Positions 1 to 64,000 of a DNA stretch of 64,000 nucleotides are shown in pieces. Position numbers and translations under genes: made by a program. The notes beneath the pieces were generated by a model, which saw only the letters and a list, made by a program, of their open reading frames with translations, did no database searches and was not told the origin of the DNA. Position 1 is the stretch's first letter, and each line of letters begins with the position of its first letter. Origin of the DNA: Chondrosia reniformis (taxonomy: Eukaryota; Porifera; Demospongiae; Chondrillida; Chondrillidae); the NCBI GenBank assembly GCA_947172415.1, contig OX359190.1:6076001-6140000 (forward strand). The letters are read 5' to 3'.

Positions 1-1739
1 AGGTACTAGTTGTATGTATTAGTTATATGTAGTAGTTGCATGTGCTAATTGTATACACAAGTTCTGTGTACTAGTTGTATGTATATACTAGTTGTATGTA
101 CCAGCTATGTACTAGTTGTATGTTCTAGTTGTATCTACTAGATACTAGTTATATGTACTAGTTGTATGCGCTAGCTGTATGTACTAGTTGTATGTACTAT
201 TTAGATTTACTAGGTATACGTGTATGTACTAGTTATATGTAGTAGGTTTATGTACTAGTTATATGTCCTAGTTGTATGTACTAGTTGAATGCACTAGTTG
301 TATGTATTAGTTGTATGTACTAGTCACATGTACTAATTATATTTACTAGTTACTAATTTATGATCTAGTTGTACCTACGAATTTACATGTACTGGTTTTA
401 TGTACTAGTTAATAGTTGTGTGAACTAGTAGTACGACCTAATTGTAAATACTAGTTGTAAATACTAGTTGTGTGAACTAGTTGTTTGTATATAATAGTTG
501 TATATACTAGATACTTGTTGAATGTACTAGTTGTATGAACTAGTTTTATGAACTAGTTGTATGTACTGTTTATATGTACCAGTTATATGTACCAGTTATA
601 TGTACTAGTTTTAATGTACTAGTTGTATGTATATAACAGTTATATTAACTAGCTGTATGTCCTATTTGTGTGTACTAATTGTATGCACTAGTTGTATTTA
701 CTAGTTGTATGTACTCAATACTATTTGTATGTACTAGTCGACTGTAGTAGTTATTTGTACTAGTTGAATGTATGAATAGTGTGTAATTGTTGTATGTACT
801 NNNNNNNNNNNNNNNNNNNNNNNNNNNNNNNNNNNNNNNNNNNNNNNNNNNNNNNNNNNNNNNNNNNNNNNNNNNNNNNNNNNNNNNNNNNNNNNNNNNN
901 NNNNNNNNNNNNNNNNNNNNNNNNNNNNNNNNNNNNNNNNNNNNNNNNNNNNNNNNNNNNNNNNNNNNNNNNNNNNNNNNNNNNNNNNNNNNNNNNNNNN
1001 AGTTATATATAGTAGGTTATGTACTATTTGTATGTACTAACTATATGTACTAGTTGTATGTACCATTGCCTAATTGTATGTACTAGATGTTTGAACAAGT
1101 TTTAGGTTCTAGTACAAGTTATACTAGGTACGAGGAATGAACTAGTTCTATAAATTACTTGATTGTTTGTGTGAACTAATTTTCTGTACTAGTTGTATGT
1201 ACTATATTTATGTACTAATTATATGTGTATGTACTAGTCATATTTAATAGTTATATGTACTAGTTGCATGTTCTAGTTGCATGTACTAGTAGTATATACT
1301 AGTCATACGCACTATATATATGTACTATATATATGTGTAAGAACTAGGGATATGTACTACTCTTATGTACTAGCTGTATTAACTGGTTGTATATACTAAT
1401 TCTATGTACTAGTTGTATGTACTAGTTGTATGTACTAGATATGAACCATTTGTATGTACAAGATGTATGCACTAGTTCTCTGGACTAGCTATATACAAAT
1501 TTTATGAACTAGTTGTATATACTAGTCGCATGTACTAGTTATATGTACTAGTTACTAGTTGTATGAACTAGTTGTACCTATTAATTTTATGTACTAGTTG
1601 TATGTACTAGTTGAATGTATATACCAGTTGTATGTATATACCATTTGTATGTACTAGTTTCTAGTTGTAGTTACTAGTTTTTTGTACTAGTTGTGTGGAC
1701 TATGTGGATGCACTATTTATTTGAATTAGTTACTTTTTT
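1..1739 (+). repeat. Degenerate 13-bp minisatellite array, block 1
   Basis: The stretch is built from imperfect copies of a 13-bp unit close to TACTAGTTGTATG, with many substitutions and partial units such as ACTAGTTATATG or ACTAGTTGCATG. The unit holds the self-complementary hexamer ACTAGT. A non-canonical segment at about 1100-1175 (GTTCTAGTACAAGTTATACT, then a run containing TTGTTTGTGTGAACTAG) recurs elsewhere and marks a longer module. Short reading frames here are by-products of the repeat. The unit reads forward in this block and reverse-complemented from about 10050 to 11680 and from 32311 to 43890. Confidence 0.95.
801..1000. other. Assembly gap (200 N)
   Basis: Exactly 200 consecutive N bases lie inside the minisatellite. 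A round 200 is typical of a scaffolding placeholder, so the true size is unknown. Reading frames that run through it are artefacts. Confidence 0.98.
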
Positions 1740-1808
1740 GGGGCGCCGCTGTCTCCCCTATATTATTTTCAGAAATTATGTTAACGTATGGTTTCCTGTT
1801 CGTAGTCT

Positions 1809-2592
1809 TGTATACATATATATATATATACAGTACAAGTTGCAACATACTAAGGTAATCAAATATAAATAAATAAATAATATAATATAATATAATATAA
1901 ATAATATGACTCCAGGAAAGGACCTAGCAACAGAATGGGCATAGTATCATAAGGTTTAGGGTATAAAACTTATTTTTAATTAAGGGATTTTTTATTTAGG
2001 TCTCGGTTTGGTAGAAATCGGAGGACACAGTCTGTATATAAAATGCCATAGGACTATAGAAAACCTATATGAAATTTATATTGAAACCAAGTGTTATATT
2101 AATAAAAATTGATCAGATCACTGTGAAACCAATATATATCATGGTACATGTGTATGACAAACGTCTGGCCTAGTTTTGCTTAATTAAAATTGCAAAACAA
2201 TCAAGATATAATGAAGAATGCAAGTTTACGATTGCGGAATCTAGTGATGTATTATGATGTTTCCCTAGTGCATCACCAACACCTCGTATGTCGCTCAGTA
2301 CATATTTAATGGATTATCATGTGACGTTGGGAAAATGTCACTGCTCGTTGCAAAAGAAGATCATCCTTTCGAGAACGGCTATAACAAGTCGACGCTCTAC
2401 TAGGAGAAGGAGCTACGGAATAAGCGAGTTGTAGCGAAGGTTAGATAAAGCATATTTGTGTACGTTTCCGTTAAGTTTGAGGCAGAATTGTCCCTATATT
2501 AATGCAAAAGAAATTCGTTTAGTCGACCTTAATAAAACTTTGGTAATTGAAGCTCTGTCTTCTCTTCTTACGCTTTTTGTTCATATTTTACT
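1809..2592 (+). repeat. Dispersed repeat, copy 1 (related to 58643-59060)
   Basis: The segment starts with a TA-dinucleotide run followed by ACAGTACAAGTTGCAACATAC and an ATAAATAAATA-rich tract. It then has a stretch beginning GTGACGTTGGGAAAATGTCA and containing AAGTCGACGCTCT and AAGCGAGTTGTAGCGAAGG. The same features, in the same order and diverged, lie at 58643-59060. A 102-aa frame inside (2456-2764) has no recognisable domain and is probably spurious. The family is non-coding as far as can be seen. Confidence 0.75.
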
Positions 2593-3345
2593 TCTGTGGC
2601 TATTAGCTGAGACCCCTTTAATACTGGAGCCTTTGTTGATATATGGCACACAGATGCATCATCTTCAGTCTATACTAAGGTGTGAAAAGGTAATTGGTAG
2701 GCCATGTGTTCTACCTTGCAATTGGATGATCTGTATCAACTACTACTCTCTATGCAGTAGTTGAGGATTTCAAAACCTGCAACAGTACTAGTGTGACTAA
2801 AGTCTTGTACTGTTTAAAATACTGATTATCCTAGGGGTCACTTGGATCTCTTTAAACTTGCACTGCATGTGTAGCTAGTACTTGATTGTAATTTTAATAT
2901 TGTATAGTCACTTAGCCCTCTTAAATTTGTAACTTGTACTGTGTAGTATTTGATTGTAATTTTAATATTGCCTGTAACTTTCACTGTGTAGTGTACTTGA
3001 GTGTAATTAGCTTCACTATACTTAAGACATTCACTATGAGCAATTTCGTTATGAGATTCTACTGTACACATGGAAAACATACACACATGGATAAGAATAA
3101 AGCCTTGTTGAACATCAGTAACATAAATTTACTAGTTTTGGACGTTTCAACCCGGAAGTCTTCATCAGTAATACAGGAAAGGGAATATAAAGTAGTAAAT
3201 TAGTAAATTCGGGTTCCTGAAGCTCAACAAGGCTTTATTCTCATAATGATCGCAACAAACACTCCTAATTCCTACACATGGACATGTAAAAATATGAACA
3301 AAAAGCGTAAGAAGAGAAGACAGAGCTTCAATTACCAAAGTTTTT
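2534..3345. repeat. Inverted repeat, ~57-bp arms
   Basis: Positions 2534-2591 and 3286-3344 are reverse complements apart from one A/T length difference. The left arm contains TTGGTAATTGAAGCTCTG and CTTCTTACGC; the right arm has the complement. The spacer is about 695 bp. It encloses three imperfect copies (2853-3010) of a 50-70 bp segment with GTGTAG and TTGATTGTAATTTTAATATTG. Confidence 0.85.
3094..3241 (-). mobile_element. Penelope-like terminal fragment with hammerhead-like motif
   Basis: An 18-bp inverted repeat (3094-3111 and 3224-3241, AGAATAAAGCCTTGTTGA) encloses a segment that on the minus strand reads ACTGATGAAGACTTCC then GGGTTGAAACGTCC. The layout CTGANGA, short stem, GAAACG matches the motif seen at the ends of the Penelope-like pieces at 5468-6080 and 7910-8066. 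No protein-coding remnant is present, so this is a solo terminal piece. Assignment to Penelope-like elements is by the shared motif only. Confidence 0.5.
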
Positions 3346-3353
3346 ATATATAT

Positions 3354-3602
3354 ACTAGAAATATTAAAAATTTTCTACAAAAATAGTGAAGATGTAGGGA
3401 TGGCATAAAAAGTAGAGAAACAAGAAAGGGATGTTACACAGTGAAGCATTAGCTATATATGCATGAATCATACAACACCCTTGCTTGTAGGATTCATGTA
3501 TAGCTAATGCTTCACTGTGTAACATCCCTTTCTTGTTTCTCTACTTTTTATGCCATCCCTACATCTTCACTATTTTTGTAGAAAATTTTTAATATTTCTA
3601 GT
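3354..3602. repeat. Near-perfect long hairpin, 104-bp arms
   Basis: Positions 3354-3457 are an exact reverse complement of 3499-3602 when read base by base. After a small bulge the stem continues for 8 bp (CATGAATC 3462-3469 with GATTCATG 3491-3498), leaving a loop of about 21 nt. Each arm contains TAGGGATGGCATAAAAAG; the GGGATGG core also occurs at the ends of the element at 6247-6662. A transcript from either strand would fold into a long perfect duplex. It could be a foldback or miniature element; no coding content. Confidence 0.92.
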
Positions 3603-4373
3603 TTCTGTACTTTTTATGGAGCATGGGCTAGGAATTAGATTCATATAATTAAAATCATTTTGGTTTCGCAATCTTCGACTGATTATGACGTCATTAAAAT
3701 GGCGACTTTATTGAGGCATTGACTCTAGGGTCATGAAAACCGTCATGCTCAATAATAGCGTTATCGCTCTCGCTTCTACAAAAGAATACAGCTCGGAAAA
3801 TTTGCAGTAGTTTCGTGTAACAATTAGTCCAAAAGCTTATATAGTTTTTTAGTTATGGCTGACGAAGAATAAGAAGAAGAAGAATATGAAGAAGACGAAA
3901 ATGGGAATTTTTAAAGTTTATTATTTCGCCAGCGGGACATATTCGCTTGCCTTTAAGGTCTATTTAGAGTATGTATATTGTATATTTAGCTATACATAGC
4001 CTTGTTTTGTCGATTTTCGGCCTATTTCGGGATTTCGCTCCTATACCAATGTATGGGGAAAACGAAAAAAACCGTGTCATCCCTACATAGGGAGTACTAC
4101 CGTACTCCCTGATATATATCGGTCAAAAAATGGCGGACTTTCTCTTCCTTAGCGTAGAACATTGAACGAACAAAATGGACTTAAAACCACCCTTACTAAT
4201 ACTATGTAAAGTAAAGCTTGTGCAAAAACGTTTTCTACGAGATATGGCCGTGAAAAATTGACGACCAACAAGAGTCAACCGGAAATCAGTTAACCCGCTT
4301 TCTATGGGTACATGCCAAGCAGTTTGAGTTTACTTAGGGGCGCCTGGTGCCCCACAAGTTTTTAAACTCGAAA
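3603..4373. other. Non-repeat tail of the composite block, no gene seen
   Basis: Non-minisatellite sequence with no convincing reading frame. It includes a purine-rich GAAGAA tract (about 3866-3900), CATCCCTACATAGGGAG (about 4078-4094) with near-complementary halves, and a G+C-rich terminus (GGGGCGCCTGGTGCCCC, about 4337-4353). Confidence 0.6.
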
Positions 4374-5467
4374 TACTTTTTTTATATATTAGTTAAATGT
4401 AGTAGGTGCGTGTACTAGTTATATGTACTAGTTGAAAGTACTAGTTGTATATATATACTAGTTGTATGTACCAGATCTAGCTATATTTACTAGTTTTAGG
4501 TACTAGTTGGGTGTATTAGTTGTATGTAGTAGTTGCATGTAGTAATTGTATGTACAGGTTCTGTGTACTAATTGTATGTATATACTAGTTGCATGTACTA
4601 GTTGTACATACTAGTTGTATCTACTAGTTTTATTTACTATTTGTATGTTCTATTTATATGTCTTTGCACTAGTTATATGTACTAGTTGTAGCCCTAGCTG
4701 TATGTACTAGTTGTGTGTACTATTTACATTTTCTAGGTATACATGTGTGTACTAGTTATATGTTCTTGTTGCATGTACTGGTTGCATGCACTAGTTGTAT
4801 GTACTAGTTGTATGTACTAGTCACATGTACTAATTATATTTACTAGTTACTAATTCTATGAACTAATTTTACCTAAGAATTTTATGTACTACTTGTTTGT
4901 ACTAGTTGTCTGTACTAGTTGTATGTATATACCAGTTGTATGTTCTAGTTAAATCTACTAGTTTTATATGTATACTAGTTGTATGTATTATGTGCATGTA
5001 CTATTCACATATACTAGTTATATATTTATGTATTAGTTATATGTGGTAGGTTTGTGTACTTGTTATATGTAGTAGGTGTGTGTACTTGTTATATGTAGTA
5101 GGTGTGTGTACTTGTTATATGTACTAGTTGAAAGTACTAGTTGGACCTGCTAATTGTATGTACACGTTCTGTGTACTAGTTGTATGTTTATACTAGTTGT
5201 ATGTTTATTTTAGTTGTAGGTACTAGCTTTGTACTAGTTGTCTGTACTAGTTGTATGTACTAGTTTTTTGAATTAGTTGTAGGTTCTGGTACAAGTTATA
5301 CTAGGAACTAGGAATGAACTCGTTCTCTATACTACTTTTGTTGTTTGTTTGAACTAGTTTTATGTACTAATTGTATGTACTAGTTGTATGGACTAGTTGT
5401 ATGCACTTGTTGGCTGTACTAATACTAGGTATATTCACTAGTTGTAGGTGCTAGTTGTATGTACAAT
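4374..5467 (+). repeat. Minisatellite array, block 2 (forward)
   Basis: Forward-orientation copies of the 13-bp unit. A local tandem run of a slightly longer unit (GTAGTAGGTGTGTGTACTTG) occurs at about 5045-5125. The module marker (GTTCTGGTACAAGTTATACT...) is at about 5285-5350. Confidence 0.92.
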
Positions 5468-6080
5468 AATAGAATAAGGATTCCTTATAACTGCGTCGAA
5501 CTTATCTTTGGGATGGTACATCCTTCGACTTTTGAGCGTTTAAAAACGGCTTGATGTAACACAATGCCTTGATCTAAATTCATTCTCACCTGAGTCTTCT
5601 GGATCCTGATGGCTTCTTTGACCCTTCTCCTTTGCCAGTGGGTTTCCCTGTCTGTAATCTTGGCCTTGTCCCAAGCAATTGAGTGGCCAGTCTTGAGGGA
5701 GTGAACAGCTATACCGTTGTTCACATCCCCCATCCTGACTGCTCACTTGTAAAGCTGTCGCTGGCAAAGGAGAAGGGTCAAAGAAGCCATCTGGATCCAG
5801 AAGAGTCAGGTGAGAATGAATTTAGATCAAGGCATTGTGTTACATCAAGCTTGGAGACGATTTAATATTCATACTTCCTGTTTTTCTCATTCTGCTGAGG
5901 GTCACATGACAGGAAGTGGAAATGGCGGGAACAATCCTCTTTGAATAGAGGCAATTCTTCCACTCAACCATCAGTCACTGAGGAAGACCCCCAGGGTCGA
6001 AACGTTTGACCAAGAATTGAAAAAAAAACAACTGCGTTTTTAAACGCTCAAAAGTCGAAGGATGTACCATCCTAAAGATT
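5468..6080 (-). mobile_element. Penelope-like element fragment, foldback form with GIY-YIG remnant
   Basis: An exact 38-bp inverted repeat (5511-5548 and 6035-6072) bounds the fragment. Nested inside, about 88 bp (5549-5637) is repeated in inverted form at 5763-5852. On the minus strand (5733-5485) the frame reads NNGIAVHSLKTGHSIAW, then WQRRRVKEAIRIQKTQ and MNLDQG. This matches the C-terminal part of the GIY-YIG endonuclease of Penelope-like elements (the NNGIAVH...H.I.W, R.KEA, N.D.G pattern). The catalytic GIY-YIG motifs themselves are missing. At 5978-6012 the plus strand reads CACTGAGGAAGACCC then GGGTCGAAACG, the hammerhead-like terminal motif. Penelope-like elements are known for inverted partial copies, which fits. 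The family call is confident; the element is dead. Confidence 0.8.
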
Positions 6081-6246
6081 GTATGTACAAGTTGTATGTG
6101 GTAGTTGTATGTACTAATTTTATGTACTAGTTGGATGTACTAGTTGTATGTACTAGTTGTATGTACTAGATATGAACAAGCTGTATGTACAAGATATGGG
6201 CACAAGTTTTTTTTAGTAGCTATCAGAGAGTAGCGTAGTACTCTCT
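6081..6246 (+). repeat. Minisatellite remnant, block 3
   Basis: A short forward-orientation stretch of the 13-bp unit between two inserted elements. Confidence 0.85.
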
Positions 6247-6662
6247 AAGTAGGGATGGCCCAAAAAAATGGATGCCGTATTCAATGTATTACGGGTTAAC
6301 ACTTTATAAGTAGGCAGCTAATGCGTTTTTATCTCTTTTAAACTTATAATGTGTCTTTTTTGTACGATTTCAATTGAGGGAAGCTGTTTTCAAGAGCGCA
6401 TAAAGGCTCCAAGTTTGTAAAACGGTTTCAGGCCTACTTCTGGTTTTCCTCATTTTCTTGTTCTTCTTCTTCTTCTTATTATTATTATTCTCGATCCCTA
6501 CTTCTAGTATATCCATGATGCGCCCAAACATAAAAGTGATGTGCATAGTTAAGTTTCAGTATGCCACTTCTGCAATGTTAGCCTTACCATATGATCACTT
6601 TCTTGTTTCGTTACTTTTTCTAGATGTGATAGGTACTGTTGCAGGGACTGCCATCCCTACTT
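6247..6662. mobile_element. Small element with 13-bp terminal inverted repeats
   Basis: AAGTAGGGATGGC at 6247-6259 is the exact complement of GCCATCCCTACTT at 6650-6662. The 416 bp between are not minisatellite. They contain a pyrimidine-rich TTCTTCTTCTTCTTATTATT tract (about 6461-6490) and an internal GATCCCTACTTCTAG. A 73-aa frame starting in the T-rich tract looks spurious. No clear target-site duplication was found. It is probably a non-autonomous miniature element; the superfamily is unknown. Confidence 0.55.
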
Positions 6663-6679
6663 CTCATTTCATTTTTTAA

Positions 6680-9600
6680 ATGTTTTTATTTACTTGTAGA
6701 CTAGTGGTGTGAACTAGTTGTACCTACTAATTTTATGTACTAGTTGTATGTACTCTTTGTATATATATCCTAGTTTTATGTACTAGTTAAATGTACTAGT
6801 GTTATATATATACTAGTTGTATGGACTAGTTTCTAGTTGTATGTACTAGTTTTATGTACCCGTTCTATGTACTAGTTGTATGTACTTTTTATAATAACTA
6901 GGTATATGTGTATTTACTAGTTGTGTGTAGTAGGTGCATGTACTAGTTATATGTCCTAGTGGTTTGTACTAGTTGTATGTTCTAGTTGAATGTACTAGTT
7001 GTATGTACTACTTGTATGTACTATTTGTGTGTACTGTTAGGATGTACTAGTTGTATGTACTAATTGCATGTACTAGTTGTATGCACTAGTTTTATGAAGT
7101 AGTTCTATTTTTTTTACTAGTTTTAGGTACTAGTTATATGTAGCAGATGTATGTACTATTTATATCTACTATTTGTATGTACTATGTGTATGTACTAGTT
7201 GCATGTCCTAGTTGTATGTACTAGTTGCATGTACTAGTTATATGTACTTGTTACTAGTTGTATAAACTAGTTGTATGTTCCAGTCGTATGTAGTAGTTGC
7301 ATATACTGGTTATATGTACTAGTTAATAGTTGTGTGTAGTTGTACGACCTAATTGTAAATACTAGTTGTATTATAGCTGGTTGTGTGTATATAATAGTTG
7401 TATCAACTAGTTAAATGCACTATTTTTATGTACTAGTTATATGTACTATATGGATGCACTATTCATATGTTCTAGTTATATACTTATGTACTAATTATAT
7501 GTGGTAGGTGTTTACTAGTTATAGGTCCTAGTTTTATGTCCTCGTCTATGTACTAGTAGTTGCATGAACTACTTGTATGTACTATGTTTATGTCCTATCT
7601 ATATGTACTAGTTATATATTTCTGTATTAGTTATACCTGGTAGATGTGTGTACTAGTTATATGTACTAATTGCAAGTACTAGTTGTATGTACTATTTATA
7701 ATTATTAGGTAAAAGTGTATGTTCCATTTATATGTCCTTGTTGTTTTTCCTAATTGTGTGTAGTAGTTATGTACTAGTTGAATATACAAGTTAAACATTC
7801 TAGTATTATGTACTCATTCTGTGAGCTAGTTGTATATACTAGTTTCTAGTTGTGTGTTCTAGTAGTGTGTACTAGTCTTATGTACTAATTTTATGTACTA
7901 GTTGTATATAATGGAATAAGGATTTCTTCTAACTGCGTCGAACTTATCTTTGTAAAGGTCACTGAAGAAGACCCCCATGGTCGAAACGTTTGGCAGACAG
8001 AAGAATCGAAAAAAACTGCGTCTTTAGACACTCTAAAAGTCGAAAGATGAACCTTTACAAAGATAGTTGTATGTACTATTTATAATTACAATGTATGTGT
8101 AGTTACTAGTTATATGTAGTAGGTGTATGTACTAGTTATATGTCCTAGCTGTTTGTCATAGTTGTATCGACTAGTTGAATGTACTAGTTGTATATACCAA
8201 ATAGTATATACTAGTTGTGGGTATTATTTGGTATGTACTAGTTGTATGTACTAGTTGCATGTACTAGTTGTATGTACTATTTGTATGTACTAGTTGTATT
8301 CAGTAGTTTTATGTACTAGTCCTAGTTATATTTAGTAGTTGTAGGTACTAGCTGTATGTAAAATTGTATCTATTATTTGTATGTACTAATTGTTTGTTCT
8401 ATTTGTATGTACTAGTTGTATATACTAGTTTTGTACCAGTTGTATATACTAGTTGTTAGTATATACCAGTTATAAATAATAGCTATGCACTAGTTGTATA
8501 TACAAGTTATACATTCTAGTATTATGTACTTGTTCTATGAACTAGTTATATGTTCTAGTTTAGAGTTGTATGTACTAGTTGTATGTACTAATCGTATGCA
8601 CTAGCTGTATGTACTAGTTGTATGTACTATTCATAAATACTAGGTATATGTGTATTTACTAGTTATATGTAGTAGATGTATGTACTAGTTATATGTCCTA
8701 GTTGTTTGTCCTAGTTGTATGGACTAGTTGAATGTACTGGTTGTATGTACTAATTGTATATGCTAGGTGTGTGTACTATTTGGTATGTACTAGTTGTATG
8801 TACAATTTCTATGTACTAGTTATATACCAGTTGTTTGTAATAGTTGTACGTATATACTAGATTTTAATATTAGCTATTTACCAGATGTTTATTCAAGTTG
8901 TATGTTCTATATAGTATTATGTACTCGTTCTATGAACTAGTAGTTTTTACTAGTTTCTAGTTATCGGTACTAGTTGTAAGTACTAGTTGTATGTTCTATG
9001 TGCATTTACCAGTTGTTGATTCTTGTACTAGTTATACTATGTACTAGGTAGGTTTAATTTGTATGTACTAGATACTTGTTGCATGTACCAGTTGTATGTA
9101 CTAGTCAATAGTTGTAAAGTTTAGTTGAATTACTATTTGTATGTACTAGTTGTATGTATTAGTTGTATGGACTAGTTGTATGTACTAGTTGTATGTACTA
9201 TTGCCTCATTGTATGTACTAGTTGTATGTACTAGTTGTATGTACTACTTATATGTACTCGTTACATTTGTATGTACTAGTTGTTCGTACTAGTTATATAT
9301 ACTAGTAGTACGTACTATTTATATGTACTATATATATGTGTATGTACTAGGTATATGTACTACTTCTATGTACTAGTCACATGTACTAGTTATATGTACT
9401 AGTTACTAGTTGTATGAACTAGTTGTACCTATTAATGTTATGTACTAGTTGCATGTACTACTTGTATGTATATACCAGTTGTATGTACTAGTTATATGTA
9501 CTAATTTTATATATATATTAATTGTATCTACTACTTTCTAATTGTATTTACTACGTTTATGAGCTAGTTTTATGTACTATGTGGATGCACTTTTTATTTG

Positions 9601-10049
9601 AACTAGTTATATTTTTATGTAATAGTTATATGTACTAGTTGAAAGTACTAGTTGTATGTACTAGTTGTATGTACTAGAACTAGCTTAATTTACTAGTTTT
9701 AGGAACTAGTTTTATGTATTAGATGTATGTAGTAGTTGCATGTGCTAATTGTGTGTACAAGTTCTGTGTACTAGTTGTATATATATACTAGTTGTATGTA
9801 CTAGCTATGAACTAGTTGTATGTTCTAGTTGTATGTACTAGATACTAGTTGTATGTACTAGATGTATTTACTGTTTACATTTACTAGGTATACATGTGTG
9901 TACTAGTTATATGTCCTAGTTGTATGTACTAGTCGCATGTACTAATTATATTTACTAGTTACTAATTTATGAACTAGTTGTACCTAAGAATTTTATGTAC
10001 TACTTGTATATACTAGACACATGTAATAGTTGTATGTAGATACCAGTTT
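6680..10049 (+). repeat. Minisatellite array, block 4 (forward)
   Basis: About 3.4 kb of degenerate 13-bp units, interrupted once by a Penelope-like terminal fragment at 7910-8066. No gene is seen. Confidence 0.93.
7910..8066 (+). mobile_element. Penelope-like terminal fragment with hammerhead-like motif
   Basis: Its first ~45 bp (GGAATAAGGATT...CTGCGTCGAACTTATCTTTG) match the start of the 5468-6080 element. CTTTGTAAAGGT at the left is complementary to ACCTTTACAAAG at the right, apart from an inserted base. In between lie CACTGAAGAAGACCCCC and GGTCGAAACGTTTGG, the recurrent motif. There is no coding sequence. It is a solo end of the same family. Confidence 0.65.
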
Positions 10050-11679
10050 TATACAACTAGTAAATATAAATAGAACTAGTTCTTAAAACTAGTGCATACA
10101 ACTAGTACATGCAATTAGTACATAAAACTAAAACATCCTAATAGTACACACAACTAGTACATACAACTAGTACATACAACTAATACATTCAACTAGAACA
10201 TACAACTAGCACAAATAACTAGGACATATAACTAGTACATACACCTACTACATACAACTAGTACATACACATGTACCTAGTAATTATAAATAGTACATGC
10301 AACTAGTTCACACAACTAGTAACTAGTACATACAACTAGTACATACAATAACTTCATAAAACAAGTATTTAGCTAACACAAAGAACTAGTGCATACATCT
10401 TGTACATACAACTTCCTCATTTCTAGTCCATACAACTAGAACATCCAACTAGTACATCCAACTAGTACCTACAATTAGTAAGTACAACTACCACATACAA
10501 CTTGTACAAACAAGTAGCACCAACAACTATTAAATATAACTAGTATTAGTACATACAACAAGTAGATACAATTAGCACATACAACCAGAACATACAGCTA
10601 GTACATACAACTAGTACAATTACCCAGAACGGGTCCATACTACTAGTACATACAATTAGTATCTAGTACATACAACTAGCCCCTCCCTAGTACCTAATAT
10701 AACTAGGACTTGAACCTACAACTAGAACAGTCAACTAGTACATACAATTAGTACAAAAAACTAGTTCAAACAAACAAACAAGTAGTGTATAGAACGAGTT
10801 CCTTCCTAGTTCCTAGAATAACTTGTACCAGAACCTACAACTAGTTCAAAAAACTAGTACATACCACTAGTACATACAACTAGTATATACAACTAATACA
10901 AAGCTAGTACATACAACTAGTATGAACATACAACTAGTACACAGAACGTGTACATACAATTAGGACATACAACTAGTACTTTCAACTAGTACATATAACA
11001 AGTACACACACTTACTACATATAACTAATACCGAAACATATAACTAGTATAAATGAATAGTACATACACATACTGCACACAACTAGAAACTAGTACACAC
11101 AACTAGTGTATATATACAACTAGTATATACAACTAGTGTATATTTACAACAAGTACATACAACTAGTACATACAAGGTACAACTAGATCATAAATTTGTA
11201 AATAGTAAATATAATTAGTGCATGCGACTAGTACATACAACTAGTACATACAATTAGAATCTAGTAAATACAATTAGAATCTAGTACATACAACTAGCAC
11301 CTCCCTAGTACCTAAGACTTGAACCTAAAACTAGTACATACAATTAGTGGATAAAACTAGTTCAAACAAAGAAACAAGTAGTATAGAGAACGAGTTCCTT
11401 CCTAGTTCCTAGTATAACTTGTACCAGAACCTACAACTAGTTCAAAACACTAGTACATACAACTAGTATATACAACTAGGTACATACAACCAGTATCAAC
11501 ATACAACTAGTACACCGAACGTGTACATACAATTAGGACAAACAACTAGTTCTCTCAACTAGTACATATAACAAGTAAACACACCTCTACATATAACTAG
11601 TATATATGAATAGTACATGCAACTAGAAACTAGTACATACAACTAGTATATATATAAAACTAGTACATTTAACCAGTAT
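10050..11679 (-). repeat. Minisatellite array, inverted block
   Basis: From about 10050 the unit reads CATACAACTAGTA, the reverse complement of the flanking array. It switches back to forward at about 11680. Module markers on this strand lie near 10690-10860 and 11300-11450. Confidence 0.9.
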
Positions 11680-12134
11680 ATGTACTATTTATAATTACTA
11701 GGTATATGTTTATTTACTAGCTATATGTAGTTGGTGTATGTACTAGATATATATCCTAGTTTTTTGTCCTAGTTGTATGGACTATTTGAATGTACTAATT
11801 GTGAATACTAGTTGTATGAACTAGTTGTATGTATATACTAGTTGTATGTACTAGTTGCATGTACTGGTTATATATATGCACTAGTTAATAGTTGTGTGAA
11901 CTACCTGTACGACCTAATTGTAAATACTAGTTGTATGAACTAGTTGTTTGTATATAATAGTTGTATGAACTAGTTAAAAGAACTAGCTTTTGTATATATT
12001 AGTTGTATGTACTAGTTTCCAGTTGTATATACTAGTTTCTAGTTGCATGTACTAGTTTTATGTACTAGTTATATATACTATATGGATGCACTATTCATAT
12101 GTACTAGTTGTATATTTATGTACTAATTATATGT
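11680..12134 (+). repeat. Minisatellite, forward, left flank of the RLE retrotransposon
   Basis: Forward units up to the 10-bp target-site duplication AGTAGGTGTT (12135-12144). Confidence 0.9.
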
Positions 12135-12313
12135 AGTAGGTGTTGTCGTGGGAATTGGAGGCTGTGGTTCCGAGCTGACAAGAGGATTGGTATTGTCCAG
12201 TTCAACCCCCCGACGGAGCAGGGTGCTTAGCCCCTCATGTGGCATCCTGTGGCTAAATCAGCCTCCCTGTCAGCATGGGCTAACCCCCCGTCTGGCAGCT
12301 TCACTGGGTTACG

Positions 12314-15300
12314 TTGCGCCATGAGAATGACAATTTTCAAGACAGGCTGTGGCCTAGGTGCACCAGTGGTGAAGAAAACCCTGGGTCAACCAGAATAGGT
12401 GATTCCACTGGTGCCTCACAGGTAGATGTACCTGAATGTAATAGCCTTTCTTCGGTCCCTATGATGGGCCAACCAGCCCTATGGACCGAGGAAATGGTTA
12501 GGGCAATAATTGATTTCTATGAGTGATCTGAACCCAAAAGAGGTGGCTATCAGAAGCGTTTAGAGTGGGAATGGCTGAGTAAATACCCACATTTGCCTCA
12601 GACCGATCGAACCCTTGCCTTCCAAGCCAAAAGGAACTTGGTAGGAGACGTAGTACTGCAAGTAACTGGTAGCCGAGATTAGATTTGGTTCATGAAGCAA
12701 CACAAGGTACCTCTAGAAGGAGAAGGATCCAAGGGGTGATCTGGAACCTTCAGAGGGATAATATCCTCATGGAGCTCTACCGAGAAAGTAAGCCCATGGA
12801 AAAGGGGTATGCCGAGCGGTTGTACCAGGCTAGGAATGCTAAAATACCAGGCCATAAAACCACAAAGGTAGCGCTAACTACGAGAATTAGTAGAATCCGA
12901 AGAGGTCAAGGTCTCTCGAGACTAAACCTTGTGGAACCGGACTCTTGTGTTTTAGCCACCCTAACTGAGACTGTGGAGGAAGGTGGGGGAGCCCAGGGGC
13001 AGGGGGAGCTTCACCAATTTCAGGCTGTGACTGAACAAAATGGTGAGCTGCCTGCAGCCCCTGTTGAAACTCCCACAAATGTTCATCCTAGTCCCAGGAC
13101 AAGTGGCAAAGATCAACTGATGCAACTTTTAGGCAGAGCAAAAGATGCCTGTCTCCGAAAGAAACCTGGAGATTTCTCTGATAGAAAACCCTCTGGGGCG
13201 GTGCGGTTCAACCATGTTGATACGGCACTGCTTAAGGAGGCCAATGATTGGGTGGAGAAAGAGTGGTAGGAAGGCCCTAGGTCAGCCTGGCACCTGAACT
13301 GCCTAGTCTACTCTGTTGCTATGGCTGTGAGGGGAAAAACAACCTACGAATCGCAGCCATGCAACCAGGGAAGGAAATCAGATAATCAGAAGGGAAGTAA
13401 GACACAGGAAGGTCACATAAGTGACAGGAAGACCAAAGGCCTTAGGTTTAGAAGACTGCTTTCCTGGTTGGATGTGGAAATAGCGCGTCAACAGAGTAAT
13501 AATCCTATGACCAAACGCCAGAAAGTACTCCGAAGAAAGCTTAGGAGGGAGTTCCATTCATTAAACCTGAATGTGCTGATCAGAGCTCAGGAACAGACAC
13601 TGGGGAAACTCAGGGTCTGGACCCTGCAAGAGCGAAGATCGGCTGAATGCAGGAAATTCCAGGAACAAGACCACCTTTGGAATACCCAAAGGAAGTTCCG
13701 GATGAATGGCAATGTTCCAACCTCCAATGAAGCTCCCTCAATTGAGGTAGTAAGAGACTTTTGGAAAAAGATTGTAGATACTGTTGGTAAGGTCAACAAA
13801 GACGACCCAGGGGTGAAAGAATGGCTAAAGGAAACCAAAAAGAGGGCGGGTAGAACCTACTCTGAAGGTCCCGATCGCATTGATGAGACCAAACTGAGGA
13901 AAGCCTTGAAAAAGGCAAAAAGCTGGTCAGCCCCTGGGCCGGATGGCATCCACACTTTTTGGTGGAAAGCACTCCCCTCTGCACAGTCTGCCTTGGCAGA
14001 TGTACTATGGAGGGTGGTGAGCGGAGATCTATCAGTCCCAGACTGGCTTACAAGGGGTCGCACTCTACTCATTCCCAAAAAGGGTGACCCGAAAAGTGTG
14101 CACAACTACCGACCTATTGCATGTCTCAACACAATGTACAAGACTGTCACAGCATACATTGCATCAGAATTACTCACTTACACCTACACTAATGATCTTT
14201 TACCTATGGCTCAACGAGGCATGAGGAAAGGGAGGTTGGGCTGTGTGGACTGTCTATTACTGGATCAATCAATCGGTCTAGATGCCAAAATTATGGACAA
14301 GCCACTTAGTGTGGCATGGATCGATTATGAGAAGGCATATGACAGAGTCCCTCACAAGTGGGTGATGAAGGTGCTAAAAACCATCAAGTGCCCCAGGTTG
14401 GATCCGGAGGTCTATAGAGCTCTTCTCCAAACACTGGGCTACTGTGCTTGAGTTGAGGACTGCGGGGGAAAGGTGGTTAGGAGCACCCCTGTTAAATATA
14501 ACAGGGGACTCTTCCAAGGAGACTCCTTATCGCCACTCCTCTTTTGTCTGGCCATAGCTCCCATATCCCAAGTTCTTAACAGAACCAAGGGATATACCCC
14601 CTGGCAAAATGGGGAAAGGAACACCATGTCACACTTGTTGTACATGGATGACCTTAAGATATATGCTGGAGGGCCTGATAAACTCAGGGAAGCCATGGAA
14701 TGTGTGGAGAAAACCTCAAATGCCATTGGCATGAGATTTGGAGTGAGTAAGTGTGGAACAGCTCACATGCAAAAGGGAAGTTCTGGCTGGCCCACACAAC
14801 CCTGAACGCAGTGAAGAATCCATAAGGAGCCCTGAAAAAGGTACTACCTATAAGTACCTAGGGCTAGAACAACTGTTTGAGGTAGATGACAGCAAGGTCA
14901 AAGCTTGCTTGATCAACGAATTGAGGAGGAGACTCCACAAAGTGTGGGGCTTTCACCTCAATGGTAAGAATGCTGCAGAAGCCTCTAAGATGTTGTGTGC
15001 CTCTCTATTGAGATACTCTTACCCAGTTTTGAAGTGGACTCAAAGTGAGCTTCCAAAACTGGACCGAATGGTGAGAAAGATCATGAGAAAGTACCAGTGT
15101 CATCACTATAACTCTGCCATTGAAAAATGAATTTGCCTCACTCTGAAGGTGGTAGAGGGCTCTGTAGTTTTCCTTTGGATCATGACAGGGCTGTTGTGAA
15201 TCTGGCAAGATACCTCCATTCTGCCAATGATCCACTCATAGCCGTTGTGGTTAAACAACAAAAGTGGCTGGAGTGCTCAAAGCAGAGGAGGACTATCTTG

Positions 15301-16207
15301 AAAGAAGCCAGATTGATACTGAAAAGCCACGGAATAGAACTAGAACCAGAAATGTGGCTGAAGACAGATCCCTCACAAAATAGTGTAAGAGAATGGAGGA
15401 GAGTGGCACGTGAGCTCCGGGAGGCTCAGACTGAAAGGTTACAAAGTAACCTAGCCGAAAAGTCTCACCAGGGCTCATACCACAGACAAGTCACAAATAG
15501 GGAGTCTTATGTGTGGCTTTCTGAGGGGAGACTCAGACCTCAAACTGAGGCTCTGATTCTTGCAGCCCAAGATGATGTGCTGCACAATAGGTGGTACCAA
15601 AATAGGCTTCTGAGGAATTCTAGCCTCCTGATGTGCAGAGAATGTGGCAAGGCTATGGAAATGGTCAAACATATACTAAACATGTGTTAGCCCAAGGGAT
15701 TTTCGCTCTCCAAAGAGAGACATGACCAGGCGATACTGATAGTGTTGTGGAGACTGTTGAAAGAATATGGATTCAAGCAGGAAGAGCCCTGGTACAAACT
15801 AGAAGCAAAACCAGTCTATGAGAATAGGGCTGTCAAAATCTTGTGGGATCCTAGTATCCCTACAGATGATGAAACGACAGAAAGAAGGCCAGACTTAGTG
15901 GTTGAGGATCGGCTATGTAAGTCCATCTACATTATTGAGAGGTCAGTTCCTACTGACAGCAATATTAATGGAAGATGGCAAGAGAAGTTCCAAAAGTACC
16001 AGAAGCTGGCAGCTGATATGAGGAAACAATTTAGGGGCTACGAATTAAGGTAGTCCCGATGATAATTGGTGCTTTGGGGACTGTGGAGACGCTCCTGGAA
16101 GACCTTAGGGGAATTCCAAAGCTGTCAAAAAGTGTAGTAGAAGTGATGAGAGCCATGCAGAGAACCGTTCTCTGTTCGGCTGTGAGGATATTGAGGCGAC
16201 ATCTATC
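12314..16207 (+). pseudogene. Polyprotein of the RLE retrotransposon, interrupted
   Basis: Reading frames run from ATG 12314. The first segment (W.EEMVRAIIDFYE) and a second, related one near 12740 (WNLQRDNILMELYRESKP..GY) resemble the paired Myb-like region of this group. The RT follows: PGPDGIHTFWWKAL, LIPKKGDPKSVHNYRPIAC, DYEKAYDRVPH (motif A), GLFQGDSLSPLLFCLA (motif B), and LLYMDDLKIYAGG, which carries the YMDD catalytic box. Then come TYKYLG, SEGGRGL, the knuckle CRECGKAMEMVKHILNMC near 15640, and an endonuclease with RRPDLVVED and RSVPTDSN...EK..KY. In-frame stops lie near 12524, 12676, 13267, 14449 and 15688. Frameshifts lie near 14780, 15125 and 16045; at the last, copy 2 has one extra C and stays open. 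The lesions are spread along the frame and fit ordinary decay. Confidence 0.88.
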
Positions 16208-16435
16208 TGTTGAGGGATTGGGGCCTGGACGATAAGTAGTCCTGTCCCAGTCCTTGCCTGTCGACCTCTGGAAAGCAGTGGCGGATTGGTGTATGGAGGT
16301 ACTCCCTCCTATTATGATGGTCAACTTTGGCCCGACGCGCATATGCTGCCGGAAGGAGGCAAAGCCGAGGCTTCTGGCTGAAACTCAAAGAAAGGAAAAC
16401 ATAACTGGCTGAGGGTTGTCCAAGATAGACCACTC

Positions 16436-16459
16436 CTTGCCTTAGTAAACTAAGGCAAG
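16436..16459 (+). other. 3'-terminal stem-loop of the RLE retrotransposon
   Basis: CTTGCCTTAGT, a 2-nt AA loop, then ACTAAGGCAAG: a perfect 11-bp hairpin about 40 nt from the 3' end. The truncated copy has the same stem at 34646-34669 with a different 2-nt loop (GT on the plus strand, AC in element sense). 3' structures guide the RT to its template in some non-LTR elements; that role here is inferred. Confidence 0.75.
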
Positions 16460-16506
16460 AAGTAACCAGGTTCTCCGTTAAGGCTTTTGTTTCTAAAGTA
16501 GGTGTT

Positions 16507-17990
16507 TACTAGTTATAGGTCCTAGTTTTATGTACTCGTTCAATGTACTAATAGTTGTATGAACTACTTGTATGTACTATGTTTATGTACTATTTATACG
16601 TACTATTTATATTTTTATGTATTAGTTATATGTGGTAGATGTGTGTACTAGTTATATGTACTAATTGCAAGTACTAGTTGTATGTACTAGTTGTATGGAC
16701 TAGTACTAGGTATATTTACTAGTTGTAGATACTAGTTGTATGTACTAGTTGTATGTATATACCAGTTGTATGTACAGCTATGTACTGGTTGTATCTTCTA
16801 GTTGTATGTACTAGTTGTATGTACTATTCATAATAACTAGGTATATGTGTATTTACTAGTTAAATGTAGTAGATGTATGTACTAGATATATGTCCTAGTT
16901 GTTTGTCCTAGTTTTATGGACTAGTTGAATGTACTAGTTGTATGTACTAATTGTATGTGCTAGGTGTGTGTACTATTTGGTTTTTACTAGTTGTATGTAC
17001 TATTTCTATGTACTAGTTATGTACCAGTTGTACGTAAAAATTGTATCTTTATGCTAGTTGTTAATATTAGCTATGTATATTTAAGCTGTATGTTCTGTAT
17101 AGTATTATGTACTCATTCTATGAACTAGTAGTATATACTAGTTTCTAGTTGTAAGTACTAGTTATATGTACTAGTTGTATGTACTATGTGTATGTACCAG
17201 TTGTTGATTCTTGTACTAGTTATACTATGTACTAGGTAGGTTTTATTTGTATGTACTAGATACTTGTTGCATGTACTAGTTGTATGAACTAGTTTTATGA
17301 AATAGTTGTGTGTACTCTTTATATGTACTAGTTATATGTACCAGGCATATGTACTGGTTTTATGTACTAGTGGTATGTACTAATTTTATCTACTAATTGT
17401 ACAAGTTGCATTTACTAGTTGCATGTGAATGTTGTGCGTTCTAGTTCAATGTACTAGTTGTATGTACTCGTTACTAGTTGTTAGTAGTAGTTGTATGTAC
17501 TAGTTCCAGTTATATGTACTAGTTGCAGGTACTAGTTGTATTTATTAGTTGCAAGTACGATTCGTATGTCCCATTTATATTTACTAGCTGTATGTACTAT
17601 TTGTGTGTACTAATTGTATGGAATAATTGTATGCACTAGTTGTAGGTTCTAGTACTACTTCAACTAGGTACTAGGGAGGGACTATACAGTGATATGTACT
17701 AGAAACTACTTGTATGTACTTGTTATATATAGTAGTTATATGACCTGGTTGTATATACCAGTTGTATGTCCTAGTTTTATGTACAAGTTTTGTGTAGTAG
17801 TTCAACATACTAGTTTTATGTTTTTGTTACTATTTGTATGTACTAGTTATATGTACTAATTTTATCTACTTATTGTATGTACAAGTTGCATGTACTAGAT
17901 GCATTTAAATGTTTGGCATTCTAGTTCAATGTACTAGTTGTATATATGTACTCGTTACTAGTTATTAGTAGTAGTTGTATGTACTAGTTT
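16507..17990 (+). repeat. Minisatellite array, forward
   Basis: Degenerate 13-bp units between the RLE retrotransposon and Penelope-like copy A. No gene is seen. Confidence 0.92.
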
Positions 17991-19500
17991 TATGAAAAAT
18001 CTAAGATACCATTTTCCTACATGCTATATACCTATTCTGTAAAAAGAGCCTATAGGGGAACTAAACCTAAAGAGAGCTTTAGATGAAGATACAGTAGTCT
18101 TTTCTTCCTTCTTTTCCCTTCTTTCATCTTCTTCTCCACTGGGTCAGACAGTCGTTTCTGGGAATTCCACCCTTCATCAGTGATCCTGGGAGTCTTTGTC
18201 TTTTTCTTTATCTTGATCTTCCGTGAATCCTTGGCTCTCTATGCTAAATCTAGGGGCCTTATATACACTATTTAGGCGTCAAAAGTTAAATAAGGTGTTA
18301 ATTAAGACACATGATGAAATTTAATTTTATGAAAGGAATGTAGGTTCAAGTAACTTTTATGAATTAATTATAAATCTATTAGTAATCTTGCTTGTACAGG
18401 TAAAACAGACTCAGCATTACTATAGACACAAGTAGGACATATTACGTAAGTCTACCCTTAGGTCTTCTAGTAGTAACATTTCTTTGGAGGTGGGGTAACA
18501 CAATATGGGGTAACACAAGACAATCCTTAAGCATACTAGCTACGTTTTGCTTATATTTGATTCTAACTAGAGGCTGCCGGGATAGGAAGGTTTTAAAGGT
18601 TGATTTTAGCTTAAAGTATTTGTAACCCTGCTTAATAGGCCTACTGCATAACTGCAAACGTTTAGCCTGAAAACTGGAGAAGTCACTACATATTCTAGAA
18701 TACCTAATTAGTTGTGAAATAAAGACACCATAGGCTGGGGTATTAGGAATATTACTATCTAAATGGGGGAAGTTTACTATATCAAAGTTATAAAGTCCTC
18801 TCGCTTGTCATATACTTTAGTGATAAATTGATTGTTAGTAATGGTTATATCTAAGTCTAAAAAGGGGGATTTTTTAGGGCTGGTATTTGTCTTTTAAAGA
18901 ATAAGTTCTTTGGGGTAAATATCACTAATTGACAGTTCAAAATCCTTGTTGTTAATACATAAAAGGTCATCAATATACCTATAAGTATTGGAAAATTTTA
19001 TAGCTAGGGTGATGTTATCCTTAAGTAGTCCTTTCATAAACTCATACTCATAGGCAAACAGAAAAAGATTAGCAACTACAGGGGCACAGTCAGTACCCAT
19101 AGGGATACCTACACATTGCTTAAATACAGAACCGTCTACACATACATAAATGTTGTCAATAAGGTAATTAAAGAGCTCTACTAAATGAACAGCTGTGACT
19201 GCTTTATTGGAGACATTGTTAGACCAAAAGGCTTTATCCTGACAGACTTCTACATATTGGGACTTTCTACAGGTATAGGCACTATAAATTAGGTTAGTAA
19301 TCTTATCTTTAAGTAAGTTATGGGGGATCGCTGTATATAATGTAGAAAAATCAAAACTAGCTAGCTGGGCTTTTCTAGTGGGTATAGACCTAAGACTATC
19401 TAAGACTTCTAGTGAGTTTTCTACTATCCAAAAGGCATTAACACCAGTATTCCTATATATACCTAGGCAGTATTCTCTAAAATGTTTGAGAATTAGTCTG
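17991..19500 (-). mobile_element. Penelope-like element copy A (left palindrome arm)
   Basis: Minus-strand copy of the RT element described at 43891-45318 (copy B). The frame is broken: the Met-to-stop piece 19100-18894 carries GTDCAPVVANLFLF and RYIDDLLCINN and ends at a TAA where copy B has ATA. A 2-nt insertion follows near 18790. A second open piece (18657-18442) carries the C-terminal part ending RRPKGRLT. The 3' non-coding part (about 18440-17991) includes a motif that on the minus strand reads ACTGATGAAGGGTGG then CCCAGAAACG (about 18155-18185). Flank sequences match those of copy B in mirror image. Confidence 0.85.
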
Positions 19501-20779
19501 TACTAGTTCCAGTTATATGTACTAGTTCCAGTTTTATGTACTAGTTGTATTTATTAGTTGCAAGTACGATTCGTATGTCCTATTTCTAAGTACTAGTTGT
19601 ATGTACTAGTTAATAGTTGTATATTCTAGTTGTATGTACTAGTTGAGTGTATTATTTGTGTATACTAATTGAATGTACAAATTGTATATACAAGGTGTAT
19701 GTAGTAATTGTATGTTCTAATTTTTTGAACTAGTTCTATGTACTAATTGTATGTACTAGTTATGTACTAATTATATGAATTAGTTTTAAGTTCTAGTTCT
19801 AGGCACCAGTTGTATGTACTATTTTTATGTACAACTTTTATGTACTATTTGTATGTACTATTTGTATGTACTAGTCGTATGTACTAGTAATATTAACTAG
19901 CTGTATGTACTATTTGTGTGTACTCAATACTATTTGTATGTACTAGTCGAATGTAGTAGTCATTTGTACTAGTTGAATGTTTAAGTAGTGTGTAATTGTT
20001 GTATGTAGTAGTTATATGTACTAGTTGTATGTACTATTTGTATGTACCAGTTGTATGTACTAGATGTTTTAACTAGTTTTAAGTTCTAGTACAAGTTTTA
20101 CTAGGTACTAGGAATGAACTAGTTCTAAGAACTACTGGTTTGTTTGTGTGAACTAGTTTTCTGTACTAGTTTTATGTACTATATTTATGTACTAATTATA
20201 TGTGTAGGTACTAGTTAAATGTAATAGTTATATGTACTAGTTATATGTACTAGTTGCAAGTACTAGTCGCATGTACTAGTAGTATATACTAATTGTAAGT
20301 TCTAGTCCTACTTATACTAGGGACTAGGGAGGTACTAGTTTTATATACTAGACACTAGTTGTATGTACTATTTATATGTACTATTTGTATGCACTAGTTA
20401 TATATTTGTGTACTAGTTATATGTACTGGTTGTATGCACTAGCTGTATGTACTAGTTGAATGTACTATTTATATTTTCTAGGTATATGTGTATGTACTCG
20501 TTCTATAAATTAGTTCTATGTACTAGTTTCTAGTTGTGTGTACTTTTTGTATGTACTAGTACTATGTACTGCTACTAGTTATAATTACTATATAGATGTA
20601 GGTACTGGTTGTATGTAGTAGTTGAATGAAGTAGTTGTATGTACTAATTGTTTGTACTAGTTGTATGTACCAGTTGTATGTGTATACTAATTGTAAGTAC
20701 TAGCTATGTTCTAGTTTTATGTATATACTAGTTTGTTGTTTATGTCGTAGTTGTATATGCTAGTTTTATGTACTCACAC
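19501..20779 (+). repeat. Minisatellite array, forward (left arm)
   Basis: 13-bp units; module marker near 20080-20150. The mirror is 42579-43890. Confidence 0.92.
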
Positions 20780-20870
20780 TATGAAAAATCTAGGATACCA
20801 TTTTCCTACGTGCTATATTCCTATTCTGTATAAAGAGCCTATAGGGGAACTAAACCTAAAGAGAGCTTTT
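20780..20870 (-). mobile_element. Penelope-like 3'-end fragment (left arm)
   Basis: About 90 bp matching the outermost end of copies A and C (ATGAAAAATCTAGGATACCA ... CTAAACCTAAAGAGAGCTTT). It is flanked by TACTCACACT and GGTTACACTATG, the mirror image of the flanks at 42489-42578. It is a solo end with no coding part. Confidence 0.85.
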
Positions 20871-23800
20871 GGTTACACTATGTACAAGTTGTATGTACTA
20901 GTTATGTATAAGTTGTATGTACTAGTTATGTACCAGTTGAACGTACTAGTTGTATGTAGTTGTGTGTACTAGTTGTATGTACTAGTTGTATGTACGTTTT
21001 GTATGTACTTGTTGTTTGTACTAGGTGTATGTACTATTTTTAAATACTAGTTATATGTGTATGTACTGGTTATATGTAGTAATTGTATGTAACAGTTGTA
21101 TGTACAAGTTGCCTGTACTACGTGTATCCGCTAGCTGTATGTACTAATTGTAGCTTCTAGTACTAGTTATATTAGGTACTAAGTAGGCAATAGTTGTATG
21201 TACTAGTTGTTAGTACTATTTTAATGTATTAGATATATGTACTAGTTCTATGTACTAGTACTAGTAATATTAACTAGTTGTAAGTACTGGTTGTATGTAG
21301 TAGTTGGATGTAGTAGTGGTATGTACTAATTGTATGTACTAGTTGTATGTACTAGTTGGATGTACTAGTTGTATGTACTAGTTGTACGTACTAGATATGA
21401 ACCAGTTGTATGTACAAGATGTATGCACTAGTTGTTTGTACTAGCTATATACTAGGTTTATGAATTTGTTGTATGTACTAATTGTGTGAACTAGTTGTAC
21501 CTACTAATATTATGTACCAGTTGAATGTACTCTTTGTATGTATATACTAGTTTTATTCACTAGTTAAATGTACTAATGTTATATATATACTAGTTGTATG
21601 TACTATTTATATTTACTAGGTATATGTGTATGAACTAGTTGTATTTAGTAGGTGTATGTACTAGTTATATATCCTAGTTGTTTGTACTCGTTGTATGTTC
21701 ACGTTGAATGAACTATTTGTATGTACCTTTTGTATGCACTATTTATAGGTACCAGTTTAATGTATGTAGTAGTTATATGTTTGGGAACTCGTTATATATA
21801 CTAGTTGTATGCACTAGCTGTATGTACTAGTTGTATGTACTATTCATAATTACAAGGTGTATGTGTAATTACTAGTTATATGTAGTTGGTGTATGTACTA
21901 GTTATATATCCTAGTTGTTTGTCCTAGTTGTATGTACTAGTTGAATGTACTAGTTATATGTAGTAGTTGTATGGACTAGTTGTATGTACTCAATACTATT
22001 TGTATGTACTAGTCGAATATAGTAGTAATTTGTACTAGTTGAATGTATAAGTAGTGTGTTATTGTTGCATGTACCAATTAAATGAACGAACTAGTTCTAT
22101 GAGCTACTTGTTTGTTTGTCAACTACTTTTCTGTACTAGTTGTATGTACTATGTTTATTTAGTAGTTATTTGTGTATGTACTAGTCATATGTAATAGTTA
22201 AATGTACTAGTTATATGTACTAGTTGTATGTACTAGTTGTATGTACTTGTGGTGTATACTAGTTGTAGGTTCTAGTCCTAATTATACTAGGTACTAGGGA
22301 GGTACTAGTTGTATATACTAGACACTAGTTGTATATACTACTTGTATGTACTAGTTGTATGTACTAGTCGCATGTACAAGTTATATGTACTAGTTACTAG
22401 TTATATGAACTAAGTGTACCTATTAATTTTATGTACTAGTTAGATGAACTAGTTGTATGTATTAGTTGTATGGAGGAGTTGCATGTGCTAATTGTATGTA
22501 CAAGTTCTGTGTACCAGTTGTATGTATATACTAGTTGTAATTACTAGCTATGTACTAGTTGTATATTCTAGTTGTATATACTAGATACTAGTTAAATGTA
22601 ATAGTTAAATTAGTTGTATGGAGGAGTTGCATGTGCTAATTGTATGTACAAGTTCTGTGTACCAGTTGTATGTATATACTAGTTGTAATTACTAGCTATG
22701 TACTAGTTGTATATTCTAGTTGTATATACTAGATACTAGTTAAATGTAATAGTTGTAGGTACTAGTTGTATGTACTAGTTGTATTTACTATTTGTATGTT
22801 CTATTTATATGTGTGTGTACTAGTTATATGTACTAGTACTAGTACTACTTGTATGCGCTAGCTGTATGTACTAATTGTATGTACTATTTACATTTACTAG
22901 GTATACGTGTATGGACTGGATATTTGTAGTAGGTGTATGTACTAGTTATATGTACTAGTGGTATGTACAATACAAAATGTATGTACTATTTTTATCTATG
23001 GTTTATATATATGTGCTATGTGTATGTACAATACAAAAGTACCAGTTATATGAATGTAGTGGCTATATGTTTGTGAATTAGTTGTATATACTAGTTGTAT
23101 GCACTAGCTGTATGTACTGGTTGTATGTATATGTGTATTTACTAGTTATATGTAGTTGGTGTATGTACTAGTTATATATCCTAGTTGTTTGTCCTAGTTG
23201 TATGTACTAGTTGAATGTTCTAGTTATATGTACTAGTTACTAGTTATATGAACTAGTTGTACGTACTAATTGTAAATACTAGTTGGATTAACTAGTTGTA
23301 TGTACTAGTTTTATGAACTAGTTGTATGTACTAGTTGTATGTACTAGTTACATGTACTGGTTATATGTACTAGTTAATAGTTGTGTGAACTAGTTGTACC
23401 GCCTAATTTTAAATAGTATGTACTAGTTGTATGTACTATTCATTATTACAATGTATATGTGTATTTACTAGTTATATGTAGTAGATGTATGTACTAGTTA
23501 TATTTCCTAGTTGTTTGTCCTAGTTATATGGACTAGTTGAATGTACTAGTTGTATGTACTAATTGAATGGGCTAGGTGTTTGTACTATTTGGTATGTACT
23601 AGTTGTATGTACTATTTCTATGTACTAGTTATGTACCAGTTGTACGTAATAGTTGTATGTATATTCTAGTTCTTAATATTAGCTATGTACTAGATGTATA
23701 TTCAAGCTGTATGTTCTATATAGTATTTTGTACTCGTTCTATGAACTAGGAGTATTTACTTGTTTCTAGTTGTATGTACTAGTTGTTAGTTCTAGTTGTA

Positions 23801-26800
23801 TGTACTATGTGTATGTACCAGTTGTTGATCCTTGTGCTAGTTATACTATGTACTAGGTTGGTTCTATTTGTATGTACTAGATACTGCTAGTTGTATGAAC
23901 TAGTTTTATGAACTAGTTGTATGTACTGTTTATATGTACTAGTTAGATGTACCAGTTATATGTACCAGTTATATGTACTAGTAGTATGTACTAGTTATAA
24001 TTACTAGCTTTATGTACTATTTGTGTGTACTAATTGTATGCACTTGTTGTATGTACTAGTTGTAGGTTCTAGTACTGGTTAAACTAGGTACTAGGTAGGT
24101 TCTTTATAGTTATATGTACCAGAAACTACTTGTATGTACTTGTTATATAAAGTAGTTATACGACCTAGTTGTATATACCAGTAGTATGACCTAGTTGCTA
24201 GTTTTTTTATGTACAAGTTGTTTGTAAAAGTTCAATGTACTAGTTTTATGTTTTCATTCCAATTTGTATGTACTAGTTATATGTACTAATTCTACCAACT
24301 AATTGCATGTACAAGTTGCATGTACTAGCTGCATGTACATGTTGCGCGTACTAGTTCAATGTACTAGTTGTATGTAGTCGTTAATAGTTGTTAGTAGTAG
24401 TTGTATGTTCTAGTTTTCTGTTCTAGTTCCAGTTATATGTACTAGTTGTAGGTACTAGTTGTGTATATTAGTTGCAAGTACGAATCGTATGTCCTATTTG
24501 CATGTACTAGTTGTATGTGATAGTTAATAGTTGTATAGTCTAGTTGTATGTACTAGCTGTGTGCACTAGTTTTAAGTACTAGTTGTATGTGCTATGTCCA
24601 TGTTCCAGTTGTTGATTCTTGTACTATTTATACTATGTACTAGGTAGGTTCTAGTTATATGTACTAAATACTTGTTGCATGTACTAGTTGTATGAACTAG
24701 TTTTATGAACTAGTTGTATGAACTATTTATATGTACTAGGTATATGTAGCAGTTATATGTTCTAGTTTTATGTACTAGTAGTGTGTACTAGTTATATTTA
24801 CTAGCTTTATGTACTATTTGTGTGTACTAATTGTATGCACTAGTTGTATGTACTAGTTGTATGTACTAAATACTATTTGTATGTAATAGTTGAATGTAGT
24901 AGTTATTTGTACTAGTTGAATGTATAAGTAGTGTGTAATTGTTGTATGTACTAGTTATATGCATTAGTTGTATGTAGTATTTGTATGTTACTTTGTATGT
25001 ACTACTTTTATGTACTAGATGTTTGAACAAGGTTTAGGTTCTAGTACAAGTTATACTTTGTATTAGGAATGAACTAGCTCTATGTTTGTTTGTGTGAACT
25101 AGTTTTCTGCACTAGTTGTATGTACTATATTTATGTGCTAATTATATGTGTTATAGTTATATGTACTAATTATATATACTAGTTTCATGCACTAGTTGTA
25201 TGTACTAGTAGTATATACTAGTTGTAAATTCTATTCCTAATTATACTAGGTACTAGGGAGGAACTAGTTGTATATACTAGACACTAGTTGTATGTACTAG
25301 TTATGTGGACTAGTTATATGTACTAGTTGTATGTACCAGTTTTGTGTAATTGTTGTATGTACTTGTTGCATGTACTACTTATATGTAGTCATTACATTTG
25401 TATATACTGGGTGTGTGTACCAGTTGTTTGTACTAGTTATATATTCTAGTTCTACGTACTATTTATATGTACTAAATATATGTGAATGTACTACGTATAT
25501 GTACTAGTTGTATGTACAAGTTGTTTTAGCTGGTTGTATGTACTAATTCTATGTACTAGTTGTATGTACTAGTTATATGTAGTAGATATGAACCAGTTGT
25601 ATATACAAGATGTATGCACTAGTACTTTGTACTAGCTGTATATTAGTTTTATGAACTAGTTGCATGTACTATGTGTATGGACTAGTTGTATGTTCTAGTC
25701 ACATGTACTAGTTATATGTACTAGTTACTAGTTGTATGAACTAGTTGTAACTATTAAATTTATGTACTAGTTGTATGTACTAGTTAATAGTTGTATAGTC
25801 TAGTTGTATGTATTAGTTCTATGCACTAGTTGTAAGTACTAGTTGTATGTACTATGTGCATGTTCCAGTTGTTGATTCTTGTACTATTTATACTATGTAC
25901 TAGGTAGGTTCTAGTTGTATGTACTAGATACCTGTTGCATGTACTAGTTGTATGAACTAGTTTTATGAACTAGTTGAGTGTACTCTTTATATGAACTAGG
26001 TTTATGTACCAGTTATATGTACTAGTTTGATGTACTAGTAGTAGGTACTAGTTATATTTACTAGCTGTATGTACTACTTGTATGTACTAATTGTATGCAC
26101 TAGTTGTATGTACTAGTTGTATGTACTAGTTGTATGTACTAAATACTATTTGTATGTACTAGTTGAATGTATAAGTAGTGTGTAACTGTTGTATGTACTA
26201 GTTATATGTACTAGTTATATGTAGTAGATATGAACCAGTGGTATGTACAAGATGTATGCACTAGTACTTTGTACTAGCTGTATACTAGTTTTATGAACTA
26301 GTTGTATGTACTATGTGTATGGACTAGTTGTATGTTCTAGTCGCATGTACTAGTTATATGTACTAGTTACTAGTTGTATGAACTAGTTGTAACTATTAAA
26401 TTTATGTACTAGTTGTATGTACTAGTTAATAGTTGTATAGTCTAGTTGTATGTATTAGTTCTATGCACTAGTTGTGAGTACTAGTTGTATGTACTATGTG
26501 TATATTCCAGTTGTTGATTCTTGTATCATTTATACTATATACTAGGTAGGTTCTAGTTGTATGTACTAGATACTTGTTGCATGTACTAGTTGTATGTACT
26601 TTTTGTATGTTCTAGTTGTATGTACTAGTCGTATGCACTAGATGTTTGAACTAAAATTAGGTTCTAGTACAAGTTATAGTAGGTACTAGGAATGAACTAG
26701 TTTTAGAACTACTTGTTTGTTTGTGTGAACTAGTTTTTTGCACTAGTTGCATGTACTATATTTATGTGCTAATTATATGTGTCATATGTAATAGTTATAT

Positions 26801-29041
26801 GTACTAGTTATATGTACTAGTTTCATATACTAGTTGTATGTACTAGTGGTATGTACTAGTTGTAGGTTATAATCCTAATTATACTAGGTACTAGGGAGGA
26901 ACTAGTTGTATATACTAGACACTAGTTGTATGTACTAGTTATGTGTACTAGTTATATGTACTAGTTGTATGTATCAGTTTTGTATAATTGTTGTATGTAC
27001 TAGTTGTATGTACTGTTTATATGTACTAGTTGTTTGTACTAGTTGTATGTACTACTTATATGTTCTTGTTACAATTGTATGTACTGGGTGTATGTACTAG
27101 TTGTTGGTACTAGTTATATATACTAGTCGTACGTACTATTTATATATACTATATATATGTGTATGTACTAGGTATATGTACTACTTGTATGTACAAGCTG
27201 TATTAGCTGGTTGTAAGTACTAATTGTATGCACTAGTTGAAAGTACTAGTCGTATGTACTAGTTGTACGTGCTAGAACTAGCTATATTTACTAGTTTTAG
27301 GTACTAGTTGTATATATTCGTTGTATGTAGTAGTTGCATATGCTAATTGTAAGTACAAGTTCTGTGTACTATATAGTTGTATGTATATACTAGTTGTATG
27401 TACCAGTTGTACTTACTAGTTGTATGTACTAGTTGTATTTATAATTTGTATGTTCTATTTATATGTGTGTGTACTAATTATATTTACTTGTTGTAGCGCT
27501 ATTTATATATTTGTATGTGCTATTTACATTTACTAGGTATACGTGTATGAACTAGTTAAATGTAGTAGGTTTATATACTAGTTATATGTCCTAGTTGTAT
27601 GTACTAGTTGCATGCACTAGTTGTATGTTCCAGTTGTATGTACTAGTCACATGTAAGAATTATATTTACTAGTTACTAATTTTATAAACTAGTTGTACCT
27701 ACGAATTTTATGTACTACTTGTATGTACTAGTTGTATGTATATACCAGTTGTATGTACTAGTTAAATGTACTAGTTTTATATTTATACTAATTGTATGTA
27801 CTAGCTTCTAGTTTTATGTATTATGTGTAGGTACTATTCATATATACCAGTTATATGTTTATGTATTAGTTTTATGTAGTAGGTGTGTGTACTTGTTATA
27901 TGTAGTAGGTGTTTGTACTTGTAATATGTACAAATTGAAAGTACTAGTTGTATGTGCTAATTGTATGTACCCGTTCTGTGTTCTAGTTGTATGTTGATAC
28001 TAGTTGTATGTACTAGCTTTGTACTAGTTGTATGTACTAGTCCTTTGAACTAGTTGTAGCTTCTGGTACAAGTTATACTAGGAACTAGGAAGGAACGTGT
28101 TCTCTATTCTACATGTGTTGTTTGTTTGAACCAGTTTTATGTACTAATTGTGTGTACTAGTTGTAGGTTAAAAGCCTAGTTATATTAGAGACTAGGGAGG
28201 TGCTAGTTGTATGTACTAGATACTAATTGTATATACTAGTTGTATGTACCAGTTGTATGTAATTGTATTAGTTGTATGTACTATTTATATGTACTATATA
28301 TATGTTTGTGTACTAGCTATATATACTACTTGTTTGTGCTAGCTATATGTGCTGGTTGTAGGTACTAATTGTATGTACTTGTTGTATGTACTAATAGCAG
28401 GTATATTTACTAGTTGTAGGTGCTAGTTGTATGTACAAGTTGTGTGTGGTAGTTGTATGTACTAATTGTATGGACTAGTTGGATGTACTAGTTGTATGTA
28501 CTAAATATGAACCAGTTGTGTGTACAAGATGTATGCACTAGTTCTTTGTACTAGCTATATACTAGTTTTATGAAGTAGTTGTATCTACTTGTTGTAAATA
28601 TAGTTGTATGTCATAGTTGCATGTACTAGTTGTATGTACTAGTTACTAGTTGTGTGAACTACTTGTACCTACTAAATTTATGTACTAGTTGTATTAACTC
28701 TTTGTATGTATATACTAGTTTTATGTACTAGTTAAATGTACTAGTGTTATATATATGTTAGTCGTATGGACTAATTTCTAGTTGTATGTACTAGTTTTAT
28801 GTACCCGTTCAATGTACTAGTTGTGTGTACTATTTATAATAACAAGGTATATGTGTATTTACTAGTTATATGTAGTTGGTGTATGTACTAGTTATCTATC
28901 TATGTTGTTTGTCCTAGTTGTATCTACTAGTTTAATGTACTAGTTATATGTACTCGTTAATAGTTGTATGAACTAAGTTGTACGTACTAATTGTCAATAC
29001 TGGTTGTATGAACTAGTTGTATGTACTAGTTTTATGAACTA
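20871..29041 (+). repeat. Minisatellite array, forward (left arm), with internal duplications
   Basis: About 8.2 kb of degenerate units without genes. Two recent tandem duplications are visible: a 148-bp unit (starts 22473 and 22621, GAGGAGTTGCATGTGC) and a 642-bp unit (starts 25581 and 26223, AGTAGATATGAACCAG). Confidence 0.92.
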
Positions 29042-29591
29042 CAGTGGAACCTCTCTAAGACGGACACCATCGGGACAGAGCCATGTGTCCATTATATGGA
29101 GGGTGCCCTTTATTCAGAGGTTTTTGTTTTAAGTTTAAGTTTATAGATAGAGATATACTGCGTACAATCGCACCGGCTGTATCTCACTTACTAAAAAGAA
29201 GCACTAATAAAGCACGGTTGAAGATTTGTAGCTGCTGTTAATCGTAGCGCAGGATATGGCATAGATTTTATGGCACACAAGACTACATTGATAGACTCCG
29301 AGAACTTATCATGCCGTAGAAATAGAATAGCAATTTTTTTTAATAAACTGGTGCTAATTGCGTGTGCGAGAAAAGAGCGCAAGCGTCTGCAATCTCTGTT
29401 ATCAGAGGTTCTTTTGTATTGGGTCGGTCAAACGGGGAGTATTTTGTTGTCCGTTTTACGGGTTAGAGAGGTGTCCGTTTTTGGAGTATTTTTGTACAGA
29501 GATTACCGGATATCGTTCAGGACCTGCGTAAGTGTCCGTTTTAACGCAAGTGTCCGCCGTTGGGAGGTGTCCGTTAATGGAGGTTCCACTG
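29042..29591 (+). mobile_element. 550-bp CAGTGGAACC-ended miniature element (left arm)
   Basis: Starts CAGTGGAACCTC and ends with GAGGTTCCACTG, flanked by TA on both sides. The ends and the TA duplication fit Tc1/mariner-pogo-type DNA transposons. Subterminal GGACAC/GTGTCCGT motifs repeat near both ends. The 116-aa frame inside shows no transposase motifs and is probably spurious, so this is a non-autonomous copy. A mirror copy lies at 36058-36607. Confidence 0.85.
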
Positions 29592-29593
29592 TA

Positions 29594-32310
29594 GTTGTAT
29601 GTAATAGTTGCATGTACTAGTTGCATGTACTGGTTATATGTACTAGTTAATAGTTGTGTGAACTAGTTGTACGACCTAATTGTAAATAGTAGTTGTATGA
29701 ACTAGTTGTTTGTATATAATAGTTGTATGAACTAATTACATGTGCTAGTTTTGTGTATATATTAGTTGTATGTACTAGTTTCTAGTTGCATGTACTAGTT
29801 TTATGAACTAGTTATATATACTATATGGATGCACTATTCATATGTACTAGTTATATATTTATGTACTAATTATATGTTGTAGGTGTGTACTAGTTATAGA
29901 TCCTAGTTTTATGTACTCGTTCTATGTACTAGTAGTTGTATGAACTACTTGTATGTACTATGTTAATGTACTATATATATGTGCTAGTTATATTTTTAGG
30001 TATTAGTTATATGTGGTAGATGTGTGTACTAGTTAAATGTACAAGTTGCAAGTACCAGTTGCATGTACTAGTTGTATGGACTAGTACTAGTTATATTTAT
30101 TAGTTGTAGATACTAGTTGTTTGTACTTGTTGTATGTATATACTAGTTGTATTTACTAATTGTATATCCTAGGTGTGTGTACTAAATGGTATGTTTTAGT
30201 TGTATGTACTATTTGTATGTACTAGTTATATGTACTAATTTTATCTACTAATTGTATGTACAAGTTGCGTGTACTAGTTGCATGAACATGTTGTGCATAC
30301 TACTTCAGTGTACTAGTTGTGTACACGTTACTGGCTGTTAGTAGTAGGTGTAGGTACTAGTTTGATGAACTAGTTCCAGTTATATGTACTAGTTGTAGGT
30401 ACTAGTTGTATTTATTAGTTGCAAGTACGATTGGTATGTCCTTTTTGCACGTACTAGTTGTTTGTACTAGTTAATAGTTGTATAGTCTAGTGGTATGTTC
30501 TAGTTGTCTGAACTAGTTTTATGAACTAGTTGTATGTTCTGTTTATATGTACTAGTTATATTTACCAGTTATATGTACTAGTTTTATGTACTTGTAGTAT
30601 GTACAAGTAATATTTACTAGCTGTAAGTACTATCTGTGCATACTAATTGTATGCACTAGTTGTATGTACTAGTTGTATGTACATACTATACTATTTGTAT
30701 GTACTAGTCGAATGTATTAGTTATTTGTACTAGTTGAATGTATAAGTAGTGTGTAATTGTTGTATGTACTAGTTATATGTACTAGTTGTATGTACTAGTT
30801 GTATGTAATAGTTGTATGTAATAGTTGTATTTACTAGTTGTATGTACTAGATGTTTGAACTAGGTTTAGGTTCTAGTACAAGTTATACTAATGAACTGGT
30901 TCTATGAACTACTCGTTTGTTGGTGTGAACAAGTTTTCTGTACTAGTTGCATGAACTAGTTGTATGTACTAGTCGCATGTACTAGTTATATGTACTAGTT
31001 ACTAGTTGTATGAACTAGTTGTACCTATTAATTTTATGTACTAGTTGTATGTATATACCAGTTGTATGTACTAGCTATGTTGTAGTTGTATGTTCTAGTT
31101 GTATGTACTAGTTTCTATTTGTATGTACCATGTGGGTGTACTATTCATATATACTAGTTATATGTTTATGTATTAGTTATATGTGATAGGTGTTTGAACT
31201 TGTTATATGTACTAGTTAAAAGTACTAGATGTATGTGCTAATTGTATGTACACGTTCTGTGTACTAGTTGTATATACTAGCTTTGTACTAGTTGTATGTT
31301 CTAGTTGTCTTTACTATTTGTATGTACTATTTGTATGTACTATTTGTATGTTTGTGTACTGGTTATATGTACTAGTTGTATGTACTAGTTGTATGTACTA
31401 GTTGTATGTAATAGTTGTATTTACTAGTTGTATGTACTAGATGTTTGAACTAGGTTTAGGTTCTAGTACAAGTTATACTAATGAACTGGTTCTATGAACT
31501 ACTCCTTTGTTGGGGTGAACAAGTTTTCTGTACTAGTTGCATGTACTAGTTGTATGTACTAGTCGCATGTACTAATTATATGTACTAGTTACTAGTTGTA
31601 TGAACTAGTTGTACCTATTAATTTTATGTACTAGTTGTATGTATATACCAGTTGTATGCACTAGCTATGTTGTAGTTGTATGTTCTAGTTGTATGTACTA
31701 GTTTCTATTTGTATGTACCATGTGTGTGTACTATTCATATATACTAGTTATATGTTTATATATTAGTTATATGTAGTAGGTGTTTGAACTTGTTATATGT
31801 ACTAGTTAAAAGTACTAGATGTATGTGCTAATTGTATGTACACGTTCTGTGTACTAGTTGTATATACTAGCTTTGTACTAGTTGTATGTTCTAGTTGTCT
31901 TTACTATTTGTATGTACTATTTGTATGTACTATTTGTATGTTTGTGTACTGGTTATATGTACTAGTTGTATGCGCAAGCTGTATGTACTAGTTGTATGTA
32001 TTATTTATATTTTCTAGATATATGTGTATGTGCTCGTTATATGTAGTAGGTGTATGTACTAGTTATATGTCCTAGTTGTACATACGAGTTGAATGTACTA
32101 GTTGTATGTTCAAGTATTTTGTACTCGTTCTATGAATTGTATATACTAGTTTCTATTTGTATATACTAGTTGTATGTACTTTTTGTAAGTACTTGTTGTA
32201 TGTACTAAGTGTATGTACTATTTTTATATAGTAGTTATATTTGTATGTACTGGTTATATGTAGTAGGTGTATGTACTAGTTATATGTCCTAGTTGTTTGT
32301 CCTAGTTATA
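29594..32310 (+). repeat. Minisatellite array, forward (left arm), with 590-bp tandem duplication
   Basis: 13-bp units. A unit of 590 bp is duplicated: GATGTTTGAACTAGGTTTAG at about 30850 and again at about 31440, with matching text through about 31970. The right arm shows only one equivalent marker (about 34070-34140). Confidence 0.92.
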
Positions 32311-34628
32311 TTATACACATATACCTAGTAATTACAAATAGAACATAAATCTAGTATATTCAACTAGAAACTTTTATAAACACTAGTACATTTAAATAGT
32401 ACATAAAAATAGTACATAAAACTAATATATACATACAAAGAGTACGTACAATTAGTACATAAAATTAGTAGGTACAACTAGTTCACACAACTAGTAACTA
32501 GTACATCTAACTAGTACATGCAACTATAACATACAACTAGTACATACAACTAGCACCTACAACTAAGAAATATAACTAGTATTAGTACATACAACAAGTA
32601 CATACAATTAGTACATACAACCAGCACATACAGCTAGTACATACAAGTAGTAAATATAAATAGTACATACAACTAGTACAATTACCCACAACTGGTACAT
32701 GCAACTAGTACATGCAATTAGTAACTAGTACATACAACTAGCACTTCGCTATTACCTAATATGACTAGGACTTGAACCTACAACTAGTACATACAACTAG
32801 TACATACAATTTGCAACTAGTACATAAAACTAATACATACAACTAGTACATATAACTATTACATTTGATTGGTACATACAAATGGTATCGAGTACATACA
32901 AGTAGTATATACAGCTAGTACATTCAACTAGTATATACAACCACTACATAAGCCGGAAACTAGTACATACAACTAGTACATAGCTACTACATACAACTAG
33001 TATATACATACAAATAGTGCATACAACTAACACATACAATTAGTACATACAACCACTACATCCAACTACTACTTACAACCAGTACTTACAACTGGTAAAT
33101 ATTAACTAATTCTGGTACATAGAACCAGTATATACAACTAATACGTTAAAGTAGTCCTAACAACTAGTACAAACAACTAATTCCTACTCAGTACCTAATA
33201 AAACTAGTACTAGCACCTACAACTTATACATACAGCTAGCGCATACACGTAGTACAGGCAACTTGTACATCCAACTGTATCATACTATATACTACATATA
33301 ACCAGTACATACAAATATAACTACTATATAAAAATAGTACATACACCTAGTACATACAACAAGTACTTACAAAAAGTACATACAACTAGTATATACAATT
33401 CATAGAACGAGTACAAAATACTTGAACATACAATTAGTACATTCAACTCGTATGTACAACTAGCACAAAAAACTATGACATATAACTAGTACATACACCT
33501 ACTACATATAACGAGCACATACACATATATCTAGAAAATATAAATAAATAAAAAAGTACTAGTACATACAGCTTGCGCATACAACGAGTACATATAACCA
33601 GTACACAAACATAAAAATAGTACATACAAATAGTACATACAAATAGTAAAGACAACTAGAACATACAACTAGTACAAAGCTAGTATATACAACTAGTATA
33701 AACATACAACTAGTACACAGAATGTGTACATACAATTAGCACATACATCTAGTACTTTTAACTAGTACATGTGACAGGTTCAAACACCTACTACATATAA
33801 CTAATACATAAACATATAACTAGTATATATGAATAGTACACACACATGGTACATACAAATAGAAACTAGTACATACAACTAGAACATACAACTACTACAT
33901 AGCTAGTACATACAACTGGTATATACATACAACTAGTACATAAAATTAATAGGTACAACTAGTTCATACAACTAGTAACTAGTACATATAACTAGTACAT
34001 GCGACTAGTACATACAACTAGTTCATGCAACTAGTACAGAAAACTTGTTCACACCAACAAACGAGTAGTTTATAGAACCAATTCATTAGTATAACTTGTA
34101 CTAGAACCTAAAACTAGTTCAAACATCTAGTACATACAACTAGTAAATACAACTAGTACATACAACTAGTACATACAACTAGTACATACAACTAGTACAT
34201 ATAACTAGTACATACAACTAGTACATACAACTAGTACATATAACTAGTACATACAACAATTACACACTACTTATACATTCAACTAGTACAAATAACTAAT
34301 ACATTCGACTAGTACATACAAATAGTATAGTATGTACATACAACTAGCACATACAACTAGTGCATACAATTAGTATGCACAGATAGTACTAACAGCTAGT
34401 AAATATTACTTGTACATACTACAAGTACATAAAACTAGTACATATAACTGGTAAATATAACTAGTACATATAAACAGAACATACAACTAGTTCATAAAAC
34501 TAGTTCAGACAACTAGAACATACCACTAGACTATACAACTATTAACTAGTACAAACAACTAGTACATGCAAATAGGACATACAAATCGAACTTGCAACTA
34601 ATAAATACAACTAGTACCTACAACTAGG
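32311..34628 (-). repeat. Minisatellite array, inverted (spacer and start of right arm)
   Basis: At about 32311 the unit flips to CATACAACTAGTA. Positions 32311 to about 33290 have no mirror in the left arm and form the spacer. From about 33291 the text mirrors the left arm. Confidence 0.9.
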
Positions 34629-35250
34629 AGAGAACCTTGTTACTTCTTGCCTTAGTGTACTAAGGCAAGGAGTATCTGGCTTGGACAACCCTCAGTCAGT
34701 TATGTTTTCCTTTCTTTGGGTTTTTAGCCAGAAGCCTCGGCTTTTCCTCCTTCCGACAGCAGCAGACGGGTGCACGTCGGGCCAAAGTTGACCGTCATAA
34801 TAGGAGGGAGTACCTCCATACACCAATCCACCACTGCTTTCCAGAGGTCGACAGGCAAGGACTGGGACAGGACTACTTATCGTCCAGGCCCCAATCCCTC
34901 AACAGATAGATGTCGCCTCAATATCCTCACAGCCGAACAGAGAACAGTTCTCTGCATGGCTCTCATCACTTCTACTGCACTTTTTGACAGCTTTGGAATT
35001 CCCCTAAGGTCTTCCAGGAGCATGTCCACTGTCCCTAAAGCACCAATTATCATCGGGACTACCTTAATTCGGTAGCCCCTAAATTGTTTCCTCATATCAG
35101 CTGCCAGCTTCTGGTACTTTTGGAACTTCTCTTGCCATCTTCCATTAATATTGCTGTCAGTAGGAACTGACATCTCAATAATGAAGATGGACTTACATAG
35201 CCAATCCTCAACCACTAAGTCTGGCCTTCTTTCTGTCTATCTTTCTGTCT
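34629..35250 (-). mobile_element. 5'-truncated second copy of the RLE retrotransposon (right arm only)
   Basis: The minus strand matches the last ~620 bp of 12145-16496. It has the endonuclease end, open from 35215 to 34877 (VEDWLCKSIFIIEMSVPTD, EKFQKYQKLAADMRKQF), then the 3' non-coding region and the 11-bp stem-loop (34646-34669). 5' truncation is typical of target-primed reverse transcription. It is flanked by CTACAACTAG on both sides, possibly a 10-bp duplication, but that string is also common repeat text. The left arm has no equivalent. Confidence 0.88.
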
Positions 35251-36057
35251 ACAACTAGTACATATAACTGGAACTAGTTCATCAAACTAGTACCTACACC
35301 TACTACTAACAGCCAGTAACGAGTACACACAACTAGTACATTGAAGTAGTATGCACAACATGTTCATGCAACTAGTACACGCAACTTGTACATACAATTA
35401 GTAGATAAAATTAGTACATATAACTAGTACATACAAATAGTACATACAACTAAAACATACCATTTAGTACACACACCTAGGATATACAATTAGTAAATAC
35501 AACTAGTATATACATACAACAAGTACAAACAACTAGTATCTACAACTAATAAATATAACTAGTACTAGTCCATACAACTAGTACATGCAACTGGTACTTG
35601 CAACTTGTACATTTAACTAGTACACACATCTATCACATATAACTAATACCTAAAAATATAACTAGCACATATATATAGTACATTAACATAGTACATACAA
35701 GTAGTTCATACAACTACTAGTACATAGAACGAGTACATAAAACTAGGATCTATAACTAGTACACACCTACAACATATAATTAGTACATAAATATATAACT
35801 AGTACATATGAATAGTGCATCCATATAGTATATATAACTAGTTCATAAAACTAGTACATGCAATTAGAAACTAGTACATACAACTAATATATACACAAAA
35901 CTAGCACATGTAATTAGTTCATACAACTATTATATACAAACAACTAGTTCATACAACTACTATTTACAATTAGGTCGTACAACTAGTTCACACAACTATT
36001 AACTAGTACATATAACCAGTACATGCAACTAGTACATGCAACTATTACATACAACTA
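35251..36057 (-). repeat. Minisatellite array, inverted (right arm)
   Basis: Reverse-complement units between the truncated retrotransposon and the 550-bp element. No gene is seen. Confidence 0.9.
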
Positions 36058-36607
36058 CAGTGGAACCTCCATTAACGGACACCTCCCAACGGCGGACACT
36101 TGCGATAAAACGGACACTTACGCAGGTCCCGAAAGATATCCGGTAATCTCTGTACAAAAATACTCCAAAAACGGACACCTCTCTAACCCGTAAAACGGAC
36201 AACAAAATACTCCCCGTTTGACCAACACAATACAAAAGAACCTCTGATAACGGAGATTGCAGACGCTTGCGCTCTTTTCTCGCACACGCGATTAGCACCA
36301 GTTTATTAAAAAAAATTGCTATTCTATTTCTACGGCATGATAAGTTCTCGGAGTCTATCAATGTAGTCTTGTGTGCCATAAAATCTATGCCATATCCTGC
36401 GCTACGATTAACAGCAGCTACAAATCTTCAACCGCGCTTTATTAGTGCTTCTTTTTAGTAAGTGAGATACAGCCGGTGCGATTGTACGCAGTATATCTCT
36501 ATCTATAAACTTAAACTTAAAACAAAAACCTCTGAATAAAGGACACCCTCCATATAATGGACACATGGCTCTGTCCCGATGGTGTCCGTCTTAGAGAGGT
36601 TCCACTG
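36058..36607 (-). mobile_element. 550-bp CAGTGGAACC-ended miniature element (right arm)
   Basis: Mirror copy of 29042-29591 with the same length, TA flanks and ends. By eye about 9 substitutions separate the two (about 1.6%). The outer flanks (ATGAACTA and AGTTGTATGTAATAG in the left-arm sense) are also shared, so the pair was made by duplicating one insertion. Confidence 0.87.
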
Positions 36608-36609
36608 TA

Positions 36610-39600
36610 GTTCATAAAACTAGTACATACAACTAGTTCATACAACCAGTATTGACAATTAGTACGTACAACTAGTTCATACAACTATTAACGAGTACAT
36701 ATAACTAGTACATTAAACTAGTAGATACAACTAGGACAAACAACATAGATAGATAACTAGTACATACACCAACTACATATAACTAGTAAATACACATATA
36801 CCTTGTAATTATAAATAGTACACACAACTAGTACATTGAACGGGTACATAAAACTAGTACATACAACTAGAAACTAGTCCATACGACTAATATATATATA
36901 ACACTAGTACATTTAACTAGTACATAAAACTAGTATATACATACAAAGAGTTAATACAACTAGTACATAAAATTAGTAGGTACAAGTAGTTCACACAACT
37001 AGTAACTAGTACATACAACTAGTACATGCAACTATGACATACAACTATATTTACAACAAGTAGATACAACTACTTCATAAAACTAGTATATAGCTAGTAC
37101 AAAGAACTAGTGCATACATCTTGTACACACAACTGGTTCATATTTAGTACATACAACTAGTACATCCAACTAGTCCATACAATTAGTACATACAACTACC
37201 ACACACAACTTGTACATACAACTAGCACCTACAACTAGTAAATATACCTGCTATTAGTACATACAACAAGTATATACAATTAGTACCTACAACCAGCACA
37301 TATAGCTAGCACAAACAAGTAGTATATATAGCTAGTACATAAACATATATATAGTACATATAAATAGTACATACAACTAATACAATTACATACAACTGGT
37401 ACATACAACTAGTATATACAATTAGTATCTAGTACATACAACTAGCACCTCCCTAGTCTCTAATATAACTAGGCTTTTAACCTACAACTAGTACACACAA
37501 TTAGTACACACAATTAGTACATAAAACTGGTTCAAATAAACAACACATGTAGAATAGAGAACACGTTCCTTCCTAGTTCCTAGTATAACTTGTACCAGAA
37601 GCTACAACTAGTTCAAAGGACTAGTACATACAACTAGTACAAAGCTAGTACATACAACTAGTATCAACATACAACTAGAACACAGAACGGGTACATACAA
37701 TTAGCACATACAACTAGTACTTTCAATTTGTACATATTACAAGTACAAACACCTACTACATATAACAAGTACACACACCTACTACATAAAACTAATACAT
37801 AAACATATAACTGGTATATATGAATAGTACCTACACATAGTACATAAAACTAGAAGCTAGTACATACAATTAGTATAAATATAAAACTAGTACATTTAAC
37901 TAGTACATACACATATATATAGTATATATAAATAGTACGTACGACTAGTATATATAACTAGTACCAACAACTAGTACATACACCCAGTACATACAATTGT
38001 AACAAGAACATATAAGTAGTACATACAACTAGTACAAACAACTAGTACATATAAACAGTACATACAACTAGTACATACAACAATTATACAAAACTGATAC
38101 ATACAACTAGTACATATAACTAGTACACATAACTAGTACATACAACTAGTGTCTAGTATATACAACTAGTTCCTCCCTAGTACCTAGTATAATTAGGATT
38201 ATAACCTACAACTAGTATATACCACTAGTACATACAACTAGTATATGAAACTAGTACATATAACTAGTACATATAACTATTACATATGACACATATAATT
38301 AGCACATAAATATAGTACATGCAACTAGTGCAAAAAACTAGTTCACACAAACAAACAAGTAGTTCTAAAACTAGTTCATTCCTAGTACCTACTATAACTT
38401 GTACTAGAACCTAATTTTAGTTCAAACATCTAGTGCATACGACTAGTACATACAACTAGAACATACAAAAAGTACATACAACTAGTACATGCAACAAGTA
38501 TCTAGTACATACAACTAGAACCTACCTAGTATATAGTATAAATGATACAAGAATCAACAACTGGAATATACACATAGTACATACAACTAGTACTCACAAC
38601 TAGTGCATAGAACTAATACATACAACTAGACTATACAACTATTAACTAGTACATACAACTAGTACATAAATTTAATAGTTACAACTAGTTCATACAACTA
38701 GTAACTAGTACATATAACTAGTACATGCGACTAGAACATACAACTAGTCCATACACATAGTACATACAACTAGTTCATAAAACTAGTATACAGCTAGTAC
38801 AAAGTACTAGTGCATACATCTTGTACATACCACTGGTTCATATCTACTACATATAACTAGTACATACAACTAGTACATATAACTAGTACATACAACAGTT
38901 ACACACTACTTATACATTCAACTAGTACATACAAATAGTATTTAGTACATACAACTAGTACATACAACTAGTACATACAACTAGTGCATACAATTAGTAC
39001 ATACAAGTAGTACATACAGCTAGTAAATATAACTAGTACCTACTACTAGTACATCAAACTAGTACATATAACTGGTACATAAACCTAGTTCATATAAAGA
39101 GTACACTCAACTAGTTATATACCTAGTACATATAAATAGTTCATACAACTAGTTCATAAAACTAGTTCATACAACTAGTACATGCAACAAGTATTTAGTA
39201 CATACAACTAGAACCTACCTAGTACATAGTATAAATAGTACAAGAATCAACAACTGGAACATGGACATAGTACATACAACTAGTACTTAAAACTAGTGCA
39301 CACAACTAGTACATACAACTGGACTATACAACTATTAACTATCACATACAACTAATACATGCAAATAGGACATACGATTCGTACTTGCAACTAATATACA
39401 CAACTAGTACCTACAACTAGTACATATAACTGGAACTAGAACAGAAAACTAGAACATACAACTACTACTAACAACTATTAACGACTACATACAACTAGTA
39501 CATTGAACTAGTACGCGCAACATGTACATGCAGCTAGTACATGCAACTTGTACATGCAATTAGTTGGTAGAATTAGTACATATAACTAGTACATACAAAT

Positions 39601-42488
39601 TGGAATGAAAACATAAAACTAGTACATTGAACTTTTACAAACAACTTGTACATAAAAAAACTAGCAACTAGGTCATACTACTGGTATATACAACTAGGTC
39701 GTATAACGACTTTATATAACAAGTACATACAAGTAGTTTCTGGTACATATAACTATAAAGAACCTACCTAGTACCTAGTTTAACCAGTACTAGAACCTAC
39801 AACTAGTACATACAACAAGTGCATACAATTAGTACACACAAATAGTACATAAAGCTAGTAATTATAACTAGTACATACTACTAGTACATATAACTGGTAC
39901 ATATAACTGGTACATCTAACTAGTACATATAAACAGTACATACAACTAGTTCATAAAACTAGTTCATACAACTAGCAGTATCTAGTACATACAAATAGAA
40001 CCAACCTAGTACATAGTATAACTAGCACAAGGATCAACAACTGGTACATACACATAGTACATACAACTAGAACTAACAACTAGTACATACAACTAGAAAC
40101 AAGTAAATACTCCTAGTTCATAGAACGAGTACAAAATACTATATAGAACATACAGCTTGAATATACATCTAGTACATAGCTAATATTAAGAACTAGAATA
40201 TACATACAACTATTACGTACAACTGGTACATAACTAGTACATAGAAATAGTACATACAACTAGTACATACCAAATAGTACAAACACCTAGCCCATTCAAT
40301 TAGTACATACAACTAGTACATTCAACTAGTCCATATAACTAGGACAAACAACTAGGAAATATAACTAGTACATACATCTACTACATATAACTAGTAAATA
40401 CACATATACATAGTAATGATGAATAGTACATACAACTAGTACATACTATTTAAAATTAGGCGGTACAACTAGTTCACACAACTATTAACTAGTACATATA
40501 ACCAGTACATGTAACTAGTACATACAACTAGTACATACAACTAGTTCATAAAACTAGAACATACATAGCTACATAGCTAGTAATTACAACTAGTATATAC
40601 ATACAACTGGTACACAGAACTTGTACATACAATTGGCACATGCAACTCCTCCATACAACTAATACATACAATTAGTACCTAAAACTAGTAAATATAGCTA
40701 GTACTAGTACATATAACTAGTACACACACCTATTACATATGACTAATGCATAAAAATATAACTAGTTCAAATAAATAGTGAATCCACATAGTACATACAA
40801 CTAGTACATAAAACTAGTAAATACAACTGGAAACTAATACATACAACTAGTATATATATAAAATTAGTACATTTAGCTAGTATATACAACTGGTATATAC
40901 ATACAACTAGTTCATCTAACTAGTACATAAAATTAATAGGTACACTTAGTTCATATAACTAGTAACTAGTACATATAACTTGTACATGCGACTAGTACAT
41001 ACAACTAGTACATACAAGTAGTATATACAACTAGTGTCTAGTATATACAACTAGTACCTCCCTAGTACCTAGTATAATTAGGACTAGAACCTACAACTAG
41101 TATACACCACAAGTACATACAACTAGTACATACAACTAGTACATATAACTAGTACATTTAACTATTACATATGACTAGTACATACACAAATAACTACTAA
41201 ATAAACATAGTACATACAACTAGTACAGAAAAGTAGTTGACAAACAAACAAGTAGCTCATAGAACTAGTTCGTTCATTTAATTGGTACATGCAACAATAA
41301 CACACTACTTATACATTCAACTAGTACAAATTACTACTATATTCGACTAGTACATACAAATAGTATTGAGTACATACAACTAGTCCATACAACTACTACA
41401 TATAACTAGTACATTCAACTAGTACATACAACTAGGACAAACAACTAGGATATATAACTAGTACATACACCAACTACATATAACTAGTAATTACACATAC
41501 ACCTTGTAATTATGAATAGTACATACAACTAGTACATACAGCTAGTGCATACAACTAGTATATATAACGAGTTCCCAAACATATAACTACTACATACATT
41601 AAACTGGTACCTATAAATAGTGCATACAAAAGGTACATACAAATAGTTCATTCAACGTGAACATACAACGAGTACAAACAACTAGGATATATAACTAGTA
41701 CATACACCTACTAAATACAACTAGTTCATACACATATACCTAGTAAATATAAATAGTACATACAACTAGTATATATATAACATTAGTACATTTAACTAGT
41801 GAATAAAACTAGTATATACATACAAAGAGTACATTCAACTGGTACATAATATTAGTAGGTACAACTAGTTCACACAATTAGTACATACAACAAATTCATA
41901 AACCTAGTATATAGCTAGTACAAACAACTAGTGCATACATCTTGTACATACAACTGGTTCATATCTAGTACGTACAACTAGTACATACAACTAGTACATC
42001 CAACTAGTACATACAACTAGTACATACAATTAGTACATACCACTACTACATCCAACTACTACATACAACCAGTACTTACAACTAGTTAATATTACTAGTA
42101 CTAGTACATAGAACTAGTACATACATCTAATACATTAAAATAGTACTAACAACTAGTACATACAACTATTGCCTACTTAGTACCTAATATAACTAGTACT
42201 AGAAGCTACAATTAGTACATACAGCTAGCGGATACACGTAGTACAGGCAACTTGTACATACAACTGTTACATAAAATTACTACATATAACCAGTACATAC
42301 ACATATAACTAGTATTTAAAAATAGTACATACACCTAGTACAAACAACAAGTACATACAAAACGTACATACAACTAGTACATACAACTAGTACACACAAC
42401 TACATACAACTAGTACGTTCAACTGGTACATAACTAGTACATACAACTTGTACATAACTAGTACATACAACTTGTACATAGTGTAACC
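36610..42488 (-). repeat. Minisatellite array, inverted (right arm)
   Basis: About 5.9 kb of reverse-complement units without genes. It is about 2.3 kb shorter than the matching left-arm stretch. Module markers lie near 37440-37620, 38340-38420 and 41060-41290. Confidence 0.92.
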
Positions 42489-42578
42489 AAAAGCTCTCTT
42501 TAGGTTTAGTTCCCCTATAGGCTCTTTTTACAGAATAGGCATATAGCACGTAGGAAAATGGTATCCTAGATTTTTCAT
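42489..42578 (+). mobile_element. Penelope-like 3'-end fragment (right arm)
   Basis: Mirror of 20780-20870: AAAGCTCTCTTTAGGTTTAG ... TCCTAGATTTTTCAT, bounded by GTGTAACC and GGTGTGAGTA. A 63-aa frame here (42591-42400) reads through it by chance. Confidence 0.85.
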
Positions 42579-43890
42579 GGTGTGAGTACATAAAACTAGC
42601 ATATACAACTACGACATAAACAACAAACTAGTATATACATACAACTAGAACATAGCTAGTACTTACAATTAGTATACACATACAACTGGTACATACAACT
42701 AATACAAACAATTAGTACATACAACTACTTCATTCAACTACTACATACAACCAGTACCTACATCTATATAGTAATTATAACTAGTAGCAGTACATAGTAC
42801 TAGTACATACAAAAAGTACACACAACTAGAAACTAGTACATAGAACTAATTCATAGAACGAGTACATACACATATACCTAGAAAATATAAATAGTACATT
42901 CAACTAGTACATACAGCTAGTGCATACAACCAGTACATATAACTAGTACACAAATATATAACTAGTGCATACAAATAGTACATATAAATAGTACATACAA
43001 CTAGTGTCTAGTATATAAAACTAGTACCTCCCTAGTCCCTAGTATAAGTAGGACTAGAACTTACAATTAGTATATACTACTAGTACATGCGACTAGTACT
43101 TGCAACTAGTACATATAACTAGTACATATAACTATTACATTTAACTAGTACCTACACATATAATTAGTACATAAATATAGTACATAAAACTAGTACAGAA
43201 AACTAGTTCACACAAACAAACCAGTAGTTCTTAGAACTAGTTCATTCCTAGTACCTAGTAAAACTTGTACTAGAACTTAAAACTAGTTAAAACATCTAGT
43301 ACATACAACTGGTACATACAAATAGTACATACAACTAGTACATATAACTACTACATACAACAATTACACACTACTTAAACATTCAACTAGTACAAATGAC
43401 TACTACATTCGACTAGTACATACAAATAGGATTGAGTACACACAAATAGTACATACAGCTAGTTAATATTACTAGTACATACGACTAGTACATACAAATA
43501 GTACATACAAATAGTACATAAAAGTTGTACATAAAAATAGTACATACAACTGGTGCCTAGAACTAGAACTTAAAACTAATTCATATAATTAGTACATAAC
43601 TAGTACATACAATTAGTACATAGAACTAGTTCAAAAAATTAGAACATACAATTACTACATACACCTTGTATATACAATTTGTACATTCAATTAGTATATA
43701 CAAATAATACACTCAACTAGTACATACAACTAGACTATACAACTATTAACTAGTACATACAACTAGTACTTAGAAATAGGACATACGAATCGTACTTGCA
43801 ACTAATAAATACAACTAGTAACTAACACTAGTACATATAACTGGAAATAGTACATATAACTGGAACTAGTACATATAACTGGAACTAGTA
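42579..43890 (-). repeat. Minisatellite array, inverted (right arm)
   Basis: Reverse-complement units; the mirror of 19501-20779. Module marker near 43195-43290. Confidence 0.92.
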
Positions 43891-45318
43891 CAGACTAATT
43901 CTCAAACATTTTAGAGAATATTGCCTAGGTATATATAGGAATACTGGTGTTAATGCCTTTTGGATAGTAGAAAACTCACTAGAAGTCTTAGATAGTCTTA
44001 GGTCTATACCCACTAGAAAAGCCCAGCTAGCTAGTTTTGATTTTTCTACATTATATACAGCGATCCCCCATAACTTACTTAAAGATAAGATTACTAACCT
44101 AATTTATAGTGCCTATACCTGTAGAAAGTCCCAATATATAGAAGTCTGTCAGGATAAAGCCTTTTGGTCTAACAATGTCTCCAATAAAGCAGTCACAGCT
44201 GTTCATTTAGTAGAGCTCTTTAATTACCTTATTGACAACTTTTATGTATGTGTAGACGGTTCTGTATTTAAGCAATGTGTAGGTATCCCTATGGGTACTG
44301 ACTGTGCCCCTGTAGTTGCTAATCTTTTTCTGTTTGCCTATGAGTATGAGTTTATGAAAGGACTACTTAAGGATAACATCACCCTAGCTATAAAATTTTC
44401 CAATACTTTTAGGTATATTGATGACCTTTTATGTATTAACAACAAGGATTTTGAACTGTCAATTAGTGATATTTACCCCAAAGAACTTATTCTTATAAAG
44501 ACAAATACCAGCCCTAAAAAATCCCCCTTTTTAGACTTAGGTATAACCATTACTAACAATCAATTTATCACTAAAGTATATGATAAGCGAGAGGACTTTA
44601 ACTTTGATATAGTAAACTTCCCCCATTTAGATAGTAATATTCCTAATACCCCAGCCTATGGTGTCTTTATTTCACAACTAATTAGGTATTCTAGAATATG
44701 TAGTGACTTCTCCAGTTTTCAGGCTAAAAGTTTGCAGTTATGCAGTAGGCTTATTAAGCAGGGTTACAAATACTTTAAGCTAAAATCAACCTTTAAAACC
44801 TTCCTATCCCGGCAGCCTCTAGTTAGAATCGAATATAAGCAAAACGTAGCTAGTATGCTTAAGGATTGTCTTGTGTTACCCCATATTGTGTTGCCCCACC
44901 TCCAAAGAAATGTTACTACTAGAAGACCTAAGGGTAGACTTACGTAATATGTCCTACTTGTGTCTATAGTTATGCTGAGTCTGCTTTACCTGTACAAGCA
45001 AGATTACTAATAGATTTATAATTAATTCATAAAAGTTACTTGAACCTACATTCCTTTCATAAAATTAAATTTCATCATGTGTCTTAGTTAACACCTTATT
45101 TAACTTTTGGCGCCAAAATAGTGTATATAAGGCCCCTAGATTTAGCATAGAGAGCCAAGGATTCACAGAAGATCAAGATAAAGAAAAAGACAAAGACTCC
45201 CAGGATCCCAGAAACGGCTGTCTGACCCAGTGGAGAAGAAGATGAAAGAAGGGAAAAGAAGGAAGAAAAGACTACTGTATCTTCATCTAAAGCTCTCTTT
45301 AGGTTTAGTTCCCCTATA
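43891..45318 (+). mobile_element. Penelope-like element copy B (right arm), RT frame open
   Basis: 5'-truncated retroelement. The RT frame is open from 43895 to the stop at 44947. About 370 bp of 3' non-coding sequence follows, ending abruptly at CCCCTATA (45318), where other copies continue with GGCTCTTT. In this copy the 3' region lacks about 20 nt carrying the CTGATGA core found in copies A and C (about 45205, between CAGGATC and CCAGAAACG). Confidence 0.85.
43895..44947 (+). CDS. Reverse transcriptase fragment of Penelope-like copy B
   Basis: About 350 codons without a stop; the start is missing because the copy is truncated (the first Met, at 44291, is internal). RT motifs in order: QLASFDFSTLYTAIPHNLL (motif A with the catalytic D), GIPMGTDCAPVVANLFLF (motif B-like), FRYIDDLLCINN (the YIDD catalytic box), then SPFLDLGITITNN and YDKREDFNFDIVNFPH. 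The GTDCAP/FLDL pattern belongs to a reverse-transcriptase lineage common in invertebrate genomes and closest, as I read it, to Penelope-like elements. The frame ends at RRPKGRLT with no GIY-YIG domain, so the family either lacks an endonuclease or carries it elsewhere. Without an N-terminus or neighbours this is a retroelement remnant, not a host gene. Confidence 0.75.
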   Translation, partial: LILKHFREYCLGIYRNTGVNAFWIVENSLEVLDSLRSIPTRKAQLASFDFSTLYTAIPHNLLKDKITNLIYSAYTCRKSQYIEVCQDKAFWSNNVSNKAVTAVHLVELFNYLIDNFYVCVDGSVFKQCVGIPMGTDCAPVVANLFLFAYEYEFMKGLLKDNITLAIKFSNTFRYIDDLLCINNKDFELSISDIYPKELILIKTNTSPKKSPFLDLGITITNNQFITKVYDKREDFNFDIVNFPHLDSNIPNTPAYGVFISQLIRYSRICSDFSSFQAKSLQLCSRLIKQGYKYFKLKSTFKTFLSRQPLVRIEYKQNVASMLKDCLVLPHIVLPHLQRNVTTRRPKGRLT

Positions 45319-46552
45319 GAAGGGCAAGGAGCTTGGCCTACACCTCAATGTTGAAAAGTCCAAACTCATCAGCCATGACCAGTCATCGGCTGAAGTACTT
45401 CTGTCCTCATTCCCTGGTCTACAGTTTGTCAATGCTAATGATGCCACTCTTCTGAGCTCCTCTCTGGGTGACATTGCCTCAATCAATGAAACCCTAGAGG
45501 CCAAAACAAACCAGCTGAAATTAATAGATGAGTGCCTTTGTTACCTACACTCACATGATGCCATCACCTTACTCCAGCACTCCTTTGCTATCCCTTAACT
45601 GCTACATATTTTACGTACCTCTCCAGCATTCTTATCACCCACACTGCTTCCCTTCAACCAGCTCCTAATATCCATTGTCTCTCAAATCATCAACATCCAT
45701 TTCTACATTGATGACCCTGCCTGGGTGCAAGCTACTCTTCCTGTGGGTTCTAGTGGTCTTGGACTGAGGAGTGCTGCCCATCTACTCAAACTAAGGAATC
45801 AGGTGCGTGGCTTAATGCCTTACCTGTCTCCTCTCTCGGGCTTCGCATGTCTGATGATACCCTTCGCATTGCCATAGGCCTAAGGCTAGGCACCCCCCTT
45901 TGTCTACCCCACAAGTGTACCCTCTGTGGCATGGATGTTGACCGCCTAGCCACACATGGTCTGAGCTGCAGACATAGCCAAGGTAGAATACCTCGACATA
46001 ATGCCATCAATGACATTATCCATCGATCCTTGTCCGCCTCTTAAATCCCATCTAGACTGAAGCCTTTGTGTTTACACAGATCTGACGGTAAATGTCCAGA
46101 TGGGATGACCATGACCCCCTGGTCACAAGGAAAATTCTTGTATGGGATGCAACCTGTGCTGACACCCTCTGCACTTCCAACTTACAGAGATCGGCCACAG
46201 AAGCCGGTGCTGCAGCAGCCCATGCAGAAACCTTGAAGAAGAATAAATATGCTGATCTAGGCTCACCCTATATCTTTGCCCCATCGCTGTTGAAACTTTT
46301 GTGTCTTTTGCCCCCCAAGCCCGGTTTTTCCTTAGGAACCTTGGCCTCAGATTGAAGGAAGCTACAGGGGATCAAAGAGCCTATGAGTTTCTCATCCAAA
46401 GGATATCTTTTGCCATCCAGACAGGAAATGTAATTTCAGTCCAGGGCTCCCTTACCCCATCCGCAAGGCCACGTAGTGATGACTGTTTTTTTGACCATGA
46501 GTTGCTGTTGTTATCATTGAAATTATTGTATAAGAATAATAAAAATAATAAA

Positions 46553-46618
<66 letters not shown>

Positions 46619-46640
46619 TATAATTACAATAATAAAAATA
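45319..46640 (+). mobile_element. 5'-truncated non-LTR retrotransposon, AAT-tailed
   Basis: Decayed plus-strand coding sequence of a second non-LTR type. Recognisable pieces in order: LGLHLNVEKSKLI, HDAITLLQHSFAIP, DDPAWVQATLPVGS with GLGLRSAAHL, DDTLRIAIGLRLGTPLC, a zinc-knuckle-like CTLCGMDVDRLATHGLSC, SDGKCPDGMT, VWDATCADTL, and FLRNLGLRLKEATG. PDG followed by VWDAT resembles a PD-(D/E)xK endonuclease. Stops and frameshifts (near 45598, 45845, 46040, 46125 and 46320) break the frame. It ends in a long AAT/TAA tract (about 46530-46620), a usual non-LTR tail. It abuts palindrome copy B directly at 45318/45319. Confidence 0.82.
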
Positions 46641-47480
46641 ACAATAACAATACTAAAAAAAATCGTAATAGAAATATTAATAGAAATTATAAGATAAATA
46701 ATAATAATATTATTATTATTATATAGAATAAAAAATAGTCATATTAATAATAATAAAAATAAAATAAAATTTTTGATAGGAATAACAATAATAATAAAAA
46801 TATTAAAAATACCTATAAAATAATATTAATAATAATAATAATAAATATAATAAAAATACTAGTAAACATAATAATAATAAAAACAAGTATTTCGAGTTTA
46901 AAAACTCGTGGGGCTGCCGCCCGCCGAATCAACTCGAACTACTTGGCCGTATCGTTGGCATTTAATATATATATTCGTAATACTAACGATTGAGGACGCT
47001 TAAGTGTCCTGAACACTATAAATAGCGACAGAAAAGCTTCGTTAACTAAAGCTTCCTGAACGCCACCATTTGCAAAACGATGTATTGATGTATAAATTAA
47101 GTATTATAAAGTATTATAATAGTTGCGTATATATGAACCTGTATTAATTATATAGCGACGTATAAATAAAGTGTTATAATAGTAGCGTATCAACCCGTAT
47201 TATATATATATATCTTTCCGTAACATGAAGCCATACAACGTAATCGGCAAATGAAAACAATATAAGGGGCTGCCTGCATGGATGTTGACCGCCTGCGGCA
47301 GCCCCTAATAAAAGCAATGATATAAAAAATAATAATAATAAAATTAACAATAATAAAAATAATAATACAAATACTAATAAAAACAACTGGTTCGAGTTTA
47401 AGCACTCGTGGGGCTTCCGCCCCCCGAATGAACTCCAACTAATTGGCTCCTTTCGGTCGCTGTCTCCTTGTTATTACCAA
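46641..47480. repeat. Low-complexity ATA-rich tract with recurrent hairpin termini
   Basis: AT-rich trinucleotide-like sequence containing two copies of TTCGAGTTTA-A/G-A/C-ACTCGTGGGGC (46891 and 47391), also found inverted at about 4349-4372. The core CGAGTTTAAAAACTCG folds on itself. At 47265-47306 a 10-bp stem (AGGGGCTGCC/GGCAGCCCCT) encloses a 19-nt string identical to part of the neighbouring retrotransposon. Positions 46975-47140 resemble 61390-61550 (CATTTGCAAAACGA, AAATTAAGT). Long Asn-, Ile- or Leu-rich frames here are artefacts. Confidence 0.7.
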
Positions 47481-48476
47481 TAATGTTCATGCTACTGGTA
47501 TACTCTATTAAACTCTTCTATGATCTATCATCAACTAATAAGTACACTAGAAACAGAACAAAGAGTGTGAGGGAAGAGTATTAGCTCTTGGTATAATCAA
47601 ACATGTGTTTTGCAGGTTTACTGAAGTATGCACTAAAATGACCAGTAAGTTAATAGTACAGTAAATGAGATATGACAGATATGGTATGGGTATGGTTTCT
47701 TTCTTTGGTTCCAAGCATTTTTATCCAGTGCTACTCAGAAATGCATTAATTTGTTGGAAAGAATATGTGGAAACCCAAAGGAAAAGGGTACACTTACATA
47801 TTAACAGCACTTCGCAGTAGTGTGCATGAGTTAATTGGCAATCATGTTATATGTACACTTACTCTTTAGACTTGCTAATAAAATACTTGCTCACTCCTCA
47901 TGTCTCCCCAATGCAGGTTTAAGTTATGCGTTTATAGTGATTCAAAACATCTTCTTCTTTAATATTATTTCCCTTTAGTTGTGAAGATAAGGAGAGGCCT
48001 GCATTGATGTGGGAACAATTAGAGATTTGCAATGAATTTTGTAAGTGAAAGCCTAATAAGGTATACAATTCAGCTGTTGACTTACCAGAAAGCTTTAAAA
48101 TTGGCTGCTCCATGCATCCTTGCTTCTTAGTAAAGCACAAAAGAGCACACTAACTGTGACACTGCAATCTCACATCAAAGAAAACATTAAAAATTACAAA
48201 GCACATATAAACTCATATTAACACCCTGTATTGCTGTAGAGGGTCACCTATTGTCAAAATACATTGTTGATGTAGAAACTTTACAAACACTTAGAAAATA
48301 CATTATACGTAAAGTACAAATATACTTCAGTGTGTTGAAAGCAGCCTCAAGTACTAAATTCTATATAACTTGACATCACCACGTCAGCCTTCGCAGTCAC
48401 CACATTCTACCATTCACTTGCCTTGATACACAAACACTGCAATCAATGATGGTAGTTGGCACATTTGTGTATATCA
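47481..48476. other. No gene identified
   Basis: About 1 kb of unique AT-rich sequence. A minus-strand frame at 48140-47919 (73 aa, no motifs) lies downstream of the OTU-like remnant on the same strand and could be a trailing exon, but nothing supports this beyond position. Confidence 0.5.
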
Positions 48477-49054
48477 CTATTCAGGAGCCCACTGTGACAT
48501 GAAGGTGGCAAATGGAGCAAACCCTAAGGAATATTTTGTAGACACCATTGGAAGAATGGTAGTGAAATGAGGGGAATCCAGAAATCCTAAAAGTGAAACA
48601 TGCTCTTCTGGGACTGCATCAGAGAGATAGCAAATACTGTTGTTGAACTGCTTGTCTCTCATTTCAAACGGATCTTGCAATTCAGTAGGTGTTACATCCC
48701 GCTTAATTGGTTGGAGCTGCTTTCCCCCATCTTGAAGGCATCTGCTGTGCATCACACCATACAACCAAATGGACCTCTCCAAAATTATTACCAGTGCAAG
48801 TAGATGAAATTGGTTTCCCCATGACCTGTCACAGATAGAACTGGGAAGTAGTTCCACCCAATGCACTTCTGCCACTTTAGCAACTGAAGTGGCATCTTGT
48901 TTCATGCAATGGTAGAAGTATCCTAGCAGTTGGCTGAATGACCTTCAGCATATGTTGTTGATGCACAATGAGGCTATGAGCAGTCACCAATCTCAAGTGG
49001 CACATGAACTGCTCTGCTCTGTTCAACAAAGGGCCAAAGATAGCATATGATACA
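48477..49054 (-). pseudogene. OTU-protease-like remnant, C-terminal part
   Basis: The minus-strand frame 48905-48477 contains WGNQFHLLALVIILERSIWLYG and, near its end, SPHFTTILP. In OTU cysteine proteases a W-G-x(4)-L-x-A-L segment leading to I-x-(V/L)-Y precedes the catalytic His, found in an H-(F/Y) context; the match is by pattern only. Upstream in another frame (49050-48950) is LRLVTAHSLIVHQQHML, which fits the helix after the catalytic Cys box, so one frameshift has occurred. The Cys box itself is not seen. Penelope-like copy C sits immediately upstream (49055-50250) and appears to have split the gene there. The protein could come from a transposon or a host deubiquitinase-like gene. Confidence 0.5.
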
Positions 49055-50250
49055 TGAATAATCTAAGATACCATTTTCTTACATGCTATATGCCTATTCT
49101 GTAAAAAGAGCCTATAGGGAAACTAAACCTAAAGAGAGCTTTAGATGAAGATACAGGAGTCTTTCTTTCTTCTTCCTTCTTTTCCCTTCTTTCATCTTCT
49201 TCTCCACAGGGTCAGACAGCCGTTTCTGGGAATTCCACCCTTCATCAGTGATCCTGGGAGTCTTTGTCTTTTTCTTTATCTTGATCTTCTGTGAATCCTT
49301 GGCTCTCTATGCTAAATCTAGGTGCCTTATATACACTATTTTGGTGCCAAAAGTTAAATAAGGTGTTAACTAAGACACATGATGAAATTTAATTTTATGA
49401 ACGGAATGTAGCTCCAATTAACTTTTATGAATTAATTATAAATCTATTAGTAATCTTGCTTGTACAGGTAAAACAGACTCAGCATAACTATAGACACAAG
49501 TAGGACATATTACGCAAGTCTATCCTTAGATCTTCTAGTAGTAACATTTCTTTGGAGGTGGGGTAACACAATATGGGGTAACACAAGACAGTCCTTAAGC
49601 ATACTATCTACTTTTTGCTTATACTTGATTCTAACTAGAGGCTGCCGGGATAGGAAGTTTTAAGGGTTGATTTTAGCTTAAAGTATTTGTAACCCTGCTT
49701 AATAAGTCTACTGCATGACTGCAAACTTTTAGCCTGAAAACTGGAGAAGTCACTACATATTCTGGAATACCTAATTAGTTGTGAAATAAAGACACCATAG
49801 GCTGGGGTATTAGGAATATTACTATCTAAATGGAGGAAATTTAATCACTAATTGACAGTTCAAAATCCTTGTTGTTAATACATAAAAGGTCATCAATATA
49901 CCTATAAGTATTGGAAAATTTAATAGCTAACGTGATGGTATCCTTAAGTAGTCCTTTCATTAACTCATACTCATAGGCAAACAGAAAAAGATTAGCAACT
50001 ACAGGGGCACAGTCAGTTCCCATAGGGATACCTACACATTGCTTAAATACAGAACCGTCTACACATACATAAATGTTTTCAATAAGGTAATTAAAGAGCT
50101 CAATTAAATGAACAGCTCTGACTGCTTTATTGGAGACATTGTTAGACCAAAAGGCTTCATCCTGACAGACTTCTATATATTGGGACTTCCTACAGGTATA
50201 GGCACTATGAAGAAGGTCAGTTATCTTATCTTTAAGTAGGTTATGGGGGA
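49055..50250 (-). mobile_element. Penelope-like element copy C, truncated, with internal deletion
   Basis: Third copy of the GTDCAP-type RT element. It begins (element sense) at CCCCATAACC, within RT motif A, carries GIPMGTDCAPVVANLFLF and RYIDDLLCINN, and loses about 150 bp at 49841 relative to copies A and B. It keeps the C-terminal and 3' regions, including the ACTGATGAAGGGTGG...CCCAGAAACG motif (about 49210-49245), and ends near 49055. It interrupts an OTU-like reading frame. Confidence 0.85.
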
Positions 50251-51082
50251 CAATTTCCACCTCCTTTAGTGCAAACTGGCATGTAATAGCTGGAAAGACT
50301 TTATCTTTTATTGCAATATGCACTTGATGATGTATATTCCTGAAAGTTGCCAGGGTAGGACAATTGACCACTTTAAGAATAGTTTGTAATTCACTGTGAT
50401 GACACTTTGTCCACCTTACTATTGACTCACAATTCAAAGGGTTACTAGTCACAATAGTTTCAAGTGTTGTTTTCAGTGGAAAAACCAGTGTGTCAACATA
50501 AGTAATTGGGATGTCTAAATGCACAGACTGACTGCCAACTATCAATGGTTCCGATGTATGCTCCTTGCCATCTGTCCCTTTATCCCCAATCTGAACATAA
50601 GATTGTGACATGCACTTGTCATTGTGCACCAAAGCACTACTACCCTTTACTGCAGCACTTGATTTCTCCTCATTTTGACTACAATTCTGTACAAAAGGAA
50701 CTGAGATTAGCTCGTCTTTGTCTGATTCTTCGCCACTATGAGCAGATTCTTGTCGTATCCTTGCTGGTTTAGGACCCCTGCAGCGGGATTTATGACCCCG
50801 GCAGCAAGGTTCAGGACCCCGGCAGGAGGATTCAGGACCCCAGCAGCAGGGTTTAGGACCCCTGCAGCAGGGTAATTGAAAAGATAAAATGTAAGCAAAC
50901 CCTCTGAATGTGGTTATGTCCAGTTTATACACACACAGTGATTCATTTGCAAAGTTGGTACATCCATTGAGCGTATTTTGCATCATATGTGTACTTCTTC
51001 CATTGTCATTAATTGGTTCCTTCAGAGACCTGTTGGATGGATCTAAATACAGAAAGGTAGCTAACAACCAGAAGGTCAACAT
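50251..51082 (-). pseudogene. Upstream part of the interrupted minus-strand gene
   Basis: A minus-strand frame from ATG 51082 continues without a stop into Penelope-like copy C to 49841, giving a 413-residue chimeric frame. Only residues up to about 277 (LKEVEIV) precede the retroelement. Features: a hydrophobic N-terminus, five tandem 7-residue repeats of the CCRGPKP type (about 50770-50880, a 21-bp minisatellite), then a polar segment with EESDKDE. No domain is recognised. Its place next to the OTU-like remnant on the same strand suggests one gene split by the insertion. It could equally be a non-coding frame held open by chance. Confidence 0.4.
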
Positions 51083-51288
51083 CCAGAAGATCCACCTAAA
51101 TATAATACAAAAACTAATTGAGTGTGGTTTAGCTTTATATCTGTTTCATGTAGTTATTTTACCTGCTTCTCTCTTCCTGCCTTTCTGATGCTGTCACCAG
51201 GACCTTTAATGTGGAAGGTACACATTGAGAAAGAAAGCATTGTATAAATAAATATTACAAATCTAGATTAAATGAAAAATGAATTTAT

Positions 51289-51660
51289 ATGCTCAAGGAA
51301 TCTATCCAAGTCAAAAAAATGTTTTTTGAATTTTCAGAACAAATCAGTAAACGGCCAAACCCTTATTTCGTTTTAGAAATAAGCTTATCACTAGTGTGTA
51401 TACTGTGGCTACAGTACCACTTGTTTAGAATTGAGGAGCTACTACAGATATGGAAAAAGTCACAAAAGGTAGTAGAAGACATAGATATCATCCTTGCCCA
51501 AATGGCAACAATGGAGTATGTCCTCTTATTGTTACAAGAAATGTATTCACGCAATAAAATAAAAAGAGTAGTCCCAAGAAAAGAAAAGACATACTCCCTG
51601 ATGAAACCAATGCTATTCAATACATAGCAGGGTATGTAATAAAATAATGAAGAAAATATA
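51289..51660 (+). pseudogene. Transposase-like C-terminal fragment
   Basis: The plus-strand frame 51289-51627 (112 aa) has no clear domain. In the adjacent frame just before its end, LPDETNAIQYIAGYVIK is read (about 51588-51645) and is followed by stop codons. The (A/V)-I-x-Y-(I/V)-A-G-Y-(V/I) motif is common near the C-terminus of cut-and-paste transposases of the hAT and P-element types. It lies on the opposite strand to the P-element remnant, so it is a separate piece. Family uncertain. Confidence 0.4.
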
Positions 51661-52140
51661 CATGCTTAGGAAGTCACAGTGATCTCTCAATGTTTGGTGA
51701 AAATGAAAGAGGGCACCACAAATTTAGAGGCAGAAGGTAATGATGCAGAGGAGGAAACATATTTAACTTGGAACTGGAAGTGTGGATACACCCCATGCTA
51801 GCAGAAAACTGAAAATGGGAGCAGGCCCCCTGGAAAAGATGAAATGATGTAAAAAATTGAAGCCAATGAAGATATATTGATGGCTTGGTCACTGATTACT
51901 GTTGATCTGTGAAGAGATGATAGCCACCTTCTTCTTACTGACATCATCTTTTTGTGGATGACTATAAGGGGATATGCTATAGCATCCAGACTAGTGGACG
52001 ATTATTAAGAAGCCATGCGAACCACATCAAAGGGGAAGAAGCCATTAGGAAAACAATTATTTCAGAATTATAAAAATTCTTAGACTATAACGATATATCT
52101 TTTATAAGTATATGGTAAAAGTTACATGCATGTGTGACTC
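51661..52140. other. No gene identified
   Basis: Unique sequence between two transposon remnants, with stops in all frames. Confidence 0.5.
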
Positions 52141-54847
52141 TTATCGAGACTGTTTCCTCTTTCTTAATTTTGGAGTTGTGGTGATGACAGTTGACTCTCT
52201 TTCTCTTCCTCTTCCTCTTGTATTGCCTCTCTCTTTCTTTGATAACCCACTGCTAATGTGTAATATATTTGTAGCCTGATTAAATTGCTGCACGTTAGGG
52301 TTACTATTACGGTGTCCTCTACTCCTTTGGTCTTCAAAATAAGATTGAATAGGATCTTGAGAAAATCGTTCAGTAAGTAGGACTTTCATGTGTGGATCTT
52401 GAGGATGAGTAGTCCCACCTCCAGAAATAAAGTTACTGTATGTATAAAATAAAATGCATATGTCTTACGTGCCATTTGTATGTTGGAAAAATGAACTCTA
52501 TACAACTGCATAACAGTTATCAGGAGCCCATTGATGGTTTCTTTTCTAAATAACATTTATGCCTTTTGTGCTGCATTGTACCCATCCTTCTGGTTAACCT
52601 CCTCTTCCGATTCACTATTTTAAGCCACTATAATAAAAAGTATACATGTATACTGCATGTAAATAGATTACATATATACTTCTGAAATAGGTTACATACA
52701 TCAAACCTTCAGTCAGTTGCTTCTCTAAATGGATCCCGTAAAGTCTTTCTTGTAGTGTTTCCTTCATTCAGATGTCTTACATTGAATATATCAAAAAAGG
52801 GGTCCATTAAAAGTACAAAATCTTCGTTGCTACAGTGTCTACAAACTATTCCGGAGCATTTTCTCTGTAAAACTGTAGCGCTTTGTGGACTGATTCACTA
52901 AGCATCTGTATTGGAAATTCGTACATTACGGATGCTATATATTAATTCAAATTACAATAAAAATTTGCTACCTGAGCAGCAAGTCTCATTCTTGAATAGG
53001 ATGACAGGTGAATGTGCTCTCTTATTAGCTTCTTCCCTATATACAACCTTGATGGCATTTGTGATTTCTTGTAGAGATTTTTCAAATGACTGCATATAAT
53101 GTAGTGCCCTTGTTTCTATAACAAACAAAATTATATATCTTCAGTTAATTGAAGTGATGTTATACATACCTGCATTAATATTGTACCACCAAAACGGGAT
53201 TTTTCCCAACAATTTCTGACTGTATTTATAAGGTGAGGAACATCGCTCATAAAGTAGATATTTCTATCTTCAGCATACATGTTGGTGGTCTTGTATACAA
53301 TACCATTTTCTACATTGCTACCAGATACGTGTTTGTGCATCCGGAAAAATTTTCTGTTCATAGAGGCTCCATTAGCAGTGATAATAATGACCTTGAGTCT
53401 AGTACATTCCACACTGCCAATTACATCCCAAACCATGGGGTACAATTGTTTAGCAGTAAGGGCAGAAGTGGCAAAGTGAGCTACAGGATTATTTAACCGT
53501 GCAGACAGACCACGTAGCATAAATTGGAGCATGTGAGTGGCGACATTGCTAATAAAACTTCTGTTCTCTTCCAAAGCAACTAACTGCTGTTCAATATCAC
53601 CAAGGTTCACATAACCAATTATTTGGCCTGTGTGTTTGTTGTAGATTAGGTCCTCTTTTATCTTAATTTCGTCAAAGGCAAGGACCATGTACTTTCCATC
53701 ACTCCCTTGCATCTTCTCTCTGAGGTCCTCAAGTACATCAGTATGAGTTCCTGAACATACATAAATATATCCATCTTGTCATATTACGCTTTCACTGTAT
53801 ATGTACATATGGTAATCAAATACTTCATATGTGCATGACTGAATTAACCTGGTTCTGCAGTCTTCAATGAGTATAGTCCCGCAGTGTCCTGGTGGATGGC
53901 AGCTGAACAGCATGTTGCATGACCTCATAGGCAGCAGTTGAAAGGGACTTCGGGTAGAGGCACCATTTTACCATGAGAGGGTGCCATCTTATGCCTTTAG
54001 CCCCCTTTACCTGCATTGCCTTCTTCTGCACAATGTACATGCATATACATATATAATTTTAAATTAATGAAACACATGGATATGCATACCTGTTGTTCCC
54101 AGAAAAGTTTTTAAAATTTCCTTCAGGCAACTTTTGTACATTCTCATCTGCTTCGTTTATTACAGTTCCAAGGTCATTTGCCATCTCAATTGTGGACTAC
54201 TGTTGGGCTCTTTCCAGTGAAGCCTTGGTTCTTTTTACTGCTTTTTTCAGTGCCCTTGATCGTTGGAAATAGAATTTCATGCCTTTCTGCTTTCTTGGTG
54301 TGTCCAGCTTGCTAAAGGGAGTCTTCTTCCAAACGTCATCTGTAATTATACATGATATATATGAGCATTTGAATGTATGTGCATGCAAATATGTCATGCA
54401 GTGTATAATGATGTATTTAGTGCCTCAAGTACTTTTATGGAGTCACTTTCTTTGTTTCACCTGCAGATACAGTCTGTGCTTTGAACAGGCAGGACACTTG
54501 GTGCCTTCTTGCAGTAGTATTGCACAATTCACATGTCTAATAGTGTACATATGGTCTGACTCAATCTTGGCAATGATGTCCTTACTAATGTTGTAGAAGT
54601 GACCCACTTTGTCTGCTAATTTCTAAAGTGATGGATCAGAATTCCCAGAGCAGACCTTTAGCTTGTTAACAATGTGCACTTTCTGTTTTAATGAAGCTTT
54701 CTTTGGTAAGGAATCCGACACTCTAAGGGCTGGTGTTGATTCCTTATTAAGATGTTGACCAAGAACATCGACATTCAGATTTCTGCCTGCACCTTCTGTC
54801 AGTGTATGTGTTAGAATGTGGCAAGTTGGAACTTCACCTAAAACCAC
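52141..54847 (-). pseudogene. P-element/THAP9-like transposase, spliced and decayed
   Basis: Minus strand, about seven coding blocks with plausible GT-AG edges: 54847-54461 (CPACSKHR zinc pair), 54339-54090 (KLDTPRKQKGMKFYFQRS), 54025-53849 (RWHPLMVKWCLY, LPSTRTLRDYTH), 53750-53170 (LAFDEIKIKEDLIYNKHTG, HMLQFMLRGL, CTRLKVIIITANGASMNRKF, YFMSDVPHLINTVRNCW), 53115-52972 (HIHLSSYSRMRLAAQ), 52907-52709 (MDPFFDIFNVRHL) and 52389-52141 (ERFSQDPIQSYFEDQRSRG). This order matches P-element-type transposases, with the first catalytic Asp in FDEIKIKED. In-frame stops (54623, 54197) and frameshifts within several exons show it is inactive. No N-terminal THAP domain and no terminal repeats were found. The OTU-like remnant is on the same strand downstream, but a link is not shown. 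Confidence 0.85.
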
Positions 54848-56600
54848 TAACTAATGATATAGTGTGGTCATCAACAGTTTCTACTACCCATGAGTCAGGC
54901 AGTGTGTCATAAACAGCTTCCAAAGTGACCTTAAAATGATACTATGATTAGTACTCTGATTTAGCCCAGTCCACTTAATATAGTTTATAATAGTGCCTCA
55001 CTGTCTTTCTCCTCTTAGGCTTTTGGCCTATTCGACATCTTGAGCCTGCCCCACAACTCCCAGATCTTTTCCCAACTACTCATCTTTACTATCTTGTGGT
55101 GTTCTTATCAAAACAATAACCTTTATTTCGGTTAGTCAGGAATGAAAACAATCCACTCTCCCGGAATAATTCCATCACAATTGCTCATATTTGTTATCGT
55201 GTATATCCGCTTTCTGAAAACAGATCATGGAATAGGGTTTATTAATACATATGGCCTATCAACAGCTAACTAACGGTGAAAGAACAACGACAATTGCACG
55301 TAGTATGGTGAATGTGCGTGTCGCACAACAGAGCTAGTCGCCTCGGCCAAAATTCGTCCAATTACAAGCGAGTTGTAAAGTTTTAGATTTTCTAGTTTTG
55401 ATTAGTACATGCAGACTACTGTGTTGGTTCTGTCGATATTAACTTTGTGGCGATGTGATGTTTAATACTGGTGCAAAGTGTCACACAATCCAATTTATTG
55501 GCATTTCGGGCCTTGGTTTATCATGTCGAAAGTAACCGACTAAGAGCTTGTTAAGCCTTTTTTATAGCATGGCTTTTCTAAACCATTTAACTTCTATTTG
55601 CGGAGTACGAATCAATCCCATAATATCTTTAAACTCAGAGATCACGGACCATTCAGAGAGATACCTTTTGGTTTATCTTTCGACTGTTATCATACATTAT
55701 CCCAAAGGGGTTGATGTAGCTATCATTTTATAAAGAAAATACGCATTGTCATAACAAAGTTTTGTATGCGATATTCAGTGATTCCAATCCCGGTTACGTT
55801 GGTCATATATAATCTATGATATAAACTTCTACAGTGAAGGTATTTGTTTCCATTTGCTAACAGGGTACGATGCTAGGAAGTGTTTCAGCACCTCCATTTG
55901 AAATTGAAAGTATTGAAACTTCTCCAGTGTGGACTTATGACATGTATCTAAAAAGTTACAGAGCCAAAAACATCAAAAACGGCATTGTTTCTCGAAGGCA
56001 AGGCAATGAAATAATATAATTTTTGGGGGTGGACCACAATAAAAACGGTTAGTAAAATCTTGAAATAACTTTGGCATTCGCATACCTTAGAAGACATTTA
56101 TGAAGTAGAACTAACTCTCCTACAAGATTTCCTCTCCAAAAGGTCCTATTAAACTGCAAGTTTGGAGACTCGAGATCTACAGCTTTACAAAGGCCACTTA
56201 AATAGCCATTTACGTATTTCCTCTCCTGCATCGCATATATAGTAGACTCATGTTTAAGATATTTCTCGTCATTCGGTAAACAGAACATATTAAGTGCTAG
56301 TGAAAAGTAATCGACTTTTTGCGGTGGTTAATTTTTGTTTGCTAGCAATGCATTAATACCCTAATGTAAACAAATAGACGCCTATAAACGTCGTGCATGT
56401 GATTTGATTTTAAAAGGTGATTGGGTAGTCCAAAGCAACAGCACAATTGCTGGTGAATTGAAGCATTCTTTTAAACATTGAATAGGCACTATCCTTAGCT
56501 TTAATTGAGATTATCACTAAAATATGATAAGGTCTAGCAATTTTAGGAAGTTTATGCCTAGTTGGACAATAACACAATGTTAATTAATAAAAGACCTAGG
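54848..56600. other. Intergenic, no gene identified
   Basis: Unique AT-rich sequence. Short frames (55548-55733 plus, 56288-56049 minus) lack recognisable motifs. It might include the 5' part of the P-like element, but no THAP zinc motif was seen. Confidence 0.5.
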
Positions 56601-57725
56601 GCACGTTTTCGTGTAGGATTCTTGCAGTGAATATTTACCATATAGTAATACTTTAAAGCTGTAATTCAGTCTAGCAGTATATCGCACTAATTTATTGGTA
56701 ATGAGGATATGCATAAAAGACTATAAAACAAAGTCTAGGTATCCCTCTTTGCTTGCTTGTTAGTGTTCAACATACATGACATTGACTCATTTAGCCAATA
56801 TTTCAACTGAAACAACTGTATACTCTAGAAGAGGTAGTATATCTAAAATTAGAGAATCTTTGAAGCCAATAGAGCAACAAAATATGTAAAATTTAGCATC
56901 AAAGTTTCACCATAAAGAGTTGTCACATTCCTATCGAGGTAACGAATTTTATTTCTTGGGTCATGGTGTGCTCGTTATAATTTAAATATCGTTTCTGGTG
57001 ATTATTACTAAAACCTGGAATGGGATAGGACTCGCTGGAACGGAAGTCACGTTTTCTGGAACTGTTTTCACGTAGAGTCACATGTTCGTTACCAAATGTT
57101 TCCTGGAATGGCAAAGGAAATTGTTCTGTTCTCTCTGCTCATGTAGGATAGTGAAGTCTGCAAACATTCTCGCAATGAATTATTCGAGGACATTAAACGT
57201 GACTCTAAACTGCGTGTTAGAATCTGTAGGAATGAGCCTTTAGCGATATTTTAAGTGAATCTGAACTGTGCATCTGAATAGGTAGGACTTTGGTTTAGCA
57301 AAGGCATCCTGTTTACGTCTGAAGCTGATAGAATTGGGTTTAATAGAGGTACTCTGCAAGTGTCTAAATTGCCTTTGTCTAAATCTGAATTTATATTGTC
57401 AGTGTGTTAGAGAAAGTATTGCGTAAACCTAAGGTTAGAGAATTCTTCACTCTTTGAAGGGAACTGGCTGCCATAGGTGATTTTTTAAGAAGATTACGGG
57501 AGACATTTTACATGAGTCCAAAGTGCGTTTTAGAATCTGTAGGAATTTAGCCTAATAGCGATACTTTAAGTGAATCTGAACTCTGCGTCTGAATAGGTAG
57601 GACTTTGGTTTAACAAAAACGACCTGTTTACCTCTACATCTGATAGAATTGGGTTTAATAGAGGTCCACTGCAAATGTCTTAACTGCCTTCGTCTAAATC
57701 TGCAGAAAAAATTAGTTTCAGATTT
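56601..57725. repeat. Diverged tandem units of ~310 bp
   Basis: Recurring phrases GGAACTG(G/C)CTGCCATAGG, TTTAGC(C)TAATAGCGATA, GTCTGAATAGGTAGGACTTT and TGATAGAATTGGGTTTAATA occur twice here (about 57160-57420 and 57430-57720) and again at 61670-62110. The left part (56613-56770, GTGTAGGATTCTTG...GAGGATATGC) recurs at 62123-62300. Non-coding. Confidence 0.7.
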
Positions 57726-58642
57726 CTGCGAGCAATTTTAAACATGTAAACTCATTTTTAAGATGTGTTCATACGTGCGAGTCTTCAGAATGAATCATTT
57801 CTGTAGTCAGTTTAGAAACACTTTCATCTGTTAAGAGATAAACTTATTATTAGCATATATTACACAATGTGAATTAACAGAATGCCTAGGCCTACGTTTC
57901 TGTGCCTTAGAACAATTCACAAGCGGTAGTCTCTATACACAGTTTGCTAATAAAACACAATATGTTGTTCGTATAGTCCGTATGTGATCACTGAATATAA
58001 AGCTGTATTCAACATTTCCATGGCACTTAAAAAATTATATATGTATTTGCGCAAGTGTGTGATGAAACTCACTAAAGAGGCACTCGGGCACTGAAACATA
58101 GACTCATCGCAGAGAGTGTCATTGTGAGCTTTAGCACTAAAAAGCGCTGTTGAAAAAGCAGTCTATAGGCTCTTCCAAGATATTTGACAGTAATAGTCAT
58201 CCTTACAGTATCGAAACGAAGGTTGTTATGGCAATACATAAACTGCTAAAGGTTTGGTTTTACGTGCGACGCATCTATCATTCAGATTAACATAAGGCCT
58301 TTACACAGGCCTAGGTACAATAGTTATCGGTGGAAATGAATTCATCCTTCAAAACAGCTATGTGCCCAGATGATCGCCAAGGGAAATCACTTCGCAGCTG
58401 TTTGCTTTCTCAATGTGTTACTATAACAACGTTTTAAGCAATAGTCGAAAGATGGACTACGCGATGGTAAGTCTCGGCAGGCTATAAAGTTCATGTCAGT
58501 GACTTTTGTGAATTTCTTTTATATATAATAATAACTGTAGTCAGAAAAGTTTTATATAAGTAGAGGTCTTCTTGCTACTTCCTTCATGCATTTTGACCTT
58601 TGTCTTCAGTTCTTTATATATTCAAAGCTCCTATTTTAAAAT
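57726..58642. other. No gene identified
   Basis: Unique AT-rich sequence without coding or structural signals that I can support. Confidence 0.5.
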
Positions 58643-59060
58643 GTACATATATATATATATATATATACAGTGCAAGTTACAATATACTAAGGTAATCTAA
58701 ATAAATAATTAAATAAATAAATTATATAATTAAATAATTCATGTCACTCCGTAAACATTTAGTGAATCTTGTGACGTTGGGAAAACGTCAACGCCTCGTT
58801 ACTAAAGAAGATCATCCCTTTTGTGAATGGCTATGACAAGTCGACGCTCTCCTACGAGAAGGAGCTATGTAATAAGCGAGTTGTAGCGAAGGTTAGATAA
58901 AGAATATTTGTATATGTTCATGTTAAGTTTAAGCCAGAATTGTTGCTATATATTGATGTAAAATAGATAAAATAGATACGTTTAGACGACCGTAGTAAAA
59001 CTTTTGTACTTTAAGCTACGTTATCTCTTCTTTTGTTTTCTGTTAATATTTTTACCTATC
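58643..59060 (+). repeat. Dispersed repeat, copy 2
   Basis: Diverged relative of 1809-2592: a TA run, CAGTGCAAGTTACAATATAC, an AAATAAAT tract, then GTGACGTTGGGAAAACGTCA, AAGTCGACGCTCT and AAGCGAGTTGTAGCGAAGG. A further piece of the same family, reversed, lies at about 60500-60900. Confidence 0.75.
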
Positions 59061-59113
59061 CATGTGTGTGCATATGAATGCAGGAGTGTAATTGGATACA
59101 TAGGGGTGGATTT

Positions 59114-60430
59114 TACGGGGTGCCATATGTTCCAATACTATCATTTCCTGTCTATTTAACTTCACGCAACTGATTTACTATATCGAGCTACCGATTTACT
59201 ATATAGGCTGATTTAGTAAATCCATATGCCGATATAGTAAATCGATATGCCAATATAGTAAATCAGACTGCCTATTTAGTAAATCAGACTGCCTATTTAG
59301 TAAATCAGACTGCTGATATACTAAATCATAAGGTCAATTTAGTAAATGAGACTACCATTAGGCCATAATAGCCCTAAGCTCTTAGCTTAAGAAGCCTTTT
59401 GCCACGTAATGCACACAATAAGGATATAACAATTAATAAGAAAAGAGAAACACTGAAATCATTGTCAATATCATTGCTTGAACACGTGAGCATTACAAGG
59501 AGTGTCTTAGTAGTAGAACGCACCCATATGGCAGATACCACGAACAAACCACCATCAATGATATAGATATAGAATTTTACATGCAGAGGATCATGCAGCT
59601 ACAGGATCTATCGGTGTAATGCTTTTATACTATTCTTTCCATCAACATGTATATTCATGGCTTATAATATGTTTGAGTTATACTTGCAACTGTTAAATGA
59701 TGACATCTTTGAACTATACTCTATATGCTTATGTAAAAGTTATAATTGGTAGTGGAAGCACCGGAATTCTACTCTTCATGCATTACAGATAGTCACATTC
59801 GGTACATTGGCCACTCCTCAAATGTTCTACCAAGGAAATTGCAGCCCTACAATACAGGTCATATCAATTATTCTCAGAAGGTTGCTCATTTATAGTATTC
59901 AATTCTGACAAAATGTCCCGACAAGGTTGGAATCTCAGATTGTTAACTTCCACTGCCTCAGAGGCTGATTCCAAAATGGCCTGTCTTTCAGCCTGCACAT
60001 GACCCGCATGATGTTCTGTGGGATCTTACAATTGTGGACTATCATGATCGCTTCCATCTAGATCTGAGCCATTCTCAGTGTTGGAAGGCTAATTAATGAT
60101 ATAAGCAATGTGATATATTTTGACATATATTAATTGTTTTGGTTAGGGGTTCTTAAGAGGAGACCTTGGACTGCTAAGGATAATGGGCATTAATCCATTA
60201 TTTCAAGCCAATCTGAATTGCTAAATAGACAGTCTGATTTACTAAAAAGTACAGTCTCATTTACTAAACAGGCAATCTGATTTACTAAATCGGAAATCTG
60301 ATTTACTATATTGGAAGTCTGATTTACTATATTGGCATATCGATTTACTAAATCAGCAGTCTGATTTACTAAATCAGTCGATATAGTAAATCGGTTGCAT
60401 GAAGTTTATTGGAACATATGGCACTCCGTA
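59114..60430. mobile_element. 1.3-kb terminal-inverted-repeat element with subterminal arrays
   Basis: Ends TACGGGGTGCCATATG (59114) and, inverted, TACGGAGTGCCATATG (to 60430), flanked by the exact 6-bp repeat GGATTT (59108-59113 and 60431-60436). Just inside each end is an array of about 20-bp units containing GATTTACTA(A/T)AT and CAGACTGCC (about 59160-59350, and inverted 60220-60400). No transposase frame is present, so it is non-autonomous. A 6-bp duplication with 5'-TAY ends is, from memory, the pattern of the IS3EU superfamily; treat that as tentative. It sits between two pieces of an older dispersed repeat. Confidence 0.8.
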
Positions 60431-60499
60431 GGATTTGGATAAATATGCGTGCGTGCAAGCTCATACAGTACATATAGTCAATCTCTCAGTATATTGCTA

Positions 60500-60900
60500 G
60501 CCCCAGCAAAAGTATACTTTTATATACAGTGCAATTACAATAGAGAATATAATACATTCAGTATAGTATATATATATTAAAAATTGATGCTACTTATGTA
60601 TTATGCATGTTTAAATACAATCAAGTACTACACAGTGCAAGTTACAAATTTATACACGGATGCAAGTGACTTCCAAGATAATCACACTGAGATATATAAT
60701 ATAATACAGATGCAAATGACTCCCAAAATAATCACAATCAGGTATATTAAACGCTACAAGACTTTAGCCACACTGAAATTCTCAACTGCTGCATACAGAG
60801 TAGTAGTCTCTACAGATCATAAAAGGTTAAACGCATGGCCTTCCAATTACCTTTTCACACCCTAGTATAGACTCAAGATGAAGCATATGCATGCCATTAT
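60500..60900 (-). repeat. Dispersed repeat piece, reversed relative to 2630-3000
   Basis: On the minus strand it matches 2650-2960: AAAGGTAATTGG, AGTAGTTGAG, GTGTGACTAAAGTC-like text, and the GTGTAGTACTTGATTGTA segment. A 93-aa frame here is probably spurious. Confidence 0.65.
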
Positions 60901-60952
60901 CAGCAAACGTTCCAGTCTCATGCAGGGGTTCTCACCCAATAATCACCTCAGA

Positions 60953-61063
60953 ATTGACTTGCCTTGAGTGTGAGCTAGGAGTACCATTGTATGCTTTCAT
61001 GCCTTCACATAAACAACAGGGTTAGAGACAATTTGGTAGCTCACACTCAAGGCAAGTCAATAT
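60953..61063. repeat. Short inverted repeat, ~25-bp arms
   Basis: ATTGACTTGCCTTGAGTGTG at about 60953 is complementary to CACACTCAAGGCAAGTCAAT ending at about 61063. The spacer is about 60 bp. Confidence 0.8.
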
Positions 61064-61669
61064 ATATATAAGGAATTTTAATCCATGGATAAGGGCATAT
61101 ACTTCATGATAAGTAGTAGGTCTGATGAGGATACAAGTGTGTCATGCTTTTTTAGGAGATTTAGCATGTAGAATAAATTAAATGTTTTTCATATATAGGA
61201 AGAGCAACTAACAGATTACGAGGATGAACTGGCCCAACAGAAACCCCAATAGTATAGTAACACTTAGTAACACTAAGTACCACTTTTTCTTAATTAATTG
61301 CATTTAAGTTTTAATTAATTATGACACTCATACAACTTACTTTTCTTTTTTCATTGCGCTTCTAACTGAAAATACTTGGCCCCATTTTTGGGCTTCAATA
61401 TGGCTATCTAGTCGTATTCCAAATGATTCTGGACATTCAGGTGTCCTTAACATGATAGAAAAGCTTGAGCTTCATGAAAGCCGCCATTTGCAAAAACGAA
61501 GTATTAGAGTACAAATTAAGTGTTACAATAGTTTCATATGAATATACTATGACAATATTTTCGATAAATACATGAGGCAATTTTTTGCGATTTCTACTGG
61601 CAGTGCTCATATACAAATAAACATTGTACTGTAATATATAATATTTAAGTTGCGGTGATGTAACAAATT
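61064..61669. other. No gene; contains a dispersed-repeat match at 61390-61550
   Basis: AT-rich. Positions 61390-61550 share several phrases with 46975-47140 (AGGTGTCC/AAGTGTCC, GAAAAGCTT, CGCCATTTGCAAAA, ACAAATTAAGTGTTA). No coding potential is seen. Confidence 0.55.
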
Positions 61670-62300
61670 TATATTGTCGCTGTGTTAGCGTGAGTATTGC
61701 GTAAACCTGAAGTTATAGAAGTCTTCACTTATTGAAGGGAACTGCCTGCCATAGGTGATTTGAAAGGAAATTAAGGGATCCATAAATGTGAGTATAAACT
61801 GCTTGTTAGCATCTATAGGAATTTAGCCTAATAGCAATATTTTAAGTGTATCTGAAATGCGCGTCTGAATAGGTAGGACTTTGGTTTAACAAAGGCGTCC
61901 TGTTTACGTCTGAATCTGATAGAATTGGATTTAATAGAGGCGCTCTCCAAGTGTCTAAACTGCCTTCGTCTATATATTGTCAGTGTGTTAGCGTGAGTAT
62001 TGCGTAGACCAAAAGTTACAGAAGTCTTCACTCTTTGAAGGGAACTGCCTGCCATAGGTAATTTGAAAGAAGATTAAGGGAGTCATTATACGTGAGTCTA
62101 AAGTGTGTGTTATAATCTATAGTGTAGGATTCTTGTAGTGAATACTAACTATAGAAATCCTTTCAAGTTGTATGTCAGCTTAGCAGTAGCATGGAAGGTG
62201 GAAGTACATACTTCACTAATTTGTTGGTAATGAGGATATGCATGAAAGACTATATAACAAAGTTGAGGCATTCCTCTTTGCTTTCTGGTTAGTGCTAAAT
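61670..62300. repeat. Second locus of the ~310-bp repeat units
   Basis: Same units as 56601-57725, about one and a half copies, then the GTGTAGGATTCTTG...GAGGATATGCATGAAAGAC segment. The relative order of the two parts is swapped compared with the first locus. Confidence 0.7.
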
Positions 62301-62566
62301 GGACATAACGTCACCTAAAGTTAAACGAGATCAACAACGTTAAACCTGCAAGGCCTATATAAAATATTATTTTCCTTCTAGTTGTGTAGGTTTCGTATGA
62401 ATATACTACAACCATTTGTTTTCATAACGCGATTTATGTACAGTGGTGATTGAAAGTTCTTAGCCTGATAATCGCGTGTGGTTCGCGGGTACTCGCGGGT
62501 ACTCGTGCGAGTACACGCACGCATTTAACACCTTTGTGGTACTAACCATATAATGGCGTCTTACGA
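62301..62566 (+). promoter_or_regulatory. Upstream region of the BEN-domain gene
   Basis: Holds a G+C-richer patch with GCGGGTACTCGCGGGTACTCG (about 62486-62506) and GAGTACACGCACGC just upstream of the gene, unlike the AT-rich surroundings. This is compatible with a promoter-proximal region, but no defined element is recognised. Confidence 0.3.
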
Positions 62567-63974
62567 ATGCGGGTGCGAAACTTACGAAAGATGCCTCGGA
62601 AAGCGAAAGAAATTTCTGTAGAGTGGCTAGAGTCGAAGGACGCTGGCAAGATACATCGCGCGAACGTGAAGCATATTATTTGCCAGTTCTCTGAGATAGC
62701 GGTGGGGAAGGAAGTCGTTGTTCGGCTGAACACGCGCCACTACCGTGCGAAGGTGGTCGATTTTTTGGACTGGGCTCCTCCTAAGCCAAAAGGAACCTCC
62801 AGGAAGAAGAAAAAAGTGGAGAAGGTGCGAGGATAGTAATCTCTCTGACTTATATTGTTGTGTGTGTATACGTAATAGCTGCTATATGACTGCAATCGTA
62901 TTTAATCATCAGAAAACTAAGAAGCCACTCTGGTTAGGCGACGGTTCACCAGCGTTGGAGGAAGGCAAAGGTGAAGTTGAAGACTACATGCAAAGCGACG
63001 AGGGCTTAGAAGCAGAGAACAGCAGCAGCAGCAGTGAAGACATCCAGCCATTGCAAGATTGCACAAACAAGACAAAGCCTGGCAGTCAACCATCAAAACC
63101 TAGATGCCACTTTCAGTCTCCATCTGTGCAACTGGATTCATCTCCTGATGTCTCTCAGTCAACCTACTCCAATACATCCAAGACTGCCCTTCCTTCATCG
63201 GAAGGCCCCTCCATGCTGCAGCCAACACCATACTTCTCGAAGTCACCATACCCCTGCTTTTCGCCACAAACAGGACCACACCATCCTTCTAAACCACAAG
63301 TAACACCATATGCTCCTGTCCCAGAGGCAACACCGTACTACCCCTCTCCTGTAGCACAGCCTACCTACCCTTGCCTTCTATCACCGCCAACACCATACCA
63401 TTCCCCTATCATTCCACATCCACTGCCAGTCTATCCCCCTCCTCAGTCCCCATACCCTTGCTACATGCCTCCTTTTTATCCCACCACTCCCCCCATGCCT
63501 CATTACCCTAGCCACACATCTCACTTTCCACCCACCAGCCGGCGTCTTAACCACACTTCCCCAATATCCCATGAAAACTGCAGTCATGGTGAGGATGTAG
63601 ACCCAGACAGTGACTGGGTGGATTTCGAGGAGGTTTTTGAAGACTATGACAAGGGTCCTCCTTTGAAGTTTTCAAAAAAGGTGGTGGACACTTGTTACAG
63701 AACAGCATCCTCACGATCAAACTTGGCGGTGCAGTTAGTACGAAGAGCATACTCGCGGGCTGAAAGAGCAACATCAAACTGTGCTGGAGACCACCGATAC
63801 AATAAAAAGAAGCTATCACCCACAAGAATGAGAGCAGTGAAAGATGCTATCTATTCGATCCATCCTGTCAAACCAGGAGAGAATGAAGATGATACATGGA
63901 AGATATACAGAACTGCCATTGACAGCAGCTGTCGTCAGCTGAACAGGCCTACCATGAAGCATGCTCTCATCTGA
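62567..63974 (+). CDS. BEN-domain protein, two exons
   Basis: Model: exon 1 62567-62824, intron 62825-62912 (88 nt, GTGCGA...CATCAG, phase 0), exon 2 62913-63974, about 439 residues. Exon 1 starts MRVRNLRKMPRKAKE; the second Met (62591) is an equally good start. It includes VGKEVVVRLNTRHYRAKVVDF and a Lys-rich tail. Exon 2 has an acidic, Ser-rich stretch (about residues 105-130), a Pro/Tyr/Ser-rich region with repeated TPY and YPC motifs (about 190-300), an acidic DPDSDWVDFEEVFEDYD, then a C-terminal domain (about 350-432): SNLAVQLVRRAYSR, TRMRAVKDAIYSI, WKIYRTAIDSSCRQLNR. The spacing and the final W...I...CR.L pattern match BEN domains, which bind DNA or partner proteins in chromatin. A short upstream ATG (62553) opens a 22-codon frame overlapping the start. 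It could also be transposon-derived. The domain call rests on pattern recognition. Confidence 0.7.
62825..62912 (+). other. Predicted 88-nt intron of the BEN-domain gene
   Basis: Without splicing, exon 1 ends at a TAG after only three more codons (VRG). Removing GTGCGAGG...AATCATCAG joins VEK to KTKKPLW in frame. The short length suits a compact animal genome. Confidence 0.65.
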
Positions 63975-64000
63975 CAAGACTGCAACTTATATGTAACTTT

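Follow-up and report, generated by a model that had tools for sequence, protein, structure and literature searches.

The window analysed here, a stretch of 64,000 nucleotides from chromosome 2 of the sponge Chondrosia reniformis (odChoReni1.1), contains a single long palindrome of about 27 kb at positions 18050-45319. The palindrome probably originated as one young, interstitial inverted duplication, produced by fold-back or template switching within a block of satellite DNA. Events of this type are already known, and the sponge palindrome is a further case.

Extent of the palindrome

Chained exact matches pair the left arm (18050-32311, plus strand) with the right arm (32312-45319, minus strand) as 19 colinear inverted blocks, 18050-32265 against 33290-45319, with 82 mismatches over 11,085 aligned bp (0.74%, a count that excludes arm-specific indels and in which a few adjacent blocks overlap by 10-20 bp). 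The structure has the hallmarks of a long DNA palindrome, namely, kilobase arms in mirror order and a spacer far shorter than either of them. The 19 blocks and the low mismatch rate bear out the preliminary description, in which a 27-kb palindrome was placed at 18051-45318 with arms of about 14.2 and 12.0 kb; the pairing of array text near the centre had also been seen correctly, the inverted blocks reaching 32265 and 33290. Among the 25 longest inverted pairs (the best 25 of 7300), 11 fall on one mirror chain that runs from 18177/45212 to 31863/33704 at 96-99%. The longest exact inverted matches between the left and right arm arrays are 1227, 703 and 648 bp, compared with 87, 57 and 55 bp between the right arm and a control stretch of the same satellite (1001-10038), so that the mirror pairing goes well beyond chance.

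In the 104 kb from C2:6,036,001, 59 of the 109 exact inverted matches of at least 60 bp lie within the palindrome, 14 represent one LINE pair, and the other 36 are all 115 bp or shorter; exact inverted matches revealed no further long palindrome in this region. Three arm probes were recovered at 99-100% over their full length in the two arms only, among the candidates scored, the next-best scored places being a partial cover at 96% (40 of 3483 candidates scored) and matches at 80% (6 of 3336) and 84% (3 of 2831).

The turn and the loop

The anatomy of the centre was corrected with the aid of satellite paralogs on C4, C10 and C14, which, where in register, are mostly 85-97% alike; these outgroups are paralogs from the same genome, the C4 one matching the left arm at only 75% in a gapped end-to-end alignment, and several paralog tiles match best out of register. 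Alignment to the C4 and C10 paralogs places the turn (junction 1), where the plus array passes into the minus array, at 32311|32312, with one base assigned to neither side and no clear microhomology, although, given the divergence of the outgroups, a microhomology of a few bp could still have been present. A spacer of about 1 kb had been described here earlier. Its size stands, but the C4 and C10 paralogs show that the segment (32312-33289, minus strand) belongs to the right arm as its natural inner end and was lost from the left, so that its interpretation as DNA without a counterpart was rejected. The segment is matched over its whole length by L040 (85%), L041 (90%) and L043 (80%), and, out of register, by L042 (71%); the C4 and C10 paralogs stay in register with the right arm throughout it and then with the left arm at 32250-32311. 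The left-arm counterpart was deleted near 32262, at a 13-bp direct repeat. What remains of the original loop is 32250-32311 (plus strand), 62 bp that match L040 8927-8988 at 98%, a position that, in the paralog, sits just past the inner end of the right arm. A single-copy loop, as in fold-back inverted duplications, is accordingly present, and after the outgroup correction it would originally have measured about 66 bp.

A broken retroelement and the outer junction

Towards their outer ends, the arms carry mirrored copies of a retroelement (18050-19500 and 43891-45319), which is putatively Penelope-like on the basis of Penelope motifs. The match to RVT_1 in an ORF of the family reaches 27.6 bits, below the cut-off of 29.6; Pfam gave no match to a GIY-YIG endonuclease in two ORFs of L014, a copy of the family, and a search of solved structures with the Penelope-like ORF returned chance-level matches only. 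The left copy (17991-19500, minus strand) is 5'-truncated and intact at its 3' end, where satellite follows: nine of the ten family copies compared (20 fetched) stop at 17988-17994, and the tenth (L025) continues into satellite. The right copy (43891-45319, plus strand), across which all 20 fetched copies align, has the same 5' truncation point and is cut 59 bp short of the family 3' end. A short piece of the retroelement 3' end near 20.8/42.5 kb also pairs between the arms. The satellite flank outside the left arm (16476-17990, plus strand) has no counterpart right of 45319 and is apparently ancestral, the best L042 match being in register for seven of the 11 tiles that start at 16776-17776; for the retroelement empty-site probe, a second place in L042 fits slightly better. 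The left arm, then, keeps both the retroelement 3' end and the ancestral outer flank, and the right arm lacks both.

At the outer junction (junction 2, 45318-45319), the interior of this element is joined, with a 2-bp overlap (AG), to the interior of another, such that both partners are broken inside elements and a second junction to other DNA is in place. The second retroelement, which is LINE-like (45318-46659, plus strand), is broken at junction 2: three of the four fetched copies (C5, C9 and C12) extend 337 bp further upstream, and the C6 copy starts inside. An ATA-rich stretch (46530-46880) follows it. Being cut on its upstream side, with such a stretch next to it, the element could be construed as a LINE, truncated at its 5' end, that landed in a longer palindrome, of which 45319 would not be the true boundary. 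However, the part of the window beyond the element contains no mirrored satellite, and the 59 bp that the retroelement lacks do not occur there in the expected orientation. Furthermore, the element matches the nearest fetched copy, that on C5, at 96.8% over 45318-45783 and 93.7% over 45784-46659 (40 of 933 candidates scored), compared with a change of about 0.4-0.8% per arm since the duplication, and thus looks older than the palindrome. We consider such an insertion very unlikely.

Changes since the duplication

A dispersed element of about 554 bp is present in the left arm (29040-29593, plus strand) and, in mirror copy, in the right (36056-36609, minus strand); a probe that includes the element and its satellite junctions (28976-29700) is found at full length in the two arms only, among 40 scored of 3483 candidates. 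Three mirrored elements had been reported initially, of which the retroelement and this element hold up, and the third, if the LINE was meant, does not. That third transposon is probably the LINE, with copies that inserted independently: one ends at 16.475 kb, outside the palindrome, and the other, a 5'-truncated R2-like copy confined to the right arm (34628-35248, minus strand), is bounded by a 10-bp repeat and was inserted separately and later. The left arm has the empty site (30389-30398), the R2-like LINE having entered the right arm after the duplication.

Three segments kept in the left arm (all plus strand) were probably lost from the right, as judged from paralogs in which they are contiguous: 24746-25967 (82% in L040 and, in part, 86% in L042), 22703-23304 (82% in L040) and 27172-27749 (86% in L043, 84% in L040). 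Because all three consist of satellite and the right-arm versions align across the gap at 77-86%, these polarities are likely rather than certain. An identical 148-bp tandem duplication (22461-22754, plus strand) is derived in the left arm, the right-arm version being in register with L040 (93%) and L042 (94%). An indel at 30808-31361 also differs between the arms and receives no polarity from the paralogs.

When polarised, the substitutions in the retroelement number 11 on the left, 8 on the right and 11 shared, and, besides, the right copy has a deletion of 20 bp and the left copy two insertions of one base each; the rest of the arms have 29 on the left, 22 on the right, 3 ambiguous and 11 without an outgroup (p = 0.40). 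With changes so even between the arms, error-prone copying of one arm is unsupported. The distribution of mismatches along the arms is overdispersed (index 2.63, p = 5e-5), and it remains so when the two innermost 400-bp windows are left out (2.09, p = 0.0018); the longest identical run, which spans adjacent blocks, is unexpectedly long (p = 0.005). Together, these features make some conversion between the arms likely. Palindromes of Y chromosomes have long, near-identical arms between which gene conversion occurs. The sponge arms are likewise long and near-identical, and their uneven divergence suggests conversion, but unlike those of the Y chromosome, they were found to contain no gene, only satellite and transposable elements. 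The same overdispersion and long identical run might be taken to the extreme, as the trace of two independent satellite segments made alike by gene conversion. This is hardly credible, given that one retroelement has the same 5' truncation in both arms, that the satellite junctions of a second element also agree between them, and that the C4 and C10 tiles are at most 98% alike.

The asymmetries between the arms also bear on the question of whether the head-to-head structure could have arisen during assembly, from a fold-back read or from two joined haplotypes of the same locus. PMC12181767 (section 7) gives k-mer completeness values of 69.43% for the primary assembly, 74.54% for the alternate and 93.73% combined. 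The heterozygosity estimated from k-mer completeness, with k assumed, is of the order of 1%, near the divergence of the arms, and HiFi reads, which average about 12.9 kb (10.31 Gb in 0.80 million reads), are too short on average to span 27 kb, both of which are compatible with an artefact. Nevertheless, the palindrome is free of N, the sole N run of the window lying outside it at 801-1000; the DNA outside 18050 and that outside 45319 are unrelated and hence do not represent two haplotypes of one region; and at the junctions, both of which are read from the assembly alone, 2 bp are common at junction 2 and none are seen at junction 1, so that there is no long overlap to mislead an assembler. 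Thus, neither a gap, nor a long repeat overlap at the join, nor homologous outer flanks are found in the assembly. In addition, HiFi reads of 13 kb should be able to distinguish the arms, which differ about once every 135 bp, and a LINE with an empty site opposite, together with a 1-kb central asymmetry, is a poor fit to a fold-back read. An assembly artefact is therefore unlikely.

Origin of the palindrome

In the scenario that we favour, an ancestral plus-strand stretch, consisting of the flank, the retroelement and about 13 kb of satellite, would have been turned round near the present 32311|32312, leaving a loop of about 66 bp, with about 13 kb copied back in reverse. The reverse copy would have halted at 45319, inside the retroelement, and its end would have become attached, with an overlap of 2 bp, to a different retroelement at the border of the chromosome arm; the left arm would afterwards have undergone its central deletion, and the right arm would have received the LINE. 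The common ancestor of the arms, the order of the central array, both junctions, the one-sided retroelement cut and the later changes are supported by the sequence comparisons, and the repair pathway is what we infer. Both the folding back of a broken end and two template switches by a replication fork are in keeping with these steps. The interstitial position tips the balance slightly towards template switching, or towards a fold-back that was subsequently re-joined. The fold-back idea put forward in the preliminary description is upheld to the extent that one ancestral array was doubled head to head around a loop of about 66 bp and the right arm was broken and joined elsewhere; against fold-back, inverted microhomology is usual at the base of the loop, and none is visible at junction 1. 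Of the settings in which such palindromes are known, sex chromosomes and gene amplification find no support in the features observed here.

In the one assembled haplotype, the first step may have been a broken end folding back, a sister-chromatid fusion or a template switch. The second of these, a U-type fusion of sister chromatids with ends broken about 66 bp apart, after which the bridge would have ruptured at 45319 and been re-joined (breakage-fusion-bridge), represents one form of real inverted duplication and is compatible with the anatomy described above. Junction 1, with one unassigned base and no visible microhomology, as in end joining, the even changes between the arms and the joining of the right arm's end to other DNA all suit this route. 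Yet the broken product would need to be re-joined to its own distal chromosome arm, and the key feature of the model, according to PMC3907307, is that there is no spacer at all; this route is possible rather than probable.

Whichever the first step, the inverted duplication resembles known cases. Human fold-back inverted duplications likewise consist of two inverted copies round a single-copy loop, with a second junction to other DNA, and their loops, as reported in PMC3907307, measure 766-70,466 bp; compared with these, the sponge loop of about 66 bp is shorter, and the palindrome is interstitial, lies in satellite, has arms that have since diverged and shows no clear inverted microhomology. 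The large-loop class (at least 15 nt) of yeast hairpin-mediated foldback inversions (PMC7467729) similarly combines a loop of tens of bases with a second rearrangement, but no stem is identifiable in the sponge, and the second rearrangement, mainly by homology in yeast, involved 2 bp here.

Implications for the satellite block

The palindrome lies at the high-coordinate end of the chromosome 2 block of a degenerate 13-bp satellite: a satellite 39-mer occurs at 27 places on C2, all within 4.81-6.11 Mb, the last two in the right arm and none beyond. On C1, all 60 places of a 33-mer fall within 3.82-4.68 Mb, and a 49-mer (100 of 178 places listed, as far as C9) forms one cluster each on C4-C8 and, among the places listed, one on C9; on C3 it forms a broad cluster and, in addition, a single array at 7.0 Mb. 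A centromeric satellite would be expected to form one block on each chromosome. The orientation of the satellite switches five times in the 104 kb, the turn of the palindrome being one of the switches. A chromosome-wide mirror polarity, in which the left side would be plus and the right side minus, had seemed plausible from a pair of inverted blocks on C14 and from part of C1, but was rejected because many switches follow no side rule (36-mer, all 50 places; 39-mer, first 100 of 641). Among the titles listed in literature searches on sponge and Chondrosia centromeres, none announced a study of the centromeric satellites of sponges, which does not prove that such work is absent in print.

The palindrome is best regarded as a scar, without evident function. 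Loss of the inner end of the left arm may have eased its retention. It is, however, an unusually readable record, from which the succession of ancestral array, both junctions, later central deletion and later insertion can be reconstructed and the inverted duplication placed relative to retroelement activity. The position of the palindrome at the high-coordinate limit of the block hints at a wider, rather doubtful idea, namely, that copying by fold-back or template switching could be one way in which the satellite domains of this sponge extend into the chromosome arm and change orientation repeatedly. Given that orientation switches recur here, inverted duplications of this type may help to shape a sponge's satellite blocks.

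A palindrome at the edge of a satellite block

The arms of the palindrome consist of a degenerate 13-bp repeat with interrupting elements. The genome, in which the window occupies C2:6,076,001-6,140,000, comprises 117,379,552 bp in 15 contigs, one of which, C15, is the mitochondrion (17,451 bp; in its COX1, TGA is read as tryptophan and AGR fits arginine). A perfect 33-mer of the 13-bp repeat occurs 1800 times genome-wide, and its 60 places on chromosome contig C1 all lie at 3.82-4.68 Mb. Of the 178 occurrences of a satellite 49-mer, the 100 listed form single clusters on C4-C8 and, within the matches listed, on C9; on C3 there is a broad cluster and, far from it at 7.0 Mb, one short array of perfect 13-bp repeats (C3:7003510-7003623). 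The minisatellite is organised in multi-kilobase segments common to C2, C4, C10, and C14 (C3 by search matches only). On C2, the complete list of 27 places of a satellite 39-mer spans 4.805-6.110 Mb; because the last two fall in the palindrome's right arm, and TRF at a score of at least 90 found no 13-bp-repeat array in the window rightward of 43.9 kb, the palindrome lies where the C2 satellite block ends on its high-coordinate side.

The 27-kb palindrome claimed in the preliminary description is present in the assembly: chained exact matches yield 19 inverted blocks between 18050/45319 and 32265/33290, and a single mirror chain holds 11 of the 25 longest inverted pairs listed in the self-comparison of the window. 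The arms are 14,262 bp (left, 18050-32311, plus) and 13,008 bp (right, 32312-45319, minus) long and differ by 82 mismatches in 11,085 aligned bp, a count that leaves out arm-specific segments, the aligned share being about 78% of the left arm and 85% of the right. The longest exact inverted match is 1227 bp between the arm arrays, whereas the right arm and the stretch 1001-10038 share none above 87 bp. Over the 104 kb that start at C2:6,036,001, there is no exact inverted match longer than 115 bp outside the palindrome, one LINE pair excepted. Satellite orientation switches five times in these 104 kb, one switch being the turn of the palindrome.

Other mirrored satellite was also seen. Satellite segments at window -38806 to -38204 and at -5403 to -4703, separated by about 33 kb, are 94-96% alike when inverted over about 0.7 kb. 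On C14, about 15 of 31 tiles place the block at 2.758 Mb and the block at 3.820 Mb in mirror register. The sole N run in the window, 200 bases at 801-1000 within the left satellite array, is probably a scaffold gap.

The centre of the palindrome

A spacer of about 1 kb had been proposed between the arms, a view that the satellite paralogs do not bear out: the right arm's inner end is in paralog order up to the turn, and it is the left arm's counterpart that is lost. Among the nine best of 3408 candidates scored with the spacer as probe, eight other places cover most of its length, with identities of 91% on C10, 82-86% on C4, 82-83% on C14, and 81% on C3, and seven of the eight match the extent of its minus-strand part almost exactly. 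Left-arm tiles 29750-32000 fall in register on 5450-8049 of the C4 paralog block, L040, except for tile 30250, best matched elsewhere, and the tandem-duplicated stretch 31000-31500; aligned end to end with gaps, C4 and the left arm are only 75% alike. The right arm, from 33361 down to 32312, corresponds to L040 7949-8922, and left-arm 32250-32311 to L040 8927-8988 at 98%. Over its whole length, the right-arm centre is 85% identical to L040, and 90%, 80%, and 71% identical to the paralog blocks L041, L043, and L042 (from C14), respectively, the last being out of register. In the alignment, the paralog order is unbroken in the right arm as far as the turn, and in the left arm a shared word of 13 bp marks a jump of 923 bp, measured on C4. 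This places the turn at 32311|32312, with an original loop of about 66 bp and a later loss of about 1 kb from the left arm.

The outer ends and the second junction

The outermost retroelement, with copies at 17991-19500 and 43891-45319, is presumably Penelope-like by its motifs; RVT_1 falls just below the Pfam cut-off on the family's ORF. Twenty other copies were fetched from the best 40 of 1861 candidates scored, among which was the right-arm query itself and not the left-arm copy. All 20 align with the right-arm copy across 43891-45319, and the family runs 59 bp further. At the left-arm copy, nine of ten alignments end at 17988-17994, and the tenth, that of L025, a copy also within satellite, extends to 17513. 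The left-arm copy gives way to satellite: seven of the 11 flank tiles starting at 16776-17776 best match L042, in register, at 23-1254, and six of seven tiles after the retroelement resume at L042 1498 onward. A joined empty-site probe is 85.9% identical to L042 1310-1504, though another place fits it better, with 87.8%. With its retroelement end and in-register flank, the left arm most likely retains the ancestral neighbour; the right arm is truncated.

What joins it at 45318 is a second retroelement. Its copies on C5, C9, and C12 have a further 337 bp upstream in common, and the one on C6 begins within the element. The homologies on the two sides of the junction have 2 bp, AG, in common. Each partner is interrupted internally, the pattern of a rearrangement junction and not of a repeat-driven misassembly.

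Changes after the probable duplication

A 621-bp piece of an R2-like LINE, bordered by a 10-bp repeat, is present in the right arm only; in the left arm the site is empty. A longer copy of the LINE lies outside the palindrome, ending at 16.475 kb, and part of its reverse transcriptase is similar to R2 structures (E 2.1e-11); two long R2-like copies, at 12142-16341 and C2:6046607-6050845, in inverted orientation and about 37 kb apart, are 90-100% identical per 250-bp tile. Three left-arm segments, 22703-23304, 24746-25967, and 27172-27749, were probably lost from the right arm, as they are contiguous in the paralogs at 82-86%; the versions found in the right arm can, however, be aligned over the gap as well, with 77-86% identity. 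In the left arm, the tandem duplication of 148 bp at 22461 is the derived state. The arms also differ by an indel at 30808-31361. Substitutions are even between the arms, with 11 left, eight right, and 11 shared in the retroelement, and 29 left, 22 right, three ambiguous, and 11 without an outgroup letter in the rest; in the retroelement, the right-arm copy also carries a deletion of 20 bp and the left-arm copy two insertions of one base each. Divergence is patchy along the palindrome, which suggests some conversion between arms.

Further elements lie elsewhere in the window. An element of about 1.3 kb (59114-60430), which we take to be Foldback-like, has 21-bp repeat arrays in its inverted ends (59210-59353 and 60212-60374) and is missing in many of the copies listed for the host repeat around it; on C7 and C12, for example, the two flanks meet with 6 bp shared. 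A transposase fragment at 53131-53778 contains a TNP-like RNase H domain (PF21787, E 1.6e-23), and an open frame of 414 aa at 62730-63974 a BEN domain (PF10523, E 3.6e-5).

Origin of the palindrome

Fold-back of a broken end, as described in two published accounts (PMC3907307; PMC7467729), leaves a loop in single copy and creates a second junction. Both are present here, in line with the fold-back duplication suggested earlier, and we consider it quite likely that the palindrome is a real inverted duplication of this class. The product is interstitial because the chromosome arm continues past the second junction. No inverted microhomology is visible at the turn, so that sister-chromatid fusion with a 66-bp offset, itself a sub-case of a real inverted duplication, and a double template switch are possible routes as well; among these and fold-back, we make no firm choice. 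Judged by title, the papers listed for sponge or Chondrosia centromeres include nothing on this satellite, which is no proof of absence in print. Both fold-back inverted duplications and palindromes have been described before, and the present case is a well-resolved further example.
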